Below are positions 1 to 64,000 of a stretch of DNA of 64,000 bases, piece after piece. The notes beneath the pieces were generated by a model. That model was not told where the DNA came from. It ran no database searches and saw only the letters and a program-made list of their open reading frames with translations. This DNA is from Leuctra nigra (lineage: Eukaryota; Arthropoda; Insecta; Plecoptera; Leuctridae). Each line of letters opens with the position of its first letter. The stretch's first letter is position 1. The stretch covers positions 29,979,997 through 30,043,996 of the forward strand of contig OW203765.1 of NCBI GenBank assembly GCA_934045905.1. Reading direction: 5' to 3'. Both the position numbers and the translations under genes were made by a program.

Positions 1-403
1 CACCCTCTTGACGGACACCTAGTATCAACCCTTTACCCTCTTGACGGACACCTAGTTACACCCCTTCACCCCTTGACGGACACTTAGTTCCACCCCTTCA
101 CTCTCTTGACGGACACTTAGTTCCACCCCTTCGCTCTCTTGACGGACAGCTAGTTCCACCTCTTCACCCTCTTGACGGACACCTAGTTCCACCGCTTCAC
201 TCTCTTGACGGACACCTAATTCCACCCCTTCACTTTCTTGACGGACACTTATAGTTCCACCCCTTCACTCTCTTGACGGACAGCTAGTTCCACCCCTTCA
301 CCCTCTTGACGGACACCTAGTTCCACCCCTTCACCCTCTCTTGAAGGACACATAGTTCTTCCCCTTCACCCTCTTGACGGACACCTTAGTTCCACCCATT
401 CAC
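1..403. repeat. 33-bp minisatellite at left edge
   Basis: About twelve imperfect head-to-tail copies of a 33-bp unit built around TTCCACCCCTTCACCCTCTT followed by GACGGACACCTAG. The array is cut by the window edge, so its true length is unknown. Individual units carry single-base changes and small indels (for example the longer units near 240-255 and 325-390). It has no open frame of note and no relation to the 42-bp coding repeats further right. Confidence 0.9.
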
Positions 404-1048
404 CTAATTATTAATGTCCTCCCATAACAACAATGTAGAAGCGGAGCGGTCAAAGAATTAGTCATACCGATCACTCATTTACAACCTCTATAATTTACAT
501 CGAGACAAATTAGTCAAAATGACCTAATGTTTCTTACAAAATGATGTATAACTCCCATCAGTTAATTATCATAATACTAAGCCATTTAGTAACGCTAAAT
601 TACGGAGGAATTCTCTTCCATAACTCACTTTTAAATACATTTTGCTTTGAAATCGCAGCTAATATCTATTAAATTGAATTATAATGTGTGCGAATTAGCT
701 GGCTGCAAAGAGATCATACGCCTCGGGGGGCGGATATACGGGATTAATAGCTGGAGGATGCATCATTTGTGCAACAAAGTACATCATTTAGATCGGTAAT
801 TAACCCTCATGTAGCTGGCATAATGCTGGCTTGTGATGGATCGCAGAAATGTGCAGTAACCTGATAAACTATAGGTGACTTTCTGATGCACGATTATGAT
901 TTTTAAATTTATTCCGATTATTTCTAAATGTTCTCAATCACTTCAAATCAGTCATGTATGCAATTAAAATGAATGCTGATTTTCATGTTTTACTCGCTAT
1001 TTACGAAATTCCTCGAGTTGAAGATAATGTGGGTAATACGACTTGCAT
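404..1048. other. intergenic, no gene seen
   Basis: AT-rich single-copy-looking DNA. No splice-bounded open frame, RNA gene or repeat was recognised. Confidence 0.5.
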
Positions 1049-1243
1049 AAAGCCCGATTTACACGGCCACATTTATTGAACAAATTCTGTGACACAGTCT
1101 TTGACACATTTCTTGAAGGAAATTAGAACATGTTTTAAGTTCTGTGACAGAAAGTTGCGTCGTGTAAATGCAAAATTGTATGAAAAATGGGAATGTGGCG
1201 CAGAAGTTGTTCAAGAAATTGTACCGTGTAAATCGGGCTTTAG
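1049..1243. mobile_element. MITE with 17-bp terminal inverted repeats (copy 1)
   Basis: The ends AAGCCCGATTTACACGG and CCGTGTAAATCGGGCTT are inverted repeats of each other. The interior of about 160 bp is shared, in opposite orientation, with the copy at 1504-1700. It has no coding capacity; the short frames called here are chance. The termini sit in TTA/TAA-like context, suggesting a short AT target duplication. Confidence 0.8.
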
Positions 1244-1503
1244 ATAGGAACATAAAATCTATACATAAATGGGCTGCATTTCCTGGATTATTAATACATT
1301 TTATCAGTTGAAGGTGGCAAAATTCGTGTTTATGTCGGGAAACTAAATGGTTGAACTTTATGCTTGTATAAAGTGGACTTGTTTTGACAACTTAAATGTC
1401 GTTAAATGCAATGGAAATGGAATTGAGCCTTATTTTTATACAACAATGTATGAGAAAAGTTAATTTTTTTTTTAACAGATTTCATTAAATAAGAAAGCAT
1501 GAT

Positions 1504-1700
1504 CTTACCCCATTTACACGGTGCAATTTCTTGAACAACTTCTGTGTCACCTTCCCATTTTTCATACAATTTTGTATTTACACGACGCAACTTTCTGTCA
1601 CAGAACTTAAAACATGTTCTAATTTCCATTCAAGAAGGGTGACACAGAAGTGTGGTACAGAAGTTGTACAAGAAGTTGCACCGTGTAAATGGGGCTTAAC
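1504..1700. mobile_element. MITE, same family (copy 2, opposite orientation)
   Basis: The ends ACCCCATTTACACGGTGCAA and TTGCACCGTGTAAATGGGGC pair as inverted repeats, and the pairing extends about 40 bp inwards. The middle (acgacgcaactttctgtcac) is the reverse complement of the copy at 1049-1243. The two copies lie about 260 bp apart and head opposite ways, so together they could form a large hairpin. Confidence 0.8.
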
Positions 1701-2096
1701 AGATCAATTATTGTAATTTTCAAGTGCTTATGTGTAGGTATAAAGGTTTCATTTACAAAATACGAGAGAAAGAAAGAAATATTGTCAGATTTTCATTTTA
1801 GAAATTTTAATGCAGTCAATCAACAGTTTAACAGAACAATGTATGTACATCAACAAGTTACTCAATACTTTAGATGGGCTTAAGTCCATTTCCTATATAT
1901 CACATAAGAAGTTGCAATCCTATTTTGATTTCATCAATTTGAATTGAACCTCCAAAAAATATTGAGAATTAATGAAATCCAAGTATTTCACAAGTTTCAT
2001 ATTGAAGAATGGAATTATCATGAGAAATAAGAAAATATTTGATAGATTTCAACTAGAGTGAAGAGCAATCACGTATTTCAACGTTTGACCTGCCAT
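1701..2096. other. 3' flank of cuticular gene, no other gene seen
   Basis: AT-rich DNA downstream of the minus-strand cuticular gene, presumably including its 3' UTR. No further feature was recognised. Confidence 0.4.
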
Positions 2097-5000
2097 CTAC
2101 TTCCTGTAAATCCTGATGAGAGTATTATCCGGCCCCACTGAGTACACTGGCGCCTGGATGGGCTGGACATCCTCGTAATGTACTGCCAGATATCCCTGGT
2201 TGAGCGGCTGAGGCTGTGCTACTAGACGCTGGAACACTTGTCGCTGCTGCTCCCTGGCGGTTGTGTAGGCCACACGCTGCAGTCTGTTGTCGGGCAGAAG
2301 TACGTAGTAGACGCCGCTGCTGGGGGCTTCCTGCTCCTGCTCGCTTACGGTAGCCACGCTGATGGCGCGCGCACCCCCGGCAGCGCCCTCCTCGTCCTGG
2401 AACACAATCATGGAACAGTGTAATTTTTATGTGAAGATTTTTTTTTTTTTTTTTTAGTGAGACTTGACAACATTTTTGTGTTCTGTAACCCAACGGCCAT
2501 GCCTCTCTATCAGCTACCATTGGTCATCATTTTAGTATATATAGCCTGATTTTTTGATTTTATGCATTTATTTTGTTTTTTGATTTTCTTGATTTTTTTT
2601 TATTTTGTATGATTTATCTTGTTTTATTTTTGGAAATAATTATTTGTTATTTTTATAATTTTTTGAATTTGTTATTGATTTAATGATTTTTTTAGTTTTA
2701 TTGATTTAATGTGATTTTTTCATTTATTAATTTTTTTGAACTTTTTACTTTTTATTTTTATTTTTTGAATATTTGTTGTTGTTGTTAAAAGTGTAAATTT
2801 TGTTGTTGTTGTTCACCCATCGCCCATCGGTCATCCAGCAGCTCTTTCTTCTCATCGCCTCGACCACCTCCACTTGCAAAGCTCTACAAAGTCAACGCAT
2901 AGAAAGTAAAGCGTTTTAGTGACTTATTTCATTGAAAATGAACACACAAAAATATCGATTTTAGTGAAGTTGATACACAAAATTACAAGTTTCAACTTTA
3001 AACACGGTAAATGGGTCACGGATGACATCGCAAACGTGAAGTTTAGATAAAAATAGATCGAAATTTTTACAGAATACACTATTTTAGTCATGAGCACAAC
3101 TTTTGAAAAATTTGAAAAATGTACACTGGAACAAAATAATAAACGGTATTCGAAAGTTACTGATTGGCATCATCCCGTGAAGGCTGTGTTAACGCATCAT
3201 CAAACTCTAGTAGGTGAGCTCTAATTTCATTGATAATAACAAGGATTGATTGTCAAGGAACCTGTCAATCCGTTTTTTCAAATATCGTTTTTACTTTGTT
3301 CAAGTGTACATGCCTAAGAGTGGGTATGTACAGTATAAATGCGTTCATTTCAATTTGACTTTAACGCTCAGCTGTCACAATGAAGGTAAACACCTGTCAT
3401 ATCTTATCTTGACCCCCACAATACGCCAAGAAATCACCCACCAAACCTTGCAGATGACCCACACAAATTCTAAACTTGAGACAATCAACAGTACAGACAA
3501 CGCCCACCAGAGTCCTCCACTGTCGATCTCTTTGTAAGTTCCATTACCTTCCGCTTGTGTGAGCGTCAATCACGCTTTGCCGTCTTTTGTTCGTGATGAG
3601 TTGATCTTTTGTAGGGACTTCTTTAGCAAGGTGTTGACTGACTGTGGGTTGTAGTTAGTTTGTAATGAGATGATATATAGATGTCTGTTCAAGGCTTTGA
3701 TAGTGAATTAAAAATGAATGAAATGAGAGCAGTTCATTGTGAATGGTCCACTGCCTACTTGAATGCAAAATGCCAAAGTATTTGATTATTATGCAAATCA
3801 TGGGCGTTCATAGGACTGTGAGGGGGGGGGGGTCTTTGGGGAGTCTTTGGGGAGGACCCCTCAGCATATACGGGTCCGAGAGCGCATGGGCAATGGAAAT
3901 GTTAAAATTTTAACTTAATTTGAGGGATTTTGGTGATGTGAAAAAGATGTGATTGTGATTTTCTGCAGATTTGTTCGGCAATTTCAATACAATTTACAAC
4001 GTGGTCAGATTATCGATTTGTTATTATTCATTGAAAAATTAATAAATAAAATTATAGCGTAAACTTACCTAATTAGGAACTTATTCGTCAAAAATAATCG
4101 GTTCCTACAGACTATTTATAGTGATTATTAAGACATTTGAAGGGTACATATGAGATAAACGAAGTTTTATATTGAAACTTGTATCCATCTTTCATACAGA
4201 TCGATATTCCAATTGCATTTTTCAAGACTTTGTAGCAATGTTCTCTAAAAACCGATGGAATATTCTGAAAGCTCATAATAATCACTGCCAGAAGACACTA
4301 ACACGTAGGTATTTTCAAAAAATGTTCACAATATCGTTATTCCCTTGTACCCTTCAGTTCTATAATGGAACTAATTCATTTACATTTTAAAATATGATTA
4401 TGATATCATGAGTTCTGTTATGCAACTGATGAAACTTCACTGCCTGACGTAATGTTACGCAACTCATGATCTGTCATTCACGCCGCGTCTACGTTGTGAA
4501 CTGTTATACGCGGTGACACGTGACAAACCGGTCACGTGTAGGTGTTAAGATGGGAGTCACGTCGAGGCGAGACAATGTGGAAGAGAGTGATGACATCTCA
4601 ATCTGTGACGTAGATCATGGGCTAATTCCAGCTCAGTTAAAACAAGAATATTCATGAACCTCTTCGATTTTGACGAAACTTGGCAGAATTGTTAATTATC
4701 CTAAAGAAACTCATGGCTCTTTCAGTGTTTTTCTCCAAATTGCGCTGTTCGGGAAATATGGCCCCCCCCCCCCAAAAAGACAAATTTGAGTCGGAAATAT
4801 TGAGCATTAAAATCGTTAACTTTGTAACAGTTTGACTTAGAATGTTGATCTTTTTAACAACTAAAGCTAAGGCAAGAAGATAAAAGGCAAGAAGGCAAGA
4901 AGATAAAATTTATAATCAATACAGTACAAAGCAAAAAAAGTGGTGGGGGTCCATATTTAACCGTTTAAACGCCCCCCCCCCCCCCCCCCCCCCCCCTAAA

Positions 5001-7816
5001 AAGCTATTATTATTATTCATATTTTGAAACTTGTATGCAGGGTAACGTCGAATATATTGAATCTTGACCTTATCCACTAATACCAATTGGGCTAATTAAA
5101 TGAGGGTACAATATACCCAACTTTCCTCTATTCTGTGATAAAGATATCTGAGATTTATAGAGTGATATAAAGAGAAAATCAGTTGCAATTACAATTATAA
5201 TTATATTATGCGACAGATATTGAAACTAGTTCGAGAATGTTATTTATAAGATTTTTAATTCTAGAAAAGCATTGGTGTCAAAGATCTTTAAGTTAAGAAA
5301 CAATGTAAGGTAATTAAGAGATTCTTAAATTGAAACAGTGCTGATGTAGTAGGGAAATTGTAATTCAAAAGCTAAGTGGTGAATGAAAATCTCGGTCGTG
5401 AGCTGTAGCGTTCAGTACTCCTATAGTCTCATCACATTTGTCATAAAAAGAGCATTTCCTTCAGATTTGTGTGCTTAAAAATATCAACAAATTGCGACGA
5501 TTTTGTGAGTCAAAAATATTATTTGTCACAATTTTCAATACACTTCAAAATTATTATATCAAAGAAAACAAAGAAAAAGAAGAGCAAATGTATTTGTTTA
5601 AGAAGAACGTGCCATATTTTTAGTAGAATGTATTTATATATTTGGACCGCTTGGCGCTTACCCTGTAGTCGGGCTCATCAGTGGTCTCCTCTGTGGTCTC
5701 ATCGACCTCCTCCGACCTGGCCGTCGTCACCGGCTCGGGGGTGGTCTTTGTCGTGGTGGTGGTGGCGGTGGTTGATGGAGGTCCGTAGGACGGCGCCGGC
5801 TTGGGGGGCCCGTACTGCTCCTTAGGCGGCGCGTTGTACGCACCCCGGGGGGCCTGGCGCAGGGGGAGGGTGAACTGACGTCCCGACGGACGCCAGCCCG
5901 ACGGCGGGTAGGGGGCGGCGTCGGCTTTGGGAGGTTCAGCGTTCACCAACACCGCCGCGACGGCGAGGAGGAGCGTGCAAGTGATGCCGACAAACTAAAA
6001 CCATCAAGACATATATCAATATCTTTGTACCGTTTTCACTTCAACTCCCACAGATAAACCATTCATATTGATGTATCCATATTTTTCTTTTACTGCTGTT
6101 AATAGGTGTCACTTAATTTTTATGTTTTTATTTTGTACTAATACTTGACTGGAAAATTGTGGAGCATAGTTTCACATCAAAATATGACTAATCATCAAAC
6201 AATAAAACAACGTAATTTTTTATTATCATGGAAAAGATATAGGTAGAAACCTCTGTTTATGACACAATTAATTACGTACAGTGGGGTTCATAATGATTTT
6301 TGCAGTTAGAGTATCAGGTTCGACAAACAGAGTTGCTATTATCTATTTAGTCGGAATGATGTTAAATAAATAATTGATTTGTATACATTCACAATAAACT
6401 TTAAAAGTATTACATACAAAATCGATTCGTCTGGCATTCACTAAACTTCAACACGTAAAGTTTAGTTAGACTAGACGAAATATCGTATTTTCCTGTGCCT
6501 AATACTATTTTTTAGTTTGTTGATAGTTCAAAGCAATTGATTATTTACGAGTGCCCATGCACGTGTTTCTACTGTCCAACAGAAAATGTGCTCAATTTGC
6601 ATATGCTTTTAAAATTATATTTGAAATAATATATTCGATTGTTACTCATGTTCAAGACAAATCGATTATAAATGAATAAATCATTTGATTTGGTACTGGC
6701 GAGTGGCGTAAACATTCATTGCTTTCAAAAGCGTGCAGCAGCGGATATAAATGTATACTTGAATGTATTTCAACGTAAAATTTTACTGCAAAAATTGATT
6801 TAACCCATTCTTACGGGAAATGCTCTTCTATATTCTATTATTATCTTCACTTAATAATTCACATGATAACTCAACAAGGAAAGTTACATAATAAGTACTC
6901 TAGAGGGTCTGGAGGGCGATCACACACATCGAAACCTGCAAATCTCTCTAATGTTTTTTTTATTTGCTTAGATAAAGTTGTTTGTGATCTCTTGTTTAAT
7001 TAATACTAAATTGACCTTTAAACATAGGCGATTACCTGAAGAAATTCAGCCAATATAAGTAATTGTTTGGTCCATTAAATTCTATTCGTCATTAGAAAGG
7101 CGTATCTCCTCCCCCACCCCCCACCACCCCTGACCATCGTAATGCCTTGATTAGTTATTGCCATGACAAAGTGTGCTTATTTTTACCATTACTTTGTAAT
7201 CAACTTGATATCTTCCTCCTCTTGCACGTTTGAAAGATAAAAAATCAAATGAAACATTAGAATTGCACGATTCTCTTACTAGTATGTATCTAGTAAGATT
7301 TTAGTTCATAAAAATGTCTTCAACATCTTACTTTGATTTTAAAAATGTGTTCAAATATAGTTTTCCACAACTGAAGCGAATATTCTTGCAAAACAAAGAC
7401 TGTAAAAAGTATAATTGTCATTTAATTTAAAAATTATTATTGTTTAATCATAATATTATATTGTATACGAATAAATAGTTTAATATTTGCAACAATTTTT
7501 TTTTGAAATGAATATCTTTCAGGTTAAGAATACATATCATAACACTTCCACATTAAAAAATATCCATCTCGGTTTAAACTTTATCATCTCCTAAGTCGAA
7601 AGAGGAAATCCTAAAGTAATATATTCATATGTATTGTAAGTTCACGGATGTTACAAATAGTAGCCAGCCTAGCGAAATAAATTTGTGTTAGGAGGGCACG
7701 AAGCAAATAAGATAGAATGAGATCAAAGTTAATTTAAAAAGTTGGTTTAACTCTCGTCTCTGCTTTCTTACGTTCCTCTTTTGCCTCCTATTGAACCACT
7801 TTCTACTTACATTCAT
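2097..7816 (-). CDS. secreted cuticular-type protein, 3 exons, ~212 aa
   Basis: Exons (minus strand): 7816-7811 (ATGAAT, donor GTAAGT), 5994-5662 (acceptor TTTTAG, donor GTAAGC) and 2396-2097 (acceptor TTCCAG, ends TAG). All junctions are phase 0. The joined protein begins MNFVGITCTLLLAVAAVLVN, a signal peptide with likely cleavage at NA|EPPK. Residues ~20-75 are rich in Pro, Gly and Tyr (YGPPKPAPSYGPP); ~76-113 is a Thr/Glu stretch. The last exon has GVYYVLLPDNRLQRVAY and GYLAVHYEDV, which resemble the core of Rebers-Riddiford cuticle domains but with an insertion and without the full consensus. A first intron that splits the signal peptide after two codons is typical of insect cuticle genes. 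The role is inferred as an extracellular cuticle component, chitin binding unproven. Introns are 1.8 and 3.3 kb and full of repeats. Very confident of the exons, less of the family. Confidence 0.8.
2440..2885 (-). mobile_element. LINE 3'-end remnant in intron 2 of the cuticular gene
   Basis: A T-run at 2438-2456 is followed by text matching the 3' end of the LINE at 38068-38750 (compare 'gccatgcctctctatcagc' with 'gccaagcctctctatccagc'). The match resumes at 2825-2880 (ccagcagctctttcttctca; cgcctcgaccacctcc) after about 300 bp of T-rich low-complexity DNA (2520-2810). The T-run is the reverse complement of a poly-A tail, so the remnant lies on the minus strand. No open frame survives. Confidence 0.6.
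3170..3345 (+). repeat. dispersed repeat, second copy at 26185-26375
   Basis: The stretch with 'gtaggtgagctctaatttca' and 'aacaaggattgattg' recurs at 26230-26280 in OR-B intron 3 ('gtcggtgagctctgatttca', 'aacaaggattgattg'). Similarity is patchy beyond that. Probably a decayed transposon. The open frame 3250-3537 over it has no coding character. Confidence 0.5.
4972..4996 (+). repeat. 25-bp poly-C tract
   Basis: An uninterrupted run of 25 C in intron 2 of the cuticular gene, with a shorter C run at about 4763-4773. Such runs are length-unstable and the exact count may be an assembly estimate. The rest of 3346-5661 is AT-rich intron with decayed repeats. Confidence 0.85.
5995..7810 (-). other. 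intron 1 of the cuticular gene, nothing else seen
   Basis: AT-rich intron of 1.8 kb bounded by GTAAGT and TTTTAG. No nested gene or clear mobile element was recognised. Confidence 0.6.
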
Positions 7817-7863
7817 GTTGAGTCTTGAATGTCGATGTTTTGACTTGACACTTCGATTGACAC

Positions 7864-7898
7864 TGATGACTTGACTCTGATCACCGCCTTCTTATATA
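7864..7898 (-). promoter_or_regulatory. TATA box and initiator of the cuticular gene
   Basis: On the minus strand TATATAAG (7898-7891) lies 34 bp upstream of a TCAGT arthropod initiator (A at 7864), which is 48 bp upstream of the ATG at 7816. The pro-resilin gene has the same arrangement (33 and 47 bp), supporting both calls. Confidence 0.75.
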
Positions 7899-8063
7899 CT
7901 ACACTTGATTGACACTGACCGAGTGGACACATTGTTGTGTTGGTCAACAATAATGCATTGTTTAACTGGTCAAGGCGGTGATAGAATAGGACGTGTTAGA
8001 AGGCGCTGGGTGGCATGCACAATGAGAATCAAACTGAAGCAGATATTATCGAGAATAATAATA

Positions 8064-8110
8064 CTAGGAAAACGCTCTGTGTAACGCGTTGATAAGCAAG
8101 CCGTCATTTC
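8064..8110 (-). mobile_element. Helitron-type 3' terminus (minus strand)
   Basis: Read on the minus strand, this is a short hairpin (AACGC...GCGTT) followed by TTTTCCTAG and then T. This is the canonical Helitron 3' end (subterminal hairpin, CTRR, insertion before T). It is one of six such ends in the window (8064, 9202, 15586, 21702, 23240, 34942). How far the element runs to the right is not clear. Confidence 0.65.
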
Positions 8111-8589
8111 ATGCTAGTTCATATATTCATATATAATAATATTTATATATTTCGTGGGAAAGTTGTTACTTTAATAGATCTTGGAAAGGGACTAAGAAGA
8201 AAATGTATCAAATGAGAAGTAATAATTTCTTTGAAATGTCTTTGAATACATTTCACATCATGTTCAAACAATACAGAGAGCAATGGAGCCTGTTGTGTGA
8301 TTTCGAGATTAGTAACTGGTGAATATGATAAAATTACTTATTTACTAAACTTATTATCAATCGATAATTCATAGTATTCAAATTTTATCACATGCTTTTC
8401 ATCGAATCAGAAAAAAAAGAAAATAAATTAATAATAAAAATTAAAACATTTCTGAGTGGGCATTCTAAATGGGTTATGGATCATTTTGACAACTATGACG
8501 ATAATACAAATAAATATACACGGGAAATTTTCTATCAAACTCTTCACATGTATAGTTTTCATAGGGCAACACCATATCCCCAATTATTG

Positions 8590-9202
8590 AGCCAGCAAAG
8601 CGAGCGTCTCCTTTTGGCTCTTTTGGCACGGACTTCTGTTTTTTTTTTTTTTTTTTGTCTGTTAATAGACGATACACAGGTCGCACCGTTTCACCTATCG
8701 ATCTGAAATTTTGCACACATGTAAAACCAACCTTCTCTGTTTGAAGACCATAATTTTTTTGAAATCCATTCATTGGTTAAAATTTAAATAAATATGTCCT
8801 GATAGGGTGAAAAATGAAAACGGTCTTCGATAATTCAGATCAAACTCATATTTTGCATGATTATTAAGACCAACATTGTCTCTTATTTTACAAAATTTCA
8901 TCCCAATCAGTTAAGAACGTATGAACTTATTAACATTTTTCATATCTGTCAGTAATGAAGTATCAAAATGAATGTTTTCCAGTGCCAGTTGAATTGCATC
9001 TGATTTGCTATATTTACCAGGACGCTTAGATGTTATTTTCAAGTTTCAATGAAAAGCATAATATGTTGTGTTGATTTAGTGATCATATTTCAATTCAATA
9101 TGGATGTATATGTTTTCTGTGCGTTGTGTACGCATTTCCGGTTCGAGAATTTGCACGTCTCCGTGCTCGCTCACCAACGCGTTACACTGAGCGTTTTCCT
9201 AG
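8590..9202 (+). mobile_element. non-autonomous Helitron, ~0.6 kb
   Basis: It begins near TTGAGCCAGCAAAGCGAGCG, continues with the family paragraph (ggctcttttggcacggac, a T-run, cgatctgaaattttgcacac), and ends CGTTTTCCTAG|T at 9202 with the AACGC/GCGTT hairpin. Start and end match the longer copy at 13513-15586. Intergenic, just upstream of OR-A. Confidence 0.7.
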
Positions 9203-9374
9203 TATAATATAATATAATGACCCCATTTTGACATCGAATGCAGTATAAATATTTTATACGTGTTCTTCATACAGGGTCTACAGCGATAATTCAGTAGAAT
9301 ACGTAGAAAATAAAACAAACTCCAAACGAAGTATAATTGTCTCCTTGACCATTGCGTGCCAGCTTGCGTATCAT

Positions 9375-9434
9375 ATGCGTGGATACAACAGGCTGCTCTG
9401 GACTCCCTGTGAAGCCCCAGGGAAGAAAGTGTGA
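9375..9434 (+). promoter_or_regulatory. upstream ORF in the OR-A leader
   Basis: A 19-codon frame (ATG at 9375, TGA at 9432-9434) ends 17 bp before the OR-A start codon. OR-B and OR-C have different short frames at the matching place: ATG-TCA-CAA-CAA-ACC-GCT-TGA and a minimal ATG-TGA. If the leader is transcribed as inferred, these would lower translation of the receptors. Inference from sequence only. Confidence 0.4.
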
Positions 9435-9451
9435 ATACTGTAAGCTACAAC

Positions 9452-12400
9452 ATGAAGTTGCTACGTGATGGGATGTCAGATGAAGACAGTAGCGAGGGGC
9501 AGAATCATCTCTTCAAGTACAACATCAGGGTGATGCACTATCTCGGTTGGTAAAATCTAAAAACCCTTTTTGAGCGATCGACTCATTTTGGCTCTTTTGG
9601 AACAGACCTCTGTTTTTTGTGTTTTTTTTCTGCCTACTTACCGATACACAGGTCGCACCGTTTCACCGATCGATCTGAAATTTTGCACACATGTAAAGAC
9701 ATGCACCTTTTCTGTTTGCAGATCCTAATTTTTTTGAAATCAGTTCATTGGTTCATTGGTAAAATAAATATCTCCTGATAGGCTGAAAAATTAAAATGGT
9801 CTTCTTGAAATCTGATCAAACTCATATTTTGCATGGTCATTAAGACCAACATTGTCTCTTATTTTTCAAATTTTCCAATGTCGAGTTTGATCAGATTTTC
9901 TCGAAGACCATTTTCATTTTTCAACCTATCAGGAGAAATTTTTATTTGAATTTTAACTAATGAACAGATTTCAAAAAATTTGCGTCTGCAAACAGAAAAA
10001 GTTGTCTCCACATGCGTGCAAAATTTCAGATCGATCGGTGAAACGGTGCGACCTGTGTATCGGTTAATAGCAGAAAAAAATGAGGTCCATGCCAAAAGAG
10101 CTAAAAGGAGACGCTCGCTTCGCTCGCTCAATAACAAAGGACTTTTATACAAATTAATTTTTATGATACAAAATTTTTTTATTGGTAGAGCTTGCTTGGA
10201 AACATACAAAACCACCTTTATCTCAAACTCGTTTCCTCCAGGACTGTGGTCGACTTCTTCTGGAAAGGGATGCTTCTGGTACCTGATTCCTAGAATCATA
10301 ATAGCCAACTGTATACTTGAGGCATCAGTCGTCAGATGTCTTCAACTCATCTTTGAATGGAATCAGTTAAGTGTCAGCGAAATATGTGAGCAATTTCTTT
10401 CACTTACAGTCTTAATCGTCGCAATAGTCGTAATCGTGAACCATATGTACTACATGGATCGAGCTGAGGCGCTGGTGGCAAGATTGGAACGAAATCATGA
10501 TCCCGAACATCTGCGCGACGAAACTCAGCTTGCTCTATTTGTAAAGACTAAGAAGATTTCTGATGCCTGGGCGATCTTTGTGCCATTTACACAGCTGGCA
10601 ATAACACTTGCGACCATACTCAATATCCCTCGTCTTATTGCAGAGAAGAGAACGGAATACGGGTAACTATAAACATAAATAAAAATAACATACACTTAGA
10701 CAGACATAGAAGTCAATGTACTCAAAAAAACTCTCAATACATAATTACACAACTTTATAACAAATTGCCGGATACATTTAACAAACATAAAAAAAAGTTA
10801 CCTATTAGTAAAAATGGCATATTTCTCAATAGAAGAATTTTCGATGGACAAGTTGGATTAGTAAAATTTAATTTAGGTTCTGATTTTAATTTCATTTCAT
10901 TACATTTTTTTTAGTTTTTAGATTGTAGGTAAATAGATTATTGCTTAATTATAATTAATATTATTGCTTTCCATATACTCCAATTTAAAGTTTAATCTTT
11001 AGGAGTCAAACATACATGTAATAATGTACTGTTTGGAAAAAAATCTATCTATCTATAATAGGGAACTATATCTAGTTGTAGAAAGGATTAAAAATGTGAA
11101 ATATTGAAAGTGTACATGGCTAGGATTTAGGCAAACAAAACAAATCTCCGAATTTTAACATTATTTAACCTTGTTTTAAAACCGTAATATCGGCATTGAC
11201 GTCATGGGGCTCAGCATTGCCATGGCAACAAAGTATTTACCATGGAAACACATTGTTGTGGACGTAGAAATAACATAAGCCACCGGGTACACTTAGATTT
11301 TCCCAAAAAAATGTCAGTGTCACATAAAAATTTCAATTTGGTTTTTTACAATTAATCTTATTTTTTCGTGTGAAAAGTGTATTTGTCTTAATTTTTGTAT
11401 TGATACTTATAAATTTAGAAAATAATTAATGAGATTTCCCTATTAAGACGGCTGGGTATAGTGAGTTTAACCTTGAAGAGGTATTTAATCGATTTGTATC
11501 AATATCTTTTACCAATGTAATTGTTAACAAAATAGGGCTTTGTACGCGTATTCAGAACAGTTCAATGAAAGTAATTTCATAGTTTGGAATAAGTTATAAG
11601 TTTTATTTTGTCCAACAGATGTTAAGTGCCATAATTTTACACATTTTCGGGCACTAAACATCTGTTGGACAAAATAAAACTAATAACTTATTCCAAACTA
11701 TGAAATTATTATAGTGAACTGTTCTGAATACGCGTACAAAGCCCAATTTTGTTAACAATTACATATGTAAAAGATATTGATAAAAATCGATTAAAAAACT
11801 CTTCTAGGTCACGCTTACTACTCAGCCCTATTAAAGGGGTGGGGAGGGAAGGCCCGAATAAATTCTGCCAGTCAGAAATTCTGCTATAATATTTCAGAGG
11901 CTGGTACCCTTATGATGTGACAGCTTCACCATACCTCCACATCACTGTCATCTACCATTCAATAATAGCCGTAGTACTTGTTCCGTCAATGGCTGCTGTT
12001 GCTACTTTCAACATAGCTCTACTCATGTACACCAAGATGCAGTTCTGCTTCCTCCAACACAACCTGCGCAGAACTCGACCTCGCAGTGATGCGTTGCGCA
12101 TGTCGTCACAGGGACCATCGAGCACGACGCAAGTTGGTGAGGATCAAGTTCAGAACCTTATAAAGGCAGAAGGACAATACAATGATTTGAAGTAGACGGC
12201 TTAGCGTGGCCTTGAAGATATTTTTCATCGGTTTTTAATCAATATCTTTTATCAATGTAATTGTTAATAAAAAAAAGGCTTTGTACGAGTCTTTACAACT
12301 GTTCAATGGTAATAATGTATTTTATCAGGCACTAAACGTATGTAGGACAAAATAAAACTAATAAACCATTCCAAGCAATGAAATTATTCTGATTGAACTG

Positions 12401-15400
12401 TACTGAAGACTCGTACAAAACCTTATTTTATTAACAATTACATTGGTAAAAGATACTGATAAATATCGATTAAAAACTCTTCAAGGTCAAACTCACTATA
12501 CTCAGCCGTCTTAACTAAAAATGAGATTACTCATGCCACTACTAATCTTTTTTCAGTTACGAAAGGTACGAGAAATATTGGATGGATTGAAGCTTTGGAA
12601 AGTGTGAGGCAGAGCTTTGCTACGCCTGATAGATTCAAGGCCAGTGTTGGAGACAACGCAGCTGCGCCTGGTAGATCCAAGGCCAGGGTTGAAGACGATG
12701 CAGCTACGCCTGATAGATTCAAGGCCAGTGTTGGAGACAACGCAGCTGCGCCTGGTAGATCCAAGGCCAGGGTTGAAGACGATGCAGCTGCGCCTGGTAG
12801 ATTCAAGGCCAGGGTTGAAGACGATGCAGCTGCGCCTGATAGATTCAAGGCCAGTGTTGGAGACAACGCAGATGCGCCTGGTAGATCCAAGGCCAGGGTT
12901 GAAGACAACGCAGCTGCGCCTGGTAGATCCAAGGCCAGGGTTGAAGACGATGCAGCTGCGCCTGGTAGATTCAAGGCCAGGGTTGAAGACGATGCAGATG
13001 CGCCTGATAGATTCAAGGCCAGTGTTGGAGACAACGCAGCTGCGCCTGGTAGATCCAAGGCCAGGGTTGAAGACAATGCAGCTGCGCCTGGTAGATTCAA
13101 GGCCAGGGTTGAAGACAATGCAGCTGCGCCTGGTAGATTCAAGGCCAGTGTTGGAGACAACGCAGCTGCGCCTGGTAGATCCAAGGCCAGGGTTGAAGAC
13201 GATGCAGCTGCGCCTGGTAGATTCAAGGCCAGGGTTGAAGACGATGCAGCTCCGCCTGGTAGATTCAAGGCCAGGGTTGAAGACAATGCAGCTGCGCCTG
13301 GTAGATTCAAGGGCAGAGTTGAAGACAATGCTGCTGCGCCTGGTAGATTCAAGGCCAGGGTTGAAGACAATGCAGCTGCGCCTGGTAGATTCAAGGCCAG
13401 GGTTGAAGACAATGCAGCTGCGCCTGCAATTAATGCTGAGATGGATCTGTGTCTCAAGAACTGTATCAGTATTCACCAGGATCTCTTGAGGTAGGATTAT
13501 TTTACTTAATTGAGCGAGCGAAGCGAGCGACTCCATTTGGCTCTTTTAGCACGGACCTCTGTTTTTTTTTTGTTTTTTTTTTGTTTTTGTTTTTGTATGC
13601 TAAAGGAAGCAATAGAAGTCGCACCGTTTCACCGATCGACCTGAAATTTTGCACACATGTAAAGACAACCTTCTCTGTTTGCAGACCCAATTTTTTTTTG
13701 AAATCCATCCATTGGTTCATTGTTAAAATAAGTATCTCCTGATAGTCTAAAAAATGAAAATGGTCTTCGAGAAATGTGATCAAACTCATATTTAGCATGG
13801 TCAGTAAGACCAACAATGTCACTTATTTTACAAATTTTCAGCCGAATCTGTCAAGAAAGTATGCACTTATTGACATTTTTAATAGCTGTCAGAAATGAAA
13901 CATTGAAAATGAATGTCTTTCCAATGCAACTGAATCTGATTTGCTTTAGGTACAAGAGTGTTTTGATGGTATGTACACTTTTTTAGTGAAAAGCAGATAT
14001 TTTTATGTTTATTGAGTTGATCAAATTTGAATAATTCAATTTGGATCATAGTTTCCAACAAATCATTTCGAGTTTTTAAGGACCTTGATTGTCTTTTCGT
14101 CAATTCGTAGTTCTGATGGCCGTGCCTCCCGTGTTTCTACTTGGCTGATTTTGCATCCAGGAGGGATTAGAAACATAAGCTCACATTTCAATAATATCAT
14201 TGAGTGGCGTTTGTTCTCTTCTAGCGTTCACACGTCATTCCAAATCTCTCCTGCATTTTGCTTCTTTTCGTTGATAATTTTGGCAATTTGGTGTACTTTG
14301 TGAAGGTATTAGTAAAATTGAATCGCTTTTAAAGCATAGATATTAGGTATCTACAGTTTTTGTCCAGGGGATTGATTATTTCAAATTATTTTCTTCTTGG
14401 AAACGTTGGATTTATTCCGTTTCTGAGCTTCTGTCTAGCCTGACATTTCCTTGAAGGTTGCTATTTTTTTTTTGAAAGTTTTGATTCATTCAGTTCAAAA
14501 CATTACGTTGTCTTATTTTAATTGTGGAACGTTGGATTCATTCCGTTTCTAAACTAGGTAGTTACTATTTTACCTGATCCGTTTTTTTGTGTGGAACTTT
14601 GATTCCTTTCGCTTATTAGTTGAAAGGTGTTTACTTTATTTTCATATTTGCGAAGTTTTGTTCAAGATTCATTTCGTAACATTACGACATTGAATACATT
14701 ACGTCTTTGAGCACACATTTCGTGCATTTCAAACATTGATCACACAAATATTATTGTACTTTAATTAGGTAGGTACTCTACTTCTTACTTTTTCATTACC
14801 TATCTTATCCCTATTTAAACATGCCGAAAAATGGAAAGACTTCTGCTAGAATGAAAGCCATAAAGGCGAAAAAGCGTCTGCGTGAAATTGAAGATCAAGA
14901 AACTGACGAAGCTAAATCTAAAAGGTTGAAACAAAATGTCGTTAATAATAAAGCATCAAGGAGCAAAGAGACCCCCGACCAGACTGCTGCAAGGAGATAC
15001 TCAAACAATCAACGGAATACCCGCTCTCGTGCAGCGGGTATTGCCGATTGACCGACCAACTAAAAACTTCGCATGGTAATTGGTAGCAACATTTAAGGTA
15101 TTTTTGCCAATTTTCAGTCTAATTTGTAGTTATTTTCAAAAGTTTTTGTAATTTTAGGGACATTTTGTGTGTTGGCTGTCAAATTCACGGCGACTTCGAA
15201 TCTTCAGTTCAAGGCAAGGTAGTTAGAGCAGAAAGTTTCAAACGAAATGAAACTAATAATGACCGTTTAACAGATTGATCTGATATTGTGTCCACAGTAA
15301 TATCATATCATATGAGTGGTCCCAGGTATATTGTTTGAAGGATATCATGTGATTTTTGAAACTTAACCAGGAACCGTTCAATCAAAGGTTTAATCGATCA

Positions 15401-18400
15401 ACTTAAAACTTAGCAAGGTTATTGGGACCAATATTTTTGGAAATTTTGGAGATATTTATTTAAGTCTGTGACGAAATTCAAGAATTATTGGCTTTTAATG
15501 ACATTTTCGATAGACATAATTTCGGTTCGAGGTGTTGCGTGTATCCGTGCTCGCTCATCAACGCGTTACTCAGAGCGTTTTCCTAGTAATATTTCAGAGG
15601 TTGGTACCCTTATGATGTTACTGCTTCACCTTACCTCCACTCCACTGTCATCTATCAGGCAATAATAGCCATGGTTTTGATGCCGACGATTGCTGCTATT
15701 GTTTCTTTCAATGTCGCTCTACTCATGTACACGAAGATGCAGTTCTGTTTCCTCCAAGACAAGCTGCGCAGAACTCAACCTCATGAATCTGATTTGCGCA
15801 GGACGTCACAAGGACCGTCGAACACTACTCACATTGGTAAGAATAAGTTCAACACTTAAGACGCAGCTCCAATTCAATGTTTCTCCAAAAGAGCTCAAAG
15901 AGCAGTACTACTTCATTTTTATCTCTCCAAAAGTGAAAAACGCAAAATCTAGAAAATTTATTTCGGGCTTCTGCTTCTAGGGTACACAACTTTTGAGGAG
16001 CAAAAAAATTTTGATGTTTAATTTAATGAAAACCTCCTTCTCAAAAGAGTCTAATGTTATTATTTATTGATCACTCAATTAAAAAATATTTACATTATAT
16101 TTGTTATCAAGGAAATGTTTAGCCAAACTTACTCAAATGAGTCGGAATTTGTAAAAATAAAGTTTGCACATTTAAAAAAAAATGATTCACACATGACACA
16201 CAAAATACCATATCAGAATTATAAATGCCATAAGAGAAAATAGCAAATCATAACAAACAGTATTAAAAGGTTTAAATCACTTCCAGTATAATGTTTATCT
16301 TTATTTTAACCTGTACCTATTGTTATTTTATTTCATACATTCATATACATATACATACATAGTACATACACATGTGTTATTAACTGCGGTATGGGGAATA
16401 TAGAGAAGCCCGGTTGAAACTTGTGCCCACTGTCCAGTGACAAAATGGCACTGCCAAAAGGTTTGATATGGGCATAGACATATTATAAGGAATGTGATTA
16501 TGTACAATAAATGGGATCAATATTAGTCATTGTCCTCTAAGGCGAGATATTCCTACATTTAAATTCTTTTTTATTCATTATGAAGGAACGAGAAACGATG
16601 GATGGATTGAAGCATTAGAACATGTGAGTCAAAGCTTTGGTGCACCTGGTAGTTCCGAGGTCATGATTGGGGAAGAGGCAGCTGCGCCTGGTAGCTCCAA
16701 GCATGTGATTGGAGAAAAGGCAACTGCGCCTGGTAGCTCCACGGTCGTGATTGGAAAAAAGGCAGCTGCGCTTGGTAGCTCCAAGGTCGTGATTGGAGAA
16801 AAGGCAACTGTGTCTGCTAGCTCCAAGGATGTGATTGGAGAAAAGGCAACTGCGCTTGGTAGCTCCAAGGTCGTGATTGGAGAAAAGGCAACTGCGTCTG
16901 CTAGCTCCAAGGATGTGATTGGAGAAAAGGCAACTGCGCTTGGTAGCTCCAAGGATGTGATTGGAGAAAAGGCAGCTGCGCCTGGTAGCTCCAAGGATGT
17001 GATTGGAGAAAAGGCAGCTGCGCTTGGTAGCTCCAAGGATGTGATTGGAGAAAAGGCAGCTGCGCCTGGTACCACCAAGGATGTGATTCTAGAAAAGACA
17101 GCTGCACATGCATTACATGCAGAGATGCTTCTAAACAACTGCGTCAGAAACCACCAGGAACTCTTGAGGTAACCTATGATTGTACCAACGTTCCTTCTAT
17201 TAGGAATTTAATATAATTATAATCGCATGCTGTCTATTTGGTGGGAATGTGTGAATAGTAAATGCGTGCAAACAATTAATAATCTACATGCCTTGTTTTT
17301 AATATTATCACATTGTTATTCTGGTTTCAGTATTTGCTCGGAAATGAATGTCATCTCATCTAAAGTGTTCCTTGGAGCGTTTTTCGCATGTTTGATCCCT
17401 GATGTCATTATTATTGTATTCTGCACTCTGGTGAGTTATGTTTGAATAAAAGTTCCCCAGAAATATATCATGTTTATGTTTGCTAATTGCATTTATGAAC
17501 GATTAGGTTTGTGATATAAGAGTACATACTCTACTGAAAAATCGGTTTGATTTGTTAATACTAGGGTCTCTTTTTGTTGAAATATAATATGTTATCTCTA
17601 TAAAAAAACCTTTCGTGTAAAAATATCAGCCAAAAGTCGCTTCAACTAAAATTTTTGTATTTTTTTGCCCTATTAATATTAAAAAATTGGTTTAGTCAAC
17701 CTTTATTTTAAAAATAAATAATTAAAGAAGTATAAGAAGTATAACCCAGACATCAAATGGTAGTAAGAATCATGTCCAATTTACAGGTTGGTGCGCTAAA
17801 CAGAATAGCATCAATTGTTGCAAGTGGAGCGATTTGCACGCAATTGAGCACCTTGATGTTTTGCTATCTTTGTGATGAAATTACTGAACAGGTATTTAAG
17901 ATCAGTCTCGAACTTCTTACCACCAGACACAATATTAACTCTGCTGCCATTTTGTTGTTTTAGAGTGGCCTGGTAGGAGAAGCGGCATACTCTTGTGATT
18001 GGCTGGAAGCTTCCGACAAATTCAAAAAGTCACTTCGAATCATTATTTCGAGGGCGAATCAGCCGTTTATATTCAAAGTGGAAGGGACTTTACCGGTGAC
18101 CTTGAAAACATTTGACAGTGTGAGTTCATCATTCAAATATAGTAGCGAAAAAAAGTAATGACAGTTTGTATCCCACACTCATTATAACTGTACCTCAGAC
18201 GTAGAAGGGAGGAAGTTCATTTTTCTCGATTTTGCGTTGCACACTTTTGGAATGGTGTATGCTAATCAAATCCCATGATAACTATTTGACTGATGCCAAC
18301 AAATACAGTTATGAAGTATTCTCCTACACAATGACTTGTGTCAAAATTACACGATTATTCTCATACAAAATGACTAAAAAAAATAGTGTCACTTTATGAT

Positions 18401-18564
18401 TGTATGAAAACACTGGTTTTTGATCATACCTCAAGCGTCATTGAAATCTTCTACCTCTGAAGTAGGTACATAGTTATTCCAATGAATTTGTATTTGTGTT
18501 TCAGTTGGCCCAGACTACGTACTCGTACTGTACCGTTCTTCTTACTCTAGCACGTCCAGGGTAA
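9452..18564 (+). CDS. odorant receptor OR-A (7tm_6), with duplicated exon 3-4 cassette
   Basis: Exons: 1, 9452-9545; 2, 10242-10662; 3a, 11898-12136; 4a, 12566-13490; 3b, 15598-15836; 4b, 16586-17168; 5, 17331-17430; 6, 17787-17891; 7, 17964-18119; 8, 18505-18564 (TAA). Splicing through 3a-4a predicts 699 aa, through 3b-4b 585 aa; all exons together would stay in frame (973 aa) but would give two TM4 segments. TM1 and TM2-TM3 are in exon 2, TM4 in exon 3, TM5 in exon 5, TM6 in exon 6 and TM7 in exon 8. Family signatures: SGLVGEAAYSCDW in exon 7 and TTYSYCTVLL in TM7. These receptors form ligand-gated cation channels with Orco in olfactory neuron dendrites. Exon 4 carries the 42-bp coding repeat. 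Odd points: the exon 1 donor is GTTGGT where the paralogues have GTAAGT; exon 4a could instead start at 12557 (better TTTTCAG acceptor, three extra codons, same frame). The gene may be a functional alternative-splice locus or a chimera of two paralogues. Confidence 0.8.
9566..10141. mobile_element. two truncated Helitron copies, tail to tail (large inverted repeat)
   Basis: 9566-~9870 (plus) and 10141-~9880 (minus) are copies of the same family paragraph (ttttggctcttttgg, cgatctgaaattttgcacac, tctcctgataggctgaaaaa). Both lack the CTAG end and meet in the middle, giving a palindrome with arms of roughly 260-290 bp inside OR-A intron 1. The right arm runs to within about 100 bp of exon 2. Confidence 0.75.
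10663..11440 (+). other. OR-A intron 2, left part, no gene
   Basis: AT-rich intron. No conserved element was recognised before the foldback at 11441. Confidence 0.5.
11441..11834. mobile_element. foldback MITE upstream of exon 3a
   Basis: Almost fully palindromic element of about 390 bp with arms of about 185 bp. Left arm key text: aagacggctgggtatagtga ... ggctttgtacgcgtattcag ... catctgttggac. The right arm is its reverse complement. CTATTA occurs on both sides (…CCCTATTAAG / CCCTATTAAAG), a possible target duplication. It ends 63 bp before exon 3a. Confidence 0.85.
12194..12512. mobile_element. foldback MITE downstream of exon 3a (same family)
   Basis: A second, more diverged copy of the element at 11441-11834: AGACGGC terminus, tttgtacgagtcttta, and the reverse complement ending CTCAGCCGTCTT. 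It lies 57 bp after the exon 3a donor. Exon 3a is therefore bracketed by two palindromic copies of one element. Confidence 0.8.
12628..13425 (+). repeat. coding minisatellite in OR-A exon 4a: 19 x 42 bp
   Basis: Nineteen in-frame 14-residue units of exactly 42 bp, with no length variants. Three types: DRFKASVGDNAAAP, GRSKARVEDDAAAP and GRFKARVEDNAAAP. DRF units are usually followed by GRS units, giving a partial 84- or 126-bp higher-order order; the last units are all GRF. Because 42 is a multiple of three, most frames on both strands stay open, which produces spurious antisense frames. Unique exon sequence flanks the array: GTRNIGWIEALESV before it and NCISIHQDLLR after it, both conserved with the other exon 4 copies. 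It lies in the cytoplasmic TM4-TM5 loop. Confidence 0.95.
13513..15586 (+). mobile_element. Helitron, ~2.1 kb, ending 11 bp before exon 3b
   Basis: It starts at about TGAGCGAGCGAAGCGAGCGA (22 bp after the exon 4a donor) and carries the family paragraph (cgacctgaaattttgcacac). It includes a small STPR-repeat frame at 14821-15051 and ends with hairpin AACGC...GCGTT + TTTTCCTAG|T. The interior (15045-15180) also matches the minus-strand copy at 21702-22712. No Rep or helicase frame remains, so it cannot move on its own. Confidence 0.75.
14821..15051 (+). CDS. small basic protein with two STPR-like 23-residue repeats, inside the Helitron
   Basis: 76 codons, MPKNGKTSARMKAIKAKKRL at the start. From residue ~21 there are two consecutive 23-residue units that align without gaps (REIEDQETDEAKSKRL..., KASRSKETPDQTAARR...) with E7, T8 and R15 shared. 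This 23-residue period is that of the STPR motif, known from the DNA-binding FMBP-1 protein and found at the N-terminus of some arthropod Helitron proteins (established knowledge, recalled). Here it is short and ends in TGA with no helicase after it, so it is probably a truncated relic. It could be expressed as a small DNA-binding protein, but nothing shows that. Confidence 0.45.
   Translation: MPKNGKTSARMKAIKAKKRLREIEDQETDEAKSKRLKQNVVNNKASRSKETPDQTAARRYSNNQRNTRSRAAGIAD
15598..17168 (+). other. second exon 3 + exon 4 cassette (3b/4b) of OR-A
   Basis: Exon 3b (15598-15836, 239 bp, the same length as 3a and the OR-B/OR-C exons) encodes GWYPYDVTASPYLHSTVIYQ onward, with TM4 intact and donor GTAAGA. 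Exon 4b (16586-17168) has acceptor ATGAAG and donor GTAACC. Exon 2 and exon 4 both end in phase 2, and exon 3 always starts in that phase. So 2-3a, 2-3b, 4a-3b, 4a-5 and 4b-5 are all legal joins. The 3b/4b pair resembles OR-B and OR-C more than 3a/4a does. For a seven-TM product only one cassette can be used. The intron 15837-16585 is homologous to OR-B/OR-C intron 3. Confidence 0.8.
16648..17109 (+). repeat. coding minisatellite in OR-A exon 4b: 11 x 42 bp
   Basis: Eleven in-frame 14-residue units of the type GSSKDVIGEKAAAP, with variants GSSKVVIGEKATAL and ASSKDVIGEKATAL alternating in the middle. The exon then runs ALHAEMLLNNCVRNHQELLR into the splice donor. The unit is plainly related to the exon 4a unit (same 42-bp length, shared gcagctgcgcctggtag) but the two arrays share no identical unit: each is homogeneous internally. 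Charge within a unit balances (K, D, E, K). Confidence 0.95.
18189..18470. mobile_element. MITE in OR-A intron 7
   Basis: Terminal inverted repeats of the type TGTACCTCAGAGGTAGAAG. The same element lies at the same place in OR-B (27871-28149) and OR-C (41539-41810), so insertion came before the gene duplications. Further copies of the family are at 60258-60438 and 60518-60786. Confidence 0.75.
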
Positions 18565-18638
18565 TATCACTGCTTCTTACTCTGGACGATTGGAACGATT
18601 GGAAAATGGTTGCTGTTTTAATCTATTGAATTTTCAAC

Positions 18639-18644
18639 AATAAA
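18639..18644 (+). terminator. poly-A signal AATAAA of OR-A
   Basis: AATAAA lies 75 bp after the OR-A stop. The equivalent signal of the duplicated unit is at 29721-29726 behind OR-B, about 1.5 kb from its stop because of insertions. Confidence 0.6.
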
Positions 18645-19275
18645 ATATATAAAACAAAATTCCTTGTCCTTTTTGGATTATGTTATGTTTGCTCTAGAAC
18701 CATCCTTGTTTTGCACTGGGCTAGTACTTTTTCCCGCACTAATGCAGAGCATGACGACATAGGGTATTCTTTGGACTCATTCAGAGCAAGCCATTTGTTT
18801 GTTGGCCATTTTGTTGGCACGTTGACAGGTCAGATTTCTTACTTTATTGAGGTAAATAGATGTATTTTTGTAATGTGAGTGATTCCTCTCCTTGGAGCCT
18901 ATACAATGTCCCAGGTACCTATTTACTTTAAAATATGGTAAAAAAAGCAGAGAATCACGTACCTATTCTGCGTGCCATCAAAATGGTAGCAGTCAACAAT
19001 GAGGTGACAGCACGTGCAAATTATGAATATATTAACAAACAATTCAATACACATACCTATACATAGATAATATAAAGAAAACCAGGGCTACCAGGAATAT
19101 CGTAGCAGGAATATATATATATATATATATATATATGTTTAATTTCGTATTTTCACGAACATATGAGTTCGTATGTGTCCCTGAAGATGGTGGATGTAAT
19201 TCTACCGAAACGTTGGATAAATAAAGATTGTCCAAGAGAGAAAAGAGCACGAACTGATTCCCGAAAGAATAATAT

Positions 19276-19316
<41 letters not shown>

Positions 19317-20244
19317 CGAGTGATTTACAGCCGTGGCCGTGTCTCGCATCCTAGACGCCAGGAATCCTTGTCCCTCCATTCGTCCTCTTCCAGTTGATGA
19401 CTTTCCATAGCCTCCTTAACCTCGGAGTGCCATTCCTTGGCCGGACGCCCTCTAAACCGCCGTCCAGGTGGCACCCACTCCCACATCCTCTGTGGCCACC
19501 TGTTCGCGTCCACCCTTCTCATATGCCCGTACCACTTTAACCTTCATTCTTCAATCTCTTGTACCACCGTGTCTTTCTTCTCCATCCTTTCTCTAATTTC
19601 CTCATTACGTATGTGCTGTAGCCGTGATACTCCACAGCTCCTCCGCAGAAAATCCATCTCCGTTGCAAGAAGTCTTTCTTTATTTCTCTTTGTCAACTCC
19701 CATGCTTCGGATCCATAAGTGAGAAGACTCCTCACTACTGCGTTATATATATTTTTTTTTGTTTTTTTATGTAGCTGCTCGGACCACAGCAAAGAATTTA
19801 ACTTCTGAGTTGCCTGCTTTGCTTGCGCTATCCGATTGTCAATTTCTCTCCTGCTGCTTCCATCCTCCCCTATAATGACCCCCAAGTACTTATACTCCCT
19901 GCAAGACTTCACCACTTTACCGTTAACATCAAGATCACATCCCTTCCCTCCGACTACCAAATACTTCGTAGCAGGAATACCACATGTTAATCCGAGCCAT
20001 GTGTTAGTATCTTCACACCAACACACGCGTATCATAGCAGTGAAACAACTCAGTAAAAAGCATTTGAAATATTACGTTTGTCAATAAAAAATCACCATTT
20101 GACATATACAATACATTTTCCATACGTTTATGTATCCCACTATTAAAACTGAAGGGATAACTCATAAGTGTACATACATGTAAATGTAGATTTCTTATTC
20201 ATTAAAAACCTTAAGATTCCTCACAAGTATTTTACTTATACTTA
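18645..20244. other. OR-A/OR-B spacer, duplicated unit
   Basis: 18660-19090 and 19980-20250 match 29735-30010 and 31270-31680 between OR-B and OR-C (for example ccattttgttggcacgttga, aaccagggctaccaggaat). The difference is the LINE insertion here and other insertions there. No gene. Confidence 0.7.
19098..19979 (-). mobile_element. 5'-truncated LINE 3' end with (AT)n tail
   Basis: Minus-strand frames 20035-19544 and 19522-19325 encode the C-terminal part of a non-LTR reverse transcriptase: KYLVVGG, YKYLGVIIGEDGSS, IAQAKQATQKLNSLLWS, LTYGSEAWELTKRNKERLLA, EMDFLRRSCGVSRLQHIR, then after a frame break RRVDANRWPQRMWEW and PGRRFRGRPAKEW. The catalytic YxDD part is missing. AT microsatellites at 19108-19136 and 19280-19314 lie at its 3' side. 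The matching spacer at about 31404-31410 lacks the insert (ccaggaat + accacatg joined). TCGTAGCAGGAAT is repeated at both ends, a possible target duplication. Confidence 0.8.
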
Positions 20245-20759
20245 GGCACCGACTGTGCGTTCAAACCCCAGCCACGAGTGAAAGAAATAAGCAACATTTG
20301 TGGGAGATGATCTTCAACTGTTTTATTTCTCATAGGCCGTGACCTAGCAACCGATCAAAGATAACAAATATACTCAAAATAGTTCCGAATAGACAACATT
20401 AAAAATTATATATAGTTAGCTCTGCTTTTCAAAAAAATTCAAATGCAGTACTATGATCCTAATATCGATTTATGTTATTCAACAATGGATAATAACATAA
20501 ATAGACATTAGGATCACGAAACTGAATGTAAATTTTTTTGAAAAGCAGAGCGAACTAGATAAATTTTAATGTTGTCTATTAGAACCAAGGCTCTCAAATT
20601 ATTATTGTGATCAGATTCAGTGAAATTGTGTACACTTTATCATTATTTTGATTGCGAATAAACTTTTGATAAACTTTTGTTCATTTTAAGAAGTGATAAA
20701 TGCGTAATATGTGCAGCAACATAACGTGTAACTGCAGCGGTTTTGACGCCTTGCTAAAG
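20245..20759 (+). promoter_or_regulatory. OR-B promoter region and inferred non-coding 5' exon
   Basis: Conserved with 31677-32157 (OR-C) and 44690-45154 (orphan). Landmarks: gtgacctagcaaccgatca, then actgcagcgg, and a conserved splice donor AAAG|GTAAGCTTCC at 20759/20760. A TATTTCAG acceptor at 21049, conserved at 32466, would join it to the exon holding the start codon (21050-21337). No TATA box was seen. An upstream leader exon is inferred from conservation of both splice signals. Confidence 0.5.
20395..20576. mobile_element. foldback element upstream of OR-B
   Basis: Palindrome of about 180 bp: gttagctctgcttttcaaaa ... centre near 20480 ... ttttgaaaagcagagcgaac. The equivalent copy upstream of OR-C is at 31828-32006; the orphan unit at 44.9 kb lacks it, which gives an order of events. 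Confidence 0.75.
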
Positions 20760-21243
20760 GTAAGCTTCCTTCCCTCAGCCCAGGCGGCTCTGTATGTACT
20801 TTTCGCAGCGCACTCTGTAATCTAAACACGCTGCCTATAACCAAGTAAAATAGTTTATAAGCATTTTTACCAATTTTGTGGCTTTTTTGAATCTTGATTA
20901 AATTAAGAATTTTCTTTTAAAATAACTACTGCTGTATTATTAAATCAAAGAGATCAGTACAAATGATCACGGTTGTTTGATTGCAATAATGTAACGACAC
21001 TACATTATGAAATACAAAATGGTTTAAATATTTATTACGTATATTTCAGAAAGCGAATCAGCTATTGTTTGAAACTAGCAATAATATACAATAACAATTA
21101 CAAACTCCAAACAAAGTTGGGTTGTCTCTGTGACCGAATCATTGCGTGCTCACTTGAATGTCACAACAAACCGCTTGAAGCCCTGATCAGACGTGGGGAA
21201 GCCCCGGAGAAGATGTGACTACGTGCAATCTGCATTCTACAAC

Positions 21244-24200
21244 ATGAAGCTGCTACGTGCTGGGATGTCAGATGAAGACAAACGCGATGGGCAGAATCAT
21301 CTCTTTAAGCACAACATCAGGATCTTGCATTATCTCGGTAAGTATAGGTAACATAAAAAATTACCATTTGTGTAATCAAATCTAAATTCCAAAAAAATAT
21401 CACAAAGTATCCTCAACTGAAAGAAAAATCTAAAAATTCATCGCGGAGATAAAGCAATTTTAAAAAATAAGCAAAGTCAAATTAAAAAAATTATTTTTAA
21501 AATCAAATAAAACTATGCTGGTTGTGTAATTCAACAATATGGCTAAAACAAGCATATTGGTTAGAATAAGCCACACTTTACGTTTAATACACTGAAAACA
21601 GGTTAAAAATCATGAATCATGAATCATGTTTTAAAATTTGATTTACGAAATTAATAAAATAAAATATAGTTACATGTTTTGGAGGTGGCAGGCATCTATA
21701 ACTAGGAAAACGCTCAGTGTAACGCGTTGATGAGCGAGCACAGAACATGCAACATCCCCAATCACGATACCACGACACGGCACAAGACGATTTTCTCAGC
21801 AACTTTCCAATCTCCATATAAATACTCTGGATAATATCAGATCCATTGTGTCGTGACTTTCCTATATGCTTTTTCCAGCTTTTGACAACCCATACTAAAC
21901 ACGTAAAATGACAATAAATACTTGAATTGGGCTTAACATGTGTAAAATTTTAGATTATGTTGGTCTTGATCACCAAGCAATATTTGAACCTAATCGGAAC
22001 ATTTTGATTGTCGACCAATCAGAAGATATTATTTAAACTTAAACCAATTGGAGGATTTGGCCTTCGTACTGCTAAAGATAAATAGTACTGCATCCGATTT
22101 GATATGCGCTAGTTTTACTGTAAATTGTGGACCACTTGGCTGCTCTACAGGCCTTGGAGCAGTAGCTTAAAGAAGGCAGGGATGAAAATGTAGTAAACAT
22201 TTTACAAATATTTCAAGATTGTGGAATAAAATGTCCTAAAATGACAAAAACTTTTGAAAATAACGACAGATTAGACTGAAAATTGGCAAAAATACCTTAA
22301 ATGTTGGTACCAATGACCATGCGAAGTTTTAAGTTGGTCGGTCAATCGGTTCTAGTTTAAATTTCAAAAATCACATGAAAATGGTTTTAAATTTTAACCA
22401 ATGGGAGGATTTGGCTGAAACTTTGTATGATTGGGTATAATGTTGGTTGCAATGTTTTTGCTAAATTTCAAATTGATCTGAGCAACTAATCGAGAGATTT
22501 TATTTTGTAAACTTGAACCAATCACAGGAGCCCGTTCAAAAACGATCCCAGGGACCGCATAGATTACATTAACATGTGTGCAAAGTTTCAGATCGATTGA
22601 ATGTGCGGTTTAACCTAGGCTGTGCAGACAAAAAAACAAAAAAAAACAAAATAACACACAAAGAAAGTGCCATTTAAGAGTACCGTGGTGACGCTCGCTA
22701 CGCTCGCTCAAAAACCGTGTTTTACTGCGCTTATACTATGCACTGTACCAATACCTACAGATTGGTTATTTGATTACGTATACTCTTGCATTAAGCACTA
22801 TGTGCGAAGTTTTTTAAATTTCAAAATCATTTTCTGTTGTAACTACTTTATTATTTCGATTCTTGATTCTTTATTTGGGGATACACGAGTTAAAAAAATA
22901 TTAGGTAGGCCGAACATTTAAAACAAAGGAATATATTTTATATATTTGAATCAATATTTTTTAGGCTAGGCACGTAAATTCGGGGTATAACCACTAGACG
23001 AAATATATCACTTTGAAAGTCCTAGTTTCGTGACGTGACTCCTATACATTCCACTGTTAATATTTCATCATAAACTTGCCGCGATCATTGATATGTTTAT
23101 TTCATACGTGGAACTAAACATATACATGTATAGAGCAATACCTATAGGGCCACGAATGACGTTGGTGCGAACAGAAAGTGATCTAACACTGTTTTTTTTT
23201 ATATTGGATCATATACGTACATTTTTTTATTATTATTAACTAGGAAAACGCTCAGTGTAACGCGTTGTTGAGTGAACACCGACGCGCGCAACATCAACTA
23301 AGCGCGGTACACTCAATCAACTCTACAAACTCCTACATTACCTATTTCTGATTTTCATGTATGATGTACGCACTCTGTAATGATTGAATACCATATAATA
23401 CACACATGTGTAATTGATGTGTCCATGTGTAAATAGTCCTTGTGAATAACAGAATTTGGCGGACTTTTAGTAGATTAGGTAGAAACCTAGATATATTCCA
23501 GATTTTACAGATATGTTCCAGATTTTTTTCCCCATACGATATGAAATAATACTCAAGTTGCGCTAGTAGTGAGTAGGTTAGGTTCTCTTTTCTTTGCTTT
23601 AGACTCCTGACCTCTGAACTAATTGTAATATTACTCTTCTAGGTTTGTGGTCAACGTCTTCAGGAAAGGGTTGCTTCTGGTACTTGATTCCTAGAATCCT
23701 AATAGGCCACTGCATAGTCGAGGGGTCAGTGGTAAGATTTCTTCAACTGTGGTTTGAATGGAATCAGCTAAGTGTCAGCGACTTATGCGTGCAAAGTATG
23801 ACATTAACAATATTACTAATCGGAGTAGTATTATTCGTGAACCATCTGTACTACATGGATCGAGCTGAGTCGCTTGTGGCAAGATTGGAAAGAAATCATA
23901 ATCCCAAACATCTTCGGGACAAAGCTCAGCTTGCTCTATTTGTAAAGACTAAGAAGATTACTGATGCCTGGGCGTTCTTTGTGCCATTTATACAGCTGGT
24001 AATAACACTTGCGATCTTCTCGAATATCCCTCATCTTATTGCAGAGAAGAAAACTGAAAATGGGTAACTATAATTTTTTACCATCAAGGCATGTCCATTC
24101 TTCCGTTTTACCGAAAGAATCAAGGATACTGGTAGAGGAAGTTTGGGTAATATTTAAATCACGATATCATATTTCAGAGGTTGGTACCCTTATGATGTGA

Positions 24201-27200
24201 CTGTTTCACCTTACCTCCACATCACTGTCATCTACTATGCAATAATAGCCATGGTTTTGATGCCGTCGATGGCTGCCATTGTTTCTTTCAACGTCGCTCT
24301 ACTAATGTACACCAAGTTGCAGTTCTGCTTCCTCCAACACAAGCTGCGCAACACTCGACCTCATGTAGCTTCTTTGCGCAGGACGTCACAGGGACCGTCG
24401 AACACGACTCATGTTGGTAAGAATAAGTTCAAAGGTGGCTCAACCAATCGGGGCATGGTCTCAGATCTTCATAATTTTTTGTTTACTTATTGATAATCAT
24501 GCCATACACCATGTCTCAAAAATTGAACACTTCTCGTGCCTAGTTTCTGAGATAAATTGAGTTTCCTTCCCCATGATATCTAGTATCTTCCGATCAAAGT
24601 GAAATCGTGTCAAATTTAGGCTAATAATGAAGATCTAATTTTTATGTAGCCCCATCTTTGAACAATACACATATTTTCTGGTAGATAGTTGGACATTCTA
24701 CTTGGAAAAAATGTAAAACAATATCAATGTGTGCTATTTTAAAAGTTATAGACCAAATACGAAATAGTAGGGGAGCAAATGTAATTCCGCTCGATTGGAG
24801 TGCCGAAATTGATTTTTTCATAATTATCGATTGTTTACATCATTCTTAATATTACCTGACGTGCCTTCAATTTTTTTGGTGGCCATCTTGGAAAATATGG
24901 CGGAAAACGAACGAAAAACGTAAATTTTACAAATTATTTAATTGATGGTAGAGGAAATATTGAAAAATTATGTAATAATTCACTAAAACTAACTCAAATA
25001 TAGTGACTTGAAAAAAAAAATACGCCGTAAACAAAAAATTTAAAAAAATTTAAAAAAAAATTAAGTTTTTTTCTAAAAAAACATAATTTTTTTTAAAACG
25101 CATATTGTTCAAAATGAAATTGTCTAAAAATTTTAATTCTACATATTTTAGTCTAAGTCTACGCGTTTCATAAGAAATTGAGAGCAAAAAAACACAGAAA
25201 CGTGATTGGTCAATTCCAACAATGAAAAAATAAAATTCGTTCACGGCGTATTTTTTTTCAAGTCCCCATATTTGAGTTAGTTTTAGTGAATTATTTCATA
25301 ATTTTTCAACCTTCACTCTACCAACAATTAAATAATTTGTAAAATGAACGTTTTCCGCCATATTTTCCAAGATGGCCACCCAAAAAATTGAAGGCACGTC
25401 AGGTAATATTAAGAATTATGTAAACAATTGATAATTATGAAAAAATCAATTTCGGCACTCCAATCGAGCGGAAAGCATTTTTTCTACACTTGAACCTGCA
25501 CTAAAATGATTTTCCAATACCTCCTGTGTTAAAGTTTTGATCCTTCTCGGAAAGCAATAAATTGAAATCTCATTATCAGACATAGGAGTTGCAAGTTAAA
25601 TGTTATTTTATGATTATTGGTTACTTAAATATAGTTGAAATGTTGGAAAAAGTAATTCATGATCGTAATAGGATGGCTTCTAGGGCACACAACTTTTTAG
25701 GAGCAAAAAAATCTGGAAGTTTAATTGTAAGAGTCAGATTTTATTATTTATTGTCATTGATCACACAATTTAATAACATTCACATTAAATTTGTAATCCA
25801 CGTACTCGTTTAGCCTAACTTACTAAAATGAGTCAGAATTTGTAAATATGAAGTTTGTAACTTTTTCAAACAAATACAGTTTGATTCACACATGACACAC
25901 AAAAGACCATATCAGAATTATAAATGCCATTAGAGAAAATAACAAATCAGAACAAACATTATTAAAAAGTTATATACCCCTATTAAAAACACAAAATTAT
26001 TGTTTCTTCACTTCCGGTATATAATGTTTTCTTTATTTTAACCTGTATTGTTATTTTATTTCATACATTCATACATACATAATAATTGATCAATTGAATA
26101 ATTGAACAAGTAAATGCATGTGTATGTACACTCGTCAATTCATTAAACGGTATTTGAAATAAATGGATTGTCTGAAAAAAATGTGATGGCATCATCCGAT
26201 GAATTCTATGCTAACTCGTCATTTAAATCTAGTCGGTGAGCTCTGATTTCATTGATTATAACAAGGATTGATTGCCATGGAACCTGACAAGCAGCCAATA
26301 CGTTTCGTTCAAATGCCGTTTTATGATTTCTTGGGTGTATACGTTGATAGAAGAACAGGCGGTATGTACTATGCATGTATATGCATATTATACATACACC
26401 ATGCACTTACTGGCATGGGGGATAGAGAGAAGCCCGGTTACAACTTGTGCCCACTGCCCACTGCCAAAGAAATGGCACTGCCAAATGGGTCGATATTGGC
26501 TGAGTAGTAATCTTATAAGGAATGTGATTATGTACCTACATTAAATGGGATCAAATTAGTAATTAATTGTCTTCTAAGGCAAGATAATCCTACACTTAAT
26601 TTATTTTTTGTTTATTATGAAGGAACGAGAAATGATGGATGGATTGAAGCATTAGAACATGTTAGTCTGAGCTTTGGTGCACCTGGTAGTTCCAAGGTCA
26701 TGGAAAAGGCAACTGCGCCTGGTAGTTCCAAGGTCGTGATTGGGGAAGAGGCAACTGCGCATGCGCTACTTGCTGAGATGCTTTTAAACAACTGCGTCAG
26801 AATCCACCAGGAACTCTTGAGGTAACCTATGATTGTACCAACGTTCCTTCTATTAGGATTTTAATATAATTATAATCGCATGATATTGTCTATTTGGTGG
26901 GAATGTGTGAATAGTACATTTTGCGTGCAAACTGTAGAATAATTAATAATACTACACACCTTGATTTTAATATGATGAAATTGTTATTCTGGTTTCAGTA
27001 TTTGCTCGGAAATGAATGTGATCTCATCCAAAGTGTTCCTTGGAGCTTTTCTCGCATGTTTGATCCCTGATGTCATTATCATTGTATTCTGCACTCTGGT
27101 GAGCAATATTCGATCATATCTTAACAGTTCCCCAGATCGTCATGTTTATATATGTATGTTTGTATTGCGTTTATAAACGATTAGGTATGTGACAATATAA

Positions 27201-28255
27201 GAGTACGTACTCGACTGAAAAATGGTTTAGATTTGATAATACTATGGTTTCTTTTTGTTGAAATATATGTAATCACTAATCTCCATAAAAACATTCCGTG
27301 TAAAAATATCAGCCAATGTCTCTTCAACTAAAAAAACAAACTAAAAATGTTAACACTATTGCTATAAAAAATAGGCCAAGTCAACATTTATTTTAAAAAT
27401 AAAAAAAATAAGTATAAGAAGTCACAGACAACAAATGGTAGTACGAATCATGTCTTATTTACAGGTTGGTGCGCTAAACAGAATAGCATCAATGGTTGCA
27501 AGTGGAGCTATTTGCACGCAATTGGACACATTGATGTTCTGCTATCTTTGTGATGAAATTACTGAACAGGTATTTAAGATCATTCTCGAACTACTTACCA
27601 TTAGAAACACAATATTTACTCTGCCATTTTGTTGTTTTAGAGTGGCTTGGTAGGAGAAGCGGCATACTCTTGTGATTGGTTGGAAGCTTCCGACAAATTC
27701 AAAAAGTCACTTCGAATCATCATTTCGAGGGCTAATCAGCCGTTTATATTCAAAGTGGAAGGGACTATACCAGTGACCTTGAAAACATTTGACAGTGTGA
27801 GTTCAACATTCAAATAAAGTAGCGAAGCAATGTATAATGAGAGTCTGTCATTTCCCACACTCCAATTATGTGTACCTCAGAGGGTGAAGGGTGGAAGTCC
27901 ATTTTCTCGACTTTACATTGCACACTGGTTTCATAGATAACCATTTGACTGATGCTAAAATATACAGTCATGAAGTATTCTTCTGAACAGTCACTTAGTG
28001 CAACATTACAATTCAATGATCATTCTCTTAAAAAATTACTGGTGTCACTTTCAAATATTATGATTGTATAAAGACAGCTAGCTCTTGGTTTTTGAGCGTA
28101 TCTCAAAAATCATTGAAATGGAGATCGGGTCTTCTACCTCTGAGGTACAGAGCTATTCTAATGAAATTGTATTTGTGTTTCAGTTGATCCAGACTACATA
28201 CTCGTACTGCACCGTTCTTCTTACTCTAGCACGTCCAGGGAAAAATATCACTTAG
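21244..28255 (+). CDS. odorant receptor OR-B (7tm_6), 461 aa, minimal repeat
   Basis: Exons: 21244-21337, 23643-24063, 24178-24416, 26623-26821, 26999-27098, 27465-27569, 27641-27796, 28184-28255 (TAG). All have GT-AG signals and consistent phases (1, 2, 1, 2, 0, 0, 0). N-terminus MKLLRAGMSDEDKRDGQNHL. Approximate segments: TM1 43-68, TM2 84-103, TM3 142-163, TM4 188-216, TM5 329-351, TM6 356-378, TM7 440-458; cytoplasmic loop 2 is 217-328. Diagnostic motifs are SGLVGEAAYSCDW and TTYSYCTVLLTLARPG. Length is normal for an insect receptor because exon 4 has only two repeat units. It differs from OR-A and OR-C at the very end: their GGG-TAA is here GGG-AAA-AAT-ATC-ACT-TAG, adding KNIT. A foldback element follows 8 bp later. 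No disabling change seen; the most intact gene of the three. Confidence 0.88.
21702..22712 (-). mobile_element. Helitron, ~1.0 kb, minus strand, in OR-B intron 1
   Basis: On the minus strand it begins TTGAGCGAGCGTAGCGAGCG (22712 downwards) and ends AACGCGTTACACTGAGCGTT then TTCCTAG|T at 21702. Interior text near 22230-22345 is the reverse complement of 15045-15180 in the Helitron of OR-A. No coding frame. Confidence 0.7.
23240..23300 (-). mobile_element. Helitron 3' terminus in OR-B intron 1
   Basis: CTAG-plus-hairpin end, minus strand, next to T. The matching end in OR-C intron 1 is at 34942; flanking text is also shared, so it is part of the duplicated unit. The 5' boundary was not found. 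Confidence 0.6.
24787..25471. mobile_element. foldback element, ~685 bp, in OR-B intron 3
   Basis: Left end CCGCTCGATTGGAGTGCCG, right end CGGCACTCCAATCGAGCGG. The arms (about 250 bp each) include tggccatcttggaaaatatg and its complement, and tacgccgt / acggcgta near the centre. A loop of about 200 bp contains the frame 25050-25244, which has no coding character. Absent from intron 3 of OR-A and OR-C. Confidence 0.85.
26685..26762 (+). repeat. exon 4 repeat of OR-B: 2 units
   Basis: One shortened unit (GSSKVMEKATAP, two codons missing) and one full unit (GSSKVVIGEEATAH), then ALLAEMLLNNCVRIHQELLR. The first unit of OR-C has the same kind of deletion and the last unit of OR-C ends the same way (GSSKVVIGEEAAAH). 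The OR-B exon therefore looks like the two outer units of a longer array with the middle missing, or the array before expansion. Confidence 0.9.
27871..28149. mobile_element. MITE in OR-B intron 7
   Basis: TGTACCTCAGAGG ... TCTACCTCTGAGGTACA; same position and family as 18189-18470 and 41539-41810. Confidence 0.75.
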
Positions 28256-28263
28256 CTTTGTGG

Positions 28264-29090
28264 AATACCGAGTGGCCCAAAGAAAACGTCCAACGGGCGA
28301 GACATCACTGTGATGAAACTACTAAACAGATCAGGCTGAAAACTACACCAATTATAATAAACACACTTAGGTATTATTTGTGAAAGTTTTAACACCATAA
28401 CTTTTATAGAAAAAAAGTTAGAGCTGTTCGAATTTTGTTGCCGAAAAATCGATTATACGGAGCTCAAAAACCACGCGTCCAGAAAATGTCCAATGGCCGG
28501 AACGCTGTTTACTCAAAACAGCTCACGATATTAAGCTGAAAATTATATATGTTATTCAAAATATATAACAATTGATTGTTTAAAAATTTCAATTAGTTTG
28601 AATCAATGTAACGAAAGTTATGGGATCTAGTATTTGCGCTTAAAAGCAGAATACTCATTAAGAGATAATTTCTCAAGTTTTATTTCACATGTTAATTTTA
28701 GAAGTATTTTCTGTTTTTAAGCTCAACTTCTAGATACTTTCGTTCTACTGATTTAAATGTATTGAAATTTGTATACAATAGAAAGTCATATGTTTTGAAT
28801 AACATTTAAATTTTCAGCCTGATATCGTAAGTAGTGTTGAAAATAAATGTGTCCATGCCATTGGACTTTTTCTGAATGCGCTCTCTTTGAGCTCCGTATA
28901 ATCAAATTTTTCGACAAACAAATTCGAACAGCAGTTACTTTTTTCCTACATAAGAAATATTCTTGAAACTTTTACCTATCAAACATTGGTATGTTTGTTA
29001 TAACATGTAAAATTTTCGGACCAATATCTGTAGTAAATTCTTCACAGCGGTGTCTCGCCTTTTGGACGTTTTTTTGTGCCACCCGGTATT
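28264..29090. mobile_element. foldback element, ~830 bp, directly after OR-B
   Basis: Left end AATACCGAGTGGCCCAAAGA, right end complementary (GTGCCACCCGGTATT). Inner pairs include gtccaacgggcgagacat / tgtctcgccttttggac and gattatacggagctcaaa / tgagctccgtataatc. It lies 8 bp after the OR-B stop codon and brings an AATAAA at 28356-28361. It separates the gene from the ancestral poly-A signal at 29721. Confidence 0.8.
28356..28361 (+). terminator. candidate poly-A signal supplied by the foldback
   Basis: AATAAA lies 100 bp after the OR-B stop, inside the foldback element. It would give a short 3' UTR in place of one of about 1.5 kb. Use is not shown. Confidence 0.4.
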
Positions 29091-30009
29091 TGTCCAACGT
29101 CATCCATTACTTAGAGAGAATTCAGTGCTTAATGTTACGCACTCGCGGAACCAAAAAATAGCGATTTTTTAATTTTGCACTTAAGATGTCTCCTCTCTAC
29201 CTCAACCCTTCATTTTATTTATCGTACACGAGGCGTCAAATATTTTTTTTAACATACGCACTGATAAAGTACATGGTGGCGCTTGATACGTTCGCTTAAA
29301 AAATGGGGCGACATTTGCAAATTTAACTATTAGGTACTGATCAGTGAATAATTTCTTAAATGTTTCTATGTACATTTCGACAAAGTAAAAGCGGTATATG
29401 AACGAAAAGTATTGACTGCTTCCAATTATAAAGCTACTTCATTGACAGCTTTATAACAAACTTTTTTTCATACAATTTTAAATAATTTGTTTTCCACTGG
29501 TCGCATTGGTGCGCACTCAGTGTGCAGTGTGCACTGAGTGCGGGTTTCGTTTTCCACTAGCGAATTTGCTCGCACTCAGTGCACTATATTCGCATTGAAA
29601 ACATTCTCAGAGCAAACCATTGCACTCGAATATTCCAAGATGGACGCTTGAAAATTGTTTTCTGTTTATAACTTATATGAATCTTCAAATACTTAGCAGT
29701 TATAATATTTATTGATCGACAATAAACCATATAAAACAAATTCCTTGCCATTTTTGGGTTATGTTATGTTTATTCTAGAACTATCCTTGTTTTCCTCTGG
29801 GTTTGTACTTCTCCCGCACTAATTCAGAGCATGACGTCATAGGGTAATTCTTTGGACTCATTCAGTGCAATTGCCAGTGGAAAACACTATTCATAGCTTG
29901 CACGAACTTATTTTGTTTTATACGAGCATCAAAAAATTATTAAATTTTTCACCTGAGGACGGACATTTTGTTGGCACGTTGACGGGTCAGATTTATAACT
30001 TTATTGAGG
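29091..30009. other. OR-B/OR-C spacer, left part
   Basis: 29091-29635 is sequence not present behind OR-A; it contains an 11-bp-arm hairpin at 29513-29544 (CGCACTCAGTG / CACTGAGTGCG). 29700-30009 matches the OR-A 3' flank at 18630-18850, including AATAAA at 29721-29726. No gene. Confidence 0.55.
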
Positions 30010-30332
30010 TAAAGTTCATTCAAGATTAGAATAGCAACCCGTAATGGCGGCGTGTACTACCGTAGTCAAGTGAACGTATACCTAAACATGTAAATATCAA
30101 CATAATAATCAAAAAATGTGTATAATACGGCTGTAGATAAAAATAAATCAATTTATTGAATTTTTATAATATTTACTACTATTAAAAATTGTGTATTTGA
30201 CATAATTTATACAATTTCAATAATACAAAGAAGAAAGTCTTGCCACTGACAGGGCAGTGTTCAAGTGACTGACCAATGAACGACGTGATCGACTAAAACG
30301 TCAGTGATATTCTTATCGTGAACGAACTTTAA
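30010..30332. mobile_element. MITE-like insert
   Basis: TAAAGTTCATTCA at the left and TGAACGAACTTTA at the right form short inverted repeats. The stretch interrupts text that is continuous at about 18850 behind OR-A. Confidence 0.45.
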
Positions 30333-30713
30333 TTCGATGTATTTAAATACAAGCACAAGAGACCATTGTATTTTTTAATGTAATTCTTTCAGTTCTTTTC
30401 AGCTCATCATTCAAAATTAATACATCAATCTCTTTCACAACCTAAGCACAAAATTTTTCGGTTTTCTCTTCACTTTTTCCGAAAATTTATTCTATTATAT
30501 TTTTTTGATTTTTTTGATTTAACAATCACACAGTACAATTATACAATAAAAAATAAACTGTAGCCCCACAAAGCCAAAAAATGGCTTGACTGCGGGGCAG
30601 ATACATAAATTATAATAATAACACAGAAAAATTGTAGGAACTCTTCAAATACAAAATAAATACATATAAATATACATAACCATACTCACTAAAATAAACT
30701 TTAAACATACAAA

Positions 30714-31150
30714 TCAGAATAACTGAGGGAAATCATGTTCTAAAATCCATGTTTTGAGAGGTTTCTTGAAATCGGAGACTTTATGAAAACCATGGAAGAC
30801 ATCTGGCAATATATTAAAAAAGTGAGGGACTAAAAATTGTTTTTGCTGCCGTCCATAAGAATTTATCACATCATTCGACGCTATAAATTTGTCTTTGCTC
30901 CACGGCTCATAGGAATGCTGCGATAATTTCTTATGTTCGTCATCAAAATAATTACTTTAAATAAAAATGTAAAAATGTAGTTGCTGGGTTGTAAGCCACT
31001 CGCAACTTAAATTTTTTCCATATATAATTCTACAAATAGATTTTTGCAATATAGTAATTTTTTGTAAATATGACTTAGTTGTATAGCCCCATGCTAAGAT
31101 GCCGTAATTAATCAAAACTTCATTAATTGGCAGAAATATTTATGTTAATT
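30714..31150 (-). pseudogene. LINE reverse transcriptase C-terminus (Jockey/CR1-like), broken
   Basis: On the minus strand: INYGILAWGYTTKSYLQKIT, then LQKSICRIIYGKN, SCEWLTTQQL, an in-frame TAA near 30955, then the same frame continues with EPWSKDKF, QQKQFLVPHFFNILPD and SDFKKPLKTWIL up to TGA at 30714-30716. Order and spacing match the thumb/C-terminal part of CR1- and Jockey-type LINEs (YGI..WG, LQK..IR, NxLP, FKxxLKxWL). Only the 3' end of the element is present. It lies in an insert (about 30010-31270) absent from the OR-A/OR-B spacer. Confidence 0.75.
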
Positions 31151-31676
31151 TATCATTTTTATGACTGGAAGTTAAAGAGCTTTTTTTTCTCTATGTATTA
31201 CTGTATTTACAAACATTATTATTTATTATTAACTCTGTATGACAAGGTGAATAAAACATTTTATAAAAAAATGTAAAGTAAGTGATTCCTCTTCGTACTA
31301 AATCAAGATGCTTGCAGACAACAATGACATCACGTGCAAACTATGAATGATAACAATTAATTCGATACACATAAATAGATAAAAAGAAAACCAGGGCTAC
31401 CAGGAATACCACATGTTAATCCCAGCCATGCTATGTTGGTATCTTCAAACCAACACAAGCGTATCATTGCAGTGAAACACTCATTAAATAGCATTTGAAA
31501 TATTACGTTTGTCTATAAAAAATCACCATTTGACATAAATACAATACATTTCCCATACGTTTATGTATCCCACTATTAAAATTGAAGGGTCATAACTCAT
31601 AAGTGTATACATATTAATGTAGATTTCTTATTCATTAAAAACGCTACGATTCGTTACAAGTATTTTACTTATACTT

Positions 31677-32157
31677 AGGCACCGACCATGCGTTCAAACC
31701 CCAGAGCCACGAGTGAAAGAAATAAGCAACATTTGTGAGAGATGATCTTCAACTGTTTTATTTCTCATTGGCCGTGACCTAGCAACCGATCAAATGTCAA
31801 CAAATGTACTCAAAATAGCTCGGAATAGACAACATTTAAAATTATCTAGTTAGCTCTGCTTTTCAAAAAAAATCACATGCAGTACCGAGATCCTAATATC
31901 TATTTATGTTATTCAACAATGGATAATAACATAACATAAATAGGATCACGGAACTGCATGTGATTTTTTTTTAAAAAGTGCTAACTAGATAATTTTAAAT
32001 CTTGTCTATTAGAAGTTAGAACCAAGACTCGCAAATTATTATTGTGAGCTGATTAAGTAAAATTGTGTACACTTTATTATTATTTTGAATGCGAATAAAC
32101 TTTTAATATGTGCGCAACATTACGTATAACTGCAGAGACTTTGACGCCCTGCCAAAG
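31677..32157 (+). promoter_or_regulatory. OR-C promoter region and inferred non-coding 5' exon
   Basis: Copy of 20245-20759, with donor AAAG|GTAAGC at 32157/32158 and TTTCAG acceptor before 32467. The leader exon 32467-32652 contains the same two short upstream frames as OR-B. It includes the foldback at 31828-32006. Confidence 0.5.
31828..32006. mobile_element. foldback element upstream of OR-C
   Basis: Palindrome homologous to 20395-20576 (gttagctctgcttttcaaaa at the left arm). The right arm here has lost part of the agcagagc motif. Confidence 0.75.
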
Positions 32158-32652
32158 GTAAGCTTTCCTTCCCACAGCCCAGGCAGCTCTATCTGTACTT
32201 TTCGCAGCGCTATCTGTAATCTAAACACGCTGCCTATAACTAAGTAAAATAGATTATAAATTATAAACATTTGTATAATTTTTATCATAGCTATTTTTTG
32301 AATCTTGATAAAATTAAGAATTTTCTTTTTTTCACCTACTACTATAATATTATTAAGCTAATAAAGGGATCAATACAAATGATCGCGTTTGTTTGATTTC
32401 AAATTGAGTGACGACACTACATTATGAAATCCAAAATGGTTAAAATATTTATTACGTGAATTTCAGACAGCGAATCATTGATTGTTTGAAACTAACAATA
32501 TCAATTACAAACTCCAAACAAAGTTGGGCTGTCTCTGTGACCGAAGCATTGCGTGCCCACTTGAATGTCACAACAAACCGCTTGACGCCCTGATCAGACG
32601 TGGGGAAACCCCGGAGAAGATGTGACTCTACGTGCAATCTGCATTCTACAAC

Positions 32653-35600
32653 ATGAAGTTGCAACGTGCTGGGATGTCTGATGAAGACAAAAGCGATGGG
32701 CAGAATCATCTCTTTAAGCACAACATCAGGATCTTGCACTATCTCGGTAAGTATATCATAAAAAATAAGTGTAGTAAACAAATCTGAATTCCGAAAAAAA
32801 TCACAAAGTATCCTTAACAAAGAAAAATCTAAATATACTTCGCTGAGATTAATTAATATTAAAAAATAAGCGAAGTCAACTTTAAAAATTATTTTTTAAA
32901 AATCAAAAAATTCTTTGCGGATTGTGTTTTTAACAATGGCTAGTAGAAGCATATTAGTTAGAATATTGGCCACTCTACAAGAAGTTCAATCTACAGAAAA
33001 CAGATCAATAATGAATCATGTTTTAAAATTTGATTAACGAATTAAGAAATTAAAATGTATTTACATCTTTTGGAGGTGGCAGTTATGCATCTGTAAAAAT
33101 CGTGTTTTTTTGAGCTTATTCTATCACTGTAATAATACCTTTTGGTTATTTGTTATTGGTTATTGGTTATTTGTTTACGTCCTACTCTTGCATTATAATC
33201 GATCAGAATTTTGAAATCGTGAAGATTTTAAAATCATATGTATTCTGATGTAACTACTTTTCCGTCTCGATTCTTGATTCTTTATTTAGGGACGAGTTTA
33301 AAACAGATTAGGTAGGCCGAAACATAGGAATATATTATATATATTTCAGGCTATATTTTTTAAGCTCGGCAGGTAACCACGGGGTAACCGTGGTTCGGGG
33401 TAACCGGGGTAACCACGAAACAAAATATATCACTTTGAAAGTCAGCTGATTTCGTGACGTGACTCCAATGCTTTCCACTGTTAATATTTCATGACTAAAA
33501 CTTGCTGCGATCATTGCTATGTTTATGACATACGTGGAACTAAATACATCTAGTGGAGCGGTCGCTCCACCCAGCCAAGTCGTACTGTACACTCACACTC
33601 ACTCAACATACCGAAAATGCCTAATAAACTGAGTAGCAGACCAAACACTTTTACTGTAAGCAATAACATGGCATTTTCGGCCTACTGGATCTCAAAATTG
33701 GGAAATCTCACATTGTTGCGAAATATGTTAATTTCGAGCAATGGCCCACCCCACATCATATACCGAATTTGGGAACAATACGTGTTGCCGTTTGCGAGCT
33801 AGAGGGCCGTGAAAACAGTGAAATTACACCCCTTTTAAAAGCTATCATGATTCAGATATCAGGAAACGTTGCTATCACCGCCACAGCCTAAACGGCTGAA
33901 CCGATCGATATGAAAATTTTACCACATGTGCACTTTTGGCGTCTTATGATACCTTTAATCTTATAAATTTTTTGTGCCGCCATTTTTAAACCGGAAGTGA
34001 CGTCATATATCAAAAACGGCTGGACCGATTAGAACGAAATTAGCGCCATTCGATTTAGAAGGTCATCTTTAAGGAATACCAATAGTGGAAAAAGAAATGT
34101 TTTATAACCTAAACCGGAAATGACGTCATAAAAATGACAAATCTGACTAAAATCATCTCTTATATCAATAACTACATATTCAGAAGGCTTATAATGTTAC
34201 ATAACATTTATAGATACAAATTTTAGGTGGCAGTGATGTCAACCGCCATTTTGAAAACCGGAAGTGATGCCGTAACTCGAGAACGGCTGGACCGATTGGA
34301 ACGAAACTTTCGCTATACTTTGTAACATATTATTTATAGCATAAACACAGTAACAAGCACAACATTTCTTAGCAACCTAATCACAATATCTTATTTTTTA
34401 AAAGAATTATAATCTTTGGTACCACAATATGTTACAAGTTGTAATAATAAACTGAAAAAAGGAGTGATATCCCCATAAAAAATACTCCGTGTAAAAATAC
34501 CAGCCAAGTCTCTTCAATTAAAAAAAATAGAAGGAATCTAAAAATTCAGCACTGAAAAGTAGTGATATCAAAAAATTGGCCAAGTCAAAACTTTTCAAAA
34601 AATACTTGGCGCATCGTTTTTTTAGGACATGTGTAGATGAGTACATTTCATTTCCTGCCTACGTCTATACTAATTATATGAACGATGCGCCAAGTATTTT
34701 TTGAAAAGTTTTGACTTGGCCAATTTTTTGATATCACTACTTTTCAGTGCTGAATTTTTAGATTTCTTCTATTTTTTTTTAATTGAAGAGACTTGGCTGG
34801 TATTTTTACACGGAGTGTTTTTTTATGGTAGTATAATACAGGGCCATGATTGAAGTCGTTGCGAACAGAATTTGAGCAACCAACACTGCCTCTTTTAATA
34901 TTCGATCGAATACGTACATTTTATTTATAATAACCTATTAACTAGGAAAATGCTCAGTGTAACGCGTTGATGAGTGAGCACCGATACATACAATATCTCC
35001 AACCAAATATGATCCACTCAATCAAAGATGGCTCCTAAATATTTTCTGATTTTCATGGCAACTTTTCAATTTCCATGCATGCACTTTGTTATAATTGTAC
35101 CCCTCAGAACCAGAGTGGTGTAAGTCAAAAAATTGACATTTGGAGTTAGGCACGGAAATATAATCGTCATGTTCTATTCTGTCTTTGCTAGAGTGGCCTA
35201 AGTCATAACTTTCAATTTGGCCGCTAGGGAGCAGTTATCTCCAGGCATGCTGATTTTATGAGCAATTATTCCAGTACCAGAGTGGTGTAAGTATTTTTTT
35301 TTTAATTTTCAAGTACTTTTCTTGGAAATTATTAAGATTTGGGTTAGTTATTCATATCTTATTGATATATTTATTGATTAAAAGCATAAATTATGAGTCA
35401 TACAAACTTTTTTTGCTTGATAAAAAAGCACAACAGTATGACAACACAACACTAACCTAACAAAAGTTGGGTGCCCTTTTGGTGTAAGTCCTGTATTTAG
35501 CACTGTTTAGCTTTCCCTAATGTCATTTACTTCCTTGCCAGAGTGGTGTTTCCATTTTTGACCTCTGACCCTGGTCATTATTGAAAGGTTTCGATTTGAA

Positions 35601-38600
35601 GATTAATTGTTTTAGTTAAATCACTCTATTTTAAGCAATATTATACCCTTCCAAACATCTAAAAAAAAATCCCACAATTTACATTTTCCAAATAACTTTA
35701 GGTCCAATTATCTCAGTTTGAGAAAATGTGACTTACACCACTCTGGTTCTGAGCAGGCGCGGTTCTAGGAGGCGGTTCTCGTCATGTGAATTATCATTCT
35801 CACTATACTACTAAATAAGATATTGTGTAAAAATCTAAAATATTTTGCAGAAGTCGAGAATTTCTTCCGTGATAGTGAGTTTAAGCAATTGTTTACACCC
35901 TGTTTTTCTCAGAATGCAGGTGCAGAATGAGCTTCTTGCATTGACCACAGATAAGTCATGAAATGTTCCACTGCCCCAACGCCTTCTAAGTGACGACAAC
36001 TACCCCTTCCCCTCATCCATGTATTCTTAGCATGTAGCCTGCAGGACCTGCTAGCGCCGGAAGTGCATCGTCAAGCAGCTCATTCGTATCCTGTTTCTTG
36101 TCGAGAGCAGACGTTGTTGTAGACTTTTCGCTACAGTGATATCACCAATTTATTCGCTTGGTCACCTAATGTTTTAGTTTTATTTTACTGGCTTGCTTAG
36201 GCAATGTTGTATTTCGTTGATATAGTCCGCAATTTAACCGGCTGTTTTGTAAGTGAATGACTAACGCTTGGTACAATGAAACAAAGTAGTATGAAATGAA
36301 ACTTCATACTAGTTGCAACGAAAATGAAGCCATTTACCAATTCCGAAAATTGTAAAAAGTGTTTGGTTTGGCGTGTGAAATATTGTTCGATGCCTTTCAT
36401 AATAAACAAAATACACTGAATGAACCAGGCACGAAGGAAGGATCACTTAATAATTTGCTTCAGTTCGTGCATTTTAGAGCCCCAGAATCACTTTTAAATT
36501 GTTAAATTCTAAAAAAACGCCCTGCGGGGCTAAAACGGAAGGGCTTCGCGCCCCCCCCATATAAAAGTATTTCCTACGCGTCTGGAATGAACCTACCTGA
36601 TCTCGTGAGCATTATTGGCCCGCAAGTCAAAAAGGTTGACTTTGACTTGGTTGACTTGATTGGCTTAGAATGATGTTTGTATTTTTAAGTGGGACAATTT
36701 GTTAAATGATTTTGGTGTCAAATATATTCCGGAAACACTCCAAAACACTTCTACGCTCATCCAATTTCAAATAAAATCCCTGCGGGGCAAGTGAGGGGCC
36801 TTGCCCCCCACACCCCCCGCGGGTAGTGTTTTTGGATGGATCTCGTTTGCCCACCCAAATTTTCGATCCTAGAACCGCGCCTGGTTCTGAGGGGTCCAAT
36901 TGAATTACATATCTATGTGTAATAGATGATGTATTAACATGTGTAAAATCCTTGGGAATAACAGGAAACCTATGTTACATAGGTGTCTACCTAATCTACC
37001 TAATCTCCATAGTTCCTTATCTCCATATCTAAAAAGAAATTATAGTACCAAAACAATCTGGAATTCAAAATACTTTAGCTGCTATTAGTAGTGGGTTAGG
37101 TTCTTTTCTTTGCTTTAGACTCTGGACCTCTGGAAAAATTGTACCTTTTCTCTTCTAGGCATGTGGTCGACGTCTTCAGGAAAAGGTTGCTTCTGGTACC
37201 TGATTCCTAGAATCCTGATAGGCCACTGCATAGTCGAGGGGTCAGTGGTCAGATTTCTTCAACTGTGTTTTGAATGGAATCAGCTAAGTGTCAGCGACAT
37301 ATTCGAGCAAAGTCTGATAATGACAGTATTACTAATCGCATTAGTAGGAATCGTGAACCATCTGTACTACATGGATCGAGCTGAGGCCCTGGTGGCAAGT
37401 TTGGAACGAAATCATGATCCCAAACTTCTTCGGGACGAAACTCAGCTTGCTCTATTTGTAAAGACTAAGAAGATTACTGATGCCTGGGCGATCTTTGTGC
37501 CATTTATACAGCTGGCATCAACACTTGCGGTCTTATCGAATATTCCTCATCTTATTGCAGAGAAGAAAACTGAAAATGGGTAACTATAATTTTTTACCAA
37601 CGAGGATGTCCATTCTTCTCGTTTTACCGAAAGAATCAATGGTAGAGGAAGTTTATGTAATATTTCAATCATGATATCATATTTCAGAGGTTGGTACCCT
37701 TATGATTTGACTGCTACACCTTACCTCCACATCACTGTTATCTACCAGGCATTAATATCCGTGGTTTTCTTGCCGTCGATTGCTGCTATTGTTTCTTTCA
37801 ACGTCGTTCTACTCATTTACATCAAGATGCAGTTCTGCTTCCTCCAACACAAGCTGCGCAACACTCGACCTCATGTAGCTGGTTTGCGTAGGACGTCACA
37901 AGGACCGCCGAACACGACTCATGTTGGTAAGAAAAAAGCTCCAATTCAATGTGTCTCCAAAAGAGCTCAAAAGACCAGTACTACTTAATTTTTATCTTTC
38001 CAAAAGTGAAAAACGCAAAATCTAGAAAATGTATTTTGGGCTTCTGCTTCTAGGGTACACAACTTTTGAGGATTTTTTTTTGTTTTTTAGCTAGTTGTTA
38101 CGACTTTTATTGCGTCTTGCACCCCAACTGCCAAGCCTCTCTATCCAGCCATATTGGTCCTCCAGCAGCTCTCTCTTCCTCATCGCCTCAACCACCTCTT
38201 CTTGCCATGATCTCGGGACGACCACGCTTTCTTCTCCCGACTGGACTCCAGTTCCACAATCTCTGAGCCCACCTGTCGGGATCCCTCTGTCGCATGTGGC
38301 CGTACCACAATAACATCTTCTTTTCAATATCATCGAGTACAGTTTTAGTCACTTACATCTGTCTTCTGATTTCATCATTCCTTATATTATGTTGCAACCG
38401 TGACACTCGACAACTTCTTCGGAGAAAATCCATTTCAGTAGCCAACAACCGGTTTAGTGATTTCCCATGTTTCTGCTCCATACGTAAGAATGCTTTTAAC
38501 TACAACGTCATAAATATATTTTTTCGTATCACGTCTTAGATGCTCAGACCACAACAAAGAATTAAGTTGTTGCGTCGCTTGTTTTGCTTGTGTGATTCTA

Positions 38601-41600
38601 CTTGTTATTTCTTGCCTTCTATTTTCTTCTTCAGATAAAATCACTCCCAAATACTTATATTCTGTACATGCTGTTAGTAGCCTACCATCGATGTCCAAAT
38701 CTTGCCCTCTTCCTCCTGCCACCAGATATTTGTCTTGTCATAACAAGAAAATTAGTCAAATGTTATTATTTATTGATCACACATTTAAAAAATATTTACA
38801 TTAAAATTGTTATCCAAGTGAATGTTTAGCCTAACTTACTCATATGGAGTCGGAATTTGTAAATATAAAGTTTGTAACATTTTCAAACAAATACAGTTTG
38901 ATTCACACATGACACGCAAAATACCATATCAGAATTATAAATGCCATTAGAGAAAATAAAAAATCAGATCAAACAATATCAAAATTTTTCACTTCCGGGA
39001 TAATGTTTTTCTTTATTTTAACCTGTATTGTTATTTTATTTCATACATTCATATACATACAAATATTGAACAATTTACATACATAGTACATACACATGGG
39101 GGGAATATAGAGAAGCCCGGTTGCAACTTGTGCCCACTGCTCACTGGCAAATGGCACTGCCAATAATGTTTCGATATGGGCTGTAGAAATCTTTAAGGAA
39201 TATTATTATTTACAATAAATGGGATCAATATTAGCAATTGTCCTCAAAGGCGAAATAATCATACATTTATTTTTTTTCTGTTCATTACGAAGGAAAGAGA
39301 AAAGATGGATGGATTGAAGCATTAGAACATGTGAATCGGAGCTTTGGTGCACCTGGTTCCAAGGTCATGGAAAAGGCAGCTGCACCTGGTAGCTCCAAGG
39401 ATGTGATTGGAGAAAAAGCAACTACGCTTGGTAGCTCCAAGGATGTGATTGGAGAAAAGGCAGCTCTGCTTGGTAGCTCCAAAAATGTTATTGGAGAAAA
39501 GGCAACTACGCTTGGTAGCTCCAAGGATGTGATTGGAGAAAAGGCAGCTCTGCTTGGTAGCTCCAAGGATGTTATTGGAGAAAAGACAACTACGCTTGGT
39601 AGCTCCAAGGATGTTATTGGAGAAAAGGCAGCTCTGTTTGGTAGCTCCAAGGATGTGATTGGAGAAAAGGCAGCTGCGCCTGGTAGCTCCAAGGATGTGA
39701 TTGGAGAAAAGGCAACTACGCTTGGTAGCTCCAAGGATGTTATTGGAGAAAAGGCAACTACGCTTAATAGCTCCAAGGATGTGATTGGAGAAAAGGCAAC
39801 TACCCTTGGTAGCTCCAAGGATGTGATTGGAGAAAAGGCAGCTGCGCTTGGTAGCTCCAAGGATGTGATTGGAGAAACGGCAGCTGCACCTGGTAGCTCC
39901 AAGGTCGTGATTGGGGAAGAGGCTGCTGCACATGCGCTACATGCTGAGATGCTTCTAAACAACTGCGTCAGAATCCACCAGGAACTCTTGAGGTAAACTA
40001 GATTTTAATATAATTATAATCGCATGCTGTCTATTTGGTGGGAATGTGTGAATTGTAAATGCGTGCAAACTGTAGAATAAATAATTATAAAATACACCTT
40101 GATTTTAATATCATCAAATTGTTATTCTGGTTCCAGTATTTGCTCGGAAATGAATGTGATCTCATCTAAAGGGCTCCTTGGAGCATTTCTGGCATGTTTG
40201 ATCCCTGATGTCATTATCATTGTATTCTGCACTCTGGTGAGCAATATTCGATCATATCTTGAATAAAAGTTCACAAGAAATATAGTTTGTTTTATGTATG
40301 TTTGCTATATTTGGGTTTATAAGCGATTAGGTAATGTGATATAAGAGTAAACTTTACTGAAAATGGGTTTGATTTGATAATTATATAGTTTCTTTTTGTT
40401 CAAATATATGTGTAATCCCCATAAAAACAATCCGTAATCAATCTAAAATTAAATCAATTTTTTTTATCACTATTGATATTAAATAATGGGCCAAGTCAAA
40501 ATTTACCTATAACTTATAAGAAGTATAACCAAGACATCACATACACCTACCTGTAATTGTACGAATCATGTCTTATTTACAGGTTGGTGCGCTTAACAGA
40601 ATGGCATTAATTGTTGCAAGTGGAGCGATTTGCACGCAATTGGGCACCTTGATGTTCTGCTATCTTTGTGATGAAATAACCGAACAGGTATTTAAGATCA
40701 TTCTCGAACTTCTTACCATTAGAAACACAATATTTACTCAGCCATTTTGTTGTTTTAGAGTGGCCTGATTGGAGAAGCGGCATACTCTTGTGATTGGCTG
40801 GAAGCTTCCGACAAATTCAAAAAGTCACTTCGAATCATCATTTCGAGGGCGAATCAGCCGTTTCAATTCAAAGTGGAAGGGACTGTACCGGTGACCTTGA
40901 AAACATTTGACAGTGTGTGTTCCACATTCAAATATAGTAGCGAAGCAATGTAATGATGTTTGATGGCTAGAATGTTTATGACATATCCTATTTTAGTCTT
41001 TTTGTTCAGACACGTCTAAAAATGATATATAAATATGTTTTATGTGTTCCTGATTTCAAAAATAGGAGTTTCATTTTGCCTGAAAATGCTTTTTTCTCAA
41101 TTTTTTTTATGAATTCTGTCCTTTTTTGCTATTTAAGGGATTTTTGTCCTTTTTTAAACTATTGTGGAAAATAATATGAAATGTTTGTTGCAAGTTACAA
41201 CAATTTTATGAATTTTGGTCTAGACCACAATTCATAGAATTTCCATCCACCATTTGGATGGCCATTAACAATTGATACTTGATACATAGACACATTCATA
41301 CAATAATTTTTAGTTAATTTTAATATAATTACTCTAAGTACAACTCCTAAACCAATAAATTGTATAATATGTTGACGAATATTACATACGATAAAATTTC
41401 ATTGGTCCTTTTTCGGGATTTTATGGTCCTTTTTTAATAGTTTTAAGGTATATTTGCCTGCCTTTTTGGACGTGTCATTGGTCATAAACATCCTAGCCCT
41501 AGTTATGACAGTCTGTCAGATCCCACACTGCAAATAACTGTACCTCAGAGGTAGAAAGGTGGAAGTCCATTTTCTCGACTTAAAATTGCACACTTTTGGA

Positions 41601-41893
41601 ATTATGTAATCACGTTCCATAGATAACCATTTGACTTGCTGAAAATACAGTTATGAAGTATTCTCCTGCACAGCGACTCGTGTCAAAATTACAATTCAAT
41701 GATTATTCTCTTCCAAAATGACTGGTGATCTTTCAAATATGGTTGGACGTACCTCAAGAATCATTGAAATGGAGGTCGGGTCTTCTTCCTCTAAAGTACA
41801 GAGTTATTCAATGAATTTGTATTTTTTTTTCAGTTGGTCCAGACTATGTACTCGTATTGTACCGTACTTCTCACTCTAGCACGTCCAGGGTAA
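32653..41893 (+). CDS. odorant receptor OR-C (7tm_6), 624 aa, long loop
   Basis: Exons: 32653-32746, 37159-37579, 37688-37926, 39293-39992, 40137-40236, 40583-40687, 40759-40914, 41834-41893 (TAA). Phases match OR-B and every exon except 4 and 8 has the same length. N-terminus MKLQRAGMSDEDKSDGQNHL. TM1-TM3 in exon 2, TM4 in exon 3, TM5-TM7 in exons 5, 6 and 8; SGLIGEAAYSCDW and TMYSYCTVLLTLARPG mark the 7tm_6 C-terminus. Exon 4 holds 14 repeat units, adding about 160 residues to the cytoplasmic loop compared with OR-B. The exon 7 donor is GTGTGT rather than GTGAGT, weaker but usable. Intron 1 is 4.4 kb because of a nest of mobile elements, and intron 3 has a LINE 3' end. The first good poly-A signal is near 42391. 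No stop or frameshift in any exon. Confidence 0.87.
33890..34340. repeat. decayed transposon with repeated 'accgatt-gaacgaaa' paragraphs
   Basis: Three similar paragraphs (around 33895, 34020 and 34285) share 'cggctgaaccgat' / 'cggctggaccgattggaacg' and 'ccggaagtgacgtcat'. Such text is common in insect transposons; the family was not identified. Just before it, 33366-33416 has short imperfect tandem copies of ggggtaacc. Confidence 0.45.
34475..34827. mobile_element. near-perfect foldback in OR-C intron 1
   Basis: Arms 34475-34618 and 34681-34827 are reverse complements with very few mismatches (ccgtgtaaaaataccagcca; caaaaaatacttggcgcatc), with a loop of about 60 bp. The outer part of the arm matches intron 5 of OR-A (about 17605-17690) and OR-B (27280-27390): ccgtgtaaaaatatcagcca, ctcttcaactaaaa. 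Confidence 0.85.
34942..35030 (-). mobile_element. Helitron 3' terminus in OR-C intron 1
   Basis: CTAG end with hairpin (minus strand), homologous to the one at 23240 in OR-B intron 1. Confidence 0.6.
35103..36896. mobile_element. TIR element interrupted by a hAT-like element
   Basis: The left TIR CCCCTCAGAACCAGAGTGGT (35100-35120) pairs with the right end: ACCACTCTGGTTCTGAG at 35737-35753, continuing GGGG after the nested insert (36892-36894). Removing 35754-36891 restores an element of about 650 bp. The motif agagtggtgtaagt is repeated several times inside. No coding frame. Confidence 0.7.
35754..36883. mobile_element. hAT-like non-autonomous element with 8-bp TSD
   Basis: Begins CAGGCGCGGTTCTAGGA and ends TCCTAGAACCGCGCCTG, a 17-bp perfect terminal inverted repeat starting with CAG. 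It is flanked by the exact 8-bp duplication GTTCTGAG (35746-35753 and 36884-36891). Eight-base duplications and CAG-type ends are hAT hallmarks. No transposase frame. Internal G/C-rich phrases (ccctgcggggc) recur at 36519 and 36779. Confidence 0.85.
38068..38750 (-). mobile_element. 5'-truncated LINE 3' end in OR-C intron 3
   Basis: Minus-strand frames 38722-38435 and 38333-38091 encode reverse-transcriptase C-terminal text: YKYLGVILSEEE, ITQAKQATQQLNSLLWSEHL, VVKSILTYGAETWEI and, after frame breaks, RELLEDQYGWIERLGSWG. A T-run at 38068-38086 is the poly-A tail read backwards. The corresponding introns of OR-A (15975-16065) and OR-B (25680-25770) read through without it. It is the same broad family as 19098-19979 but clearly a different lineage. 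Confidence 0.8.
39355..39933 (+). repeat. coding minisatellite in OR-C exon 4: 14 units
   Basis: A shortened first unit (11 residues, GSKVMEKAAAP) and thirteen full 42-bp units of the type GSSKDVIGEKATTL. Units 2-7 alternate ATTL and AALL/AALF endings, a two-unit (84-bp) higher-order repeat. No unit breaks the frame. Flanks are conserved with the other exon 4 copies (GKRKDGWIEALEHV before, NNCVRIHQELLR after). Confidence 0.95.
41539..41810. mobile_element. MITE in OR-C intron 7
   Basis: TGTACCTCAGAGGTAGAAAG ... CTTCCTCTAAAGTACA. OR-C intron 7 also has an extra insert of about 530 bp (40980-41510) not found in OR-A or OR-B. Confidence 0.7.
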
Positions 41894-42021
41894 TATCACT
41901 TCTCCTTACTCTAAGGTAATATGACGTTGTTTGAAGAATATAAGTCCAGCTATAACATCAATTGAAAATTATCTCTTATAAAACGTATCTTGGTAATGTA
42001 TTATTTTTTCACTACGCAAAT

Positions 42022-42250
42022 TAACACAGTGAAATAGTTTTTTTTTCAAAAACAATTTTTTCAAGAATATAGTTTTGATGAACCCATATATAAAACATGT
42101 AGGGTCGGCGGCAAAAGAAGTCGTCCAAATCCTCATGTTGGTACCTATGGGAAACCGGTATAGGAACTATTGTTTTATATATTATGGGTTCATCAAAACT
42201 ATATTTTTGAAAAACCTTTTTTGAAAAGTAGGTGCTACTTCACTGTCTTA
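42022..42250. mobile_element. foldback element, ~230 bp, behind OR-C
   Basis: The left arm (aacacagtgaaatag; atatagttttgatgaaccca) pairs with the right arm (tgggttcatcaaaactatat; ctacttcactgt), leaving a loop of about 80 bp. Confidence 0.8.
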
Positions 42251-44470
42251 ATATTGATTTCACAATTTAAAATTATTTGATATGTAACTATAGCTCATAC
42301 CTTATTTCCATGTTTACTCATTCGCCAAATCTCATTAATTCTTAGAAAAGTAAGACAAACTTATTCGAAAATTAGTTTTTAAAATCAGTCAATAAAAAAT
42401 CAAACTGGTATAAAATTATTATTCATACATATGTTTAAAATTAGTTTAGTTCAATTGGAACATGTAATAAAGTTAGTTGGGCGATTAAAATGATCTGACA
42501 AACTCTCCAAACTTTCATGCCCTGTTTCGCAATCCGACTTAAAATTACGTTTTCTATGGAAATCGCAAAAGTGACTCTTTGTTGTGATTATTAATGAAAA
42601 CATTTAATGTCAATGTGACACTATTGTTCTGTATTCACCGAGTGTTGCGACATTTGGCACTTCTCAGAAGAACATTCCGCTGCGAGGATTGTTTAATATT
42701 CATATCCGAGTATTGATTGAGAAATGAACTGAATGACTTCATCGAGTGGAAACTTTTAATAAAAATACGTATTTTGTAAGAATTTGTCAAAGCACGCACA
42801 TGGCAGACCTTGTCACAAATTGTACATTATTTATTGTTACTTATCAATGTTACAAATTAGTTATCAGATTATAGTTAAAAAAATGATTCCCGAGCTTAGA
42901 GTGTAATACGACAATGTTGTCCTTTTTGACAATTTTTCCTTTTTGGAATGTTTCTTTTTCCAATCTGCCTATGATGCACCGGAGACAGCGTCTCTGATCA
43001 CGATAAAAATTGAACATTTATTACTTCATTAGGTTGAAATAATTTTTTTATATCTCTTCCTGCCTGTATTATTTGTAATTCAAAATGTCTCAGTAATACA
43101 ATTTTTTTAAACAAAAGTTTTATTCAATACGAACATCAAAATATATTTTAAATTATAAAATAAATAATATTGTCTCAAAATTACTCTTGAATCTTGGCTA
43201 TGTAGATCTAAATATCTCATCCATAGATCTTCTATAGTCATGTGCAATAACTTCAAATTCTCAATTCTCAATGTTTTAATAGAATAAAAAACAAATATAT
43301 ATGTTTGAATATTGATTTGTTTTTCGCATAAGTTGTCAAAATAAAGCTCAATTAATCCCGTTCTCCTGACTTTTGCCAATATAAAAGTTGCGTAGACTCC
43401 TTTTTTATTTTAAATAGACATTTTATTTTCCCTCTCTCGTGGTTGAAATCCCTCCTGGAATGACGTCATATTCAGCGAGTTAATTGCACTTCTGCGCACG
43501 GCTTTCACCTGGACGAGTAATTACCGCTGCATCTCCGTCCATCTGCTCTGCTTGTATCAATCATTGCAGTGTGATTAGAGGCGGCTGTGAAGATGGCGTC
43601 AGACTCATTTGTTCTCACTTCTGTCAGCCGTTGCGAAACAACTGTCAGAGAAAATAGTTGATTGAAAATCCTGCGTATGAGTGATGGACGAAGATGTATT
43701 GATGTGACCTTCGCTCGTACATCGGATAAGTGTTTTTAGTAATTTAATGTACTTTTTGATACTTTAAAAAATTATAATCAGGTTTAAAGGAAAAAGTTAG
43801 AAACCAAGTTCGAAATGATTTTACTATCTCTACCATGTTAATGCTTACTTATTCTCTAATAACATAAAATTGAAACCTCACTCTTGGACTGGAGTTGCAA
43901 ACTAAAAGACATTTAAATACATTTTATAATTTTAGTAGAAATATTGGAAAACGTTTTTTGAACTTATACTTTCAAGAAAAAAATATTTTTGTATGCGACC
44001 TTAATTGGTAAAGTTTGACTTATGACGACCTGATTCTACAACTGCATTGCTGGTCACTACTTAGCAATTATTTGAATGTTAATCTTAAGGAAAAAATTGC
44101 TTGGGGACCAGCATTGGAGTTGTAGAATCAGGACCCTAGTAAACCTGAATGGTCGTTGAATTTTGCTTCTGATGGACTTTTTAGAAAATAATAGCTGATA
44201 AAATATAAACAAATAGAGCAATGTTATATAGATTCTACTCTTATCTGGTACACATTTTAACATAACCTTAACGATTGCAAGGAAGACTTGCCAATTTATT
44301 TAGTTTAATTAAAATACGTTTATAATGAATGTGAAATGAGACCAAAGAGATGATGGCGTCCCAAGTTGTTGCATTTCTATTGTTCACATTGATAATGTTG
44401 GAATTATCAATGTTGGAACTCTAACCTACGATTATGTAAAGATTTGTACATATTACACATTACAATTGGC
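42251..44470. other. intergenic behind OR-C
   Basis: Mostly AT-rich with no coding signal. AATAAA at 42391-42396 is a candidate OR-C poly-A signal. 43430-43690 is less AT-rich and has several CpG, unlike its surroundings; it may be a regulatory island or an unrecognised exon, but no splice-bounded frame was found. Confidence 0.4.
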
Positions 44471-44473
44471 GAT

Positions 44474-44610
44474 TTGTCGCCATTAGCCTCTCTGCAGAAC
44501 AGTGCGACGTTAAGCCCCAGACAAAAAAAATATGTAAAGAAGGAACCTTCCGAAATGAAATCCACCGCTCCGACAGGGTTTCGAACCCGAGATCCTTCCT
44601 TTTTACTATT
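44474..44610. mobile_element. SINE fragments: tail and tRNA-like B box
   Basis: Plus strand 44474-44528 has gtcgccattagcctctctgc and gcgacgttaagccccagac followed by an A-run, the same 3' tail as the SINE at 55955-56255. 44570-44600 holds, on the minus strand, GGTTCGAAACC, a perfect RNA polymerase III B box. Head and tail are in opposite orientation, so these are two fragments. Confidence 0.6.
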
Positions 44611-44689
44611 TTATTATTTTTTTATTATCACTTATTTATTTACATTTCTAAACACTTAATTCCACACTAGGTAGAGTAAATTTCTTATA

Positions 44690-45240
44690 GGCACCGAGTG
44701 TTCGCCACGAGTGAGAGAAATTAGCAACATTTGTGGGAAGATCGTCAACTGTTTCATTTCTCATTGGCCGTGACCTAGCAACCGATCAGGGGGCTTATTC
44801 TTGAAAAAGTTATCACGTCATAACTCCAAGTTATGATGTCATAAGGAAATTTGTCCTATCTCTCACCATGTTAATATTATGACTTTCTTATGAGTCATTA
44901 CTTATGACGTGATAACTATTTCAAGAATAACCATCCAGATGTCAACAAATGTACTCAAAATATTTCGGAATCAGAACTTAGTCGCGCAAATTAATATTGT
45001 GATCAGATTCAGTGAAATTGTGAACACTTTGTTGTTAATATTTTGTAGGCGAATAAACATTAGATAAACTTGTGTAAATTTTATTAATTGATAATGCGTA
45101 ATATGTGCAGCAACATAACATATAACTGCAGCGACTTGGACGCCTTGCCAAAAGGTAAGCTTCCTTCCCACAGATTAGGTGGCTCTGTCTGTACTTTTGC
45201 AGTGCCATCTGTTGTCTGCCTATAGGCTAAATACATTAAG
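44690..45240 (+). pseudogene. orphan copy of the receptor promoter and 5' exon
   Basis: Matches 20250-20840 and 31680-32240: gccacgagtgagagaaatta, ccgtgacctagcaaccgatc, ctgcagcgac, and the donor AAAAG|GTAAGCTTCC at 45154/45155. No exon 1 or later receptor exon follows up to 50 kb. It is interrupted by a small MITE (44790-44935) that the other two copies lack, and does not have their foldback. Confidence 0.7.
44790..44935. mobile_element. MITE, ~140 bp, in the orphan unit
   Basis: TIRs TATTCTTGAAAAAGTTATCA and TGATAACTATTTCAAGAATA, followed inside by cgtcataa / ttatgacg. The homologous text at 31790 reads straight through (accgatcaaatgtcaacaaa). Confidence 0.8.
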
Positions 45241-48200
45241 AAATTTACCCTACCTACGTTAACATTAATTAGTTTGACACAGTGCTGCATACAGCTATAA
45301 TCCCACTGTTGATGGGACAGATCTGTTGCTATCATAATGCCGAGAAACCGGCATAAAAACTATTGCTGTAATCGAAAACTGAATTTATAAATCAATGTGT
45401 TGTGTTCTTTATTCAAAAAAAATATTATATCTGTCTCATGTTTTCTATTGATAAAGTTTGTGCTAATCATATCCAGAATGTTCTTCGTTTAATTAAAATC
45501 TACGTGCACTCTTTCTAGTTTATACATACAAACTTAATTTTTGCACATTCTCGTATGTAGCGTCAAAATAATAAAAATGATAATTAAAGCTTGCACATCA
45601 CCGTATTACATCATGATCTAGATTAGCACGCAATAATCTCTGCTCCATCTTATCTTCTCTATAATCATCTCTACTCATCAGTTGATTCGTAATAACCCAT
45701 CATTTGCAAGCAGCAGGTGTCTCTACCTCCTGCACATGAGCAGCCTCGCAATCTTGTACCCATTTACTCTCAATCATCGATCGAGTATTCATATTTTTTC
45801 TGATATAATTGAGCTCATGTATTAACTGTGGTTCACGCTTTGGTACATTGATCAATAGATAACAAGATGTTTGGCATGCGTTTAATTGAACTGCAAATTA
45901 CAAATATATACCTACATCTTGAACATGAAATGTGAGTGCTTATTATTTTAGCGTGGCCGACATCCAATACAAACAGATGTAATTTTAACGATTTTGTTTT
46001 ATTAAACTGAAAATATGTATAATCTAAGTACAGTAGAATCTATATTTGGATGTATATTCAAAAGTCCACCTTTGAAAAATATGCCATGCCAATAAGATTT
46101 CAATGTTTATTTTTGACAGATATAAAGCTGTAAAAACATCTATTTACACTTGGAAATGGAGCACATTTATGTAGATTTTATTATTTTTCTCTCGTGGTTT
46201 GGTTATTGCTTAAGCTTAAGCTTAATTAAAAACCAATCTTTCTATATAATTTTCATTTCTGCATCAACCACTGGCCGTATTTTTTTCTATGGACAGCAGT
46301 ATTATGCTGACTTTCAAAAATATGTAAATCTTGTTCCACAATTCTGCTAGTTAAAAAAATAGAGCTTACTGTTTTTCTCAGTCGGTTTGTAACGGCTATA
46401 AATGAACCCCTTCTCCCTTTATTTTCCAACTTTATTTCCCAATCATTGGTGCCTATAAGAGATGCATAATGACATAATTAGTAACGAAGATTAATCTTTC
46501 AATGTCCTCAACTTAATTTTAAAACACCCGTTGGCCACCTTGGAACCTCACATAAAATTGAAGCAAAAAAGTAATCAGGATTTAATTAAGTGTGTTTTGT
46601 TACACCATTAACAATTTAACTTTTCAAAGATGATTTAACTTTCTCGTCAAGACGAACTGGTCCTGACATGCAATGCAGATATCGGACCAGATATTCGGCA
46701 TACTTGGGCGGGTTTGTTTGGCAATGCACCGCGAGGAATATGCAGTTGATGATCTGAAATATGTAGGACTTTGAAGATGAAAGTGGTCCTGACAGGCGTC
46801 CGGTGATTGTTAGTCTACTACATTATTTCAACATGAGAGACAAGTATGTTTTGTTACTCTTTGAGAATGTGCAAATACCTATAATTTTCCATCTTCATTT
46901 CAATATGCAATATGAAATTTAACCCCTATACACCATTGGGACCGGACTTTTCAGCGCCTGAGGTTAAATGCCAAAATACAATCGACAATAAAATGCTGTA
47001 TACACCTCAGAAACGTGGATTTTCTTTGCTCCTCTATTGTTATGGGGTGGAATGAAGGTAGTGCCAGAAAAATTGCAAAAATTAGTGTGGAAAATAGGAA
47101 TTCCAAACAGAAACTAGATTTCTCGTTGCTGCAAATTCCGTGTCGAACGTATACCCTAGCAGATAGCATGATTAAAATTTGCCAAGATATTGTATTCGTC
47201 AAAAAGAGGGGAGAGGGGGTTAAATATCAGTCTGGAAGTAATTCGAACGAAATAGGAAGCGAAATTAAGATTAAAATGTTAACTTTTCTAACAGTTATAA
47301 CGTTATTTAGAACGATTATAACGTTCTAAACGTTATAAAAAATATTAATGTTGTTGATGAAGATTTTATATTTGTAAAAAAATCATACCTTTTAAACATT
47401 AAAATATGACTAGTCTGGAGTGATCATTTTATCATTCTGAATTTTATGTTCGCTACATCATTCTTGACGCCAAAACAAGAACGAAAATATAAATATCATT
47501 CCTATTGAAGCATTCAGAAACGTCCTAAGTAAGTTAATATCATTTATCTAATTACTGTTATTATTTTTAATATTTCTAAGAAATCACACAAATATGCGTT
47601 CATGCGTGTATAACCCTGAACAGTTATAACTTAGTAAACCAATAATCACCAGTAATAAACTAATGAAACCCACAATCGTCACATGTAATTAATAACAGTC
47701 GTGATGATACCAAGGTGTCTTCTTATACCGTGACAGGATATTGATCAACAATGATACAGTTGATCTCGGTAATTAAAAACCATCACGCTATGTGGTTGAT
47801 TACGAGTGTAATGAAATAGCCGGAGTAAAGAAGATGTTTTACACCTGTCAAACTGTGATGTGTGAAGGTTGAATCACTGTTTATTGCGATTGAGTAATAT
47901 CTTTTGGCATTCACACATCACTGCTAACTGCTCCACTTCTGTTTCATGATGCTATGAATTCAAAGACGTGGCTTTTAATTGAGATGGTGAAATTGGAGCG
48001 GAAAGATTCCTATAACTGTCTCAGGGATGATACTGTTGCAATTATATACAATTTTGATGATGTCGATAATTTTTAAGCTTTTTTTAGAAATCTGTTAACA
48101 AGTCTGCATTTTGTAATCGGTAGCATAAAGCATATAGCATCCTATAGCATAATACATAATATTTGTAATTATTCATTAAAAATAAAATCGCCTTAAAATT

Positions 48201-48325
48201 AACATTCTTCCATCTATAGGTGTGGGCTGCTGCTATTTTTAATACACCTGTTGCTTGTTAACTATTTCAATTTGTCCATAGCCTCTAAGTCACAATTTTC
48301 ACGAGAAAAAATTATCTTATTATGG
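45241..48325. other. intergenic, no gene seen
   Basis: AT-rich. Several short open frames (for example 46150-46350, 46951-47202) have neither splice signals nor protein character. No RNA gene or clear repeat. Confidence 0.45.
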
Positions 48326-48466
48326 GCCTCTTTCAATACTCTGCTAACTTTTAAACGGTTGATTTGGACTGTATTGTCATGACCAACCAATTGAAAGACA
48401 TAGTTTTGTACTAACTAACTGTTAACGGCTAATTGAGACTTTATAGCAGAGTATTGAAAGACTGGC
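48326..48466. mobile_element. MITE, ~140 bp
   Basis: TIRs TCTTTCAATACTCTGCTA and TAGCAGAGTATTGAAAGA. The interior is non-coding. Confidence 0.75.
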
Positions 48467-50242
48467 ATTTCTTTACAAAGAACTTGACCACGTGGAATTA
48501 AATCAGCATTAAAGGGCACCATTTAAAAGCTCCTTTGTCAAAAGTCCTACAAACCGCAATAATCTCTGATTATAAAGTGGGATTTTGACAAAAAGTCGAT
48601 TAATTTTAGTCTTTTCCCAAGATGAATGCTGAAAGTGACAGCTGACATAATATTACGCCACCGATTCCCATGAAAACGATCATAATCACCAGAGCAGGCA
48701 AAGTTTAATTGTTGTTTTATAAACAATGACACTTGAGATTATAATCTCTTTAGGTAGGTATGTGATATTTCCGGGCTAAGATTATACCAGTGCTATAAAC
48801 TAGAGCCAATTGTTTATTGTGGGAGAATTCACTTAACACAATTAAATTACAGTGTTAAGTACAAACTGCTCTTAATCTACATTTTATCGTAAGCTGTTAC
48901 GTCGTATGAGAAGTTAATGGATAGGAATTAAAATATTACAAATATTTTAAGTGATATTCTTGTTTTATTTGTTTTGTATTGTTTTGTATTCTATTCTTGT
49001 TTATATAGTTTATTTATATTTATTTTCTTGTTTTTATGATGTAAATAGGTAGGTACGTATGTTTCAGTCAATTGAAACTGTACAAATTGTAATTTGTTTT
49101 TAACAATTGTTATCTTTTATTGAATTACAAATCAAGTGTTACAAATACATGCTGTCTATAACAAGGAGAGGGATAGTAATGGTAGGAATAAAGCATACAA
49201 TTATTTTATTATAAAATGTGTTTATTATAAAAGCAATTGAACTATACATTATCAAAATATAAAATATGATATATCTGTAAAGATTTAAAGCTTATTGGTA
49301 ACTCTCTTTACATCACAATAACATTAATACATTGTTTCTGACCGAAGATAATTCATTTAAATATCTGGTAGATTTGCAATATTATTAATAATATTTTTTG
49401 AATGCTTGATTAGTAGTATACTGGCCACAGTCCGCGTTCATTATACAAAATAAATATAATTTAATATCAATATGGCTAGATAATACAAGTATGGTGATTC
49501 CAACACAGGTGTGTATACATTTCTCAAATGATTACAAACAGCTTTCTTGTGCTATTTTTACGTATTCTGTTCGTTTCTGGAAAAAAATATTTTTTTTGAT
49601 ACATTTTTTGATGAACCACGTGGATTCTGATTCTGTATGAATCACCAAATTTGTATTATTCTGCTTTTTTAAAACTGTACATATCAATTATTATTTAATA
49701 TATTCATGATAGCGAGACAATAAGTTAATCGTTTCCAAACCTAGGCAGACAATCGGCAGTTGCATGGAATTAGTAGAGTTTATTTAGGTATCGTAAGCTT
49801 GGCTACAATTAAAGTTGTTGAATCGAGGTGATTCTTTTAAAATTCTGTTTCCTGTATTATTTCCATTGAATATTAATGATCACTTAATCAATAATATTGA
49901 TAACTGTTAAAAACTACTTTAAATGTTTCTTAAAGCTTGATTACAATGAGCAATTTTAACAATCAAGACCCAAATCAAATCTTTAACTTTGAACTTGACC
50001 AAAATTTATCATGTATAATAAAAATGTCACTTTAAATTCTATTATTTAATTAGCTTTCCTCCTATATTTTGATCTGAAGCCGTGATTCGTAACTTTTCTC
50101 CCTGAAATTCAAGCTTTAAATTCGTACTTTTGTCAAAGATTTATAAAAAAAAATCGCGTTCGCAGTGTAAGTTTTCTACTTGCATAAAAATACTGGTACC
50201 TAAATAAATCCAACCTTCCCCTACTACCCTCCTGGTTGTCAT
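48467..50242. other. intergenic and presumed pro-resilin 3' UTR
   Basis: AT-rich; the right part lies downstream of the minus-strand pro-resilin stop. No other feature. Confidence 0.4.
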
Positions 50243-53200
50243 CTAGTACGGTCCCTGGGGCCCCTGGTTGGCATAGCCTCCTTGGGGCTCCTCGTAGGTG
50301 ATCTTGGGTCGGTATCCCTGAGCATCGGCCTCGTACTCGACGATCTGTTTGCGACCGTCGGGCAGGACGACTTCGTACTTGCCCCATGTGACGTCACCTT
50401 GACGGCTCTCGCGGTGGTTGAACTCGCCTCCTTGGGGGGCGGCCATGACGTCATAGGAGAACTCGTAGTTGGCGGGCTCCTGGAGGACAGAAGGACAGAA
50501 GGACATATAGTTGTATCACATTTAAGTTTGAAAACTTACGGTCTCATCATTTGAAAATTGCTATTGGAATTCATATATAGCTTGCACGAACTTCTATTGT
50601 TTTATATGCAGCAATGCAAAACTATTTAATTTTCCACCTGATGACGGACATTTTGTTGGCACGTTGGCGGGTCATATTTATAACTTTATTGAGGTAAATC
50701 GATGCATTTTTGTAATGTGAGTGATTCCTCTTCGTACTAAAGATTTCTCCGGAGCCTATACAATTCAAAAAATATCGTCAAAAAATATCGTCAAAAAAGC
50801 AGAGAATCACAGCTATTCTGCGTGCCATCAAGATGGTGGCAGGCATACAATGAGATGACATCACGTGCAAACTAAGAATTGTCTACGTGCATTCTATCTT
50901 TTTGACATTTAATCACGATCACAATTTACTGACCGGATTTATAAACATTTGTTTGGACTTTTTTTGGGTGGGGGGGGGGGGGGGGGGGAGGGCATTCTTT
51001 TTAGAGCTCTTGAAATGCTAAGAAAATATTTTTAAAAAAGCACATCATAACTATGTTACAATGAAAATATTTGTCACCCAATAATCACGTAGGAGATGGT
51101 AAAATTATAATTTGTTTGCTGTTCTATGATTAGCTTAAAAACGTGGAAATGATGACATTAAGAAAAATATTCTGTATATATTTAAAAAATTTAACACATA
51201 AATTTGAATTTCTTTTTCATTGCATTTATTCTCTAAAAAAAGTTAAATTATAATTGTATTAGTTCTCATCTCTCAAATTTTACATATTATTCCCCACATT
51301 TTTATTTTTGAATTGCATTCAGCAACATTTTTGTAAGATAATGTCTTTTCACTTGATCCAAAGCCGGGTCCTTCTGTCTAAAAGTTTTAAATCTAAGTGA
51401 GTTACAAAGAACGCGTCATGAGTCAATCCTCCTTCACAATCATCGCTTCATCGCTATTCTCAGAACCGATTTGCATCAACACCTTTCCAAATCGCCAATC
51501 AATGAAGAATCTTTGACCACACAAAAGAACCATCTGGAAGTATAAATCTTATGATCATTATAGCGTAACTAAACGTGTCTGACTTATTATTAAATACACG
51601 TCCGTCTACACGCAGTGCCCAAATATGGAAACAATACAAATTTAAGGCCCTTGAATACGTACAGGACCCTCAAATAATATAATGTTTTTGTTAAGCTTGC
51701 ACGGTATGCCAGTGGAACAAAGTTGGGATTTTTATCTGCTTTTCACTACAAATTAGAACCAAAAATAACAAGAAATTCCTAGATCCGACAAAATGTTTAA
51801 GGAAGTCGCGAATATGACAACAAAAAAAACATAAAATCATAGTAAAATTAGCTTAACCCATTCTAAAATTAAATTAATTTTTTTTTTTAATAATTTTAAT
51901 ATAATCCAATAAATTATTATGAAGGGATATGCAATGGGAAAAAATAAGCCGATCAGGTGCTCAAACAAAGGATCTTTCACTTACGACCGGGAGTTTTCCT
52001 AACTGACCTACCCGGCCTAAAGGACACGTATGTACACTCGCCCAAACATAACTTGAACATTGACCAAATTTGAATGACTGCAGGTCATGTCCCATAACCA
52101 ATCAAAGCTTGTTATTATCATTGAAATGTGAGGTCACCTACTAGAGTGAGACAATGAGATCGCTTAGACTGACTTCTGATGGTGCGATCTTACATTTATC
52201 AGCCTATCAGATTTATTGAACGTTCAAGTTTTGTTTGGCCAAGTGTACCTAGCTTCGGGGCCCTATTTTGTACTATAAAATTCCCGGTTCGGTTAGAATA
52301 CGATTCCGTGCAATGTTAATCCCAGTGGCCCTGAATCGGATTCCAGCAGAATCGGGAATTGTAAGGTTATGGAAAAGGGCCCCTGAGGGTCTGATTTCAT
52401 CTACATTACCCCGACTTCACTGGAATTTTTCCATGAAAGGGGATGTCTTGAAATTTTTGTAAATCAGATTTTTTTGGGATCATTCTGAAATCTATCTTGT
52501 GATTTATCGAATCTATCTTGTACTCAAATTAACCGTGCAATGATTAGTAGTATTAGTAGTAATTAAATTAAATGTACAAACCGCCAATCCATTACAGTCC
52601 GTAGTATATCCCTGACACTCTTAAAGCGCTGACCGCCTATGGGCTGGTCATGTTGGTAAATGAAAAGGCGCAGTGGTTAGAAATATTTAAATTACGTTTA
52701 GCAAAGAGCCACCGGCGCGGGCCGATGTAACGAGCTGTGAAATTGCAACAATGTGGGTGGACTGAGTATAGATTGACCAATGCCAATTAGTGGGCTATTA
52801 GTGTGCGGTTTGATCAGCCTGGGTGATACCTAGCGCATGAGCCCTAAAGGCGTGGTGGGTTCTGACACCTTGTTAGGTCTGTTGTTTTATTGGGAGACTT
52901 ATATGGGGATTCTTTTATTGGGGATATTAAGATTAGCAGAGAGACATGTGATTCATGTTGGAAAAGTAACAAAATGAGATAATGGAATCAAATTAAAAAT
53001 GTATAATTCAAAGTTAAGCATTCTGCGTTTTGACATTTCTTCAAATAGCTTCAATTAAGAATTACATTGGGTTTTCTTTGTCATACAATTTCAAATAAAA
53101 AGCGTTTAGTAATTTCAACAAAAGAATGAGATCGTCTTGTCTTTCTTCTTCATATAGCTAAGTAATTTAAACTTTTTCTAAACTTTATAGCTAAGTAATT

Positions 53201-56200
53201 TTCGCTTTTTCTGAAATAATTTCAATAAAAATAATACATTTGATTTTCTCTTGTCAAACAATAGCTAAAAAATTGATTAAGAATTTCTTTTGCCAAATTA
53301 ATTAAGGAATTAATTGCCAAATGAATTAATTCTGCTTTTCTGTCGTCAATAATTTCAAAACAAGAAAATGATATTGGTTTTTCCTAATCAAATAATTTAA
53401 CTAAGCTAGTTCTGCTCTCTTTCGTTAATTAATTTCAAACTCTGAAATCAATTCATGTTCTCTCTTCAAACAACATCAAACTTGAAGAAGGTGTACATTC
53501 CCTGTTGTGGATTCCCAACACACCCAGACACGTAATACCTAAATCTCTTTCCAAACCATCTCTCATCTGAGTAATTAATGAACTCTCCGACACTTGGGCG
53601 TGTGAAGTCGGCTCAGGTTATCATTTTCCCATCTCATCTGCTCCGAAGTCGTGAAAACTCGCAACTGTCGATCCAGATCCACATTACGACACTCGACGAG
53701 GCGATTTACACACAGACACAATGGAATCGACTAATTCACGATCTCGATCGTTCGTTTGAGATGATTTATGATGTTGAGTTAGCAAAAGTCATGAAGCCGG
53801 TGAAATTACGATTCTACTTTATTATAAGATTTGTACTTGACACGAAAAGTTTGTCTAGACGAATTAGAATTATATAACTAAAGATAATTCACAATTTCGT
53901 GTTTTCCGTAGGCGTTTATACGTAAAATTAAACCATAATTTGTTTTCCTATTCCGCAGGTTCAAAACATTTTTGTGTGAAAATATGATGACATTTCATGA
54001 ATTGGATTGGTGGATTACTGATTGTTTGAAGTCAATAATAAAGTAGAGAAATTAAAGATGTTTTTCTGCACTGCACAACACATACTTCCATATAAGATGT
54101 TTAACCGATGCTGGAGCTAATTGTTACAGTTGCATTTACAGTGATTATTATTTTTCTCCAAAACACACACACACAAGAAAGCCGACAGCCTAATCTCACC
54201 AACTTCATTATATATCGAAATTAATAACTTAACCTTTATCCCCACATCCAAAATCATCTTAAATTGATCAGTCATAAATTGTGTAAATTTTATTATCATA
54301 ATTAAAATTTTGCTAATTTTAGTCAAGTTTCGACTGATAATTAATGTGTTATCTGTTAAATTCAAATGCATTTCAGTAAAATTGTCTGGAATTATTACTA
54401 GCACGTACCGAAAGGTCGTCGTCAGCGGAGTTCTTCCCATAGCTATAACCTCCATTAGCCGGCGCTCCGTACGACGCCGACGGCCTCTGGGGGGCTCCGT
54501 ACATCGCGGAGGGTGCAGACTGACGGGGGGCGTTGTACTGGCTGGATGGGGGCGCCGAGTGGAAGACGGCGGCAGTGTGCGCGGGGGCACCATAGTTGCT
54601 GGCAGGAGCTGGGGCACCGTAGTTGCGAGCGGGAGCGGGGGCACCGTAGTTACGGGACGGGGCAGAGGAGCCATGACGGGAACCAGATCCGTGACGGGAG
54701 CCGGAGCTAGGACGACGGGAAGGAGCGTTGTATTGGCTGGAAGGAGCGCCATATTGGCTGGAAGGAGCGGAATATTGGCTAGATGGAGCGCCATATTGGC
54801 TGGAGGGAGCGCCGTATTGGCTGGATGGAGCTGCGGAGTTGGAGGAGTAGTCCTGGGGAGGGGGAGGGGAGAACTTGTCCTGGTGGGTGGTGGAGTAACC
54901 GGGAGGGAGGTAGTTGTTGACGGGAGGCTCGGGCCTGGCGACAACTAGCGCTCCCATCATCAACACGGTAGCGGCGAGAAGCTGAAATAGAGTGGAAGCC
55001 AAACATTAGAATCGATTTTGTTGTGCAGATGTTTCTTCTGTCAATATATCAATTGCCCCCCTCCGTGTTTATCTCCCTCCCCCAAAAGATGGTAAAATAT
55101 GTCCATACCATAATGATATTTGGAACCGATGGTTTCCTAATTGAAAGTTTTAAAATCAACAACGGTCGCAAAAATCTTGTAATTCTTGAAAATACAAAGA
55201 AAAACTATTTTAGTTAGGCTCACTAACGTATTAAAAAAGGAATATCCATAGAAAAATTACGTAAATCATCAAATGTGTGAACAAGAAAGGCATAAATGAG
55301 AATAAATATTTGCATTTTACTTATTTAAAAAGGGCCCTTGATTATTTCATGTATTTCTACACTAACTGTCGATGAAAAGATTCGAATAATAACGCATACA
55401 CCTCCAAAACAACGCCATGTACGCAACACCCGGCCTATTTCATAACTGATCTCCCTCGACTATTCATCTGAAACCTCCTCGCCTCATAAGAACAACACAG
55501 CCAGTGAAACGACATCGCAGCGAGAAGTTACAGAATCACCCCGCTGAACTTGTGCACTTGTTACGCTGGATGACGTCATCACGTCCAATGAATCAGTCCT
55601 AATGAAGTGTAATTAGCGATCGACATGATCGAGATCTCCGCCGAGTCTATCGTCACGATCAGAGGTCGGTCGTGGTGCATTCATTAGAGACGATCACTCC
55701 CAGGGTGCAGTCGGTGCACTTTAATGATGCACCCAGGCCAGTGCAGTCGGTGCAGGGCATGGTTCAATGAGTGCAATAGTGCAACGGGACGAATTCAATT
55801 AAAGAAAACAAGAGCTGATGAATGGAATGCACGTTAAAATGTTCCGTTTCTTGGATAATTTTATGTCCATTGAAGCAAAAAATCCAACATTTCAATTTTG
55901 AAAACAATTTAAAAAGCGTCGTGCGGATTTTATTTTCACCGCACTGCATTTTGATTTTTTTTGGTCTGGGGCTTAACGTCGCACTGTTCTGCAGCGAAGC
56001 TAATGGCGACGGATGAATGATTATGATGATGATTGGGAGATGATGGTGAAGAGTAGGTAAGGATGTAAGGTGGGAAGGAGGCGGTCGTGGCCTATTAGTA
56101 TAGGGTACCTTCCAGGCATTTGCCTGTCGACTGAGGGAATTACCACGAAAAAAACCCAGTCAGGAAGGACGGCCGCGGGAATCGAACCCGGGCCTCCAGA

Positions 56201-58302
56201 TTAAAAGTTCAGAGCGTTACCACTCAGCCATACCTGTTCCGTACATCGTATTGTACACTGCATTTTGATTGAGGATATGTGAATGATTTGAATAGTTCTA
56301 GCAAATTTGTGAAAAAGGCAAAGCGCGAAACACTATGTAAGGAGTAAGGAGCCTATCTCTAGGTAGAGAATCACGATATAGCTCGGTCGGGAAGGCCGAC
56401 AGCGGGGATAGAACACGAGCCTCCAGAATGAGAGAAGTGATTGAATACTATTCCTTTTCGTTTCGATTTGGATTAACTATTGTTTTAAAGAGGGTTTTAA
56501 TTATACAAATAAAATGATAAAGAGGTTCAGAACCCTTTATTGATGACTCGGTGCGATTTTGCTCTGTGTTGTACTTGTGATGACCCTGAAAAGGGCCGTT
56601 GGCAGAGACGAGTAAAAATAACTTGTGTAACGAGTGTTATGGAATTAAACAAATATAAAGTACATTTCTAGAAAATTTTAAATATGATCCAAAGAGTATA
56701 TCAGCAGATTCAGCTGTGAGCTTATAATATCGAAATTTTGTGTATTTTACGCAAAAATAGAGACAAATGTCATTGATTTGAATTGAACTATTACATTCAT
56801 AGGTACATTGTCCAGTTCGACCACCCATTTACCAAGTCAGATACTTGAAAAAGTAAATACGAATACTAAAATTATGAGTGATTTTTTTTTGCGAAATAGA
56901 TGATGCTATATGACCCATTTTACTGTACGAAAAATAATATACCTATAGTAAATGTAAGGTTTTCACAGCAATAAGTCTTCTTTTGAGCCAAACTGGTTCC
57001 CGCCCAATTAAATATCTCGAGAGAGGAGAGTAAATTACAAGTATAACACATCTTCAATCATTTATGGCACCTACGTGTGAGACCAACATGTAGTAGCTGA
57101 GGTATTTGATGTAGGTGAGAGGGGGGAGGATGGCTGTCAGAAATGTGACCTCGATGCCGATCGAGGGCGAAAAGATACATATTTCGACCTCCAGGGGCTG
57201 ATTATGTAACACAAGTGAGTGTTTATGTCCCTCAGGAGAGTGTTGCCGAAATCTGGAGCATCCGTAATTTTGAATGTAATTACAGCATCTTGATTTCTTC
57301 AATTTACTTTTTAAATTGCTCTAGGATTGGTAATAATGAGTGAAATAGAGATATGAAAGAATCAAATATGAAGTGAAAATAATTCAGAAATACTTTCATG
57401 TAAAATATGTTTCCTGAAATTATATCTATGTTAAACTTTTTCCATTGCGTAAAATCGATCAATTCAAGAAATAGTGTGTTTCAGGATTTTCTTCCATTAG
57501 ATCCACGAAGCCAACAAATTACAGGATTGTGTTGCGAGTAAAAAGTATAACATTCATTAGTTTTAAATTTCAAAATACTGTATTTTTATTTAATGTAATA
57601 TTTTTCTTTAAATTTGAACCAAAACAGGAGTGAGCATAGCCAAGAATTATATCACTGAGTTATACTGAGTAGTACTTATTATATCACACATCTCTGAGAA
57701 TTATTCTAAATCCATTATGAATGTGTCAATAAAATAATCATACAACCCTTATAGAATTATAACATGACAATTAAATACTCACAACCCTTAAAACACATAT
57801 AATTTGGCAAGTGTTCTAATTTGCGTAATATCGAAATAAAATTAGAAGATTAGGACATAATCGATCCCTCGATCTATAAAATTAGGTAATAGGGTTTGTG
57901 TATCCCAACTCCTGACCAGGGATTCATTACAGAACACATATACTATACACATAAGAAGTTATTAATAAAATACTTATTTGGAACCCTATAACGATTCCGA
58001 AATTTCCAAATTAAATTACTTAATTAGAAAGTAATAATAATCCACCCCTAATCACATAAAATAGGGTAATGGGTCTAGGACCCCTAATTCAGAAAATCAC
58101 TTAGAATTATTCTAAATCCATTAAAAATGTGTCAATAAAATACTAATTTGCAGCCCTTATAGAAATATAACTTTCCAATTTTCACCTTTTGGAAATAAAT
58201 TTAATTTTAATTTGGTAAGCTAGTAACATTAATTTCCATTGCCGATTTGAAGATATGCTAAGAATAATGTTGTATATTTTAACTATAACTACATACCTTC
58301 AT
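50243..58302 (-). CDS. pro-resilin (elastic cuticle protein), 3 exons, ~271 aa
   Basis: Exons (minus): 58302-58297 (ATGAAG, donor GTATGT), 54981-54409 (acceptor TTTCAG, donor GTACGT), 50479-50243 (acceptor CTCCAG, ends TAG); all phase 0. Signal peptide MKLLAATVLMMGALVVA, cleavage likely before RPEPPVNNYLPPGYS, the characteristic mature start of insect pro-resilins. Residues 55-89 are five heptads of the type SSQYGAP; 90-115 is Ser/Arg/Gly-rich; then NYGAPAPA-type repeats up to ~190. This Gly/Pro/Tyr/Ser-rich part is the elastomer whose tyrosines are cross-linked as di- and trityrosine. The last exon (194-271) is a Rebers-Riddiford domain (NYEFSYDVMAAPQGGEF, GDVTWGKYEVVLPDGRKQIV, EYEADAQGYRPKITYEE), the chitin-binding part. 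The protein is secreted by epidermis into hinges, tendons and similar structures. It is shorter than Drosophila resilin in the elastic part. GC content of the exons is far above the surroundings. Confident of product and exons. Confidence 0.92.
50565..50885. repeat. copy of OR spacer sequence in pro-resilin intron 2
   Basis: gcttgcacgaacttctattg, ggacattttgttggcacgtt, ttataactttattgaggtaa, and agcagagaatcacagctatt ... ctgcgtgccatcaagatggt match 18795-19025 and 29890-30005/31260-31345. Either a dispersed transposon also present in the receptor spacers or a displaced piece of the duplicated unit. Confidence 0.7.
50970..50988 (+). repeat. 19-bp poly-G tract
   Basis: An uninterrupted G run (with GGGT just before) in pro-resilin intron 2. 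The remainder of the intron (50989-54408) is AT-rich without a recognised gene; 52620-52870 is somewhat richer in G+C but has no supported frame. Confidence 0.8.
54721..54825 (-). repeat. SSQYGAP heptad repeats of pro-resilin
   Basis: Five consecutive 21-bp units encoding SSQYGAP, SSQYGAP, SSQYSAP, SSQYGAP, SSQYNAP. They correspond to the tyrosine-containing elastic repeat of resilin. Confidence 0.9.
55400..55790 (-). promoter_or_regulatory. candidate cis-regulatory island in pro-resilin intron 1
   Basis: A block clearly less AT-rich than its surroundings, with a CRE-like tggatgacgtcatcacgtcc, repeated cagtcggtgca (near 55710 and 55747), and gcacccagg/cacccaggcc. No open frame of quality. 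First-intron enhancers are common in cuticle genes; this is inference from composition only. Confidence 0.3.
55955..56255 (-). mobile_element. tRNA-derived SINE, minus strand
   Basis: On the minus strand the head has an A box (TATGGCTGAGTGGT near 56235) and a perfect B box (GGTTCGATTCC near 56178). The body reads ctgactgggttttttcgtgg, and the tail gccattagcttcgctgcaga, gcgacgttaagccccagacc with an A-run at about 55957. The same tail occurs at 44474-44528. A degenerate second head lies at 56385-56440. Confidence 0.75.
57054..57302 (-). other. unexplained open frame with a hydrophobic stretch in pro-resilin intron 1
   Basis: 82-codon frame, less AT-rich than its flanks, with FLTAILPPLTYIKYLSYYML near the C-terminus. 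A GTAGGT donor-like site follows SH. No family was recognised and no acceptor or partner exon was found. It may be a decayed exon of a transposed gene or chance. Confidence 0.2.
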
Positions 58303-58348
58303 CGTTCCTTGTATATTGTTCACAAATCTGTATCACTCAAGATGAGAC

Positions 58349-58382
58349 TGATGCACTTCACCGCATCTTTTACTCTTATATA
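58349..58382 (-). promoter_or_regulatory. TATA box and initiator of pro-resilin
   Basis: Minus strand TATATAAG (58382-58375) is 33 bp upstream of a TCAGT initiator (A at 58349), which is 47 bp before the ATG. Directly upstream, 58500-58640 is a G+C-richer block that may be the proximal enhancer. Confidence 0.75.
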
Positions 58383-58659
58383 CTCCAGCATCTCATCTCC
58401 CCCCACCACAATAATAACTCCATCCGAACGCAAAAAATACCGATCACTTTTCAAAACTGTATCATGTCTGACAATGCAGTAGCTAATAGTTGGCTTGTAA
58501 ACCCACTACTCTTGCAAGGATGATGGGCGACTTGGTGCCGCCTTTAGACTTGCGCCAGGGGGAGGATGCTACATTCAAGATCTCTACAGCATCCTTGAGA
58601 GATTGCTCGAGATTGCTACACATGTTCATGGCTGTGATGAAGAATTCGTACGTCGGTTT

Positions 58660-60257
58660 ATGAAGTGTTAATTGATTCAGGGTTTCCTGTTGTAATTGAT
58701 TGCGATTTTTTTTATATGAAACTCTATTTTATAGCAGTTGATACGATGAATTGGATTGGATATACATAAACATGCTCCATCCTATAGACTATTTTAACAG
58801 ATGTAAAGATGTCAGAAGTCTTAGTTAGAAAAAATGCACATAATTAGATGTTAGCCGTTATGAACTTTTGTAAAGGAATCTGCTATTTACTGTTTACCTA
58901 TAACCATCAATAGTTTTAATCACTAACAAAATAAATAGGATAATAAAAATTGAAGTGTACTAGAATATATTTTAATATGTATAAAGATATCCCACTGTGT
59001 TAATTATTTTATCTACACCTAAAGACGCAGATCATAGAAGATTAAAATAAAGGTTTTTGACAAGAACGAATATTTAATCGCAAAAATCTACAAAAATAAT
59101 ATGGGTTGATCTCTTTTAAAACAATTAATGGTGCCTCCTCCAACTTAAAAGCAATGTTCCTAGTCTGGTAAACTGCATGAACTGCATAACCTTGTCAAAA
59201 ACTTATTTATCCAATCGTGATTTTATTTGTTTTTGGTGAACTCTTATTTTTTCTTTGTGTCGGACCAAGCGGCGAACTGATAATCTTATTAATTGAAATG
59301 TCTGTATTGGACAGCAAACATAACCTAATACAGACATCAAGCATGTACGTTGGCATGTAAGGTGTTATTATGCTAATTCTTCTGAAGAGGTTATACACGG
59401 TGGATCAATGGTTTCAAAGGAGCTGAATCAATTATTCTGTCTGATTTGATTGATTGATGTCGATGATTTAATGGACGTGGGAACGGAAAATGTGAGATGG
59501 GGTTTGCATTTGATGTAAATTGTCAGGTTGATGGTTTGATGTTTTTATCATTTTATTTTTATGCATCAGGGTTTTTATGTTGGTAGCTGATTTTTCAATT
59601 ATTATGCATTGTACTTCATTTACAGGGAACACTTAATTTTCTATATATCTTTGATATATTTTTGCACAATACATTTAAAAAAATCCATTTGGGAGTTCCT
59701 ATTTTTAAAACAGTTTATAACAAACATATCTGCATGATTCTGTTATTTTATTGTTATTTTATATTTGTTTTGCTACATTGAGAAATAATCCGCAAAAAAG
59801 ATTGGAAAAACTAAAGAAACGTTATTGAAATTGTAATATTGAATATTGAATATTGTAATATTTGAAACTGAAATTCTTAAATTTGTAATATTTTTATTTT
59901 CAAACAATTTGATTGTATCCTAATTCTGTAAAATCTTTTTAATAAAATCCAATATGACACCAGTGTGATAAACTCTCTTCTGATCTCATTACCATCTGCT
60001 AGTAATGAAAAGCAACGGGTGGGTGAGCACACTGACATTAGTCACTCAATAAAAATGCCATTACGCCTTAACGGATGCTCTGTAACTAGAACTAACATTG
60101 CATCAATATCTTAGGGCCCGGCACTTTGAGTGGGTCGACAATGTTATAGCAAGGTGATGAGAGAACACAGATCATGTAGCAATAATCATACAGATGTTTG
60201 GTCCATTGTTGTCTCGTGCAAATTCAATCTTATAGCAAGCGGGTACTCGATTATGTC
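58660..60257. other. intergenic, no gene seen
   Basis: AT-rich, T-run-rich DNA. No splice-bounded frame, RNA gene or recognisable repeat. Confidence 0.45.
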
Positions 60258-60438
60258 TGTACCTCAGAGGTAGAAGAGAGGAAGTCTATTTCAATTATTA
60301 TACTTGAGGTGAGAACATCCAGTATTTCTGAGTTCATCCAATAATTTTTAACTATATTTGTCGATATCAGTCATGGTAATTATTGATAGCTCAAAAATCG
60401 TAAAAATGGACTTCCGCCTTTCTACCTGTGATTTACAG
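60258..60438. mobile_element. MITE, receptor intron-7 family, shortened
   Basis: TGTACCTCAGAGGTAGAAGA at the left and TTTCTACCTGTGATTTACA at the right; the interior is shorter than in the receptor copies. Confidence 0.6.
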
Positions 60439-60517
60439 ATATAAATAAATCTTTTTATTATCAAGTGTTATTTTTGGTAATCGAAATCTGTCAAATTAAA
60501 GAAGATAAGAGAAGTAT

Positions 60518-60786
60518 TGTACCTCAGAATTAGTAAAAGGCTCGAAAGTCCATTCTCGCGACTTTTGTTGAAACTTTTTGGAATCATGTGATCGAGCTTT
60601 ATTTCAAATTGACTACATTAATTTGTCAGTATTATTTTACAAAAATACTGTTTTCACTACGTCATACGAGGAAAGATGAATTTGCTAGCTATGACAAATA
60701 AAATTGGATAAAGGAAGAATTACAGTTATTTGAATTCACCTCAAGGATGATTGATAGTATTTTGGCCTCTACTTGTGAGGCACAGA
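60518..60786. mobile_element. MITE, receptor intron-7 family
   Basis: TGTACCTCAGAATTAG, then cattctcgcgacttttg and tttttggaatcatgtgatcg as in the receptor introns, ending CTCTACTTGTGAGGCACAGAG. About 270 bp, like the intron copies. Confidence 0.7.
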
Positions 60787-63430
60787 GTTAATACTCATTT
60801 TTATAATAAAATGAAGTAATAAATGAATAGCCAATAAATTTGACCCTTTTTAGGGCCAAAACCACAAACAACCATTGGAGTTTCTTCAACCGAAGAAAAG
60901 ACATCGAGTATCGGCTCCCAGACTTTCAGTCAATATTGATTTATAAATTCCTTGGATATCGATGCAGTTATAGATAAACAACCAAGACAAACAATAACAT
61001 CATATAACTATAAATAATTATGGTCTTTTAGATAAACTATGCATTATAGATGACTGGATGAGGAAGAAGTCAAGTTGTATTTTTGTAATAATTGATTTAA
61101 TTGGTAAATCGATTACGTAACATTAATAAAGTCTCATGAGTTTTATTACTTTTGCACTGATTTTTTATCCAAATATTATATTTTCTTCTTTGTCATGATT
61201 TTAATTGAACTTTTTACTGTCATGATCCAATTTAAATTATTATCTTAATCTTGTGTACACAATTTAATTATTGCAATTGGCACGAAGCTTCTAGAAGGAT
61301 TTTTACACTTTGTAGCTAGTTTATTAGCACATCACGTTTTGTTCGATAAATTCAACAAACCATATTTTCAATCAGCATTTAATCATGAATATGTTCGCCG
61401 AAAGGAAGATTTTATTCAATTTGATCAATGCACAATAGAATAGCATTACGTTAAATTTATCACGAAGTTTTCCTAAGCTTCGTAGAAACAAATTAATATG
61501 CTTAAAAAAAACTTTAATTTCAGCCGTGGATTAATCCAATTTTGGTATAAATCCAAGAAATTTGAGTGGGAGCTCCATAGTTATTATTAATTCATATGAT
61601 TTAATAACGTGTCTTACTTAAAATACCAAATTTCCAATCAATTTTTCCAATTATCCTGAATTTGAAATTCGAAATAATTGATGTTTGAGCAAACCTTGCA
61701 TCTTGTGCAATGATTAATTATTTGACCATGCATTGAGGCCGGGCAAAGTTCGATAGTGTAGGTAGTCGAGTTGAGGGATCACTTATTAGGGCGGGCCAAC
61801 CGGCGACTAACTCTTTAACCTGTGAAAACTAACATTAAAAAATAATGAGGGGTTAAATGAAATCACAGGATGAGGCCACCAGAGTCATGTCGTTTAGGTA
61901 TTGCTCTACCTGTCTACGATTATTTATGGTGGGTAGGATATTTTTTGTGATGCATATTTTTTTGAATTCTTGATTTTTAATGTTGTACCCTTGAGTTAGG
62001 GGTCCATACTCAAGGGTTGTACTACACTGGTAGACAACGTTTTTTACACCTGTGTAAAATAAAAATAAAAATAAATCCAAATCGTCTGTGATTTTTGCAG
62101 CATTGAGCACCCAGAAAATTGTAGCACAAGATTATTTAACTCGGTTAAAATATGGGTATCAATATTTAATTTATTTTTAATATTATTTGGATTAATCCGT
62201 ATAGGTAGGTACTTTAATTTAGTTTCACTTCAAAATCATTTTTTTTAATACATTCAGAAAACAATTAAGTACCTGAAATTAAAAAATATATAATCTAAAA
62301 ATTTTAAATGTTCAATTTTTTCAAACTAATAAAAGCAAACACATTTTATTTGTAAAGTTTGCAAAACATAATTTCAAATAGCAATGAAACATGATGCCAT
62401 TGGTCAACTAAAGAACGAAGTATCATAAATGATCATCAAGGGTAAATTATTGCTCTACAATAATTAGATGAAGAACGTCGATTTTTACCACCGTCCAGTC
62501 TCGCCTCCTCTCACTTTCTTGGATGCTGCGGATGTTTATGACCCGATCATGATTCTTCTGATGCAAGAGATGGACACAAAGCCAGCTCCACATCTTGCAA
62601 CGAGATCATTGATGCTGCGGACAGAGATTTATTGTCGCTCGAGATGACAAAGACGTTGTCGTCACGGTGCATGTTGTTGGGGATTGATCCATGACAAAGG
62701 AGAACTATTTTTCATGGACATAAATGTGAAATTGTAAAATAATCAGTGGAATGTAAATAATTCGTTAAACACATAAACTTTTACATTTAGTTTTAAAAAT
62801 GTATTTTGAGATTTTTTAAAAATATTTTTGAGTCGTGACGCAAGAATGATTTTTTATGTTTTGAATTTATTTGAGTTCGATTGAAACAAAATTGGTGCCA
62901 ACTTCTTCTTACATTTTAATCATAATTTAATTATTTATCAAAATAACTTGGATACATCTTTATTGTTTTAAATTTTAATCATCAAACCAAATTAAGCTGT
63001 AACTTGGCATTTTGTAACTTGGTAATTTTTATTATTATCTTCATTAATTAACAAATTTTGAAAGTTATACAATTCAAATCATTATTATTTTCTTATTTTG
63101 TTAATTTTTTAATAAAATTTACAATTAACTAAGAAAATAATAAATGTTTGCCAAGTTACATAATAAGTTTGTATGATGTCCGATGATATGAGGATGATTA
63201 AAATTAAAAATAATAATCGTTACACAAATTATATTGCAATCGAACCAAAATTGTATTTATTTATTTCTGGTAAATATTATCGGCTTCGGCTAAATAATTT
63301 TCATTCTGTTATAAAAAAAATCTAAATAATGCTCGAAGTTACATGAACATATTTCTGAAATTTTAAATAAATTCGTAATCGTAACGGATTTAGACTGCCA
63401 ACAATCCTGACATCACATAGTTTTACTACT
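60787..63430. other. intergenic, no gene established
   Basis: AT-rich except two blocks less rich in A+T: 61725-61815 and 62480-62700 (ctcgcctcctctcactttct, tcgctcgagatgacaaagac). These may be regulatory or parts of unrecognised exons. The frame 61853-62110 (minus) shows no family. Confidence 0.4.
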
Positions 63431-63676
63431 TTACTTACAAAACCAGCTACTATTTACCATAAGATTCGTCATAAAGCTCTGCCAACCATAACAATGCGTT
63501 CCACCGGGACAAACCTGTCCTACACCAGCATCGATCTCTCCACGCGGTTCCAACCCAGCGACTCTCGCAATCTTCCTCGCCATCGGGTGACAAATATCTG
63601 CACATCTTCTTGCAAAACCACTCGCGATGCACGCATATTTATCATCGTAATCATACAGGAGGCAATCGTAAATCAT
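63431..63676 (-). CDS. possible Cys-rich exon, unidentified
   Basis: Minus frame of 81 codons containing YACIASGFARRCADICHPMA and VGQVCPGGTHCYGWQ, six or more cysteines in under 60 residues. It lies in a block clearly richer in G+C than its flanks. It ends at either of two donor-like sites (ATG|GTAAAT near 63460, TTTT|GTAAGT near 63439). An overlapping minus frame (63450-63632) is also open and also Cys-containing, so the reading frame is not settled. No clear acceptor upstream. Most likely one exon of a secreted Cys-rich protein; product unknown. Confidence 0.35.
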   Translation of the reverse strand: MIYDCLLYDYDDKYACIASGFARRCADICHPMARKIARVAGLEPRGEIDAGVGQVCPGGTHCYGWQSFMTNLMVNSSWFCK

Positions 63677-64000
63677 TGATTAAGAAAGCGAATTCTTGGG
63701 TCGGCGAGCTATGAGGAATGGCTATGCAGATTTTGCGTGCAAATTGCAATGGGTTGTAATTGGAGTGGTTGCGAGATGTACTTGCCTTTTATGGAACTAT
63801 GTGTGTGTGTTTTTTATGTGTATGTCGTCAGCGTGTTGCTCTACGGGGTATAAAAATGTTAGTTATTACAACTGTAATTGTAAATTACATATAGACAATT
63901 TGAACAGCTGTAATTTTTGTAGTGCTCGTGAGATTTGCTGTACAAGGAGACTGTTCCTCGACTCAATATGATATTTGAAACTTAAATAATCCACTATTCT
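63677..64000. other. right edge, nothing supported
   Basis: The frame 63696-63971 (plus) has many Cys and Tyr codons but neither start context nor splice signals. No call. Confidence 0.3.

What the first reader, a model, noticed from the sequence alone, without database searches (positions are those of the whole stretch)
12566..39992. In-frame 42-bp minisatellite inside the cytoplasmic TM4-TM5 loop of odorant receptors, 2 to 19 copies
Seen: four exon-4 copies (12566-13490, 16586-17168, 26623-26821, 39293-39992) share conserved ends (GWIEALE.. and NNCVRIHQELLR-like) but contain 19, 11, 2 and 14 units of 14 residues. No full unit breaks the frame, and exons 3 and 5 beside them keep constant length. 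Known: insect receptors of this family are about 370-480 aa and the TM4-TM5 loop is cytoplasmic; in Orco it is the longest loop and carries regulation. Inference: a rapidly changing, charge-balanced, probably disordered tether of up to about 270 residues hangs under the channel pore. I know of no described receptor with such an array. It could tune assembly with Orco, trafficking or adaptation, or be tolerated noise.
Basis: partly seen in the sequence, partly recalled or inferred. Interest (0 to 1): 0.92.

Follow-up and report, generated by a model that had tools for sequence, protein, structure and literature searches.

The report
Giant repeat loops in odorant receptors
In this insect genome, odorant-receptor genes carry in-frame DNA repeats between the parts that encode the predicted fourth and fifth membrane segments, so that a loop predicted to lie inside the cell ranges from ordinary size to roughly 1,000 residues; if these receptors are made, that loop would be an extremely length-variable part of a smell sensor and likely works as an adjustable spacer or tether.

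Summary
In detail: four exon-4 copies carry 19, 11, 2 and 14 in-frame 14-residue units. They belong to three intact 8-exon odorant-receptor genes (7tm_6), not four; gene A has a duplicated exon 3-4 cassette. The array lies just before a segment that aligns with Orco's calmodulin-binding site. Skipping exon 4 shifts the frame. Other exons are mostly constrained (pooled dN/dS 0.36-0.50); inside the arrays variants are 39 nonsynonymous to 15 synonymous, the neutral expectation.

Beyond the finding: four neighbouring receptor genes have an unrelated in-frame array (33-residue unit, 99 bp) in the same loop. Its copies occur genome-wide: by hand count 40 loci on eight contigs hold a 99-bp unit identical to the query (lower bound). 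Nine loci that I read carry 1 to 29 units, each beside a receptor-type anchor. One gene has 29 units in a single 1090-codon frame.

'Disordered' is not settled: two of the 14-residue arrays match beta-roll families by sequence; AlphaFold2 was not decisive. Most likely these are length-variable, sequence-tolerant cytoplasmic spacers; expression and effect are untested. Six searches of one open-access library aimed at such arrays listed no report of them.

The parts
9452..9545 (+). gene A exon 1 (ATG, MKLLRDGMSDED...); donor GTTGGT is weak
   Evidence: conserved in three genes, model
10242..10662 (+). gene A exon 2 (TM1-TM3 by family alignment)
11898..12136 (+). gene A exon 3a (TM4, first cassette)
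12566..13490 (+). gene A exon 4a with 19-unit array (array 12622-13419)
15598..15836 (+). gene A exon 3b (TM4, second cassette)
16586..17168 (+). gene A exon 4b with 11-unit array (array 16642-17103)
   Evidence: PF21300 match
17331..17430 (+). gene A exon 5 (TM5)
17787..17891 (+). gene A exon 6 (TM6)
17964..18119 (+). gene A exon 7
18505..18564 (+). gene A exon 8 with stop (TM7)
21244..21337 (+). gene B exon 1
23643..24063 (+). gene B exon 2 (TM1-TM3)
24178..24416 (+). gene B exon 3 (TM4)
26623..26821 (+). gene B exon 4 with 2 units (array 26679-26756, units of 12 and 14 residues)
26999..27098 (+). gene B exon 5 (TM5)
27465..27569 (+). gene B exon 6 (TM6)
27641..27796 (+). gene B exon 7
28184..28255 (+). 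gene B exon 8 with stop (TM7)
32653..32746 (+). gene C exon 1
37159..37579 (+). gene C exon 2 (TM1-TM3)
37688..37926 (+). gene C exon 3 (TM4)
39293..39992 (+). gene C exon 4 with 14 units (array 39349-39927; first unit 11 residues)
   Evidence: PF21300 match
40137..40236 (+). gene C exon 5 (TM5)
40583..40687 (+). gene C exon 6 (TM6)
40759..40914 (+). gene C exon 7
41834..41893 (+). gene C exon 8 with stop (TM7)

Best explanation
Odorant-receptor genes of this insect contain in-frame coding minisatellites between the parts that encode predicted membrane segments 4 and 5, and the encoded arrays most likely act as length-variable, sequence-tolerant spacers or tethers in a loop predicted to lie on the cytoplasmic side. 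Shown by sequence: three intact receptor genes here with 2 to 19 units of 14 residues; an unrelated 33-residue unit in the same loop of other receptor genes, 1 to 29 units in the nine loci read; every spacing that I measured is a multiple of three bases; a 99-bp unit that is identical at 40 loci. Inferred: arrays grow and shrink by whole units through slippage or unequal exchange; the 33-residue module is homogenised between loci by gene conversion; the loop tolerates this because it lies outside the membrane core; loop length, more than exact residues, is what differs between receptors and could alter trafficking, assembly with Orco or adaptation. Not tested: expression, splicing, protein, effect on signalling.
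For: Intact ATG-to-stop models with GT-AG introns: A 699 or 585 aa, B 461, C 624. 7tm_6 E 5.5e-33. Exons 1-3 and 5-7 pooled, dN/dS 0.36-0.50. Within arrays 39 nonsynonymous and 15 synonymous variants, expected fraction 0.73. B looks like C without 12 interior units: C's first and last units resemble B's two. Skipping exon 4 gives a stop after 256 codons in the three models tested. A second unit type in the same loop of the 4 neighbouring receptor genes found; the 42-bp units find nothing in those flanks. 67 of 67 spacings in four further loci are 99 or 90 bp, 0 stops in 71 units. 40 loci by hand count with a 100% identical 99-bp unit. A 29-unit gene with an exon-2-type match, TM4, anchor and exon-7 match in order. 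7 of the 20 larger minisatellites in 294 kb lie in these exons, which are 1.8% of the bases, their own arrays included. Orco loop 2 is unresolved by cryo-EM, 'which suggests a high flexibility' (PMC10713630, passage seen).
Against: No RNA, protein or population data. Neutral-looking substitution inside the arrays also fits loops with no effect. Pairwise counts between A1 units and the other arrays give pN/pS 3.43, 2.25 and 2.91, which could hint at diversifying change, not tolerance. The exon-4 acceptors lack an ordinary pyrimidine-AG end (CGAAAG, ATGAAG, ATGAAG, ACGAAG). Exon 3 B-C and A2-C have dN/dS 1.16 and 0.89, exon 2 B-C 0.73, the 5' flank of exon 4 0.97 and 1.03 for A2-C and B-C, so constraint is weak there. 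The beta-roll similarity of two arrays would mean a folded element, not a plain spacer. The genome-wide counts come from capped searches.
Confidence: 0.55

Rival explanations
1. Tolerated noise: the loop is simply the one place where an odorant receptor can accept an expanding minisatellite; only the frame is kept and length has no effect.
For: Ratios of nonsynonymous to synonymous variants inside both unit types do not differ from expectation: 39:15, 31:6, 24:12. Whole-unit loss in B goes with an intact receptor frame.
Against: Two unrelated units in the same loop; arrays up to 29 units kept in frame; the non-repeat tail of the 33-residue module is conserved (dN/dS 0.10-0.43). None of this excludes noise, since gene conversion can do the same.
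Confidence: 0.25
2. A folded beta-roll: arrays A2 and C form a 14-residue-per-turn solenoid under the receptor, a rigid rod whose length grows one turn per unit.
For: Pfam PF21300 (grass antifreeze beta roll) E 5.5e-10 and 1.9e-8, above its cut-off. phmmer to PDB sequences: an autotransporter head E 3.1e-10 and the grass ice-binding protein 8.9e-5 for A2, 2.8e-3 and 3e-4 for C. Scored against the grass protein, 2 of 2000 unit permutations reach A2 and 29 of 2000 reach C (1883 and 1866 of them received a score). AlphaFold2 solenoid for C, mean pLDDT 84.5.
Against: A1 has no such match. Of ten permuted controls one passed another Pfam cut-off at E 1.1e-8 and a second reached its cut-off exactly, so such E-values are inflated for periodic sequence; a chain named as a viral spike construct ranks third for A2 (E 6.2e-5). 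AlphaFold2 gives confident unreal solenoids for random repeats (PMC11795689, abstract and passages) and also made strands for A1. Foldseek: 0 matches at E <= 0.001. VIA-align fits helices that I recall as right-handed at rmsd 3.2 and beta-rolls only at 7-8, so the model's hand may disagree with the sequence match.
Confidence: 0.25
3. A multivalent docking array: repeated 33-residue (and 14-residue) units each bind a cytoplasmic partner, such as calmodulin or a kinase, so that copy number sets regulation.
For: Position next to the segment aligned with Orco's calmodulin site; the 33-residue unit has a basic KRRQK stretch repeated up to 29 times; high unit identity.
Against: No motif or binding test was run; the units show no deficit of amino-acid changes; the 14-residue consensus differs at 8 of 14 positions between A1 and A2.
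Confidence: 0.12
4. The arrays never reach the protein: the genes are unexpressed, or splicing inside the arrays removes them.
For: No transcript evidence available here; exon 1 of gene A has a weak donor GTTGGT and the exon-4 acceptors are unusual.
Against: Intact frames, GT-AG introns, constrained exons, frame-shift on simple skipping of exon 4.
Confidence: 0.1
5. Assembly artefact: copy numbers inflated or collapsed by assembly.
For: Tandem arrays are hard to assemble; no reads could be checked.
Against: Units within an array differ and edge units are distinct; many loci show the same pattern.
Confidence: 0.05

Closest known systems
Insect odorant receptors (Pfam PF02949, 7tm_6), including Aedes OR10, OR28 and MhOR5
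   Same: Same family by sequence; the C-terminal half of gene B aligns with solved structures
   Different: The loop between TM4 and TM5 carries tandem in-frame units; up to 29 units in another gene of the genome
Orco intracellular loop 2
   Same: Same loop; the array stops just before the part aligned to the Orco calmodulin site
   Different: Orco's loop is not known to me as a tandem array (recalled); gene B matches OR10 best among solved structures
Left-handed beta-roll repeats (grass ice-binding protein, trimeric autotransporter heads)
   Same: 14- to 15-residue period and a G-(5-6 residues)-IG-like pattern in arrays A2 and C
   Different: Not shown to fold; A1 lacks the pattern; here in a loop of a membrane receptor
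Coding tandem repeats with homogenised units (spider silk and keratin-associated protein genes; seen only as search listings)
   Same: Repeat-rich coding sequence discussed together with homogenisation or gene conversion
   Different: Here inside a predicted cytoplasmic loop of an ion-channel receptor family, at many loci and with two unrelated units

Membership tests
Insect odorant receptor (7tm_6) | match to PF02949 above the curated cut-off | tested here: met
   gene B 114.8 bits against cut-off 25.8; genes A and C were not scanned whole but are its close paralogues
Insect odorant receptor (7tm_6) | seven membrane segments with TM4 before and TM5 after the array | tested here: inconclusive
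   hydropathy flags TM2-TM5 in gene B and TM1-TM6 in gene C, TM7 in neither; exon order fits the family alignment; no topology program was run
Insect odorant receptor (7tm_6) | forms a channel with Orco in antennal neurons | not testable with these tools
   no expression or physiology
Left-handed beta-roll (PF21300 type) | sequence match above the cut-off | tested here: met
   A2 39.7 and C 34.7 bits against 30; A1 not matched; permuted controls
Left-handed beta-roll (PF21300 type) | left-handed solenoid fold | tested here: inconclusive
   AlphaFold2, Foldseek and VIA-align; AlphaFold2 bias in PMC11795689
Coding minisatellite (VNTR) | tandem units in frame inside a coding exon | tested here: met
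   coding status predicted, not from RNA
Coding minisatellite (VNTR) | copy number varies between individuals | not testable with these tools
   one assembly only; copy number varies between paralogues

The most novel reading that the evidence does not exclude
Across this insect's odorant-receptor family the TM4-TM5 loop has become a repeat-built module, up to about 1,000 residues, that grows and shrinks by whole units, is copied between receptors with different odour-binding bodies by gene conversion, and sets how each receptor is tethered and regulated beneath the membrane: a cytoplasmic 'length code' for a family of ligand-gated channels.
Probability: 0.3. Interest if true: 0.94.

Novelty: new variant of a known kind. 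Interest (0 to 1): 0.84.

Why it matters
Loop 2 of insect odorant receptors is a part that a cryo-EM structure leaves unresolved and that calmodulin studies of Orco point to. Here the genome offers a length series of it: 2, 11, 14 and 19 units of 14 residues, and 1, 2, 3, 5, 6, 25 and 29 units of 33 residues, in receptors that otherwise look ordinary. That makes the question of what the loop does directly testable. Standard gene models and receptor counts in this lineage may also miss or truncate receptors, because exons with long arrays look like repeats (inference).

Tried and rejected
Homologues: protein searches with gene B (5317 candidates) and with the A2 exon (7997 candidates scored) found none at E <= 0.001. 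Gene B would be expected to hit any insect receptor, so that collection seems to lack insect proteins, and no other species could be compared. Pfam on the 33-residue units alone gave nothing above a cut-off. LEA-type repeats were considered for the 14-residue unit from memory; Pfam did not report them. Charge balance as proof of selection was rejected: 66% of random 10-change paths keep |net charge| <= 1. Frame openness as proof of coding was rejected. AlphaFold2 as proof of a solenoid was rejected. Foldseek for the A1 model: 0 matches at E <= 0.001. Ten paper searches were made (cap reached); six aimed at repeats or beta-rolls in such receptors and their listings, two of them cut (12 of 429 papers, 10 of 152), show no paper on tandem arrays in a TM4-TM5 loop. 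The library lacks most subscription journals. The 42-bp unit was searched genome-wide as protein only; its DNA search did not complete. The species was not identified.
Full report
OBSERVATION. Tandem Repeats Finder finds period-42 arrays at 12619-13426 (19.2 copies), 16641-17105 (11.1) and 39370-39927 (13.3), each with 0% indels. Read in the exon frame they hold 19, 11 and 14 units; the copy at 26623-26821 holds 2. Irregular units are 12 residues (first of the 2-unit copy) and 11 residues (first of the 14-unit copy), so departures from 42 bp are 6 and 9 bp, both in frame. Openness itself proves little: over the 19-unit array four long frames are open, both strands counted.

GENE MODELS. Exon 1 was found as a block conserved upstream of all three genes. 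Spliced models run from ATG to stop with GT-AG introns: gene A 699 aa (cassette 3a-4a) or 585 aa (3b-4b), gene B 461 aa, gene C 624 aa. Gene A has one set of exons 1, 2 and 5-8 but two exon 3-4 cassettes; each keeps the frame, and so does the use of both (973 aa). Its exon 1 donor is GTTGGT where B and C have GTAAGT. The exon-4 acceptors end in CGAAAG, ATGAAG, ATGAAG and ACGAAG, an unusual context. Exon 3a is more diverged (dS 0.31-0.44 to the others) than 3b (0.16-0.21 to B and C), which I read as a fusion of two receptor genes. Skipping exon 4 shifts the frame and ends after 256 codons in the three models tested (A with 3b, B, C), so the array cannot be dropped by simple skipping.

FAMILY AND PLACE. 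Gene B matches 7tm_6 with 114.8 bits (cut-off 25.8) and solved receptors OR10, OR28, Orco and MhOR5. In the printed alignment AEMLLNNCVRIHQELLR at the end of exon 4 lies on ApisOrco QEVLVRSAIKYWVERHK, with middling per-residue confidence; the abstract of PMC7881240, seen in the listing, names SAIKYWVER as the calmodulin site in the second intracellular loop of fly Orco. So the array stands between TM4 and that segment. Gene B with 2 units aligns with MhOR5 over almost equal lengths (query 142-423, chain 190-472), so 2 units is close to an ordinary loop. That the loop is cytoplasmic rests on the known topology of the family; I ran hydropathy only, which flags TM2-TM5 in gene B and TM1-TM6 in gene C, and TM7 in neither.

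SELECTION. Exons 1, 2, 3, 5, 6 and 7 pooled (for gene A exon 3b) give dN/dS 0.36 (A-B), 0.47 (A-C) and 0.50 (B-C); single values reach 1.16 (exon 3, B-C), 0.89 (exon 3, A2-C), 0.73 (exon 2, B-C) and about 1 (5' flank of exon 4, A2-C and B-C), while the 3' flank of exon 4 gives 0.08-0.13. Constraint is clear in exons 5-7 of most pairs and in the anchor, weaker upstream. Inside the arrays, distinct variants against each array's consensus are 39 nonsynonymous and 15 synonymous of 54, expected 0.73 nonsynonymous: no sign of selection on residues. Counting unit pairs instead gives pN/pS 1.35 (A1), 1.41 (A2), 0.65 (C), and 3.43, 2.25 and 2.91 between A1 and A2, C and B; these pairs are not independent. 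The 10 base differences between the A1 and A2 consensus units lie in 8 codons, all of which differ in amino acid. Charge stays balanced, but that is not remarkable under simulation.

TURNOVER. B's two units resemble the first and last units of C, and C's 12 other units are missing in B: a whole-unit difference. In the tree of units all A1 units group together (support 0.999), while A2 and C units intermix. The 42-bp exon was found nowhere else: a whole-genome protein search (536 Mb, 144 contigs; 35 of 35 candidates scored) gives 15 matches, all in this window.

A SECOND, UNRELATED ARRAY IN THE SAME LOOP. I fetched 110 kb before and 120 kb after the window. Exon-7 matches show four further receptor genes there, on the minus strand. 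Exon 7 of gene G2 matches 7tm_6 at E 1.6e-11; its N-terminal part reached only 21.1 bits, under the cut-off. In all four, the exon that holds TM4 also holds tandem units of 33 or 30 residues (consensus ADSLEHIMAKRRQKTENSRTPAERGVMELSQGG; 3, 6, 5 and 2 units) followed by about 105 residues ending in ECIQHHQELI. The 42-bp units find no match in these flanks. Variants among the 16 units are 31 nonsynonymous to 6 synonymous, not different from expectation (p 0.26). The non-repeat part is conserved (dN/dS 0.10-0.43), and gene G4 differs from the other three at dS 0.84-1.04 in TM4 but only 0.22-0.27 after the array, which suggests exchange of the loop between receptors with different bodies. In 294 kb, 7 of 20 tandem repeats with period >= 24 and score >= 150 lie in these loop exons (1.8% of bases, arrays included), and all 7 periods are multiples of three against 5 of the 13 others. 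The 7 are related by descent, so they are two origins, not seven events.

GENOME-WIDE. A search with that loop module gave 340 matches with 150 of 991 candidates scored; the rows listed lie on contigs C1 and C3-C12. The 99-bp unit gave 353 matches with 40 of 219 candidates scored; grouping the listed rows of 100% identity by hand gives 40 loci on C3-C10. I did not check that each of those lies in a receptor gene. The 7tm_6 family gave 136 matches with 127 of 2092 candidates scored. All these are lower bounds. Nine loci were read: G1-G4, L032 (3 units), L033 (1 unit, by eye), C8 (29), L036 (25) and L037 (at least 14; its fetched stretch starts inside the array). All nine have the HQ anchor after the array; TM4 is visible in seven, partly in L036, not fetched in L037. 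In C8, L036, L037 and L032 together 67 of 67 spacings are 99 or 90 bp and 71 units hold no stop; variants are 24:12, not different from expectation. The C8 gene has a 1090-codon open frame with TM4, 29 units and anchor; an exon-2-type match (TM1-TM3, E 7e-15) lies before it and an exon-7 match (E 2e-19, cut by the end of the fetched stretch) after it. TM5 and TM6 there were seen by eye in the translation, not by a significant match, and exon 8 was not looked for. The loop is then about 1,000 residues by arithmetic.

VERDICT. The most likely mechanism is whole-unit expansion and contraction in a sequence-tolerant cytoplasmic spacer; a role in regulation is plausible and untested.

Noticed in passing
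9452-18564: Gene A carries two exon 3-4 cassettes with different arrays and one set of exons 5-8; looks like a fusion of two receptor genes and could be alternatively spliced in frame.
   Followed up: partly
9546-9551: Exon 1 donor of gene A is GTTGGT where B and C have GTAAGT.
   Followed up: no
L025 and L012-L014 (G000:C4, about 29.94-29.97 and 30.09 Mb): Gene G4 shares a nearly identical loop with G2 and G3 although TM4 is strongly diverged: possible gene conversion of the loop between receptors.
   Followed up: partly
G000:C8:2801900-2807600 (L035 and L034): Receptor gene with 29 units of 33 residues in one 1090-codon frame.
   Followed up: partly
1-404: 33-bp tandem repeat, 12 copies, at the window edge.
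   Followed up: no
54376-55005 and 5623-5994, minus strand: Two proteins rich in YGAP-like repeats or proline with borderline DUF4794 matches; cuticle-like by eye.
   Followed up: no
19547-20071 and 38438-38737, minus strand: Reverse-transcriptase-like fragments by eye; no Pfam match at 0.01. The second lies inside the intron between exons 3 and 4 of gene C.
   Followed up: no
24760-25480: Large inverted repeat, seen by eye, in the intron before the 2-unit exon of gene B.
   Followed up: no
G000:C4:29886340-29905848: 19.5-kb satellite, period 302, about 65 copies, near the receptor cluster.
   Followed up: no
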